Shown here one piece after another: positions 1-37,534 of a stretch of 37,534 bases of DNA (within the stretch, counting starts at the first letter, position 1; each line of letters opens with the position of its first letter). The stretch lies in NCBI GenBank assembly GCA_020859845.1, contig JAJBVL010000046.1, forward strand, positions 1 through 37,534, in the 5' to 3' direction. The position numbers and the translations under genes were made by a program. The notes beneath the pieces are model-generated. The model was given only the letters and a program-made list of their open reading frames with translations, was not told the DNA's origin and ran no database searches. This stretch comes from Bacteroidales bacterium. Its GTDB lineage: Bacteria; Bacteroidota; Bacteroidia; Bacteroidales; Muribaculaceae.

Positions 1-74
1 CTGGCATGCCCCCCCCTCCCCCACCAGCATATAGCGCACCCGCGCCCAACGCCAACGACGACCTCCCCTTCTAA
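1..74 (+). CDS. ssb: Single-stranded DNA-binding protein, C-terminal tail (partial)
   Basis: The reading frame open at the left edge ends at the TAA at 72-74. It encodes a Pro-rich linker followed by NANDDLPF. The family is known for a disordered Gly/Pro/Gln-rich linker ending in an acidic tip of the type DDD(I/L)PF, which docks partner proteins such as exonuclease I and PriA. Only about 23 residues are visible and the OB fold lies outside the window, so the call rests on the tip and the linker composition. A strong terminator-like hairpin follows directly, as expected at the end of a transcription unit. Confidence 0.7.
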   Translation, partial: GMPPPPPPAYSAPAPNANDDLPF

Positions 75-99
75 TCAACAACAATATCCCTCACCATAC

Positions 100-154
100 A
101 AGGGGCTCAACGTCAATCCTCGCCGACGAGCCTTGACCACGAGCCCCTTTTCTA
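100..154 (+). terminator. Rho-independent terminator after ssb
   Basis: AAGGGGCTC at 100-108 pairs perfectly with GAGCCCCTT at 141-149. Inside the loop, GTCAA and TTGAC can pair as well, and the right arm runs into TTTTCTAT. A hairpin with a T-run 26 bases after a stop codon is a classic intrinsic terminator. The rest of 155-248 shows only the octamer repeat described separately. Confidence 0.7.
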
Positions 155-187
155 TCACCACCTTATCCCTCATACCACCCCCTTCCC

Positions 188-217
188 GATTAAGCGATTA
201 AGCGATTAAGCGATTAA
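188..217 (+). repeat. 8-bp tandem repeat GATTAAGC upstream of the fucosidase
   Basis: Three exact copies of GATTAAGC start at 188, 196 and 204, followed by a partial GATTAA. The tract ends about 31 bases before the fucosidase ATG, so it lies in the promoter or leader region. Short exact tandem repeats are prone to slipped-strand length change. No TAnnTTTG promoter box was seen between it and the start codon. Confidence 0.85.
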
Positions 218-248
218 ATACTAACCTCAAAATAAAACTCCTAATTTA

Positions 249-1586
249 ATGAAAAGACTCACTCTGCTGCTCTCAGGCAGCACTCTCCTTGCGGCGAGCC
301 TTGGAGCTCAAAACGCCGACCCGAGCCGTAACGCCACCTACACCCCCTCGCCAGAGATTATCGAGGCTCAGCAACAGTTTGCCGACAACCGCTTTGGCAT
401 CTTCCTCCACTGGGGCCTCTACAGCATGTTTGCTCAGGGCGAATGGTATCTCAACAACGACGTCAACGCCGAAGAATACGCCAAGAGCGCTCGCGCCTTC
501 TATCCTGCCGACTTCGACGCCGACCAATGGGTAAAAGCCATCAAAGACGCTGGCGCAAAGTATATCACCTTCACCACACGCCACCACGACGGATTCTCGA
601 TGTTTGACACCGAGCAGAGCCCCTACAACATCGTTGATGCCACTCCCTATGGCCACGATGTGCTGAAGGACCTCGCAGAAGCCTGCCAGCGCCATGGCAT
701 CAAGCTCCACCTCTACTACTCCCACATCGACTGGACCCGCGAAGACTATCCCTCGGGACGCACCGGCCTCAAGACCGGCCGCGACGAGTCGAAGCGCGAC
801 TGGCCCCACTACTACGACTTCATGAACGCCCAGCTCACCGAGCTGCTGACCAACTATGGCCCCATCGGCGCTATATGGTTTGACGGTTGGTGGGACCACG
901 ACGAAGACGCCACTCCCTTTGACTGGCAGCTCCCCGAGCAGTATGCCCTCATCCACTCTCTCCAGCCCTCCTGCCTGATAGGCAACAACCACCATCAGGT
1001 GCCTTATCCCGGCGAGGACATCCAAATCTTTGAGCGCGACCTCCCCGGCGAAAACACCGCTGGCCTCTCCGGACAAGATATCTCCCATCTACCCCTCGAG
1101 ACCTGCAACACCATGAACGGCATGTGGGGCTACAAGATCAAAGACCAAGACTATAAGAGCGTAAAAGAGCTTGTTCACTACCTCGTGAAAGCCGCTGGCA
1201 TGGGCGCCAACCTGCTGCTCAACATTGGCCCGCAACCCAATGGCGAACTGCCCGCAACGGCTCTCGACCGTCTGCAAGGCATCGGCGAGTGGATGCGTCA
1301 GTATGGCGACACCTACTATGCCACCACCGCTGGCGATTTTGAGGCTCAGGATTGGGGCACCTCCACCCGCCGTGGCGACACCCTCTATGTCCATGTACTC
1401 GACCCCTCGGTGAGCGAAATCTATGTTCCCACCCCCAAGAAGGTGAAGAAAGCCTCCACCTATGTTGGCGGTGAGAAAGTCGACTTCGTAAAGCATAAGG
1501 ACAAGCAGGGCGTCACCATCCAGATTCCCGAGCTCGACCCTGAGACTATCGACTACGTTATCGTCCTCGAGACCAGCGAGAAATAA
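249..1586 (+). CDS. Secreted alpha-L-fucosidase, glycoside hydrolase family 29
   Basis: This enzyme hydrolyses terminal alpha-L-fucose from glycans such as host mucins, probably in the periplasm or at the surface. Residues 1-20 form a signal peptide (basic MKR, hydrophobic core, then GAQN). GH29 signatures are in order: FGIFLHWGLYS (49-59), YITFTTRHHDGFSMFD (105-120) and AIWFDGWWDHD (208-218). The Asp in WFDG, D212, matches the family's catalytic nucleophile. GANLLLNIGPQPNGELP follows, and a short beta-sandwich-like C-terminus ends the protein. The 445-residue length is normal for a catalytic domain plus small C-terminal domain. The ATG at 249 is the only start giving a full signal peptide. 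cutC follows after a 59-bp gap filled by a heptamer repeat. The acid/base residue and the exact linkage cannot be read from the sequence. Confidence 0.93.
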   Translation: MKRLTLLLSGSTLLAASLGAQNADPSRNATYTPSPEIIEAQQQFADNRFGIFLHWGLYSMFAQGEWYLNNDVNAEEYAKSARAFYPADFDADQWVKAIKDAGAKYITFTTRHHDGFSMFDTEQSPYNIVDATPYGHDVLKDLAEACQRHGIKLHLYYSHIDWTREDYPSGRTGLKTGRDESKRDWPHYYDFMNAQLTELLTNYGPIGAIWFDGWWDHDEDATPFDWQLPEQYALIHSLQPSCLIGNNHHQVPYPGEDIQIFERDLPGENTAGLSGQDISHLPLETCNTMNGMWGYKIKDQDYKSVKELVHYLVKAAGMGANLLLNIGPQPNGELPATALDRLQGIGEWMRQYGDTYYATTAGDFEAQDWGTSTRRGDTLYVHVLDPSVSEIYVPTPKKVKKASTYVGGEKVDFVKHKDKQGVTIQIPELDPETIDYVIVLETSEK

Positions 1587-1593
1587 ATATTAA

Positions 1594-1641
1594 GTCAAAA
1601 GTCAAAAGTCAAAAGTCAAAAGTCAAAAGTCAAAAGTCAAG
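1594..1641 (+). repeat. 7-bp tandem repeat GTCAAAA between fucosidase gene and cutC
   Basis: Six exact copies of GTCAAAA run from 1594 to 1635, followed by a partial GTCAAG. The tract ends only four bases before the cutC ATG at 1646, so it forms the whole translation-initiation region of cutC. It is A-rich, which suits Bacteroidetes, where initiation depends on unstructured A-rich leaders and not on Shine-Dalgarno pairing. Copy number could change by replication slippage without altering any reading frame. Confidence 0.9.
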
Positions 1642-1645
1642 AGTT

Positions 1646-2380
1646 ATGATACTCGAAGTATGTGCTGGCGATATCGACAGCGTAAAGGCTGCTGCTGAGG
1701 GCGGCGCTGCCCGCGTAGAGCTTTGTAGCGGACTGGCCGAGGGGGGCGTCACTCCCTCCATTGGCCTCATCCGCCAAGCCTTGAAGGTGCCTGGCATCAA
1801 GGTCCACGTCTTGATACGCCCTCGCGGGGGCGACTTCCTCTACACCACCGAGGAGGTAGACTGCATGGTCGACGACATCCGCGAAGCCGTAAAGGCTGGT
1901 GTGCATGGCGTGGTGATAGGCGCTCTTGACCCCGACGGCAACGTCGATCGCGAGGCCTGTCGCCGCATGGTGGAAGCCGCTGGAAAGGATGTTAACATCA
2001 CCTTTCATCGCGCCTTCGACCTCTGCCGCGCCCCTCTGGAGGCTCTCGAGGATGTGATAGCCCTTGGCTGCAACCGCATCCTGACCTCAGGCTGCGCAGC
2101 TTCAGCCCTGGAGGGCGTAGACATGCTACGCAGCCTCGTAGAGAAGGCCGATGGCCGCTTGACTATCCTCGCTGGCGGTGGAGTCAGTCCCGACAATGCC
2201 CGCAAGATAGCCGAAAGTGCTGGTGTCAAGGAACTACATGCCTCGGCACGCCACACTATCGGCAGCCCCATGCGCTATCGCCATGAAGGAGTGTCGATGG
2301 GCACTCCCGGCACCGACGAATATGCCCGCAAGGTGACCTCTCCCGCGCTGGTGTCAGCCATCGTAGCCAGCGACCAATAA
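1646..2380 (+). CDS. cutC: CutC family protein
   Basis: CutC proteins are small cytoplasmic TIM-barrel proteins first linked to copper tolerance in E. coli; their biochemical role is still unsettled. The family signatures are all present: LEVCAGDIDSVKAAAEGGA at the N-terminus, RVELCSGLAEGGVTPS, VLIRPRGGDFLYT, ITFHRAFD, RILTSGC and ILAGGGV. The 244-residue length equals the family's usual length. The ATG at 1646 puts the conserved ILEVC strand at residues 2-6. It is in line with the fucosidase gene and probably shares its transcript, but with a separate leader made of heptamer repeats. A 100-bp gap with a hairpin separates it from the next gene. Confidence 0.93.
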   Translation: MILEVCAGDIDSVKAAAEGGAARVELCSGLAEGGVTPSIGLIRQALKVPGIKVHVLIRPRGGDFLYTTEEVDCMVDDIREAVKAGVHGVVIGALDPDGNVDREACRRMVEAAGKDVNITFHRAFDLCRAPLEALEDVIALGCNRILTSGCAASALEGVDMLRSLVEKADGRLTILAGGGVSPDNARKIAESAGVKELHASARHTIGSPMRYRHEGVSMGTPGTDEYARKVTSPALVSAIVASDQ

Positions 2381-2408
2381 CCCTCATCCATTAACTATTC
2401 ATCCTTTA

Positions 2409-2450
2409 CTCCCTTTGGCCCTTTGGTAACTCTCCAAAGAGCCAAAGGAG
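2409..2450 (+). other. Long stem-loop between cutC and the transglutaminase-like gene
   Basis: The arm at 2409-2426 is the reverse complement of 2434-2450 except for one bulge and one mismatch, giving a stem of about 17 bp with a seven-base loop. An A-run follows on the + strand, so this is not a canonical intrinsic terminator for cutC. It could be an mRNA 3'-end stabiliser, a leader structure for the gene starting at 2481, or a terminator relying on the stem alone. Confidence 0.6.
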
Positions 2451-2480
2451 AAAAAAGGCCAAAGAATAACCCCCTCTAAT

Positions 2481-5090
2481 ATGAAGAAAACCCTTTTGGC
2501 AGCCATGGCCCTCTGGGGAGGCCTCGTTGCTTCTGCTCAAATTCTCACCCCAACAATACAAGAAGACTTCCAGCAGAGAGTGAAGGAGGTAAACAATCCC
2601 GCCTACTTCACCGTCTTTGACCGCGAGCTCACCCCCGAGCAACGCGAAGCGCTGGAGGTGCTCTACGCTTATATGCCCCTCCCGGACATTGCCGACAATA
2701 GCGCCGACTTCTTCCTGGAGAATGTCAACGCCTCGCTGAAGGCTCGCGCCGAGATGCCTTGGGGACAGACAGTCCCAATGCGTGAATGGCGCCACTTCGT
2801 ATTGCCTATCCGCATCAACGACGAGGCTCTCGACGGCCACCGTGCTCTCTTCTACGACGAGCTTAAGGATCGTGTGAAAGGCATGTCGATGGAAGAGGCT
2901 ATCCTCGAAGTCAACCACTGGTGTCACGAGAAGGCTACCTATCAGCCCTCCGATGGCCGCACCCACTCCCCTCTGGCCACCGTCTATACAGCTATTGGCC
3001 GCTGCGGCGAGGAGTCGACCTTTACCGTGGCAGCCCTGCGCGCTCTTGGCATCCCCGCACGCCAGATCTACACTCCCCGCTGGGCCCACACCGACGACAA
3101 CCACGCCTGGGTTGAAGCCTGGGCCGACGGCAAATGGTACTTCCTCGGCGCCTGCGAGCCAGAGGCTGTGCTCAACCTCGGATGGTTTAACGCTCCTGCC
3201 TCGCGCGGTATGCTGATGAATGCCCGCACGTTTGGCAACTACGACGGTCCCGAAGAGGTGCTTCAGCGGCTCAAGGGCTACACCGACATCAACGTCACCG
3301 AAAACTATGCCCCTACCGATACCATCCACGTGGTAGTAGTGGACAAGGCTGGGCAGCCTGTAGCCGACGCTCAGGTAAGCTACCGTCTCTACAACTACGC
3401 TGAGTTCTATCCCATTGTCACCAAAGAAGCCGACGCTCAAGGGCGTTCGTCGCTCGTCACGGGCCTTGGCGACCTCCTCATCTGGGCAACGGATGGCAAG
3501 GAATTTGGCGCCACGAAAGCTTCTGTTGGCAAGGACCAGGAAGTGACAGTCACTCTGGAGTATACCGAGCCTCAAATGGCTCTTGAATGGGACATTGTGC
3601 CTCCTCCGCCATCGGCCAACGCCGTTGTGGTAGAGCCTCGCGCCGCTGCCCTCTGCGACCTCCGCAAGATACAGGAAGACTCTATCCGTGGGCTCTATAC
3701 AGCCTCCTTCCTCACCCCAGAGCAGACCAAGCGTTGGGCAGGTATTCTTGGCGTTGACGAAGACCGCTATCTGGCCATCATGACCGATGCACGCGCCAAT
3801 CACCAGGTGATCAACGAATTTATGCGCGAACTGAAGCCCATCGACCGTGAGCGCGGCATGCGTCTGCTCGAGGGCATCTCTCAGAAAGACCGTAGCGACG
3901 TGCCTCTCAACGTGCTTCAAGACCACATGCTCGCCATGGCTATCCCTGGCTCGCTCACCGATGAATACATCCTCAATCCACGCGTAGCCAACGAGGCTCT
4001 CACCACCTATCGCTCCTACTTCATGCGCCAGATAGCTCCCGAGCAGCGCGAGGCCTATCGTCAGGACCCTCAGAAGTGGGTAGAATGGGTGGCCGACAGC
4101 ATCGCCCTCTGCGAACCTTGGTTGCCAGTGCGTGTGCGCATGAGTCCCCAGGCAGTATGGGAGAGCCGTGTCACCAACGAACCTTCGCGCAACATCTTCT
4201 TCGTAGCCTCCGCCCGCTCAATGGGCATTCCTGCTCGCATCGATCCCATTACCGGCAAGACACAGTGGGCCAATGACCAAGGCCAGTGGGTTGACGCTCA
4301 GTTTGAGACCCCCAACGAGGTGGCTTCGGCTCCTCAGGGCACCCTCAAACTCGACTTCACCCGTGTAGGTCGCCTCGAAGACCCCAAATACTACTCGCAG
4401 TTTACCATCTCTAAGATAGTGGATGGCGAGCCCATGCTGCTCAACTATCCTGAGGAAGCCACCTGGGCCTCCACCTTCAAGGACGGCGAAAAACTCGATG
4501 CAGGAGAATATATGCTTGTCACTGGCCAGCGTATGGCCAATGGCGGTGTGTTGGCTCGCGCTGAGTTCTTCACCATCGAGCCAGACAAGACCGTTGAACT
4601 CCCCTTGACAATCCGTCAAGACGAGAAGGGTGTGCAGGTGATAGGCAACCTCGACGCAGAGACCATCTATCACGACCTGGCCACTGGCACCGACAAGAGC
4701 ATCCTCTCCACCACTGGTCGCGGCTACTACGTGCTGGGGCTCATCACTCCCAACCACGAGCCAAGCAACCACACCCTGCGCGATATCGCCATTTTCAACG
4801 ACGACTTCAACCAATGGGGACGTCCAGTGTTGTTATTATTTAAGGACGAGGACGCTGCTGCTCGCTACGATGCTTCACAGCTACCTGCCCTCCCCGACAA
4901 CGTACATTATGGTATCGACAAGGATGGCGCCATAGCTGCTGCGCTCACTGAGGCTCTCAACCTCCCATCGGCCGACCGCCCAGTGTTTGTCATCGCCGAC
5001 ACCTTCAACCGCGTGGTATTCCTCTCCCAGGGCTACACCATCGGTCTCGGCGAACAGCTCATCGACACCATCCACCAGATAAAAGAATAA
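2481..5090 (+). CDS. Secreted transglutaminase-like (papain-fold) protein
   Basis: The protein starts with a clean signal peptide (residues 1-20, ending VASAQ), so it acts outside the cytoplasm. A transglutaminase-like core spans about 150-235. GRCGEES contains the probable catalytic C175, DNHAWVEAW contains H208, and GACEPE offers E226 where most members have Asp. After it comes a carboxypeptidase-regulatory-like beta domain (about 280-360; VVVVDKAGQPVADAQVSYR). A second region near 565-610 (RNIFFVASARSMGIPARI) resembles the first core but lacks the Cys. The C-terminus (about 770-869) looks thioredoxin-like (VLLLFKDEDAA, PVFVIADTFNRVVFLSQGY), which is only an impression. Bacteroidales carry many such proteins of unknown substrate; peptide or isopeptide bond cleavage is more likely than cross-linking. 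The start is the ATG giving the full signal peptide. Confidence 0.8.
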   Translation: MKKTLLAAMALWGGLVASAQILTPTIQEDFQQRVKEVNNPAYFTVFDRELTPEQREALEVLYAYMPLPDIADNSADFFLENVNASLKARAEMPWGQTVPMREWRHFVLPIRINDEALDGHRALFYDELKDRVKGMSMEEAILEVNHWCHEKATYQPSDGRTHSPLATVYTAIGRCGEESTFTVAALRALGIPARQIYTPRWAHTDDNHAWVEAWADGKWYFLGACEPEAVLNLGWFNAPASRGMLMNARTFGNYDGPEEVLQRLKGYTDINVTENYAPTDTIHVVVVDKAGQPVADAQVSYRLYNYAEFYPIVTKEADAQGRSSLVTGLGDLLIWATDGKEFGATKASVGKDQEVTVTLEYTEPQMALEWDIVPPPPSANAVVVEPRAAALCDLRKIQEDSIRGLYTASFLTPEQTKRWAGILGVDEDRYLAIMTDARANHQVINEFMRELKPIDRERGMRLLEGISQKDRSDVPLNVLQDHMLAMAIPGSLTDEYILNPRVANEALTTYRSYFMRQIAPEQREAYRQDPQKWVEWVADSIALCEPWLPVRVRMSPQAVWESRVTNEPSRNIFFVASARSMGIPARIDPITGKTQWANDQGQWVDAQFETPNEVASAPQGTLKLDFTRVGRLEDPKYYSQFTISKIVDGEPMLLNYPEEATWASTFKDGEKLDAGEYMLVTGQRMANGGVLARAEFFTIEPDKTVELPLTIRQDEKGVQVIGNLDAETIYHDLATGTDKSILSTTGRGYYVLGLITPNHEPSNHTLRDIAIFNDDFNQWGRPVLLLFKDEDAAARYDASQLPALPDNVHYGIDKDGAIAAALTEALNLPSADRPVFVIADTFNRVVFLSQGYTIGLGEQLIDTIHQIKE

Positions 5091-5107
5091 GGACAATGCT
5101 ATGTGGA

Positions 5108-5308
5108 CCAACCCCTAAGGGGTTGGAGAAATGGCACAAATACCGTTGAATCCCGTAGGGATTCTTTCAAATAGCACAAGATGACACAGAAGCCATTGAA
5201 TCCCGTAGGGATTCTTCCAAATAGTCCTAATTGGAACAACCCCTATGGGGTTGGAGCCCGGGGACGAATGTCCAATGCTAATTGGAACAACCCCTACGGG
5301 GTAGATTG
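5108..5308 (+). repeat. Compound palindromic repeat element, copy 1
   Basis: The 255-bp gap before rsmG is mostly this element. It has a 19-bp palindrome at 5108-5126, then two copies of GAATCCCGTAGGGATTC (5148-5164, 5198-5214; 50-bp period), then CAACCCCTATGGGGTTG (5237-5253) and a slightly damaged CAACCCCTACGGGGT at 5288-5302 (51-bp period). The spacers are also conserved, including CAAATAGCACAAGATGACAC. From 5142 onward it matches the reverse complement of 12024-12245 almost base for base. It has no coding capacity and no transposase next to it. Confidence 0.9.
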
Positions 5309-5345
5309 ATAGAAATAATAATCGTTAATCTGTAAATTAATTCTG

Positions 5346-5972
5346 ATGGATGAGATACTGAGATATTTCCCGCAACTTAGCGAGGACCAGCAGCGCCAGT
5401 TGGCGATGCTTGGTCCGCTCTACACGGAGTGGAATGAGAAGATCAATGTGGTGTCGCGCCGCGACATACAGAATCTTTACGTCCACCACGTGCTCCACTC
5501 GCTGGCAATAGCGAAATTTCTCACCCCGGCGGCAGGTACTCGTCTGCTTGACCTTGGGACTGGCGGGGGCTTCCCCGGCATTCCCTTGGCCATCATGTGG
5601 CCCGACTGCCACTTCCATCTCATCGATCGCATAGGCAAGAAGTTACGCGTAGCCTCCGACATTGCCCAGCAGATAGGCCTCACCAACGTCACCTTTCAGC
5701 ATGGTGACAGTGGTGAGTGTCATGAGCGATTCAGCTACGTAGTGAGTCGCGCCGTGATGCGCCTTGACCAACTCGTATCCCTTATCAAGAAGAACATTGC
5801 AACCCATCGAGAGCCTGGCAACAAGCTCCCCAATGGGTTGCTTTGCTTGAAGGGAGGCGAGCTTCAGAGCGAACTGGCCGAGGTGAAGCGCCCCATCATC
5901 GAGGTGCCACTCACCGACTACTTCAGCGAGCCCTACTTCGCCACCAAGAGCCTCGTCTACGTAGATATGTGA
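5346..5972 (+). CDS. rsmG: 16S rRNA (guanine-N7)-methyltransferase RsmG
   Basis: RsmG uses S-adenosylmethionine to methylate N7 of G527 in 16S rRNA; loss gives low-level streptomycin resistance in other bacteria. The SAM-binding motif LLDLGTGGGFPGIPLA (67-82) is the family hallmark. It is followed by LIDRIGKKLRVASDIA and, in the second half, YVVSRAVMRLDQLV and LKGGEL. The 208-residue length is normal. The start ATG at 5346 gives the expected N-terminal helix (ILRYFPQLSEDQQRQL). The repeat element lies just upstream, so the promoter must sit in the AT-rich 5309-5345 or further upstream. The MBL-fold gene follows after 48 bp. Confidence 0.95.
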   Translation: MDEILRYFPQLSEDQQRQLAMLGPLYTEWNEKINVVSRRDIQNLYVHHVLHSLAIAKFLTPAAGTRLLDLGTGGGFPGIPLAIMWPDCHFHLIDRIGKKLRVASDIAQQIGLTNVTFQHGDSGECHERFSYVVSRAVMRLDQLVSLIKKNIATHREPGNKLPNGLLCLKGGELQSELAEVKRPIIEVPLTDYFSEPYFATKSLVYVDM

Positions 5973-6020
5973 CCTCTCACCATTCTCTACTTATATAATC
6001 TGTAATTCAGTCTCTCTATC

Positions 6021-6662
6021 ATGCAAATCAAGCAGTTTGAGTTTAACTTCTTCGGCGTCAACACCTACGTGGTGTGGGACCCTGAGAGCCGTGAGACGGC
6101 CATTATCGACCCTGGTATGCGCAACGAGGTAGAGCGCCGACAGCTCGACACCTTTATCCTCGACCATCATCTCAAGGTGAAATACCTCATCAATACCCAT
6201 CTCCACATCGACCATGTGATGGCAAATCCCTATGTGGAGGACAAGTATGGCGTGAAGACCTCGGCCAACATAGCTGAGGCGCCTCTGGGTCATGGTGTCG
6301 GTGAGCAAGCGCGATTATTCCACTTGCGCGGAGAGTTTCCCGAGGATGTCATCATCTCCCACGAGCTTAAGGCTGGAGATACCCTGATGCTGGGCAAGGA
6401 AACGCTGAAGATACTCGAAGTGCCTGGCCATTCCCCGGGTTCGATAGCTATATACTGCCCCGAGGACCACTGGGTGATAACCGGTGATGCTCTCTTCCAA
6501 GGTAGCATAGGCCGCACCGACCTGATGGGGGGTGACTATGCCACGCTCATCCGGTCCATCCGAGATAATCTGCTGCCCTTGCCGCCAGAGACTGTAGTCT
6601 ATCCCGGTCATGGCCCTGCCACAACGATAGGCCAAGAGAGAGTCTATAATCCCTATCTCTGA
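6021..6662 (+). CDS. Metallo-beta-lactamase-fold hydrolase (glyoxalase II-like)
   Basis: This is a cytoplasmic metallohydrolase of the glyoxalase II/YcbL type. The metal-binding signature THLHIDHV gives H60, H62, D64 and H65. The other ligands are seen in VPGHSPGS (His), ITGDALF (bridging Asp) and VYPGHGP (His). At 213 residues it lacks the C-terminal glutathione-binding domain of true glyoxalase II, so the substrate is uncertain; short thioesters are the usual guess. Its TGA stop overlaps the next gene's ATG by one base (TGATG at 6660-6664), which indicates translational coupling. Confidence 0.9.
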   Translation: MQIKQFEFNFFGVNTYVVWDPESRETAIIDPGMRNEVERRQLDTFILDHHLKVKYLINTHLHIDHVMANPYVEDKYGVKTSANIAEAPLGHGVGEQARLFHLRGEFPEDVIISHELKAGDTLMLGKETLKILEVPGHSPGSIAIYCPEDHWVITGDALFQGSIGRTDLMGGDYATLIRSIRDNLLPLPPETVVYPGHGPATTIGQERVYNPYL

Positions 6663-7177
6663 TGTCGAAGACAGCTCTTAAGAAACTTATGATACAAATG
6701 ACCCATGACCAGGTGATTGACCTGGTCATGAGTCTTTATACGGCTCGACCTGAGGCCAAAGAATACCTCGAATTTTTTCTTCAGCCCGATATAGACCAGC
6801 GCCTTGAGCGTTCGCGCACGCTGATTATCAAGGAGTTTAACCGTCGAAAACGCTTTCCGCGTCCGCGCGTCACCAAGATACGCCAATACATACGCGACAT
6901 CTCATCGCTCGACCCAGGCCCCGAACCCGTGGTAGATATCATGGCCTTTGCCGTGGAGACAGCCTGCGCCGTGGGCGACGACAATTGGCTCCTCGACGTG
7001 ACCCAACGCAATATGGCCAAACTCCTCACAGAGACCTTAGTGCTGGCCGACCGCAATGGCATACTCGACCTTGCGCTCCCGCGCTTGACCCATGCCGTAG
7101 AGGCTATGCACGCTCGCGCCCATTATAGCCGGGCCTTCAAGGGCCTACTCAAGGACGCTCTCGAATCGTCGCTTTAA
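6662..7177 (+). CDS. DUF6155-like conserved protein
   Basis: This is a 171-residue soluble, probably all-helical protein with no signal peptide. The N-terminus (MSKTALKKLMIQMTHDQVI, then KEYLEFFLQPD) matches my memory of the DUF6155 family, which occurs mainly in Bacteroidetes and has no known function. Its start overlaps the stop of the MBL-fold gene, so the two are translated in tandem. No catalytic motif is visible. The basic patch RRKRFPRPRVTK (about 56-67) could contact nucleic acid, but that is only an inference. Family assignment is moderate; that it is a real gene is nearly certain from coupling and codon use. Confidence 0.75.
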   Translation: MSKTALKKLMIQMTHDQVIDLVMSLYTARPEAKEYLEFFLQPDIDQRLERSRTLIIKEFNRRKRFPRPRVTKIRQYIRDISSLDPGPEPVVDIMAFAVETACAVGDDNWLLDVTQRNMAKLLTETLVLADRNGILDLALPRLTHAVEAMHARAHYSRAFKGLLKDALESSL

Positions 7178-7202
7178 TCCATCACCTTAAGCACTACCTC
7201 AC

Positions 7203-7685
7203 ATGCCCCGTTTACTGCACATACTCCTGCTGACCCTGGTCCTTGTTGCCACCAGTTGCTCCGCTCAAGGAGCTGCCCCCCAAGTCATCAACGACGCTCT
7301 CCCTCCCGACTCTACCGCCTACCACCTGGCCATGAAGATGAAGCCTCAAGGAGCAGCCTTGGCTCTATCGCAATGGATGCTTGAGGCTCCAGTCAGCAAG
7401 GCTTCTTATGGTCGCAGCGTGGCTCAGCGCCTGAAGCGTATCTATACGCCACAGGAGACTACGCAGTTTAGTGCAGCTATCGATTCTATTTATAATGCCT
7501 CGGAGCCTCGTCAGCAAGCGCGTCTGCTCGTGATGTCGGCGCCGCCTGCCGTTGTGGGCAATGCTCTTAAGACCGACAGCGCCTCTCGCGCTCTCGCACC
7601 ACTGATTGAGCAGCTCTATTCCTCGCTCCCCGACTCGCTCGCCGCATTTAGAGAAGCCGCGCCCGTAGGGTGCGTTTCCAAGTAG
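7203..7685 (+). CDS. Small putative lipoprotein of unknown function
   Basis: A short basic start, the hydrophobic core LLHILLLTLVLVA and the lipobox-like ATSC suggest a lipoprotein with lipidated C19. The mature part (about 140 residues) is Ala/Ser-rich and helical, with no recognised domain. It starts 25 bp after the DUF6155-like gene and is probably the last gene of the rsmG cluster. Its last 70 bp overlap the 3' end of trmB on the opposite strand. Its final residues (AAPVGCVSK) look atypical, so the true ancestral stop may have been lost or shifted. No homologous family came to mind. Confidence 0.65.
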   Translation: MPRLLHILLLTLVLVATSCSAQGAAPQVINDALPPDSTAYHLAMKMKPQGAALALSQWMLEAPVSKASYGRSVAQRLKRIYTPQETTQFSAAIDSIYNASEPRQQARLLVMSAPPAVVGNALKTDSASRALAPLIEQLYSSLPDSLAAFREAAPVGCVSK

Positions 7686-8413
7686 CCACGCGAGAAGCTG
7701 CGATAAGTGTCGTAGGGAATATCCTCTTGTGGCTCCTCCAACTCGCCATCGCCAGGCAGATGCCATGCCAGATATTTTGTAGGCAGTCCGCGCGACAGCC
7801 ATTGCTGTTCATAATACGTGCGGATGCTTAGCACATCGTCAAGATATTGGCTCTCATAGAGATTGTCGGTGTCGGCCTCCATCTCCAAGCCATTGAGCGA
7901 GGTCATAGCGCGTGTATAAGTGTAAAGGAATGGGGAGTCGGTCTTGAGATGCACCACACCCCTATCCCTCATCACCTGCCGATAAAGCTCCATAAAGCGC
8001 GTGGAGGTCAAGCGCTTGCGCACCTTCTTCATCTGAGGGTCGGGAAACGTAATCCATATCTCAGCCACCTCTCCCGGAGCGAAGAAGGCAGGGAGCAGTT
8101 CGATGTTGGTGCGTAGAAAGGCCACATTCGTAAGGCCTTCGTCGCGAGCTTGACAAGCGCCTGTCCACATTCGTGCCCCCTTGATGTCGATACCAATATA
8201 GTTGCAGTCGGGTCGCAGGCGAGCCATCCCCACGGTGTATTCTCCTTTTCCACACCCCAGCTCTATTATGATAGGATTGTCATTGTGGAAGTAATCTTCA
8301 TGCCAGTGGCCACGCAAGGGGAAGCCCTGGGCATCCAATACGCCAAAGGGCACTTGCATCACGCAGTCGATGGTTTCCATCTCGCGAAACTTCTTCAATT
8401 TGTTTTTTCCCAT
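7616..8413 (-). CDS. trmB: tRNA (guanine-N7)-methyltransferase TrmB
   Basis: TrmB methylates N7 of G46 in the tRNA variable loop, using S-adenosylmethionine. The SAM site IIELGCGKGEYT (49-60) and YIGIDIKG are followed by the family-specific ITFPDPQMKKVRKRL (121-135), then RGVVHLKTDSPFLYTYT. The length of 265 is a little long, because the final 25 or so residues (TGAASLNAASESGSEE) are a low-complexity tail. This tail is the part that overlaps the lipoprotein gene on the + strand. The ATG at 8413 gives the usual GKNKLKKF N-terminus. It diverges from mrp across 68 bp. Confidence 0.95.
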   Translation of the reverse strand: MGKNKLKKFREMETIDCVMQVPFGVLDAQGFPLRGHWHEDYFHNDNPIIIELGCGKGEYTVGMARLRPDCNYIGIDIKGARMWTGACQARDEGLTNVAFLRTNIELLPAFFAPGEVAEIWITFPDPQMKKVRKRLTSTRFMELYRQVMRDRGVVHLKTDSPFLYTYTRAMTSLNGLEMEADTDNLYESQYLDDVLSIRTYYEQQWLSRGLPTKYLAWHLPGDGELEEPQEDIPYDTYRSFSRGYLETHPTGAASLNAASESGSEE

Positions 8414-8430
8414 ACAATTATATAACTTTG
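8399..8430 (+). promoter_or_regulatory. mrp promoter (TTTG - 20 bp - TAACTTTG)
   Basis: TTTG at 8399-8402 and TAACTTTG at 8423-8430 are 20 bp apart, exactly the Bacteroidetes sigma-ABfr arrangement (TTTG at -33, TAnnTTTG at -7). The expected start of transcription is near 8437, about 45 bases before the mrp ATG. The -33 box lies inside the first codons of the divergent trmB gene. Confidence 0.65.
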
Positions 8431-8449
8431 CTGAGCGAATTTTAATCTA

Positions 8450-8457
8450 CAAAAGTA
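8450..8457 (-). promoter_or_regulatory. Probable trmB promoter -7 box
   Basis: Read on the minus strand this is TACTTTTG, a fit to the Bacteroidetes -7 consensus TAnnTTTG. Transcription would start near 8443, giving a leader of about 30 bases. A TTTG at 8472-8475 is only 14 bp upstream, closer than the usual 19-21, so the -33 element is weak or absent. Confidence 0.45.
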
Positions 8458-8481
8458 AGAAATAAATCTGACAAAGAGGCT

Positions 8482-9579
8482 ATGACTCTATATCCAAAAC
8501 TCATCTTAGAGGCCCTGAGCCACGTGCGCTATCCGGGCAACGGCCAGAACATCGTGGAACTGGGCATGGTGGAAGACGACATACGCATCGACGGCATGTC
8601 GGTGAGTTTCTCGCTCATCTTCCCCAAGGCTACCGACCCGTTTATGAAGTCGGTGACCAAGGCTGCCGAGACAGCTATCCACACGTATATCAGTGAGGAC
8701 GTGAAGGTGACCATCGCCGACAAGACGGCTCCCGCGCCAGCTCCTAAGCCCATCAATCCACTGCCCGGCGTAAAAAATATTATTGGCATCGCTTCGGGTA
8801 AAGGCGGTGTGGGCAAGAGCACTGTGGCAAGCAATCTGGCAGTGGCGCTTGCTGCCGAGGGCTACAAGGTGGGCCTTCTCGATGCTGATATCTTCGGGCC
8901 ATCGGTGCCCAAGATGTTTGGCGTGGAGGATGAGCCTCTCTATATGCACGAGGTGGATGGGCGCAATCTTATCATCCCCCTTGAGCGCTATGGAGTGAAG
9001 GTGCTGTCGATAGGTTTCCTGGTAGATAAAGAGAGCGCCGTGGTGTGGCGCGGTTCGATGGCCTCCAATGCCCTAAAGCAACTGATAGAGGAGGCGGACT
9101 GGGGCGAACTCGACTACTTCCTCATCGACATGCCTCCCGGCACGAGCGATATCCACTTGACGCTCGTACAGACACTGGCCATGACAGGCGTAATCATCGT
9201 CAGCACGCCTCAGCAGGTAGCTTTGGCTGATGCTCGCAAAGGGATAGCCATGTTTGTTGGGGATAAGGTCAACGTGCCTATACTGGGAATTGTAGAAAAT
9301 ATGGCGTGGTTTACCCCGGAAAAGCACCCCGATGAACGATACTATATCTTTGGTCGCGACGGCGCGGCTGAGCTGGCTAAAAAGCTGGGAGTAAGGCTGC
9401 TGGCACAAGTACCGATGGTGGGTAGCATCTGCGAAGGAGGTGATAGCGGAGAGCCGATAGCCCTCAAGGACACTATCACGGGAGAGGCATTCCGCCACTT
9501 GGCCCACGAGGTGATCGACGCCGTAGACCACCGAAACGCCACCCTGCCCCCAACCCACAAAGTAGAACTCAAGCACTAA
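8482..9579 (+). CDS. mrp: Mrp/ApbC family Fe-S cluster carrier ATPase
   Basis: Mrp/ApbC (NBP35 family) is a cytoplasmic P-loop ATPase that binds and transfers Fe-S clusters. The N-terminal MIP18/DUF59-like domain (about 1-80) and a Pro/Ala linker are followed by the deviant Walker A SGKGGVGKST (105-114), LLDADIFGPS, DMPPGTSDIHLTL and a C-terminal FGRDGAAELAKKLGVRLLAQVP. The length of 365 is typical. In many members the cluster ligands are a CxxC between ENM and YYIFG; here that stretch reads AWFTPEKHPDER, without Cys. I recall similar Cys-free loops in other Bacteroidetes. It has its own promoter and is divergent from trmB. A hairpin follows at 9588-9629. Confidence 0.92.
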   Translation: MTLYPKLILEALSHVRYPGNGQNIVELGMVEDDIRIDGMSVSFSLIFPKATDPFMKSVTKAAETAIHTYISEDVKVTIADKTAPAPAPKPINPLPGVKNIIGIASGKGGVGKSTVASNLAVALAAEGYKVGLLDADIFGPSVPKMFGVEDEPLYMHEVDGRNLIIPLERYGVKVLSIGFLVDKESAVVWRGSMASNALKQLIEEADWGELDYFLIDMPPGTSDIHLTLVQTLAMTGVIIVSTPQQVALADARKGIAMFVGDKVNVPILGIVENMAWFTPEKHPDERYYIFGRDGAAELAKKLGVRLLAQVPMVGSICEGGDSGEPIALKDTITGEAFRHLAHEVIDAVDHRNATLPPTHKVELKH

Positions 9580-9587
9580 CCCCGGAT

Positions 9588-9629
9588 CCCCCATTCGCCT
9601 GCAAATCCAAAGATACCAGGCAATGGGGG
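9588..9629 (+). terminator. Possible terminator hairpin after mrp
   Basis: CCCCATTCGCCTG (9589-9601) pairs with CAGGCAATGGGG (9617-9628) apart from a single bulged base, with a 15-base loop. It lies eight bases after the mrp stop. There is no T-run after it, so intrinsic termination is uncertain. It marks the boundary between the mrp gene and the repeat array. Confidence 0.45.
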
Positions 9630-9643
9630 GCCCCCTCCTTATC

Positions 9644-9813
9644 CACGGATGCACACGGATGACTCGGATGAACTCGGATGACTCGGATGAACTCGGATGA
9701 CTCGGATGCACACGGAGTGCTCGGATGGACACGGATTGCTCGGATGCAGACGGATTGCACGGATGGACACGGATTGCTCGGATGCAGACGGATTGCACGG
9801 ATGGACACGGATG
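9644..9813 (+). repeat. Degenerate ~10-bp tandem array, left of the GxxExxY gene
   Basis: The tract consists of about 17 units of the form (CA/CT)CGGAT(G/T)-N, for example ACTCGGATGA, CACACGGATG and GACACGGATT. Higher-order periods are visible: a 19-20-bp alternation at 9661-9710 and a 38-bp unit starting at 9723 and 9761. It is open in several frames and produces artificial IRVHP-like peptides, which are not genes. The array at 10351-10482 has the same core in the opposite orientation. Confidence 0.9.
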
Positions 9814-9888
9814 AGGGAGTATAGATTACGCGGAAAGGAATATGGGGAAAAATATGGAGAAGATAGAGAAAGGTAGGAGATTTTTATT

Positions 9889-9896
9889 TATTTTTG
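9889..9896 (+). promoter_or_regulatory. Possible promoter -7 box for the GxxExxY gene
   Basis: TATTTTTG fits TAnnTTTG. Transcription would begin near 9903, about 30 bases before the ATT codon at 9933. No TTTG lies 19-21 bp upstream, so only the -7 box supports it. Confidence 0.35.
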
Positions 9897-9932
9897 TAAA
9901 GTAATAAACTTAAAACTTCTTTCACTACTAGA

Positions 9933-10310
9933 ATTGATAAACAACTTTTACAGGAGAAAGAGCGCTATGATATTATAGGTGCGGTTTTTCAAGTGCACAA
10001 CACTTTAGGGTGTGGTTTCTCTGAGAAACTCTATCAAGATGCTTTAGAAATTGAATTTTTACAGAGGGGAATTCCTTTTGGAAGAGAAAAACGCTTAGTA
10101 GCCTTTTACAGAGGTTATCAACTTAAACATGACTTCTCTGTCGATTTCATGTGTTATGGCAATATAGTCGTAGAATGCAAGGCCACCCAAGCAATAGAAA
10201 CTTTTCATAGAGCTCAGATACTCAATTATATGAAAGTCGCCGCCAGCCAAGTTGGCCTCCTCATCAACTTTGGCGCCCCCTCACTCCTCTTTGAACCTTT
10301 TATTCTCTAA
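9933..10310 (+). CDS. GxxExxY family protein (PD-(D/E)XK nuclease-like), start uncertain
   Basis: The family name motif is GFSEKLY. A PD-(D/E)XK-type active site is suggested by the Asp of FSVDF followed by the Glu and Lys of VVECKA. In this family the conserved N-terminus has the form YxIIGAxxEVHxxLG. Here YDIIGAVFQVHNTLG is encoded from 9966 on, upstream of the first usable GTG at 9993. Between the in-frame stop at 9897 and 9993 there is no ATG, GTG or TTG. I placed the start at ATT 9933 (then DKQLLQEKERYDIIGA), which suits the promoter box at 9889. The GTG at 9993 would remove the conserved strand, and a start-codon loss making it a pseudogene is also possible. The gene is much more AT-rich than its neighbours, which suggests transfer. 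Function is unproven. Confidence 0.7.
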   Translation: MDKQLLQEKERYDIIGAVFQVHNTLGCGFSEKLYQDALEIEFLQRGIPFGREKRLVAFYRGYQLKHDFSVDFMCYGNIVVECKATQAIETFHRAQILNYMKVAASQVGLLINFGAPSLLFEPFIL

Positions 10311-10350
10311 TACTTCCCTTTCCAGTAATTCCAGTAAATACATGTCCATC

Positions 10351-10482
10351 TGCATTAATCCGTGTTAATCTGTGTTAATCCGTGTCATCCGCGTTATCCG
10401 CGTTAATCCGTGTCATCCGTGTTAATCCGTGTTAATCCGTGTCAGTCCGTGTCAGTCCGTGTCAGTCCGTGTTGTTACGTGG
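10351..10482 (+). repeat. Degenerate ~10-bp tandem array, right of the GxxExxY gene
   Basis: About 12 units of TCCGTGTTAA / TCCGTGTCA / TCCGCGTTA follow one another, for example three consecutive copies of GTCAGTCCGT from 10441. On the minus strand the core reads ACACGGAT, the same as the core of the left array, so the two arrays are inverted around the GxxExxY gene. The remaining 10483-10544 before trkH holds a GC-rich stretch (CCCTCC and GGGAGGG at 10508-10526) that could form a weak terminator stem. Confidence 0.9.
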
Positions 10483-10544
10483 TTGGTGCGGGGCGTAGCC
10501 GACCGCCCCTCCTTTTGGCGGGAGGGCCGAGTGGGTCCGTGGAT

Positions 10545-12017
10545 TTATTTGTGCCAAAAGCCGGGGGTGAAGAGGATGAGGACAGTGAAGACTTCGAGGC
10601 GCCCCACGAGCATCAGCAGCGAGAGAATCCACTTGCCTACATCGGGGATCACCTCGTAGCTCTCGCCATAGCCGGTGATGCCCGCGCCAAGGCCCGTGTT
10701 GCTTATACACGAGAAGGATGAGAAGAAGCTATCCACCAGCGGTATGCCCACGGCCGTCAGCAGTATGCCTCCCACCATGATTATCATCACGTAGAGACAC
10801 AGGAAAGCTATCACCTTCGACACCGTGTCGGGTGGCACCACCTTGCCGTTGACCCTCACACTCAAGATAGCATTAGGATGCACGCAGCGATACAATTCGT
10901 TGCGTGTATTCTTTAATAGATATATCAGGCGGTCGATCTTCGCTCCACCACTCGTAGAGCCAGCACACGCCCCGAAAAACATCATCACAAACACCAGCGC
11001 CAGAACGAATATACCCCAGTTCTCAAAGTTGCTCACCGTCAAGCCTGTCGACGTCAAGGTAGACACTATCTGAAACAGAGGGTCGATGGTCAACGCCTTG
11101 AGCGAATAGACGGCTCCGTGGCGATAGATGGCGATGACAAACAGCACATAGGCCACGAGGATAATCTTGACGTAGGTCTTAAACACGTCGTTGCGCCAGA
11201 AGCAGCGCCAGTCGCCACGACCAGCACGATAGATAAGGCCGAAGTTGACACCGCCGAGAAACATAAATATCGTGATAACCACATCCACATACGTAGAGCT
11301 CCAGGCTCCGATGCTCTCATCGCGCGTAGAGAAGCCGCCTGTGGAGATGCTCGAGAAAGCATGGCAGAGGCTCTCAAAGAAGTCCATCGGGCCGGCCCAG
11401 AGGAGCAGACAGAGGAGTGCCGACAGAATGAAATACACGCCCCAGAGGCCCTTGGCGGTCTGACTGATACGCGGACGAATCTTATCGTGGGTGATGCCCG
11501 TCACCTCCGCGTTAAACATCTGCATACCCCCCGAATGGTTGAGCATGGGCAGAACAGCCAGCGTGAACAGAATGATACCCATACCACCCAACCACTGCAT
11601 CAGGCAGCGCCACAACACCAACCCATGCGACAGCGACTCTATCGACGTCATGACAGTGGCGCCAGTGGTGGTAAAGCCCGACATCGCCTCAAAAAAGGCA
11701 TCGCTGACACTCATCGGCGAGGAGGCAAGCAAGAAAGGCACCATCCCGAAGAGCGAGAAGACCACCCACACCAGCGCCGTCAGTAAGAAACCCTCGCGCT
11801 TGCCCATATCCGTGTAGCGCGGGTGGAGGCCAAAGGTGAGACCTATGCCGGCGAGGAGCGTCAAGCCAAAGGCCACAAGAAAACCCAGATAGTCGGTTTC
11901 GCCATAGATGAGGCATGTGATGAGTGGCACAAGCATAAAGAATGCCTCAATCATCAAGAGCCACCCGATGACCCTCAACAACATCTTCACGTTGATTACC
12001 TGCAACTTCTTAGCCAT
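10545..12017 (-). CDS. trkH: Trk potassium uptake system membrane subunit TrkH
   Basis: TrkH is the K+-conducting integral membrane subunit, gated by the cytoplasmic NAD/ATP-binding TrkA. Strongly hydrophobic helices occur throughout. The four selectivity-filter P-loops are recognisable: SGFTTTGATVM, SISTGGFST, LTSTGLTVS and CISNTGLGAG. The cytoplasmic loop motif GACAGSTSGGAKIDR, near the third repeat, is typical. The 490-residue length fits. The ATG at 12017 gives MAKKLQVINVKMLLRVIGW. trkA lies upstream in the same direction, separated by a 232-bp repeat element instead of the usual short gap. Confidence 0.95.
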   Translation of the reverse strand: MAKKLQVINVKMLLRVIGWLLMIEAFFMLVPLITCLIYGETDYLGFLVAFGLTLLAGIGLTFGLHPRYTDMGKREGFLLTALVWVVFSLFGMVPFLLASSPMSVSDAFFEAMSGFTTTGATVMTSIESLSHGLVLWRCLMQWLGGMGIILFTLAVLPMLNHSGGMQMFNAEVTGITHDKIRPRISQTAKGLWGVYFILSALLCLLLWAGPMDFFESLCHAFSSISTGGFSTRDESIGAWSSTYVDVVITIFMFLGGVNFGLIYRAGRGDWRCFWRNDVFKTYVKIILVAYVLFVIAIYRHGAVYSLKALTIDPLFQIVSTLTSTGLTVSNFENWGIFVLALVFVMMFFGACAGSTSGGAKIDRLIYLLKNTRNELYRCVHPNAILSVRVNGKVVPPDTVSKVIAFLCLYVMIIMVGGILLTAVGIPLVDSFFSSFSCISNTGLGAGITGYGESYEVIPDVGKWILSLLMLVGRLEVFTVLILFTPGFWHK

Positions 12018-12023
12018 CCTTCA

Positions 12024-12245
12024 ATCCTCCACCAACCCCGTAGGGGTTGTTCCAATTAGCATTGGGCATTCGTTCCCATCCACCAACCCCGTAGGGGTTG
12101 TTCCGATTAGCATTGGACGTTCGTTCCCATCCACCAACCCCGTAGGGGTTGTTCCAATTAGGGCTATTTGAAAGAATCCCTACGGGATTCAATGGCTTCT
12201 GTGTCATCTTGTGCTATTTGAAAGAATCCCTACGGGATTCAACGG
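12024..12245 (-). repeat. Compound palindromic repeat element, copy 2 (between trkA and trkH)
   Basis: On the + strand there are three copies of CAACCCCGTAGGGGTTG (12033-12049, 12084-12100, 12135-12151; 51-bp period), then two of GAATCCCTACGGGATTC (12174-12190, 12224-12240; 50-bp period). Its reverse complement reproduces the element at 5142-5308, including spacers such as CAAATAGCACAAGATGACAC, with one extra CAACCCC unit. Relative to the direction of transcription both copies have the same order: GAATCCC units first, CAACCCC units second. It fills the entire trkA-trkH gap, so it is transcribed if the two genes form one operon. Confidence 0.92.
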
Positions 12246-12249
12246 GTTC

Positions 12250-13584
12250 TTAAGTAAACAACCGCTCTATCTTATGGATGGCCCCCTGCAGACAGAACAC
12301 CACCACATGGTCGCCTGCCTGTATCTGCGTCATACCTCCCACGAGCATACCTTTGCCGTCGCGGATAAGACCGGCAAGAGTCATGTCGCGCGACAGCCCA
12401 AGATCCTTCACCAAAGCACGAGTCACCTTGGCTCCGGGCATTACCTCAAGCTCCGCCACATCGGCATCGGCCAGAGCCATAAACTTGGAACTCTGGGTGT
12501 CGCTGCTCAGCAACATCTGAAATATAGAGCTCGAAGCCAGTAGTTTCTTGTTGATAATGGTACCGATATTGAGATTCTCAGCCTGAGAGATAAACTGCAC
12601 CTCCTCCACCTCGGCTATCGTCTTATGCACGCCATACTCCTTTGCTGAGAGCGACGACAGGATGTTGGTCTCGCTGCTATCGGTCAGTGCCACAAAGGCA
12701 TCCATATCCTCTATGCCCTCCTCGATGAGCGTGTCGGCATCGCGGGCATCGGCGTGGACTATACGTGCCCCGGGGCATCGCTCCACAAGCTTGAGGCAGC
12801 GGTCGCGATTGATCTCCAGTATCTTAAAGCGATAGCGATCGCCCACGAGAGCCACCAGACGCACAGCAATGCGACTGCCGCCCATGATGAGTACATTGCG
12901 GATATTCTCTTGGCGCTTACCGCAGATGTCGCGTATGTCGTTGATATGGTCGCGAGTAGTGGTAAAGTAGAGAATGTCGGCTGGATGAATGATGTCGTCG
13001 CCACGCGGTATTATAGTCTCGTGATTGCGCTTGATGGCTGCCACGTGAAAGAAGTGTTGCTGCATGGCCAGTTCCTTGAGCTGCATACCGCAGAGACGAG
13101 CCCCCTCGCGTATCTTGACACCCACCACCAGCAGTTCGCCATCGTGGATCTCAAACCACGTGCGCACCCACGTGCGTTCCAGCGCCTGTGCTATCTCCTT
13201 GGCAGCGAGATATTCAGGATACACCAGCTGGTTGACACCGAGATGCTTAAAGTAAGGGCGATTTTGCTCCTCGGTAAACTCGTAATTGTCGATGCGAGCC
13301 ACAGTGCGCTTGGCACCGAGACTCTTGGCCATCGAGCAAGCCACGACGTTGCGCGTCTCGTAGGGAGTGACGGCTATAAACAAGTCGCAGTCTCCCACAC
13401 CCGCCTCGCGCTGCACACGAAAGGAGGTAGGAGCGCCTTGGAGCGTCATAAGGTTGTAGTTGGCATCGAGCGAGGCCAAGGTGGTGCCATTGCTGTCGAT
13501 GAGCGTGATGTCTTGCTCCTCGCGTGAGAGGAGTTTGGCCAGATGAAGGCCCACTTCGCCAGCGCCAGCTATCACTATCTTCAT
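12250..13584 (-). CDS. trkA: Trk potassium uptake regulatory subunit TrkA
   Basis: TrkA is the peripheral cytoplasmic subunit that binds NAD(H) and gates TrkH. It has two RCK repeats. The first Rossmann motif is IVIAGAGEVGLHLAKLLS (3-20), with acidic strand end LIDSN; the second is VLIMGGSRIAVRLVALVG, with ILEINRD. Each is followed by a TrkA-C domain (LLVVGVKIREGARLCG and LEVMPGAKVTRALVKDLG). The 444-residue length is normal for a double-RCK TrkA. The start ATG lies six bases after the dxs stop, so it is co-transcribed with dxs. Confidence 0.95.
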   Translation of the reverse strand: MKIVIAGAGEVGLHLAKLLSREEQDITLIDSNGTTLASLDANYNLMTLQGAPTSFRVQREAGVGDCDLFIAVTPYETRNVVACSMAKSLGAKRTVARIDNYEFTEEQNRPYFKHLGVNQLVYPEYLAAKEIAQALERTWVRTWFEIHDGELLVVGVKIREGARLCGMQLKELAMQQHFFHVAAIKRNHETIIPRGDDIIHPADILYFTTTRDHINDIRDICGKRQENIRNVLIMGGSRIAVRLVALVGDRYRFKILEINRDRCLKLVERCPGARIVHADARDADTLIEEGIEDMDAFVALTDSSETNILSSLSAKEYGVHKTIAEVEEVQFISQAENLNIGTIINKKLLASSSIFQMLLSSDTQSSKFMALADADVAELEVMPGAKVTRALVKDLGLSRDMTLAGLIRDGKGMLVGGMTQIQAGDHVVVFCLQGAIHKIERLFT

Positions 13585-13590
13585 CAGCGT

Positions 13591-15561
13591 CTACTTTTTG
13601 GCGGGGTCAACAGCATGCTTGACGGCCTCGGCGATGGCTTCAGCGTCCATCCCGCAGAGGCGATAGAGCTCATCCACCTTGCCTTGTGGCACAAAATTGT
13701 CGGGGACACCGAGACGCGCCACCGGCAGCGAACTATCGTGGGCGCTAAGCCATTCGATGACGGCGCTACCCATACCGCCTGTAACCATGCCATCCTCCAC
13801 GGTGACGATAGGCCGACCAGCGGCTACAACCTCCTGCATTATCTCATCGTCGAGAGGATTGAGGAAACCCATATCGTAATGGGAGGCCGAGATGCCTTGG
13901 CTCTTCAGTAGCTCCAAAGCCTTGGTCACTTCATCGGCTATCGGACCCAGCGACAGGATTATGGCATCGGTGCCAGAGGCCAGTCGCTCGCCCTTGCCGA
14001 GCTTTACTATCTCAAAAGGCTTGTCGAGACCCTGTTCGGGGCCGCGACCGCGAGGATAGCGAATGGCCATAGGGCCAGGATGCTGCTCGCGGCGCTCAGG
14101 GCTTTGAGCCGTGTAGAGGAGTTGGCGCAGGCGCTCAGGGCTACGCGGGGCTGCTACGAGCATTCCAGGGATGTTGCGCAGATAGCTGACGTCAAACACG
14201 CCATGATGGGTCACACCATCCTCCCCTACCAGCCCGGCGCGGTCGATACAGAAGGTGACAGGCAGCCCTTGTATGGCCACATCGTGGATAATATGGTCGT
14301 AGGCGCGCTGAAGGAAGGAGGAGTAGATGGCCACAAAGGGCATCATCCCCTCTTTGGCGAGACCACCAGCGAAGGTGACGGCATGGCCCTCGGAGATGCC
14401 CACGTCGAAGGTGCGCTTGGGAAACACCTCATAGAGTTTCTGCATCGACGTGCCTGAGAGCATGGCAGCTGTGATGCCCACTATACGGTCGTTTTTGGCA
14501 GCCAGCTCCACGAGCGTCGAGCCAAACACATCTTGATACTTCACACCCTGTCGGGGACCGCTCTCGCCCTTCATCTTGCCGCTCGCGGGGTCAAACTTTC
14601 CGGGGGCATGCCATTGAGCAGGATTTTTCTCTGCGGCCTCATAACCCTTGCCCTTCACTGTGCGCAGATGGAGGATGCGCGGGCCCTCCATATCCTTGAT
14701 ATCGTTGAACACACGGATGATGCGCGGCAGGTCGTGGCCGTCAAAGGGTCCGAAATAGCGTATGTTGAGGCCTTCAAAGATGTTTTGCTCCTTGGTGATA
14801 AGGCTCTTGAGGCTATTGTTGAAGCGCAGGATGGCTCCTTTGTTCTTCTCGTTGACCAAGTGGAGACTCTTCAGGCCCTTGTAAACCTTGTAGCGAAGGG
14901 CGTTGTAGCTTGGCGAGGTGGTGAGATGGGCCATATAGCTGTTGAGCGAACCTACGTTGCGGTCAATCGACATGTCGTTGTCATTGAGGATGATGAGCAG
15001 GTTGTTTTTGGAGTTGGCCGCATTGTTGAGTCCTTCAAAGGCCAGTCCACCACTAATAGAGGCATCGCCGATGACGGCCACTACGTTGCGTCGCGGTTCG
15101 TCTTTCTTGAGAGCGGCAGCCACCGACATGCCAAGGGCTGCCGAGATGGAGTTAGAGGCGTGGCCAGCGGTGAAGGTGTCGTATTCGCTCTCGTCGGGGT
15201 TGGGAAAACCGCTAATGCCGCCGAGGCGGCGGTTGGTGTGGAAACGCTCGGCGCGACCCGTCAGCAGCTTGTGGCCATAGGCTTGATGGCCCACGTCCCA
15301 TACGATGCGGTCGTAGGGAGTGTTGAATACATAGTGGAGGGCCACTGTGAGCTCCACGGCTCCCATGCTCGAAGCGAAGTGGCCAGGGTGTTGGGATAGA
15401 GAGTCTATAAGGAAATGGCGTATATCTTGACACACCTGAGGCAGCTGTCCAGGCTCCAGCGCGCGCAGGTCGGCTGGAGAATGGATGGCGCTCAGGAGAG
15501 GATACTTAGTCTCGTCGAGAGGCTTTACGCTATCATCAATGGGTACTTCGATTTTTTGCAT
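13591..15561 (-). CDS. dxs: 1-deoxy-D-xylulose-5-phosphate synthase
   Basis: Dxs condenses pyruvate and glyceraldehyde 3-phosphate, using thiamine diphosphate, in the first step of the MEP isoprenoid pathway. Visible motifs are WDVGHQAYGHKLLTGR, YDTFTAGHASNSISAALGM, the ThDP-binding GDASISGGLAFEGLNN with ILNDNDMSI, and in the Pyr domain VGISEGHAVTFAGGLA, holding the catalytic Glu. The C-terminal domain has ILSLGPIADEVTKAL and VTVEDGMVTGGMGSAV. I chose the ATG at 15561 (MQKIEVPIDD); the frame is open seven codons further, but only a TTG is available there. That start overlaps the end of the upstream small membrane-protein gene by 26 bp. The protein has 656 residues, within family range. The dxs-trkA-trkH order recurs in Bacteroidales as far as I recall. 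Confidence 0.95.
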   Translation of the reverse strand: MQKIEVPIDDSVKPLDETKYPLLSAIHSPADLRALEPGQLPQVCQDIRHFLIDSLSQHPGHFASSMGAVELTVALHYVFNTPYDRIVWDVGHQAYGHKLLTGRAERFHTNRRLGGISGFPNPDESEYDTFTAGHASNSISAALGMSVAAALKKDEPRRNVVAVIGDASISGGLAFEGLNNAANSKNNLLIILNDNDMSIDRNVGSLNSYMAHLTTSPSYNALRYKVYKGLKSLHLVNEKNKGAILRFNNSLKSLITKEQNIFEGLNIRYFGPFDGHDLPRIIRVFNDIKDMEGPRILHLRTVKGKGYEAAEKNPAQWHAPGKFDPASGKMKGESGPRQGVKYQDVFGSTLVELAAKNDRIVGITAAMLSGTSMQKLYEVFPKRTFDVGISEGHAVTFAGGLAKEGMMPFVAIYSSFLQRAYDHIIHDVAIQGLPVTFCIDRAGLVGEDGVTHHGVFDVSYLRNIPGMLVAAPRSPERLRQLLYTAQSPERREQHPGPMAIRYPRGRGPEQGLDKPFEIVKLGKGERLASGTDAIILSLGPIADEVTKALELLKSQGISASHYDMGFLNPLDDEIMQEVVAAGRPIVTVEDGMVTGGMGSAVIEWLSAHDSSLPVARLGVPDNFVPQGKVDELYRLCGMDAEAIAEAVKHAVDPAKK

Positions 15562-15715
15562 ACTTCTTATATAACGGTACAAACACGATGATGCCGGAGG
15601 CTACTATGACGAATAGGAGCCAAAGCGTGAGGGGTCGAGTGGTCAGCAACAGGTAGCAGAGCGCCAACCACAAGAGGGCGATACACGCCAATCGGAATTT
15701 CTGTGATCCAGTCAT
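15536..15715 (-). CDS. Small two-helix membrane protein upstream of dxs
   Basis: The 59-residue protein starts MTGSQKFRLACIA and contains two hydrophobic helices (about 9-24 and 28-46), ending with the basic tail YKKYAKNRSTH. It overlaps the dxs start by 26 bp and would be the first gene of the dxs-trkA-trkH operon. An upstream in-frame TTG at 15736 exists, but the ATG at 15715 is preferred. I recognise no family. The hydrophobic segmentation and coupled overlap argue that it is real. A role with the Trk transporter is possible but is guessed only from position. Confidence 0.6.
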   Translation of the reverse strand: MTGSQKFRLACIALLWLALCYLLLTTRPLTLWLLFVIVASGIIVFVPLYKKYAKNRSTH

Positions 15716-15782
15716 GCAATACGAAAAAGCAAACAATTATGCAAAGTACGGAAATTTTTTTTAATTATCGAAATCATTCCAC

Positions 15783-15790
15783 TAACTTTG
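15783..15790 (+). promoter_or_regulatory. Probable promoter -7 box for the ROK kinase gene
   Basis: TAACTTTG matches TAnnTTTG. The T-run at 15755-15762 is about 20 bp upstream, in place of a perfect TTTG. The leader to the ATG at 15874 would be about 77 bases. The 158-bp gap 15716-15873 also has to carry the promoter of the divergent dxs operon; on that strand only a short TACTTTG at 15743-15749 (one base short of consensus) is visible. Confidence 0.5.
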
Positions 15791-15873
15791 CAGAGTAATA
15801 ACACAGAATCCTCTCTCTTTACTCAAAAAATCTTTTTCTCCCCACAATCTCTTACCCCATCTCTAACGCGCCT

Positions 15874-16998
15874 ATGTATTATCACGACGACCGTATAGTG
15901 GTCACCCTCGACGCCGGTGGTACCAACTTCGTGTTTGGAGCCATGAAAGGCAACAAGTTTATCATCGATCCTATCTCGATGCCCTCCAATGCCCACGACC
16001 TCGACCTATGCCTCTCCACCCTGGTGGATGGTTTTGAGCAGGTGTTGTCGCTCCTCCCCGAGCGCCCAGTGGCTATTAGTTTCGCTTTCCCTGGGCCTGC
16101 CGACTATCCCAATGGCATCATCGGTGGTTGGCTCCCCAACTTCCCATCCTTCCGCGATGGTGTGGCTCTGGGGCCATTCCTCGAAGAGAAGTTTGGCTTG
16201 CCAGTATATATCAACAACGATGGCGACCTCTTTGCCTTCGGCGAAGCCATCGGCGGCATACTCCCTGAAATCAACAAGCGCCTCGAAGAGGCTGGTAGCG
16301 CCAAGCGCTACAAAAACCTGTTGGGCTACACCTTCGGCACGGGGTTTGGTATCGGTATGGTGATCGACCATCGTCTAAACCGCGGCGACAACTCGTGTGT
16401 CGAGACTTTCTGTCTGCGCAACAAGCTACATCCCGAAGCGTTTGCTGAGGAGGGTGTGGCCGTGCGCGCCATCAAGCGTGTGTATGCCGAGCAGAGCGGC
16501 GAGAATAATCGCGACCTCACACCCTACGACATCTATAAGATAGCCGAGGGAACCGAGCCTGGCGACCAAGAGGCAGCGCGCCGCGCGTTTGCCGAGTTGG
16601 GCGAGACGGCAGGCGACGCTATGGCCACGGCTGTGGCCCTCGTGGATGGCCTCATCGTGATAGGCGGTGGCATCACCGGCAGCCGCAAGTATTTTATGCC
16701 GGCGTTGCTGGCCGAGCTGCGCGGGCAACTCAGTTCGCTTAAGGGCGACGTGATTGACCGCGTGCCGATGAAGGTGTTTGACCTCGATGATCCGGCAGAG
16801 TTTGAGCTCTTTGCTCGCGGCGAGTCAAGGCCCATCAAGGTGTATGGGTCGGAGCGCACGGTGACCTACGACCCCATGAAGCGTGTGGGCGTGGCTATCT
16901 CCAAGCTGGGCGCCAGCAAGGCTATCTCGATTGGAGCTTACTCCTATGCGCTGGCCCAGCTGGATGCGGAGGAGCTTCGCGAGGGCCTTAAAAGCTGA
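15874..16998 (+). CDS. ROK family sugar kinase, divergent
   Basis: The N-terminal phosphate-binding motif DAGGTNFVFGAM, then ISFAFPGPADYPNG, YINNDGDLFAFGEAIGG (D116 as probable catalytic base), GYTFGTGFGIGMVID and LIVIGGGITGSRKYF place it in the ROK/hexokinase fold. Glucose, fructose, mannose or an N-acetyl sugar could be the substrate. Most ROK proteins then carry a GEIGH motif and a CxCGxxGCxE zinc site. Here that region is replaced by NSCVETFCLRNK (C175, E177, C180), so it is an atypical clade. The ATG at 15874 gives MYYHDDRIVVTLDAGG. The last codons (EELREGLKS, stop TGA at 16996-16998) run into a repeat element that also occurs after fmt. It may be co-transcribed with fmt, which starts 221 bp later. 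Confidence 0.85.
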   Translation: MYYHDDRIVVTLDAGGTNFVFGAMKGNKFIIDPISMPSNAHDLDLCLSTLVDGFEQVLSLLPERPVAISFAFPGPADYPNGIIGGWLPNFPSFRDGVALGPFLEEKFGLPVYINNDGDLFAFGEAIGGILPEINKRLEEAGSAKRYKNLLGYTFGTGFGIGMVIDHRLNRGDNSCVETFCLRNKLHPEAFAEEGVAVRAIKRVYAEQSGENNRDLTPYDIYKIAEGTEPGDQEAARRAFAELGETAGDAMATAVALVDGLIVIGGGITGSRKYFMPALLAELRGQLSSLKGDVIDRVPMKVFDLDDPAEFELFARGESRPIKVYGSERTVTYDPMKRVGVAISKLGASKAISIGAYSYALAQLDAEELREGLKS

Positions 16999-17062
16999 AA
17001 AGCTAAAAAGGCTAAGAAGCAAGGCTGGCCGTAAAAGGCTAAAAGCTAAAAAGGCTAAGAAC
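16969..17062 (+). repeat. 43-bp tandem repeat at the 3' end of the ROK kinase gene
   Basis: A 15-bp-type unit (GAGCTTCGCGAGGG, 16972-16985) leads into a 43-bp unit (16988-17030) and a diverged second unit (17031-17062), both made of AAAAGCT / AAAAAGGCTAAGAA blocks. The 33 bases at 16988-17020 are identical to 18229-18261 in the same orientation and to 18336-18368 inverted. The kinase stop codon lies inside the first unit. Confidence 0.88.
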
Positions 17063-17071
17063 CTCCCCCCA

Positions 17072-17181
17072 GCTGCGGCAGCTTATGTAGTGCGGCGCCC
17101 CTCCGCCGCTTATGTAGTGCGCCTGCCCTCAGGCGCCCATGTTTAACGGCTGCCTCAGCCGCCCAGGCGGCGAAGCCGCCA
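17072..17181 (+). repeat. GC-rich hairpin cluster between ROK kinase gene and fmt
   Basis: Several short perfect stems follow each other. GCGGCG (17092-17097) pairs with CGCCGC (17104-17109) around CCCCTC. GCGCCT (17119-17124) pairs with AGGCGC (17131-17136) around GCCCTC. CGGCT/AGCCG pairs around GCCTC near 17147-17161, and GGCGG/CCGCC around CGAAG near 17167-17181. The linker TTATGTAGTGCG occurs twice (17083, 17110). A related hairpin with changed stem but the same loop is at 37500-37517. The element lies 40 bp before the fmt ATG, and 17182-17219 is AT-rich leader. Confidence 0.8.
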
Positions 17182-17219
17182 AACCAATAAAGAGTAATCA
17201 ATCAAGTGGTTTCTATTTA

Positions 17220-18167
17220 ATGAAGATAGTTTTCCTCGGGACGCCTGATTTTGCCGTCCCATCCTTGCAGGCTCTCCACGAGGCTGGCTACGATATAGTA
17301 GGCGTTGTGACCATGCCCGACAAACCCGCTGGGCGTGGCCACAAACTCCTCCACTCCCCCGTCAAGCAGTATGCCGAGGCACATGGCCTGCGTCTCTTGC
17401 AACCAGTCAAGCTCAAAGACCCGGCCTTTGTGGAGGAGTTGCGGAGTCTGGATGCCGATCTTTTTGTGGTGATAGCCTTCAGGATGCTACCAGAGGTGGT
17501 GTGGACCATGCCTCGGCTGGGCACGTTTAACCTACATGCATCGCTGCTGCCGCGCTATCGCGGTGCCGCGCCTATCAACTGGGCCGTCATCAATGGCGAC
17601 ACGGAGACGGGGGTCACCACCTTCTTCTTGAAGCATGAGATAGACACGGGCGACGTGATACAGCAGGTGAAGGTACCTATCCACCCTACCGACAATGTGG
17701 GCGACGTGCATGACCGTCTGATGGAGCTGGGAGCGCGCCTAACCCTCGACACTGTGCGACGCATCGAGGAGGGCAATCTCACAGCCACTCCGCAGGATGA
17801 GTTGCTTCAGGGCGAAGAGCCGACGCCAGCGCCAAAGATTTTCAAGGAAACGTGCCATGTGGATTGGTCGCGCACAGCGCGCGAGGTGCATAATCTGGTG
17901 CGCGGGTTGTCGCCCTATCCGGCAGCGTGGAGCACGCTCACCGACGATGGTCGGCCGTATGGCGATGTGAAGATTTTCGCCACCCGCGTGGTGGATGGCG
18001 AGCCTATAGGAGAGCCGGGCACGGCTCGCGTTGACGGCGAGCGGTTGATAGTGGCGTGTGGCGACGGCAATCTGGAGCTGCTGGAGCTCCAGCTCCCCGG
18101 CAAGCGCCGCCTGGACACCGCCGCCCTCCTCCGCGGCCTCCGCCTCCACAACCCCCGCCTCGCCTAG
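17220..18167 (+). CDS. fmt: Methionyl-tRNA formyltransferase
   Basis: Fmt transfers a formyl group from 10-formyl-tetrahydrofolate to Met-tRNAi, making the bacterial initiator. The N-terminus IVFLGTPDFAVPSL is diagnostic. It is followed by VVTMPDKPAGRGHKL, then the formyltransferase signature NLHASLLPRYRGAAPINWA (catalytic Asn-His-Asp type) and IDTGDVI. The C-terminal tRNA-binding OB domain starts near residue 205 (VRGLSPYPAAW). The frame is open 27 codons upstream, but that part runs through the GC-rich hairpins, so I chose the ATG at 17220 (MKIVFLGTPDF), giving 315 residues, the usual length. The last residues are Arg/Leu-rich and precede another repeat block. fmt converges on the giant surface gene. 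Confidence 0.95.
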   Translation: MKIVFLGTPDFAVPSLQALHEAGYDIVGVVTMPDKPAGRGHKLLHSPVKQYAEAHGLRLLQPVKLKDPAFVEELRSLDADLFVVIAFRMLPEVVWTMPRLGTFNLHASLLPRYRGAAPINWAVINGDTETGVTTFFLKHEIDTGDVIQQVKVPIHPTDNVGDVHDRLMELGARLTLDTVRRIEEGNLTATPQDELLQGEEPTPAPKIFKETCHVDWSRTAREVHNLVRGLSPYPAAWSTLTDDGRPYGDVKIFATRVVDGEPIGEPGTARVDGERLIVACGDGNLELLELQLPGKRRLDTAALLRGLRLHNPRLA

Positions 18168-18228
18168 CAGCTGCGCGAGGGAGAGCTCCGCGAGGAGAAG
18201 CTTCGCGAGGGGAAGCTTCGCGAGGGGA
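18168..18228 (+). repeat. 15-bp degenerate tandem repeat after fmt
   Basis: Four consecutive units of the type (A/G)GAAGCTTCGCGAGG follow the fmt stop directly, the last two nearly identical. A single copy of the same unit is the coding end of the ROK kinase gene (EELREG). In both places the unit is followed by the 43-bp repeat, so the two form a composite element. Confidence 0.8.
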
Positions 18229-18411
18229 TTAAAAGCTGAAAAGCTAAAAAGGCTAAGAAGCAAGGCTGCTGGCCGCCTGGCCGGCAATGGATGCTTCTTA
18301 GCCTTTTTAGCTTTTAGCCTTTTACGGCCAGCGATGCTTCTTAGCCTTTTTAGCTTTTCAGCTTTTAAGGCCAACGATGCCTCTTAGCCTTTTTAGCTTT
18401 TCAGCTTTTAA
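18229..18411. repeat. 43-bp repeat array with a perfect 33-bp inverted repeat
   Basis: One copy at 18229-18261 faces three tandem copies in the opposite orientation starting at 18293, 18336 and 18379 (43-bp period). The 33 bases at 18229-18261 are the exact reverse complement of 18336-18368, and 18379-18411 differs by one base. Between them GGCCGCCTGGCCGGC adds a GC-rich tip. The array separates the convergent genes fmt and the giant surface protein and could act as a bidirectional terminator. RNA from either strand has T-rich arms. It starts 61 bp after the fmt stop and ends 11 bp from the stop of the opposite gene. Confidence 0.9.
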
Positions 18412-18422
18412 GGCCCGGTTTG

Positions 18423-21400
18423 CTAATTGATTCTGAACTTGAAGGTCTTGACAATGTAGTAGCCGGCGGGGAGGTCGGCGACACGAGTCTCCGACTCGTG
18501 GAGGGCGCGCACCTGACGCGCATAACGGCCCTGGATGTCGTAGACGGTGAGGGTGATGTCGTAGTCATACTGATTGTCAATCACCAGCTCGTTGTCCTCA
18601 ACCCGCATGGTGAGAAGCAACTCGCCTGCCTCATCATCGCCATCCTCATCCTCAACAAGGCTATCAACGCCTCGCGAAGCGATATAGAGCGGCTTAGTAG
18701 AGGCTACCGGCACCGCCAGATACGTGCGGAAGGGATACACCACATAGTCGGTCTTGCGCACCAGCGAACCAGCATTGTCCTCCTCGTCAATCACCACCTC
18801 ATTACTCTTGCTCGTGGCATGAGTAAACGTGCCCACATGGCTATATGCGTCATGAGAAAACGCCTTGGGCTGATTGTGGTCCGTGACGAGTATCTTCTGC
18901 CCCGGCGCCGAGTAGGTAATCACCTGACGCCCAGGACTCGACGTGTTGAACCTCTCTGCATAGAACTCGCCCGAGCAGTCAAACTCATAATACCTCTTGC
19001 CTGGGAAACTAATAATATAAGGATAGGTAGCCGTGATGTAAGGATAATCATCATAATCCACGCCCTCGGCTGTGTAGGCCGCAGCCTGCTTATCATGAGT
19101 GGCGCTGAAATTATAGTCGTCGCCGTAGAGCGTCGAGAAATAGAGGTTGGAGTAGTGGATATCCTCCGTGGACTCTTGAAGGTTGGCTATATGGTTGAAA
19201 GTGGTCCCTCCAAGGTCATCCTCCGAGCCAGGACGCACGAAGTAGGCCTTGTCGCCATCCACACCCACAAACTTACGCAACCAGTATTCATGGCTCTCAG
19301 CCTTGACATCCTTGCCGGCGTGAGTGCCATAGAAGTGGGTCATCTCGCCGTGGTCGTGGATAGTGCCCATCTCGGGATTCTCTATGGAGCCATAGACGCT
19401 CTTCACAGTGAACGGCAAGCAGAGACCTTCCCAAGCATCTCCACCCGTGGAGAACACCTCGGGAATACGGCTATACCACACCTTCTCGGTGACCGTGATG
19501 GGTATCGGGCAGTTGAAATCTTCCTTGTCCACCAACTGCAGATAATCGGTGGTAGAAGCTGCGGCCGTAGCGTCAATCACATGGCCATAGATGTCGGTAG
19601 CAGCCTTGTCGGTGTCGTATTTCCAGTCCTGCAACAGTCCGCCCGCGCCACTCATAGCCTCGGGGGCATAGATAAGCAGATTGCGAGTGACGGGGCTTTC
19701 TCCGAGGTCGACAGCAGCCTCTTCGATAGTAGCTGTAGTAAACGAGGTCAACCCAAGATTTAAATCTTCCTTATCGGGGAGGTCGAGCGCCGGAGCATAC
19801 CATATAGAGCGGTCAGTGCGCTCGTCGTAGCTCACGGAATAACCATCCTGATAGTCGCCCTTGTTATACTTACTTTCGCTATACGCCGCATCGCGCACGC
19901 CAACGAAGTCGATAGCCGTCAATGATGGCTCCACGGCAGCAGCGCCGAGGTTGAAATGGAAACCCTTATCCACCTCCGAGCCATAGAAACCCGAAGCACG
20001 ATACACTCGCTCGGTCTCAGAGATTGAGTGAGGCCACGGATCCTCCGTGCTGCCATAAGCCAAGTCTTGACCAAAGAAGATATAGTCAGTCGGGTAGACA
20101 GGGAGATAATATTGCTTGCCGTCTGCGTCAATCAGATTGTTGCCATTCTCATCAAGACCACGGAGCTCGTCGATGGGGTCGAGAGTGTTGTGCATCGTAG
20201 CATCAGCACCGGTGACACCCGCTGTGGGATAGGCGGTGGCGGTGATAGAGCTGCGCTTTTTGAGAAGGTCGCGATAGTTGGGCGTGGTGGCCGTGCGGAG
20301 GCTCCAGGGCGAGGAGTCGGCATCGTAGACGCGAGCGTAGCGATAGCTGCCATCGCGGTAATCATCGTTGATAGGAGCCACGAGGTTGCCATCTGGGGTC
20401 GATGTGGCCAGGTTGTAGCGCTTCTTGAGGTAGAAGTGGTTGAGATTGTAGGCCACCTTGCCATAGTCAAACTCATCCTTTGTGGCCACATACAGGCCAT
20501 CCACCTCGCCCTTGGTGGTGGAGGTGACAAACGAGTTGTAGACCACCCCATAGCCACGCTCCCCTATCAACTCGCCCTTTGAAATATCCGTGGAGTTGTA
20601 GAAGAAGCAGCTCTCAATAGTGCCCTGCTTAGAATGGTCGGTAGCGCCGTTGTAGCCAAACACCACGGCATTCTTTTCGGCGATGAAGCCAGTGTTGTAG
20701 AACGCCCCCTGGTTGTAGCCGAGGAACATGAGATTTTCACCCATATCTATCGAGTGGCCACCGCCATGGAATGTGCCGCGGAACACGAGATTCTCGACAG
20801 CCGAGGTGTTGCTCTTGGCTATCTCGGGCATCTTAAGGTCGTCCATCAAGTAGAACGTCAACCCTTCGCCATACTGAGGATTGATCTCAAGGCCATTCTC
20901 AGTCTTAGTGGTAGGAGCCGACTGAGCAGCCTCCAGCCACTCAAAGAAGTAGGCGAGGTCATCCTCATCCTCGATATAGATGCGCGAGCCAGCAGTAAGA
21001 GGAATGGTCTCCATCGTGGATAGACGATTAGTCTCGTTGATGGAGGGGAGCATACGGTGATAGTTGTGGACCGTGAGTTGCTGACGCTCTGGCGAATCCT
21101 CAGTTGGAGCCACCGTGTAGAGAGGTATCGGGCCACTATTGGTCACCACCTCGTAGATGAGATTCCAACCATCGCGATAGAGGTAAGCCGGGATATGCAC
21201 CTGACCATTGGAGCCGCCAAAGGTTTGGTCGGTGACATTCACCTTAGTTGCTCCAGTAGGATCTTGTATATACCAGTTGCGCCCCGTGACGGCCATATTA
21301 GCATCGTCGAGCTCGACATCCACACCAAAGTCGTTGGCGAAGATATACTCGCCGGGGAGAGCATCATTCTCTATCACAGGATTGCCAGTGATAACAGGGC

Positions 21401-24332
21401 CGAGGAGATATTGGATGGTGAGATTGATGGTGTAGGTAAACGGAGTCACCGTGCCGTCATCGCTGGTCTGCAGAGTGGTGAGCACTATACGCACCTTCTC
21501 GTCTTGCTCAAGGTGAGCCTTATAGTAGGTCGAGGTGGAGTTGTCGATGTTGTCGAAGAGCGAGATGCCCAGTAGCGGCTTGTTGATAAGATTTCCTTCT
21601 TTATCCTTCTCCTTATAATTGTTTATCTCACCGATGCTTTTTGCCAACGCATCAGCCGTAGTATAGACATAGGGGTCGGCGGTAGTGCCAGCGCCCGAGC
21701 GTGTGCGGTCGGCGCGCGGGAGCATCACGGCATAACCAGTGGCTGATTGAGTAGACGTTACATCATGGGCCGTTGATGGATCGCCATCCACTGTGATATA
21801 GATCTTGTAGTCCTTGACATAATTACCATCTGTGTCCTTATCGGTGATATTCTGGAGGTCTGAAGAATAAGTGGAAGTAGTCGCAATAGGCTCCCATGTG
21901 ACGGTGTCGAGCGTTATCTCCGAGCCATCCCCTACCCCATAGAGATAGATAAGATAGTCGTTGTTGTTGAGCGTAAACTTGCTCTTGTCGTTGAAGGTGT
22001 AGCCTGTGAGAGTGACGTTGTAATAATAGTTGGTGCCACTCACATACCAATAGTGGACATCCTCCAAGGCGTTGCAATCGCCATGGTCCTCGTCAACGGT
22101 GACAGTAGAGGCCCTTGAGCCTGGCATGGTGGATGTCTTATAGTCGGCTGGCGATGCTGGCCATCCATAGTAGGAATCCCATCCTGAGCCCATGGGGAAG
22201 CAGTCGTCGTAAACATAGTTGTAGTCGCTGGTGCCGTCGCTGTTCACCTTGTAGGCAGCGCCCGGGAATACGAAGTTGCCGGTGGTCTCGAGGAAGTGGT
22301 TGGGGTCGTCGTGCTGGTTGAGAGCGTAGATATAACCGCCACCCTCGTCCTTGGCCAGCGTCATTAGCTTAATCTCAAACACGCCGTTGACAGGGCCGTA
22401 ATAGATCGTAGCATCAGTTTCGTCAGGCATCACACCCTCGCCTTGAATCTTGAGGGTATAGCCGTTGTTGATACCAATCATGTTGGCCGCCGTGCCGATG
22501 TTGCGCTGGTCAAACTCCAGCGAGGTGAGCGTCCTGATAGTATTATTAGCGATAAGCTCGTCCGATGTTTCGCTATTGTAGTTGACATCGCCGCGCTTTA
22601 CTGGCAAGTTGCGGTTGGCATAGTAGTTGTTGATGCGATTGGTCTTATACTGCTTATACGAATACTTCTCGCCAAACTCCTCAGCAGGAGTCTTGTAATC
22701 GGCTCCTGCTGGCACATTGCTCTTTTGATTGACCTTGTTGTCATCGGCATCAATGGCATAGTCCTCAGTGTAGTTAAACTGGCCGTTGGCGCCACGGAAA
22801 CGGTCGGTGAAGAGCTGATTGGAGGTGATGCCAGCCACGTAGAGCACATCGTGGAAGAAAGCGATATAGTTGCGCTTGCGAGGCAGGTTGTGGATGGTGT
22901 TGTACATCCCCGAGTTCTCGCGCGTACCGGGGTCGAGTTCCTCCGTAGCTGGTATCGAGGAGTTCATCTGCAGTTCACCGATACGCGTCAAGGAGTAGTT
23001 GGTAGCGTCGAGGCTATTGGTGGCAAAGTCGTTGGCCCCCTCAAAGAAGAGGCAGCAGTCGGTGATGGAGAAGAGGTTGAGTCGCTGAGCCGAATTGAGG
23101 AGCTTGGGGTACTGGGGAGTGTAGTCGGCATAACCGTAATAAGCGAGGTCGCAACTGCGGAAGCCCTCAACGTAGACCTTACGACCACCGCCGTAGATAC
23201 CGCCATCGCTCTCTATCTCATAAAACTTCACGCCGTAATAGTCGCCACCCTCAGCCAGGTCGGAAGCCTGAAGCACGTAGGAGGGCTGATGGACATAGTT
23301 GCCCTTATCGCCTGAGCCTTCGGGGTCGTCATACTTGCCGTTGGCGTTCTTGACAAACCGATACTTGCCTATCACGTCCATACCAGCGTAGACCTTAGCC
23401 TCCACATAGTGGCCCGTGCCGATGGTGATATGGTCCTTGATAGTGGCACCGCTTGCGCCCTTGCCGCCTATATCATAGGCGGTGTTGGCGTTCTCGATAT
23501 TATCCCAAATGATGATGGAGGAGTTGCCACCAAAGCCTTCGTCGGCGGGGTCGTTCCAATAACCGTTGCGGAATTTCTGCACCGTAAACTGACCGGCCAG
23601 CGACTGAGAAGAGTTGGAGGTGATAAATCCACCACCATAAATATTGCCGTGGGCCAGATATTCCTCGCGAGTGTCGCGACGGCTCTTGCCATTGCCGATA
23701 TAGATGTCGATATCGTCCCAGGTGATGGTGTGATAATCGACGTTGGAGGAGTTGTAATGCTCTTTATAATTCTGGGGATAGTCATTGGCGACAAACGTAA
23801 AGCAATCCTCGAGAGTAAGCGTGGAGCCAAAACCTTCGATATAGGGCTGATCCGTGGCGTGGAGTGTGCGGTAGACGCTGGGCGACACATATTCACCCTC
23901 GCGCAACCATATCTCTTGGAGAAGGGCTGCCTTTGACACATTGTCGGTGCTCGACATGCCAGGGTTGAGAGCCGCCTTGCTTATCTTGTCGTTGCGATTG
24001 AGCTTGTAGCGACCGCTCTTCTGGCAGACGTAATACTGAGGCCAGCCCACGATAATCTGTGTGGAGCCATAGAGCGTCGAGGCCTCGCTACCACCATAGA
24101 GGTTGCTAAGCACCATGCCGTCGCGCACGGCAATCTCGGTGTTGCCCACCACGAGACCACGCTGCGAGCCACCAAACACGGTAGCCGCCGATGGGCTCTC
24201 GTCGCCGCTCAGCTTCACATAGTTGCCATCCGTGTCCTTGGTCCAATAGTCGGGGTGGAGCTGGCCGGGGAGCATGTGGAGCTTGATGTTGCCTCTCACC
24301 TCGGTGTCGGCACCGTATCCACCACCAATCAA
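18423..24332 (-). CDS. Giant surface protein, C-terminal part with T9SS-like sorting domain
   Basis: This frame is open from about 24383 down to 18423; its first listed residue is only a TTG, so it is not an independent start. It continues the YGGG turns (IGGGYGADTEV, TVFGGSQRGLV, NLYGGSEAST, NIYGGGFITS, GIYGGGRKVY) for about 400 residues, then beta-sandwich-like domains. Near residue 1,100 a second GLUG-like segment appears (DDLAYFFEWLEAA, FRGTFHGGGHSIDM). The last 75 residues (ELVIDNQYDYDITLTVYD, IQGRYARQVRALHE, VADLPAGYYIVKTF) match the Por-secretion-type C-terminal domain recognised by the type IX system of Bacteroidetes. An acidic linker (VEDEDGDDEAGE) precedes it. Sequence such as GGDAWEGLCLPFTV recurs in Bacteroidales surface proteins as I recall. 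Confidence 0.85.
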   Translation of the reverse strand: MIGGGYGADTEVRGNIKLHMLPGQLHPDYWTKDTDGNYVKLSGDESPSAATVFGGSQRGLVVGNTEIAVRDGMVLSNLYGGSEASTLYGSTQIIVGWPQYYVCQKSGRYKLNRNDKISKAALNPGMSSTDNVSKAALLQEIWLREGEYVSPSVYRTLHATDQPYIEGFGSTLTLEDCFTFVANDYPQNYKEHYNSSNVDYHTITWDDIDIYIGNGKSRRDTREEYLAHGNIYGGGFITSNSSQSLAGQFTVQKFRNGYWNDPADEGFGGNSSIIIWDNIENANTAYDIGGKGASGATIKDHITIGTGHYVEAKVYAGMDVIGKYRFVKNANGKYDDPEGSGDKGNYVHQPSYVLQASDLAEGGDYYGVKFYEIESDGGIYGGGRKVYVEGFRSCDLAYYGYADYTPQYPKLLNSAQRLNLFSITDCCLFFEGANDFATNSLDATNYSLTRIGELQMNSSIPATEELDPGTRENSGMYNTIHNLPRKRNYIAFFHDVLYVAGITSNQLFTDRFRGANGQFNYTEDYAIDADDNKVNQKSNVPAGADYKTPAEEFGEKYSYKQYKTNRINNYYANRNLPVKRGDVNYNSETSDELIANNTIRTLTSLEFDQRNIGTAANMIGINNGYTLKIQGEGVMPDETDATIYYGPVNGVFEIKLMTLAKDEGGGYIYALNQHDDPNHFLETTGNFVFPGAAYKVNSDGTSDYNYVYDDCFPMGSGWDSYYGWPASPADYKTSTMPGSRASTVTVDEDHGDCNALEDVHYWYVSGTNYYYNVTLTGYTFNDKSKFTLNNNDYLIYLYGVGDGSEITLDTVTWEPIATTSTYSSDLQNITDKDTDGNYVKDYKIYITVDGDPSTAHDVTSTQSATGYAVMLPRADRTRSGAGTTADPYVYTTADALAKSIGEINNYKEKDKEGNLINKPLLGISLFDNIDNSTSTYYKAHLEQDEKVRIVLTTLQTSDDGTVTPFTYTINLTIQYLLGPVITGNPVIENDALPGEYIFANDFGVDVELDDANMAVTGRNWYIQDPTGATKVNVTDQTFGGSNGQVHIPAYLYRDGWNLIYEVVTNSGPIPLYTVAPTEDSPERQQLTVHNYHRMLPSINETNRLSTMETIPLTAGSRIYIEDEDDLAYFFEWLEAAQSAPTTKTENGLEINPQYGEGLTFYLMDDLKMPEIAKSNTSAVENLVFRGTFHGGGHSIDMGENLMFLGYNQGAFYNTGFIAEKNAVVFGYNGATDHSKQGTIESCFFYNSTDISKGELIGERGYGVVYNSFVTSTTKGEVDGLYVATKDEFDYGKVAYNLNHFYLKKRYNLATSTPDGNLVAPINDDYRDGSYRYARVYDADSSPWSLRTATTPNYRDLLKKRSSITATAYPTAGVTGADATMHNTLDPIDELRGLDENGNNLIDADGKQYYLPVYPTDYIFFGQDLAYGSTEDPWPHSISETERVYRASGFYGSEVDKGFHFNLGAAAVEPSLTAIDFVGVRDAAYSESKYNKGDYQDGYSVSYDERTDRSIWYAPALDLPDKEDLNLGLTSFTTATIEEAAVDLGESPVTRNLLIYAPEAMSGAGGLLQDWKYDTDKAATDIYGHVIDATAAASTTDYLQLVDKEDFNCPIPITVTEKVWYSRIPEVFSTGGDAWEGLCLPFTVKSVYGSIENPEMGTIHDHGEMTHFYGTHAGKDVKAESHEYWLRKFVGVDGDKAYFVRPGSEDDLGGTTFNHIANLQESTEDIHYSNLYFSTLYGDDYNFSATHDKQAAAYTAEGVDYDDYPYITATYPYIISFPGKRYYEFDCSGEFYAERFNTSSPGRQVITYSAPGQKILVTDHNQPKAFSHDAYSHVGTFTHATSKSNEVVIDEEDNAGSLVRKTDYVVYPFRTYLAVPVASTKPLYIASRGVDSLVEDEDGDDEAGELLLTMRVEDNELVIDNQYDYDITLTVYDIQGRYARQVRALHESETRVADLPAGYYIVKTFKFRIN

Positions 24333-27300
24333 GGCGAAGGAGCGGCGCTGCAGTTTGTCGATGCCGGATGATACGCTCCTTGGTCATAAAGTCGGAGCTG
24401 CCTACGGTCGATGGGTCGATATTGAAACCATAGTAGCGATTGAGAGCGTTGACGTTGTCAATGAGGTTTTGTTCGGAGTATTCTTTTACGAGGTCGGAGT
24501 AGAGGTCGATGTGGATATTGCCCACCGTGCGACCTGAGTTATAGCACCCTCCAAACACTGAGCACTTACCCTCGGAGAAGTAGATAGTATGGCCATGAGT
24601 AGCCGTGGGGTCTTGCTCCACTATAAGGTCGGGCACAAGGGCTATCTGACGATAGTCGCCATTGACCGGATAGAGGATCTTCATAGGCTCAAACTGGCTG
24701 CGCACCTGCAAGAACACCTTATCCGAGTAGAGCAGATTGCCTTCGCTATCCTTTTCGGTGCTTAGCTCGGAGGTTAAGCCGCCGATATGAGTAGCGTCCT
24801 TATACGTTACGTTGGCGTTGTTGGAGCCACCGACAATGCGGTTGTAGATTACCAGATTGTAGGGGAAGGTGAGGCTGATAGTCTTGGATGTGAGCATCGA
24901 GCCGCTATTGCCACCCACGTAGAAGTCGCCGATGTAGGCCTCCTTGAGGTCGGTCTTGAGGTTGAAATCCTTAGGCAGACTATAAGTATCTACAGCCAAC
25001 ATATAGGCATCGAGCAGAGTGGCGTCGGTGGTGCCGATATTAAGGTCGTTGAGGCGCTCCGTCACCTCAATCATCGTGGGGTCGACGAGGCTCTCGCCAT
25101 TGGAGCCCATAAACACGCCGTTGAGCACCACATAGTCGCCTATCTCAAAGCGTATGTCGTTGGTCTCGCTGTCGACATCACTGGAGTTGATGGTCGAGGA
25201 GTTGCCGCCGCAATATACGTTGCCGTATACAAAGGCCTTGTTGGAGATGACGTCGCCGGTCGTGGGGTCGGTCTCATCGGCCTTACCTTCGATGGTGAGG
25301 TAAGCACGCTCCACGTTGGGACGGTAGGCGTTGATGGCCAGTAGCTTTTGCTCATCGGTGGGGGATTCGCCGCCATACTCCGTCTCGGAGCGGCGTGGGA
25401 GGATGAAGTAGCGACCACCATACTGGGTGTCGTAGACCTCCTCAATCTTATTGGTAGTGGGCGAGAGCGAGGGGTCGTACTGATAGCGATAGTTGCCATT
25501 GCCAGCGCAGTAGACGTCGCCGCTGATGGCACCTGTAATCTTCACTCGCGAGCCATACTCCACGTTGCCGCTCACGTCGTTGCCGCCATACACATGGTCA
25601 ATCACGCCCTCATGAATCTCGAGGGTGGCGCCATAGAAGTCGGAGCCCACCTGCGAGGAAGCCGACAGAGGATCCTCGCCTTCGGGAATGGCTGGCTCGA
25701 TGTCGCCCACACGGCCGCCACCAAACACGGCGTCGGCGTGAATGTCCTTGCTGTCGATCACCAGACTTAGGCCCTTGGCACCAATGGGATTCTCCTTCTC
25801 GACGTCGGCAGCATCGTAGAGATACTCAAAGTGGGTCATGCGCCCAAAGTTGCCGCCAGAGTAGACCGAGCCGAGATGGCCGCTGGTGAGCTTCCAAGTG
25901 GGCTGGATATCCATGTCGGCATTGTCGTTGCCGCCAAAGATACGGAATATGTGATATTTGAAGATGGTGTTGTTGGTGGTCGCGTCGTAAATCGACGTGG
26001 AGGTTACCTCCTCTATCTGCTCGTCGTCGCTGAGATGGAAGGTGTTCCAGATTCTTATCAGAGGATCGATGACATCAGGATCGCTGGGCGTCTCAAAGCC
26101 TGCGCGAGCATCCATGATATCGGTATCGGCTGCATAGTTGACGCTGAGGGTAGTCGACTCGTTGATGGTCGACTTGTCGCCACCGCCATACACATTGATA
26201 ATCGTGCCACCTTGGATATCAAGATAAGCATGGTCAACGTGAGGCACATCAAAGGCGCTATACAAGCCGCCCGGGTCGCCCGACAGCTCAACCTTTAATA
26301 TGGCATTGTTGATGCCAGTGGCCATGCGGAATGTGCCGTCGGTATAGGCCTTAGAGTTCTCATGCTCGCCATAGTTGCCATTGGAGCCGCCGTAAAGGTT
26401 ACCGATAAGCGGGAAACCATTGTAGCCATTCACCGCGCCGGGCGACGACTTGCCGGGGTTGACAGGATCCTTGGCAGGGGAAGCCGAGGGGTCGGTAGTG
26501 TCTTTTGTGGAGGCCGACTGACCAGAGGGTCCGTTAGGATCGCCTTGCACTTCATAGACCTTTACATAGGTGGAGTAGGCAGCCAGAGGGTCGTAGTTGT
26601 CGTGGCCTTCGGGTAGCTCCTGAGTGTAGATATTGCCCGAAATGTCGTTGCCGCCAAACACGGTGCCAGCTATCAGACGCGCACCGCACCAGTCATCCAC
26701 ATCCTCGAGCTTGAGCAAGAGCTCATAATCGAGGTGGTCAATCGACTCCGAGGCCTGGTCGCACAGCTCCACATTGGCGCGGCCGTAGAGGTCGCCAAGA
26801 CAGGCCCCACCATACACCTTGTCGACATTGCCCGAGAAGAGGCGCACGTCGGTGGCTTTAGCCGTGGCGTGGTCATAGTCCTGCCTCATATCCACTCCCA
26901 CAGACCCATAAAGACCGCCGCCATAGATGGCACCAAACACATAGGAATTAGTCTCATGGCCTGTGTAGTTGACGTGGGTGGTACCAGCCACAGTGCCACG
27001 GCAACCGCCTCCAAAGACGTTCATGCCCACGAAGTTGCGCAGCAGGTTGACGTAGGTGTCGCCATCCACACGGCTCTCGCTGCCATAACCACCGCCAAAC
27101 ACGCGGCCCAGATTATGCTCCAGCGAGGAGATCTGCTCAAAGGTCTCTTGGTCGCGTGCGCTGAGGTGCTCGCCGATGGTGTTGGACGACACATTAAGAA
27201 TCACGTCGCCATCCGTCACACCGCTCTCAAAGCATCCACCGTAGATGACACCTCCATAGTGGATGAAGTGGGTGTCGTCAAAGCTCTCGGCCGTCCAGTC

Positions 27301-30300
27301 GGGGTCGGCTTCATGCTCGCCCTCCTGAGGGTCAAACTGGCAGCGTAGCGACATCTTGAGCACCGTCTGATCTACACGCGCTTCGCGCTCGCCACAGTAA
27401 GCCACGAAATTGCCTGAAGCGTCCTTTACGGTGGCTATCGCATAGCGGTCGTGGTCGAGGTTGGCGGCGTTGGGGAATGCCTTATTTGAGCTATCGTAGT
27501 ATTTGGGATAGATAGTGACGCTGCCGTCCTTGAATGTATAAGAGTCCTTATAAGTAGTCTGATAGCCTTGATTGAGATAGATATCGGGCGACACTGTGTG
27601 GTCCCACTTGCCTTTCTGGTCGCAATAGATGAGCAGGAAGTAGGAGAATGAAGAGTGGGTCACCATACCTCCCTCGAAAGTATAGCCGGGGTTGGTGGTC
27701 TCGTCAAGGAAGTCGGTGTAGGTGGAGTTGTACTGCTTAAATTTGGTGACGGCAGTCTTGGAGCCGCCCACCACCTTGTCGTAGATGGTCACTCCCTCGG
27801 GAAGGGTGTAGCGATAGACGGCGCCATACTCCTCTATCTTATGGCCCTCAGTGCCGGTTACCGTCTCGTCGATGGCCTTATTGTCGGTATAGTCCCAACT
27901 CATCAAGTGGTTGTTGGACATCGTGCCGCAGGAGCCGCCACCGTAGAAGTTGGTGAAGTAGACATCCTTGGAGTCGTATGACGCGAAAGCCAGCTCGGCA
28001 GGTTGCCATCCGCGACGCACATAGTAAGAGTTGCCGTTGGCATCAGTAGCCTCCTTGATAGAGCCATCGGCGTTGGTCTCAAAAGGATTTTCGTAGAAGG
28101 TAAGCTCAATGTCGGCGTTGGTCTCGATGTTCTTGTTGTAGGCTCGGAACATGTGTTCGCCAAGCATCCCGAAGTTGCCATCGGTCTCGCTTCCCACAGG
28201 GAATCCAGGCACGTAGTATTTCTTCGTCCGATGGTAATACCAGTGGTTGTAGGCTATGTCGCCAAGGTCGTCCAGCTCGTCGGTGTCGAGAGTCTCACCA
28301 TCGTAGGTAGCTACATCGAATGAGCAGTCGGGCGAAATGACGTTGGACTGAGCAAACTCCACGCCCTCGGAACCCATATAGACATCACCCTCAACGGTGA
28401 CATGGCTGCCAAAGTTGACATGCATGAAGCCTCCCTTTTGCAGACGGCGTGGGTCTTCAAAGGGAAGCATCGTATTCCACTGGCCGATAGTACATGATCG
28501 ACCACCGCCAAACACGTTGCCCTTGATGGTGACGCGGTCGGTAGCGGAGTTGCCACCGATGTGGAGAGATACCGAGCCCACCATAGGCTTTGAGCGATAC
28601 ACGCGTCCATAATCGTTATCATTCTTAGAGCCTGGATTCTTGCCCGGAAGCAACACCCAGCGATACTGGCGGTCAGGCCCATCTTGATAGCGCGCCCATC
28701 CAGGGACGTAGTAGCCGCGATAATGGCCGTTGCCGGCGCCGTAGACATTGCCGCCTATCGTACCGCCATTGATGGTCATTGTCACACCCTTGTTGCCAGC
28801 GTCGGAGACGTCGGCGCAATAGAGCGGCCCTTGGTCGGTGTTCTCCAGTCCTTCATTGTCGGAGTCGGCAAAGGTCTGGTCTTTCCACTTGGCAGTGCCC
28901 ACGATACCCTTCACGTCGTTGCCCCCATAGATATTCTCGGTGATAAACAGAGCGGCATTGCTCTGGGCTATCTCGGCAGCATCGGTCTTCTCCCCTGCTG
29001 GCCGGCCTATCGTCAGGCGTCCGTTGGTGTGGACATATCCCATCAGAGCGCCACCATACACCTCTTTAATTGTGCCACTCTGCACATGGGTATCGGTGTT
29101 GTCACACTGAGCGTAGAACGCACCGCCTATCACCTTGCGGATGAATGGCGCGCCCTTGACCATGAGGCTTACATTGCCTCCGGTATAGTGCTCGTAGGCG
29201 TCATCCCAATAACCCACGTCGCCGTTGTAGCCACCGCCAGCCACGTCGAAGAAAGTCTGGCCAGGGACCAGAGCGTCGATATCATCGAGCTGTGGCTCCC
29301 GCGCTTCGGCCGTGCCAAGGCCGTGAGTAATATTGATAGAGACGTCGGCATTACCCTTGACGAGGGTCTTCTGACCCCAACCACCACCGTAGACACAGAA
29401 GCGACGCACGGTGATGTCGTCCCAAAGAGTCTTGAATGTCTCATTGCCAAGCAGCCCAAGCGACTCCTCGCTGGCGAGGGGTGATGCTGTGATATTGACT
29501 TTAGTATTGCCACCAATAGCGCCGTTAATATATCCACCACCATAGATGTTGAAGCTCTTGAGTTGGCCGTAGGTCTCGGCGTGGATATAGTCGACGGGCT
29601 CGTTGGAGAAGTAGCCACCATAGATGTTGACCGTGGCATTTCCCGCCACGTTGGCTGCCGTAGTAGTGGAGCCATGACCGCCGCCAAACACACAGTTGCC
29701 AATATATCCATCAGAAATGGTCACTTCAGTGTTGCCTCCCTGCTTGGAGTCATTTTCATCGGTATAAGAAAGGATATCGGAGAAACTGGAGCCTCCGTAG
29801 ATATGGCCGTAGATTTCGCCACCGGTGATGGTGAGCGAGGTATTGCCATAGAGATTGGCCATCTCGGGGAATCCCTCAAAGCCTTTGCCGCCGGCAAACA
29901 CGTCGCCTTCAATGACACCAGCCTGGATATCCACCTTTACATCGCCAAAGATTTGGGCTATGCTGTTGAAATCGTAAGTATAGGTGACACCCGACTCCGT
30001 ATAGGTGCGCAGACCAGTAGAGCTATTGTTGAGATAAGCCAAGGAGCCTGAGCCGCCACCATAAATGCTACCCTTCACTGTGACAGGATCGGAGCCCGTA
30101 TTGTTGGGGAGCAAGCGTATATAGCTGCTGCCATAGAAAGTGCCAGCAAGGCTCATACGAGTGCCGTCGGAGAGGGTGCGATAAGGCGCTCTGTGGTAGT
30201 CAAGATTGTTGCCGTAGCCCAGACCACCGCCATACACATCGCCCAGGATAGTGCCTCCATAAAGATTGATTTCCACATAGGTGTCGTCGAGCGCAAGGTC

Positions 30301-33300
30301 ATAGCCCACCTTTTCTTCACTGTCGTTGGCAAGGGCGTTGTATTGGCCAGCGTTATCCCAGATCGCCATAGTAGGGAAGGTGCCTCCAGCGGCCTTGATA
30401 GCTTCAAAGCTACCATAGTGGAGAGTGTTGGAAGAGTCGAAGTAAGGGATGCAAGCATCAGGAGTGTAGCTTTTTTCATAAGAGTCGGCTTTATCATACC
30501 CCCAATCCTTGCCGATACCCGACACACCACCAGCACCAGCAGCGTAGAGCGACACTTGGCTACCTTCCGATCCGATGGTACCTCCATAGAGATTGATAAT
30601 GGAGCGGCCATAGAAGTAGCCTTCGAGCTTTGGGGCCTGAGTTGAACCAGAGGTATGCTTATGACGGCCAAGACTACCACCATAAAGCTCATCGATGGTG
30701 CCACCATAGACGTTAAGCTCTGTGGAGCCAAAGAAAGAATCGTCGGGGGCACCGGCGTTGAGGGTGCGACCCCACGTGATGTTGCCAGCGGCAAAACGCG
30801 AAATCGAGGCGCTTCGCATATCGAAAATAGCGTCTTCGTAGACAGAGCCATCGGTCTGACCACCCACCATCATACCGATGTTGTGGGTAATGCTGACTAC
30901 GTTGTTGCCATCAATCACTGAAGGCGCATAAGCCTCAAGGTCGTCGGCGGGGATATTAATCTCCATACGCACACGATTGGGAGCCAATGGGGAGCCGAAG
31001 ACATGCTTAGAGTCCCACGCAGTTTCCTGATCGTAACGTGAGCCACCAATGATACGCCCATAAGCCCCGGATAGGAGGCGGATGGTGGTGAGGCCCTCCA
31101 CTTCATTCCCCTCATACGATATGTAATGGTCGGGGTTGGAACGATCATATTGGTCGTTGATGGGGCCTACCACGAGGGTGAGATTGACTGCTTTGACATT
31201 CTCCGCCATGCCAGCATCGGTGTTGATGGTAGTGAAATGACACATCCTTACACCTTCCCCTACCGTAAAGTCGTGGTTATAACAGTAGATGCCATTATAG
31301 CCAGTGGAGGTGCCTTCCTTATAGATATCGAGATGCTCCAGCGTCAACGGTGCCTGAAGGCCTATGTTGGTTCGGCTAGTGCCGTTATCCACCCAACCCC
31401 ACGTGCCACCTGAGATGTAGGCCCCTGATGCGCCCGTTATGGTAGTGTGGTTGGTATAGATGTCGGAGCACTTATCGTTCTGGCCTTGGCGGTACAGAAA
31501 CTTATCTTTTTTGTAGTAGCCCATGATGACGATGCAATTGTTGTCGCGTCGCCCCACGGTGGGGTTGGAAGCGTCATAGCTGTCGAGAAGCTCGTAGGCA
31601 CGCTCTATTGAGTGGACTGGATTGGCAGGGTCGTGGCCATGGTTGTAGTCAATACCATTGGAGTAATACTCGTTGGTGAATGGATTGAGAGGATAGAAGG
31701 AATGCTTGTCGTCGTTGGCCAGTGTCAGTGCGCGGTCGTAGAGATACACCACATTTTTCGGACCCACGATATCAACGAGATGGGTGCCGCTCGAAGTCAA
31801 GAAGTCAAACTTGTAGTAGAGCGTAGGGTCAAACTCAAATGTGTCGGTACCGTCTCCGTGGAGGAGGGAGTCATGACGAAGGCGCGAGCTGGAATCGTAG
31901 TCGTGCTTCACCACCTTGGTCCACCCATTAATATTGGTAGGATCGGGGTTGGAGTACCACGTGTACCAACATTGGCTACTCGAGTCGTAGATGTGGGAAG
32001 TGTCCGTAGGGTCGCTTGACTTCGTGGCACCGCGCCACACCACATTGGCCTTATAATTACAAATATTACCATCGGCATCGCGCTCCTTTACAAACTCCAC
32101 GGCCAGCTGGTTGAAGTTGATGATGTCCTCGGTGGGGAAACGTCCCTCAGGATCAGAATCAATGCAATACAAGCGAGCACGTACCTCGAAGGCGGATGTG
32201 CGGTGGAGCAGATTGGGGTGGATCATAAAGCGGGTGCCCAATGAATCTACCCTGAACTCACCGCGGCGGTCGGTATTGAAGTTTACATCCGAGGAGGAAT
32301 GATTGGGGTCGCGATAATAGGCTCCTACCCAGTCGGTAAGCGTGATGACATCGTCAACCTTAGTGGCACCAGTCCAAGAGGATATATCCACATCGGCCGT
32401 GGATTGATAGATGCCACAATTGGAGAGGGTAGAGTCAAATGCTCCATTTACAATGTTATACCCTTCGCTGTCGCTATAGTTGGGACTCTTACGGTCGTCG
32501 CTCAAGCCATCGCCAGGGATAGTGTAGGCCCACTGTATGCGCCAACCTGATGCGTTGTCCTCGGTGTTCCAGTTGTTGCCAAACTGGTCGACGATATTGG
32601 CTTTGAAGACGATAGGACGCACCTTGGTGTCGGTCAGTGTGCCGTTGGCCGTCGACAGGTCGTATCCAGCCTTAGAAGAGAAATAATCAGAGGGCTTGAA
32701 TTCTTGATACTTTTTTGTCGACGGGTTATACTCATACATGGTGATGTCGACGTGGAGCTGCTGGATGGTCTGCTCTATGTTGTCGACAAGCTCGTTGTTG
32801 CTGTTGAGAATCTGGACTGTCTTCCCTGTGATATTGTCAACGATTACCAGCTTAACGATACCCATATAGCTGGGCACTACGTGAGCCACCTGAGAGGATG
32901 TCTCCTCCCAGGTATGTGAGGCCTCGAAGACTGAACCACGGAGGTCGATATACTGGTCGTTGCCTCCGGAGTCGGTGCCGTAAAGCACTGACCATTGACA
33001 TTCTATCTCGTCAAAGAGAGCATCTGCCACGTCGAAACGATTGCCATCAATTAGGGCATAGGGGGTAAATTCGTAATGGTCATAAACCCCATCCTTTATG
33101 GCAATGGTATACTCCATGCCGAGCGTTACGGAGGATATGTCGACGTAGTCGGTGGCAAGTTCTACGCCCTTAGCGTTGTAGATGGTTAATGTCACTCTCT
33201 TATAGTCGGAGTAATCTTGTGGAAGGGTGACGGTAATAGTGCCATCGCTGGCAGTGAAGAGATAGCCGTCAATGGTCTGCATTCCCTCATTGTAGGAATA

Positions 33301-34893
33301 GTCGATCTCTTTGGTGGTGCCATCGGCCATGTCAAACGTCCAATGCCCCACCAATGTAGACGCAGAGCGCATGTTGAGAATCTCAGCGCTGACAGTGTGG
33401 AGGGTCTTACGCTCCACCTTTACCACAGGGTCGATGGCAAACTCTACGCCCTGGCCAGTCTCATCCCAAGCAAACACTACTGTGGCATCGGGGGTGTTGG
33501 CATTGAGCATGTTGGTAATGGTGGCGCGACCATCACCGGAGTTGAGGTTGACATACGTGCCATGAGCCACACCTTGGAAAGCGCGCATTGCAGCAGCGGT
33601 ATTCCAAGTGGAGGTTGACCAGATGAGGGCGGCCTGGTTGCTTTCGTCGAGCGTGCGCACACCATAGCGCGAGCCATCGGCGGCTGTCAAGGGATAAGCA
33701 TCGGTGATGGTGGCATACGTGCCGGCTATAGAGTCGTAGACACTATAATTGCCATAATAGCGCTCAAAGTCGGGATAGAGGGTCTCTTTTGTGCCTTCGT
33801 GGACCACTTCCGAACCATTAAGAATAAAATAGCTTACACTCGTCGAACTCGTTATATTCTCATTCTTAATCACCTCGCCAGCATAGGCCTTTGTGACATC
33901 TAAGGCCGTGTTGTTACTATTGCTACGCACCAGTCCCACCACGGGAGCAATTGTGGCATGAGTGGCGTTTATCTGGCCAGTGTAAAGACAAGAGGCGGGA
34001 ATATCGGAGTATTTACCGCGACGGATACGGCCCACGATACCACCTACATTAAACTGATAATATTGGCTCGCTGAAATTTTGGAGCGCTTCTTACAATTGC
34101 TAAGGTCGATATCTACATCGCAATAAATGTTGCGCACATACACCATGCCTCGTCCGAGGATAGTGATAGAGCTCCACCCTCCAAAGCCCGATGTGATATC
34201 ACCAACCACACCCCCCACGAGGTAAGAACGATAATCGGGGTCGGTGCCACCATCGTTGATAGTAGAATTGGTGATGACAATGTTTTCGATCTTCACTTCC
34301 TGAGTGTTGGTGACGTCGGGGGTGATGGCACCTACGAGCACACCCACCTTGATGTCGGCCGAAGAGGTGGTCAGGGATGAAGTGTTGCGCGTGATTTGAG
34401 CCCCATCAATATGGATATTGCGGAGCGTACCCGTGACAAAACCAAAGAGACCAAAGGCATGGGCTTCGTTGTCAATCAATCCCCAGTTGACATATAGCCC
34501 CTCTATCTTGCAGCCACGGCCATCGTATGTGGCACCAAAGGGTTTGTTGGCCGTATGATTACAGGCTTCTATGGCGCTGTTGTTCGTTTCGTTGCCATAA
34601 CCTATGGGCTTCCAAGGATGAGAGCCGAGGTCGATGTCGTTTTTCTGCACATAATAGTAGCCGTAGGCCCAAAGCTCGGGATGCTGCTGCAGATAGTATA
34701 GGTCCTTGCCGTCCCATATCTGATAGGGGTCGGCCTCGGTGCCCGAGCCTTTTAGCTCAGTCGACATCGAAGAACCATCCCATGAGTTGACAGCCTTGAG
34801 GCTGAAAGGCATCAAGAGCAGCCAGGCCAGCAACAGGAGGAAAGAGCAAGCTTTAATATGGCGAGAGAACACGAGTGGATGAAGCGTATTCAT
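24106..34893 (-). CDS. Giant surface protein, N-terminal part (signal peptide, beta-helix and YGGG repeats)
   Basis: Of the 3,595 residues in this frame, about 3,510 are genuine; the last 85 or so (HRQTAAPLLRLDWW and on) are out-of-frame sequence after the shift. After the signal peptide (about 1-34) comes a GLUG-like/beta-helix region (about 45-480; GTEADPYQI, FGLFGFVTGTLRNIHIDG). Ig-like segments follow (about 480-1000), then a pectate-lyase-like helix (about 1080-1240; TITGASGAYISGGTWGW). From about 1250 on, dozens of turns of the type N(I/V)YGGGxxG-x-V-x-G-x-(T/V)-x-V-x-I recur, as in right-handed beta-helix adhesins. Near 2750-2800 a Pro/Ser/Asp-rich linker (TTDPSASPAKDPVNPGK) interrupts it. 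There is no enzyme signature. It follows two fimbrillin-like lipoprotein genes with a 42-bp gap. Adhesion or a surface coat is inferred from the fold. Confidence 0.88.
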   Translation of the reverse strand: MNTLHPLVFSRHIKACSFLLLLAWLLLMPFSLKAVNSWDGSSMSTELKGSGTEADPYQIWDGKDLYYLQQHPELWAYGYYYVQKNDIDLGSHPWKPIGYGNETNNSAIEACNHTANKPFGATYDGRGCKIEGLYVNWGLIDNEAHAFGLFGFVTGTLRNIHIDGAQITRNTSSLTTSSADIKVGVLVGAITPDVTNTQEVKIENIVITNSTINDGGTDPDYRSYLVGGVVGDITSGFGGWSSITILGRGMVYVRNIYCDVDIDLSNCKKRSKISASQYYQFNVGGIVGRIRRGKYSDIPASCLYTGQINATHATIAPVVGLVRSNSNNTALDVTKAYAGEVIKNENITSSTSVSYFILNGSEVVHEGTKETLYPDFERYYGNYSVYDSIAGTYATITDAYPLTAADGSRYGVRTLDESNQAALIWSTSTWNTAAAMRAFQGVAHGTYVNLNSGDGRATITNMLNANTPDATVVFAWDETGQGVEFAIDPVVKVERKTLHTVSAEILNMRSASTLVGHWTFDMADGTTKEIDYSYNEGMQTIDGYLFTASDGTITVTLPQDYSDYKRVTLTIYNAKGVELATDYVDISSVTLGMEYTIAIKDGVYDHYEFTPYALIDGNRFDVADALFDEIECQWSVLYGTDSGGNDQYIDLRGSVFEASHTWEETSSQVAHVVPSYMGIVKLVIVDNITGKTVQILNSNNELVDNIEQTIQQLHVDITMYEYNPSTKKYQEFKPSDYFSSKAGYDLSTANGTLTDTKVRPIVFKANIVDQFGNNWNTEDNASGWRIQWAYTIPGDGLSDDRKSPNYSDSEGYNIVNGAFDSTLSNCGIYQSTADVDISSWTGATKVDDVITLTDWVGAYYRDPNHSSSDVNFNTDRRGEFRVDSLGTRFMIHPNLLHRTSAFEVRARLYCIDSDPEGRFPTEDIINFNQLAVEFVKERDADGNICNYKANVVWRGATKSSDPTDTSHIYDSSSQCWYTWYSNPDPTNINGWTKVVKHDYDSSSRLRHDSLLHGDGTDTFEFDPTLYYKFDFLTSSGTHLVDIVGPKNVVYLYDRALTLANDDKHSFYPLNPFTNEYYSNGIDYNHGHDPANPVHSIERAYELLDSYDASNPTVGRRDNNCIVIMGYYKKDKFLYRQGQNDKCSDIYTNHTTITGASGAYISGGTWGWVDNGTSRTNIGLQAPLTLEHLDIYKEGTSTGYNGIYCYNHDFTVGEGVRMCHFTTINTDAGMAENVKAVNLTLVVGPINDQYDRSNPDHYISYEGNEVEGLTTIRLLSGAYGRIIGGSRYDQETAWDSKHVFGSPLAPNRVRMEINIPADDLEAYAPSVIDGNNVVSITHNIGMMVGGQTDGSVYEDAIFDMRSASISRFAAGNITWGRTLNAGAPDDSFFGSTELNVYGGTIDELYGGSLGRHKHTSGSTQAPKLEGYFYGRSIINLYGGTIGSEGSQVSLYAAGAGGVSGIGKDWGYDKADSYEKSYTPDACIPYFDSSNTLHYGSFEAIKAAGGTFPTMAIWDNAGQYNALANDSEEKVGYDLALDDTYVEINLYGGTILGDVYGGGLGYGNNLDYHRAPYRTLSDGTRMSLAGTFYGSSYIRLLPNNTGSDPVTVKGSIYGGGSGSLAYLNNSSTGLRTYTESGVTYTYDFNSIAQIFGDVKVDIQAGVIEGDVFAGGKGFEGFPEMANLYGNTSLTITGGEIYGHIYGGSSFSDILSYTDENDSKQGGNTEVTISDGYIGNCVFGGGHGSTTTAANVAGNATVNIYGGYFSNEPVDYIHAETYGQLKSFNIYGGGYINGAIGGNTKVNITASPLASEESLGLLGNETFKTLWDDITVRRFCVYGGGWGQKTLVKGNADVSINITHGLGTAEAREPQLDDIDALVPGQTFFDVAGGGYNGDVGYWDDAYEHYTGGNVSLMVKGAPFIRKVIGGAFYAQCDNTDTHVQSGTIKEVYGGALMGYVHTNGRLTIGRPAGEKTDAAEIAQSNAALFITENIYGGNDVKGIVGTAKWKDQTFADSDNEGLENTDQGPLYCADVSDAGNKGVTMTINGGTIGGNVYGAGNGHYRGYYVPGWARYQDGPDRQYRWVLLPGKNPGSKNDNDYGRVYRSKPMVGSVSLHIGGNSATDRVTIKGNVFGGGRSCTIGQWNTMLPFEDPRRLQKGGFMHVNFGSHVTVEGDVYMGSEGVEFAQSNVISPDCSFDVATYDGETLDTDELDDLGDIAYNHWYYHRTKKYYVPGFPVGSETDGNFGMLGEHMFRAYNKNIETNADIELTFYENPFETNADGSIKEATDANGNSYYVRRGWQPAELAFASYDSKDVYFTNFYGGGSCGTMSNNHLMSWDYTDNKAIDETVTGTEGHKIEEYGAVYRYTLPEGVTIYDKVVGGSKTAVTKFKQYNSTYTDFLDETTNPGYTFEGGMVTHSSFSYFLLIYCDQKGKWDHTVSPDIYLNQGYQTTYKDSYTFKDGSVTIYPKYYDSSNKAFPNAANLDHDRYAIATVKDASGNFVAYCGEREARVDQTVLKMSLRCQFDPQEGEHEADPDWTAESFDDTHFIHYGGVIYGGCFESGVTDGDVILNVSSNTIGEHLSARDQETFEQISSLEHNLGRVFGGGYGSESRVDGDTYVNLLRNFVGMNVFGGGCRGTVAGTTHVNYTGHETNSYVFGAIYGGGLYGSVGVDMRQDYDHATAKATDVRLFSGNVDKVYGGACLGDLYGRANVELCDQASESIDHLDYELLLKLEDVDDWCGARLIAGTVFGGNDISGNIYTQELPEGHDNYDPLAAYSTYVKVYEVQGDPNGPSGQSASTKDTTDPSASPAKDPVNPGKSSPGAVNGYNGFPLIGNLYGGSNGNYGEHENSKAYTDGTFRMATGINNAILKVELSGDPGGLYSAFDVPHVDHAYLDIQGGTIINVYGGGDKSTINESTTLSVNYAADTDIMDARAGFETPSDPDVIDPLIRIWNTFHLSDDEQIEEVTSTSIYDATTNNTIFKYHIFRIFGGNDNADMDIQPTWKLTSGHLGSVYSGGNFGRMTHFEYLYDAADVEKENPIGAKGLSLVIDSKDIHADAVFGGGRVGDIEPAIPEGEDPLSASSQVGSDFYGATLEIHEGVIDHVYGGNDVSGNVEYGSRVKITGAISGDVYCAGNGNYRYQYDPSLSPTTNKIEEVYDTQYGGRYFILPRRSETEYGGESPTDEQKLLAINAYRPNVERAYLTIEGKADETDPTTGDVISNKAFVYGNVYCGGNSSTINSSDVDSETNDIRFEIGDYVVLNGVFMGSNGESLVDPTMIEVTERLNDLNIGTTDATLLDAYMLAVDTYSLPKDFNLKTDLKEAYIGDFYVGGNSGSMLTSKTISLTFPYNLVIYNRIVGGSNNANVTYKDATHIGGLTSELSTEKDSEGNLLYSDKVFLQVRSQFEPMKILYPVNGDYRQIALVPDLIVEQDPTATHGHTIYFSEGKCSVFGGCYNSGRTVGNIHIDLYSDLVKEYSEQNLIDNVNALNRYYGFNIDPSTVGSSDFMTKERIIRHRQTAAPLLRLDWWWIRCRHRGERQHQAPHAPRPAPPRLLDQGHGWQLCEAERRREPIGGYRVWWLAAWSRGGQHRDCRARRHGA
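24360..24383 (-). other. Frameshift site in the giant surface gene
   Basis: The upstream frame is open through this interval and the downstream frame opens just after a TGA at 24384-24386, so the crossover must lie here. The simplest placement is at CGG-C-ATC (about 24362-24366), where one extra base, or two missing bases, changes frame. No convincing slippery heptamer of the -1 type is visible. Confidence 0.75.
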
Positions 34894-34935
34894 ACGAGTG
34901 GTGAATGAGGGTTCGTTTGTGGGGAATGAGGTGGG

Positions 34936-36087
34936 TTAAAGGCTGGGGTTGATCACGATGCCACCGTCGCTATTGGGGTCGTTGTCGGAGAGAACGTAGA
35001 GGTAGGAGGGCATCACGTTGACGTAGACATCATAGTAATTGCCAGCGAGCAACTCCTTGGAACTCAGGCTTCCCGTAGGAGCAAGGTTGAGAAAGAGTGT
35101 ACAGGTAGCTGTATCGTTCTGGCGCAGCAGCTGGTCGCTGGTGTCGTAGATGTCGTAGGTGACGGTGATGGTGATGGTCTCCAGTTTCTCGCCTGGATAC
35201 ACATAGCAGCTGGCAAAGGGCTGGAAGGTCGTTTTGTCCTTTGACAACAAGAGATAGTCGTCGGCGATTTCCTTGGTAAGCTGATGGGAGGTAGTGGTCT
35301 CAGGGTCATCCTCGGGGATCCAAGTGACGCTGGGGGTGTAGCTCGCCGTGGCGGCGTCGTAGAGATAATCCACTGTCACTGTATAGAGGGCGCCAGCAGG
35401 ATTCTCTATCTGCATATCCTTGAGGTGGATATAGCGCAGATTGGAGTAGGGAGCACCGAGTTTGAAGCAGAAACGCAGACGACTGCCAAAATGCTTCATC
35501 AGCAGCGTCTGCACCGTATTTTCTTTATCCTTGCTGGCATACGTGACTATCGTTGATGAATAGAGGTAGTCGATTTCCGTGCATTGAGCCACATGGCGAT
35601 AGGTCAGGGTCTGCATATCGCTGTAGCTTAGGTCATTAATGGTCACATCGTTCGATGCCGTGGGAGAATAGGGAGCATAGGCCACAAACTTATAATCGCG
35701 GTCAGCCTCCCATTCTTTAAGCGGGTTATAAGGCCATTCGTTGCCATCAGCCCACTGGAAAGTGCCAGTATACCAGCTCTGACTTTGGATAGCGGTGCCA
35801 TAAAGGTAAAACACTTGTTGGTTGTCGAAAACTGTTTCTTCAGTGGAGCCATCTGTGTTTGCGCTCCACACGCCAATGGATTCAGGCACCACAGATGTCA
35901 ACCCATCCCCCTCGGCACGCGAGCCAGAGATGGGGCTCCACGTGAGTTGGTCGGTGTTGTAGCCCGAGCCAATCATGACGTAGGGTGATGACGTTTCGCT
36001 TGGGCGGGGTTCATCTCCGTCGCTCGAAGAGCATCCTGTGAGGAGCATCACCCCTGCCATTATCATTATATATTTATTATATCCCAT
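34936..36087 (-). CDS. Fimbrillin-like lipoprotein B
   Basis: The N-terminus YIMIMAGVMLLTGCSSS carries a lipobox with lipidated C19, so it is exported by Sec and anchored, probably reaching the surface. After a Ser/Asp-rich spacer, the fimbrillin/Mfa-like pattern follows: SRAEGDG, IGVWSANTDGS, then a Trp/Tyr segment ending WEADRDYKFVAYAPYSP (about 129-145). A second beta domain (about 185-365) contains LLMKHFGSRLRFCFKLG and ends LLAGNYYDVYVNVMPSYLY. The length of 383 fits the Bacteroidales fimbrillin superfamily. Whether it is a polymerising shaft subunit or an accessory protein cannot be told. It lies 42 bp upstream of the giant gene and 66 bp downstream of its paralogue. Confidence 0.82.
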   Translation of the reverse strand: MGYNKYIMIMAGVMLLTGCSSSDGDEPRPSETSSPYVMIGSGYNTDQLTWSPISGSRAEGDGLTSVVPESIGVWSANTDGSTEETVFDNQQVFYLYGTAIQSQSWYTGTFQWADGNEWPYNPLKEWEADRDYKFVAYAPYSPTASNDVTINDLSYSDMQTLTYRHVAQCTEIDYLYSSTIVTYASKDKENTVQTLLMKHFGSRLRFCFKLGAPYSNLRYIHLKDMQIENPAGALYTVTVDYLYDAATASYTPSVTWIPEDDPETTTSHQLTKEIADDYLLLSKDKTTFQPFASCYVYPGEKLETITITVTYDIYDTSDQLLRQNDTATCTLFLNLAPTGSLSSKELLAGNYYDVYVNVMPSYLYVLSDNDPNSDGGIVINPSL

Positions 36088-36153
36088 TTCTATTATCCTA
36101 ATCTCTAAATTCTATCTTCTATCTTCTGTCTCTCTGTCTTCTATCTCTCTGTC
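36088..36153 (-). repeat. Polypurine (minus-strand) simple-sequence spacer
   Basis: The 66-bp gap between the two lipoprotein genes is almost all pyrimidine on the + strand, with repeats of TCTATCTTC and TCTCTGTC. On the coding strand this is AGATAGAAG / GACAGAGA. It supplies an unstructured purine-rich leader for the downstream gene and could vary in length by slippage. Confidence 0.7.
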
Positions 36154-37281
36154 TCACCAATTCGTGACATCATCGGGCTCCAAAGGACTTCCTTGGGTCC
36201 AGGTGAGCATCTCCACAGTCACATTAAATAGGATGTAGTCAGAGAAGAGGCTTCCACCATCTATTGAGAAGCAGTAGTCGTAGACCTTAGCCCACTCCCA
36301 GTCGTGGCTGAGGGGAAAGGTATTGGTCAACACAGTGCCATCTGAGAGAGTGATAGTGGCAGTGAGCTGGTTGCCATTGAGCTCTTGAGGTATCTCGGCA
36401 AATTCGGCCAACGTCACTGGGTCGCACCCCCCTTCCAAGAGTTGTGTGAGGTTGGTCAGCGAGAGGAGCGACGCCTGGGGAGTATAGTCGGTGAATGTAA
36501 AGGTGGACTGCTCAAAGTCGGCTTGCGTGTAGAGGGCTCCGGAGCCTTCGCTGTCGGCCAGCGACAGCACTACGTCGGTGACATACACCGCAGCCTTACC
36601 AATATTCTTGATGCTAATCCTGAGTTTTGACATGATGGGATGGAACACCAGCCCCACGTCGGCCGTGAGATCGCTGACATACGTCAGCAGCTGATCAGTG
36701 TCTTCCTTATAGAGATCGTAATCGCCAACCGAGGTGGCGCTGACGTTGCGCTTATGAAGAGCCACGGCCCAGAGTGGCACAGAGGATGTGTCTTCATTGC
36801 CTTTGAGGCCCTTGATGCTGACGCCAGCGGTGGTGTGGGAGATGTCGTAGGTTGCGGCAGCGTTGAGATTGTTGATGCGATAAGGGGCATAAGCTACGAA
36901 GAGGTAATCCGAGGCTGCGCGGTCCCAATAGCGGAGGTATTGGGGGTAGGCATCACTTTGGATGTCGTAGGTCCAAGCGTTTGAGCGCCAAGCGGCTTCG
37001 TAAGCCGAGCCATCGTCATGGCTCATTACATAAGAATTGGTGCCATCAACGGTCTTGATAGCCCACACGCCAAAGTCGGTGTGTACATCCTGAAGGTCGG
37101 CACGCGAAGAGCGGGCAGCCTCCTCGTCGACAGCAGACACGTTAAAGGCCATCGCCTCTTGAGGATCTACCACCGAGGGAACATCGGGACTGTCGCCTCC
37201 CGAAGAGCATCCAGCCAGCAGGGCCGCTACGGCTATAAGAAGGGATGAATATAGCAAGTAGAAATGACTTTTTCCAAGCAT
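36154..37281 (-). CDS. Fimbrillin-like lipoprotein A
   Basis: The signal peptide LLYSSLLIAVAALLAGCSS gives lipidated C25. The mature part shows the same plan as its neighbour: SRADLQDVHTDFGVWAIKT, then YLRYWDRAASDYLFVAYAPY (about 115-134), then TADVGLVFHPIMSKLRISIKN and a C-terminal beta domain ending WTQGSPLEPDDVTNW. VFHPIMSKLRISIKN is typical of fimbrillin-family proteins, where the basic strand follows the first domain. The 375-residue length matches. It is the first gene of the operon, 83 bp downstream of a good promoter. Sequence similarity to lipoprotein B is in layout more than identity, suggesting an old duplication. Confidence 0.82.
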   Translation of the reverse strand: MLGKSHFYLLYSSLLIAVAALLAGCSSGGDSPDVPSVVDPQEAMAFNVSAVDEEAARSSRADLQDVHTDFGVWAIKTVDGTNSYVMSHDDGSAYEAAWRSNAWTYDIQSDAYPQYLRYWDRAASDYLFVAYAPYRINNLNAAATYDISHTTAGVSIKGLKGNEDTSSVPLWAVALHKRNVSATSVGDYDLYKEDTDQLLTYVSDLTADVGLVFHPIMSKLRISIKNIGKAAVYVTDVVLSLADSEGSGALYTQADFEQSTFTFTDYTPQASLLSLTNLTQLLEGGCDPVTLAEFAEIPQELNGNQLTATITLSDGTVLTNTFPLSHDWEWAKVYDYCFSIDGGSLFSDYILFNVTVEMLTWTQGSPLEPDDVTNW

Positions 37282-37363
37282 AAGCGTTTAGCTATCATAG
37301 GTTTATGACTACACGGAGGCATCCTATTACCTCTCCATTGCTTCAATCGTTTGAATTAACCTA

Positions 37364-37394
37364 CAAAGGTACAACTTTCTTTTTCAACCACCAA
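37364..37394 (-). promoter_or_regulatory. Promoter of the fimbrillin-giant protein operon
   Basis: On the minus strand, TACCTTTG (37371-37364) matches TAnnTTTG and a TTG (37394-37392) lies 20 bp upstream, the Bacteroidetes spacing. The predicted start near 37357 leaves a leader of about 76 bases before lipoprotein A. No invertible-promoter inverted repeats were found flanking it. The rest of 37282-37466 shows nothing else recognisable. Confidence 0.6.
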
Positions 37395-37466
37395 CAACTC
37401 TCTCACCATTAACATTTTTACATTAACCTATCACTTTCTGAATCCGAGAGAGATCCTTCCCAACCA

Positions 37467-37534
37467 CTTAAAGAGCCCCGCTGCGGCAGCTTTCGCAGTG
37501 CAGCGGCCCTCCGCTGCTCTTTAAGCGGCGGCCT
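37467..37534. repeat. GC-rich hairpin element at the right edge
   Basis: CTTAAAGAGC (37467-37476) is the exact reverse complement of GCTCTTTAAG (37516-37525). Inside lie GCTGCGGCAGC and the stem GCAGCG/CGCTGC (37500-37505, 37512-37517) around the loop GCCCTC. The internal part matches 17072-17109 with compensatory stem changes. It may terminate a gene beyond the window. GCGGCGGCC at the very end suggests that further units follow outside. Confidence 0.75.

Follow-up and report, generated by a model that had tools for sequence, protein, structure and literature searches.

A three-gene cluster in a Bacteroidales contig (family Muribaculaceae; GenBank assembly GCA_020859845.1, contig JAJBVL010000046.1) places two fimbrillin-like lipoprotein genes, Mfa_A and Mfa_B, ahead of a 16.5-kb giant gene whose product ends in a T9SS-type sorting domain, and Mfa_B directly precedes the giant in most of the related loci that we read. 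From this pairing we infer that the giant is probably exported by the T9SS and serves a type V fimbria as its tip or as a tip-proximal adhesin, with Mfa_B as the dedicated adaptor pilin that docks it. The window referred to below is the whole stretch of DNA analyzed, 37,534 nucleotides in length, with the following features:

37424..37534, no strand: dispersed palindromic repeat at the contig end (sequence matches across the genome)
37364..37394, minus strand: Bacteroides-type promoter TTG-N20-TACCTTTG, 82 bp ahead of the first fimbrillin gene
36154..37281, minus strand: Mfa_A, fimbrillin-like lipoprotein, 375 aa, lipobox LAGC, C-terminal NW (PF13149 and alignment)
34936..36087, minus strand: Mfa_B, fimbrillin-like lipoprotein, 383 aa, lipobox LTGC, C-terminal YLYVLSD signature (PF13149, alignment and profile test)
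24106..34893, minus strand: giant gene, N-terminal frame, 3,595 codons, the last ~75 past the frame break
24330..24360, minus strand: frame break in the giant, absent from the relatives in G044 and G126
18423..24332, minus strand: giant gene, C-terminal frame, 1,969 codons
23196..31053, minus strand: region of V-Y-G-G turn repeats that may form a beta-solenoid (turn count and weak fold matches)
18447..18584, minus strand: T9SS type A C-terminal sorting domain (TIGR04183; profile match)

Gene arrangement and pilin identity

The three genes (36154-37281, 34936-36087 and 18423-34893) are separated by intergenic gaps of 66 and 42 bp. The promoter at 37364-37394 was named from the pattern TTG-N20-TAnnTTTG, which we take to be the Bacteroides promoter consensus and which has two exact matches in the window where 0.16 are expected. 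Coordinates and promoter scan agree with a sequence-only reading of this DNA, made before any database search, which had described three closely spaced same-strand genes behind one promoter; a terminator between the genes, which that reading had named as evidence against itself, is listed in neither gap. The window shows neither a shaft fimbrillin gene nor a DUF3575 or DUF5119 gene; its contig stops 253 bp upstream of the trio. The contig ends in a dispersed repeat with at least 58 matches in the genome, most of those listed covering about half of its 111 bases, so sequence further upstream is hidden.

The same reading had called Mfa_A and Mfa_B lipobox-bearing fimbrillin-type proteins, and this holds: besides their lipoboxes, they match the Pfam family Mfa_like_1 (PF13149, cut-off 27 bits) at 48.5 and 42.8 bits, respectively. 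The Mfa_A profile matches the solved fimbrial protein BF1861 (3sy6) with an E-value of 4e-4. The Mfa_B profile had no match in the PDB set up to E 1, so the pilin nature of Mfa_B rests on Pfam, and this in some members only. Neither the Mfa_B of G378, both pilins of G605, nor a 622-aa gene in the fimbrillin position of G378 matched Pfam; the G378 Mfa_B and the two G605 pilins were assigned through profile and alignment. An [ST]RA motif, a candidate site for Arg-directed proteolytic maturation, occurs within the first 110 residues of all 14 Mfa_A proteins and of 8 of the 14 Mfa_B proteins, in raw counts uncorrected for chance. Mfa_A is the less distinctive of the two, its profile also matching other pilins (128.7 bits in contig C99 of its own genome) and missing the gene in the Mfa_A position in G503, assigned by Pfam, and in G506, assigned by position and C-terminal NW only. 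At one further locus (G230:C135), the Mfa_A gene is apparently broken.

Integrity and architecture of the giant

The single frame of about 5,490 residues proposed earlier was not borne out. The giant reads as an open frame of 3,595 codons followed by one of 1,969 codons in another frame, and the intact 5,339-aa relative in G044 aligns across both: its residues 9-3424 with residues 20-3509 of the N-terminal frame (52.5% identity) and its residues 3438-5338 with the C-terminal frame (~47% identity). We reject a programmed frameshift, because the G044 and G126 giants read through unbroken. The frame break in the window, and the giant of G237, which is split at another site alongside a split Mfa_B, could be taken to mean that the giant is defective in this genome or misassembled; if defective, the trio would be functionless here though maybe not elsewhere. 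We regard this as very improbable, since the 1,969 codons past the break remain open and retain their identity to G044. This long open frame, with 84 of its first 100 alignment columns after the break identical to G044, suggests either a recent break or an artificial one; frame errors of this kind can occur in draft assemblies.

About forty YGGG/FGGG turns had been counted by eye, and the protein is indeed turn-rich: a simple count finds 37 [YF]GG turns (31 and 6 in the two frames), and a stricter pattern finds 33 (28 and 5) against 1.35 in shuffled sequences. These turns are confined to residues ~1,281 to ~3,900 and predicted structures are poor (mean pLDDT 43.5 and 30.7), which makes the description of a beta-helix protein along its whole length too strong. 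A beta-helix (beta-solenoid) fold is putative, suggested by the turns and by the weak resemblance of a poor structure model to beta-helix-like folds. Across relatives, the giant spans ~3,400-5,600 aa with VYGGG-type repeats; some species have up to ~2,950 additional residues as an N-terminal block, and G255 has a second large, lectin-like repeat protein downstream of the giant.

Evidence for T9SS export

The T9SS-like C-terminal domain read from the sequence is supported. It exceeds the TIGR04183 cut-off of 23 bits in the genome scan (25.2 bits) and as a 233-aa piece (23.9 bits), but scores only 20.1 bits within the whole 1,969-aa frame and 14.2 bits against the Pfam sorting-domain model PF18962 (cut-off 27). 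TIGR04183 was the best family for all ten giant C-termini tested, five of them over the cut-off and five below it at 13.9-21.6 bits, the long forms ending before the profile's last positions. The window genome encodes SprA (TIGR04189, 2,694.8 bits against a cut-off of 200), which had no match in 14 control genomes, and has 16 TIGR04183 sorting domains over the cut-off; TIGR04183 also matched in two of the 14 controls, in one over the cut-off. Read by eye only, the N-terminus of the giant is hydrophobic and has no obvious lipobox.

Conservation of the trio

Giants were found in 14 further Bacteroidales genomes. We read 19 giant loci and judged 18, leaving out one contig (G230:C26) that ends inside the giant. 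At 15 of these 18 (13 in one comparison, plus G237 and G255:C40), spanning three families (f1, f108 and f111), the gene immediately ahead of the giant on its strand is Mfa_B, and the gap between them measures -38 to 222 bp from naive starts. The sequence-only reading had staked its case on such adjacency in related genomes, and the adjacency is kept. The three loci without fimbrillin neighbours (G506:C24, G686:C43 and G732:C2) hold related repeat proteins that are the lowest-scoring giant homologues, indicating that the repeat module is also found outside the trio.

An Mfa_B profile built from eight f1 sequences and searched against 685 ORFs from 23 stretches picked the gene before the giant at all five f108 and f111 loci (121-231 bits). 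It also recovered two unused f1 loci, G237 and G255:C40, the latter nearly identical to one sequence used in building the profile. Its best match outside Mfa_B was 23 bits, and the stretches from four further fimbrial clusters in the window genome gave none. Distances between giants and between Mfa_B proteins are correlated (r 0.87 over 13 of those 15 loci; none of 5,000 permutations reached this value), a relation confounded by species relatedness. Mfa_B is a putative adaptor, which would bind the giant physically.

The trio is preceded by a further fimbrillin-type gene and DUF5119-/DUF3575-type genes, all co-directional, in G044, G034, G378, G255:C40, G686 and G605; in G044 the upstream genes include a third Mfa_like_1 gene. 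Among upstream partners, DUF3575 was found in three of three proteins tested and DUF5119 in three of three, one over the cut-off, while the DUF3575/DUF5119-type calls in G044, G255:C40, G331, G503, G602 and G506 come from sequence ends at most, without Pfam. G378 and G034 each have a clostripain-family gene close to the cluster. With no shaft fimbrillin in the window, and with the next long ORF ahead of the G237 trio on the opposite strand, the trio may also act alone. A phylum-wide sample contained the giant only in the window's own genome (1 of 395), and a scan of named genomes with a single peptide pattern gave three loci in two records, corresponding to G044 and G034.

Comparison with known systems

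The sequence-only reading knew of no described system of this composition, but Mfa5 of Porphyromonas gingivalis is a precedent. In two studies (PMC7835359, PMC8313007), Mfa5 is described as the only fimbrial protein of the mfa1 cluster with a T9SS signal. It is encoded last of mfa1-mfa5, behind the accessory tip fimbrillins, and is far larger than the pilins; it has a T9SS C-terminal domain, depends on T9SS for export unlike the other subunits, and has been seen at the fimbrial tip. Mfa5 is 1,228 aa long in the strain under study, and most of its genotypes carry vWF and Ig-like domains; PMC8313007 places the vWF domain in genotypes A-C and not in D and E, and reports two tandem mfa5 genes in some strains.

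Like Mfa5, the giant sits at the downstream end of a fimbrillin cluster and carries a T9SS domain, and the second large protein of G255 recalls the tandem mfa5 genes. Unlike Mfa5, it has ~3,400-5,600 aa and VYGGG-type repeats. Pfam gave no vWF family in the window giant at E up to 1, and PDB sequence searches with either giant frame gave no match to an Mfa5 chain at E up to 5. What is new relative to Mfa5 is the giant's size, its repeat architecture and its dedicated Mfa_B partner. Our literature search turned up Mfa5 as the only T9SS cargo on a lipoprotein-built pilus.

The cluster also resembles the type V pili of gut Bacteroidales, with their anchor, stalk and tip pilins, in its Mfa_like_1 lipoproteins, the likeness of Mfa_A to BF1861 and the DUF3575/DUF5119-type genes upstream in relatives. 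The clostripain-family gene near two clusters fits the cleavage of pilins by a surface clostripain, as described in PMC12632263. In contrast to those pili, the candidate tip here is a separate giant T9SS cargo. Gram-negative bacteria also have large beta-helix adhesins that are two-partner or autotransporter passengers, such as HxuA, Ag43 and FHA. The giant differs from these in export route, repeat and its conserved pilin partner, and Pfam and PDB searches found no sequence relation to them.

Proposed mechanism and alternatives

In our model, the trio would form the distal part of an operon that encodes a type V (Mfa/Fim) fimbria. Its two pilins, Mfa_A and Mfa_B, would travel to the surface as lipoproteins, in the same way as other type V pilins, and the giant would pass through Sec and then T9SS. 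Its long repeat rod would be held at the surface by Mfa_B, forming a tip or tip-proximal adhesin in the manner of the much smaller Mfa5. Two export routes building one surface structure, as proposed from the sequence, is still the best reading given the conserved pairing and the Mfa5 precedent, and it is kept here as an interpretation.

The giant might instead be an independent T9SS surface rod that the Mfa proteins merely secure or cap, giving a two-part fibre and no polymerised fimbria. The window trio has its own promoter, no shaft fimbrillin lies beside the trio in the window or G237, and a protein of this size could be tens of nanometres long (by arithmetic from the rise per coil). We consider this unlikely, because the trio follows fimbrillin-type and DUF5119-/DUF3575-type genes in the six relatives named above, and contig ends can explain the missing shaft genes in the window and G126. 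That the giant is a separate adhesin sharing an operon with fimbrial genes only for timing seems less likely still: mixed-function operons are common and stand-alone homologues exist at three of the 18 judged loci, but direct adjacency at the other 15, in three families, points to a physical partner, and the Mfa_B subtype was not found in the stretches of the genome's other fimbrial clusters.

Beyond the tip model, it is quite possible, if short of probable, that these loci represent a distinct class of type V pilus. Its tip or whole distal shaft would be a covalent T9SS-exported solenoid of ~3,400-5,600 residues, docked by an Mfa_B (YLYxLS) not shared with the cell's other pili, and the N-terminal block or second lectin-like protein would extend the fibre.

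Within type V fimbria biology, these results bear on how T9SS cargo joins a pilus built of lipoproteins. They flag 10-17-kb genes that draft annotation may give as fragments or hypothetical proteins, and a recurrent adaptor-type gene beside giant T9SS-type cargo in three families offers a genetic handle on the meeting of two export routes.

A fimbrillin pair and a giant repeat protein gene on one contig

The sequence-only reading had described an operon in which two fimbrillin-like lipoprotein genes, Mfa_A and Mfa_B, precede a single gene for a giant beta-helix protein. The features concerned are as follows.

18423-34893, minus strand: giant gene, in two frames
24106-34893, minus strand: giant, first frame, 3,595 codons
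18423-24332, minus strand: giant, second frame, 1,969 codons, in a different frame from the first
34936-36087, minus strand: Mfa_B, fimbrillin-like lipoprotein gene
36154-37281, minus strand: Mfa_A, fimbrillin-like lipoprotein gene
37424-37534: palindromic element with 58 listed genomic matches, frequently in inverted pairs that face each other

Both fimbrillins pass Pfam Mfa_like_1, and the giant, the gaps of 66 and 42 bp and the upstream site at 37364-37394, which by its consensus is a Bacteroides-type promoter, stand as described. The giant occupies two frames of 3,595 and 1,969 codons rather than one, and its beta-helix fold is putative. No terminator-like site was listed within either gap, and G+C content is uniform over the region (0.52-0.55). 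Downstream of the giant, on the opposite strand, lie a Formyl_trans gene and a ROK gene. Direct and inverted repeats at 18180-18420, 3' of the giant, are possibly a terminator region. The window is the entire contig C78 of a 2.92 Mb genome in 112 contigs, and it ends 253 bp upstream of Mfa_A, inside the palindromic element, which looks REP-like; any genes further upstream are therefore out of sight.

In relative G044 the protein is unbroken, at 5,339 aa, and the two frames align to its residues 9-3424 and 3438-5338 respectively; the copy in G126 is intact too (5,348 aa). Since the second frame has stayed open for 1,969 codons and 84 of its first 100 alignment columns are identical to G044, the break is either recent or an assembly error. 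At another locus (G237:C53), the giant and Mfa_B are each split into two frames, at places unlike the break in the window.

Distribution of the giant and its neighbours

The giant gene is rare and patchy in the sampled genomes, yet occurs across several families. With the 1,969-aa part as query, 3 of 101 genomes matched; with a conserved-region profile, matches came from 9 of 397 family genomes, spread over 5 genera. Both counts include the own genome, and neither search matched a further member of the window's genus. The order-wide sample gave 7 matches in 393 genomes, the own genome and six from three further families, of which one (G732) was weak. The sole match among 395 genomes of the phylum sample was the own genome.

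The proposed pairing with fimbrillins recurs in related genomes. The genes around 19 giant loci were read and 18 of the loci judged; the remaining one (G230:C26) ends inside the giant. Mfa_B is the immediate same-strand upstream gene in 15 of the 18, with gaps of -38 to 222 bp (naive starts; G255:C40 and G237 included), and an Mfa_A-type gene lies ahead of Mfa_B in 14 of these 15, the copy at G230:C135 appearing broken. A Pfam Mfa_like_1 match lies in the cluster upstream of the giant in all eight family genomes, although in G230 the sole signal is sub-threshold and about 6 kb upstream. In the order sample four of the six genomes likewise have one; Pfam found none upstream in G605 or G732, though our own Mfa profiles picked up the pilin-position genes of G605. 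Fimbrillin neighbours are missing at three loci: with the order-search profile G506:C24 scores 306 bits, G686:C43 302 and G732:C2 71, compared with 378-523 at the five clustered loci from that search. These three encode related VYGGG repeat proteins. Genome G255 carries two separate giant clusters (C40 and C30), and both include an Mfa_A and an Mfa_B gene of their own.

Mfa_B seems to be a partner specific to the giant. We built an Mfa_B profile from eight sequences of family f1 and searched 685 ORFs from 23 stretches (two overlapping). In families f108 and f111 it picked out the immediate upstream neighbour of the giant at each of the five clustered loci (121, 129, 172, 214 and 231 bits), and it also found Mfa_B at both f1 loci left out of its building; the best match other than Mfa_B reached 23 bits. 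It had no match at the three stand-alone giant loci, nor in the stretches read from four own-genome contigs with other fimbrial clusters (C80, C81, C99 and C26). The own genome has at least four further fimbrillin-type clusters, on those contigs. The Mfa_A profile is less specific, matching other pilins and missing G503 and G506. Giant and Mfa_B distances correlate (r 0.87 over 13 loci, without G255:C40 and G237; 0 of 5,000 permutations), a correlation for which species relatedness alone could suffice. YL[YF]xLS occurs near the C-terminus in 14/14 unsplit Mfa_B proteins, and 14/14 Mfa_A proteins examined have NW or DW as their last two residues; as raw counts, [ST]RA is found within the N-terminal part in 14/14 Mfa_A and 8/14 Mfa_B.

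Other genes recur around the clusters. DUF3575 lies upstream in 3/3 genomes tested (G378, G034 and G605), and DUF5119 likewise in 3/3 tested (over the cut-off in G686, below it in G378 and G034). Two further genes were located in the stretches read.

L070:1040-2347, L023:8087-8662 (G378 and G034): gene for a clostripain-family (C11) protease, close to the head of the cluster that holds fimbrial genes and the giant
L073:12526-18000 (G255:C30): second large repeat protein after the giant, 4-bp overlap, with Fn3_assoc, CHB_HEX_C_1 and RicinB_lectin_2 matches

A second large repeat protein also follows the giant at G255:C40, at the start of L071. The C11 protease is a candidate pilin-maturing protease; a review describes cleavage of type V pilins by the surface clostripain in the course of assembly (PMC12632263).

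Export of the giant and comparison with Mfa5

Read by eye, the giants have a hydrophobic N-terminus and no obvious lipobox. The T9SS sorting-signal profile TIGR04183 was the top family at all 10 giant C-termini tested (of 19 loci), five over the cut-off. The whole 1,969-codon frame scores 20.1 against a cut-off of 23, and the Pfam sorting-domain model gives 14.2 against 27 on the window giant. Short T9SS sorting domains of 43-55 residues, described for Prevotella intermedia (PMC11969387), may fit the shortened C-terminal ends of the long giants. SprA is present in the own genome and absent from 14/14 control genomes; the own genome has 16 sorting domains over the cut-off, the giant's included, and the model also matches 2 of the 14 controls, one over the cut-off.

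In P. gingivalis, according to PMC7835359 and PMC8313007, mfa5 comes after the fimbrillin genes mfa1-mfa4. Its product alone among the fimbrial proteins there carries a T9SS signal; it is T9SS-dependent and was observed at the fimbrial tip. The trio would share this plan of lipoprotein pilins with one large T9SS tip protein. Because the giant lacks a vWF domain and no sequence match was found, we do not class it as Mfa5. Among the matches listed, titles and abstract starts of open-licence literature mentioned no giant T9SS pilus tip or Mfa_B-like adaptor. We judge by analogy that the giant would work like Mfa5. The idea that two export routes build one surface structure has a precedent, but it is the best reading of an arrangement conserved over three families.
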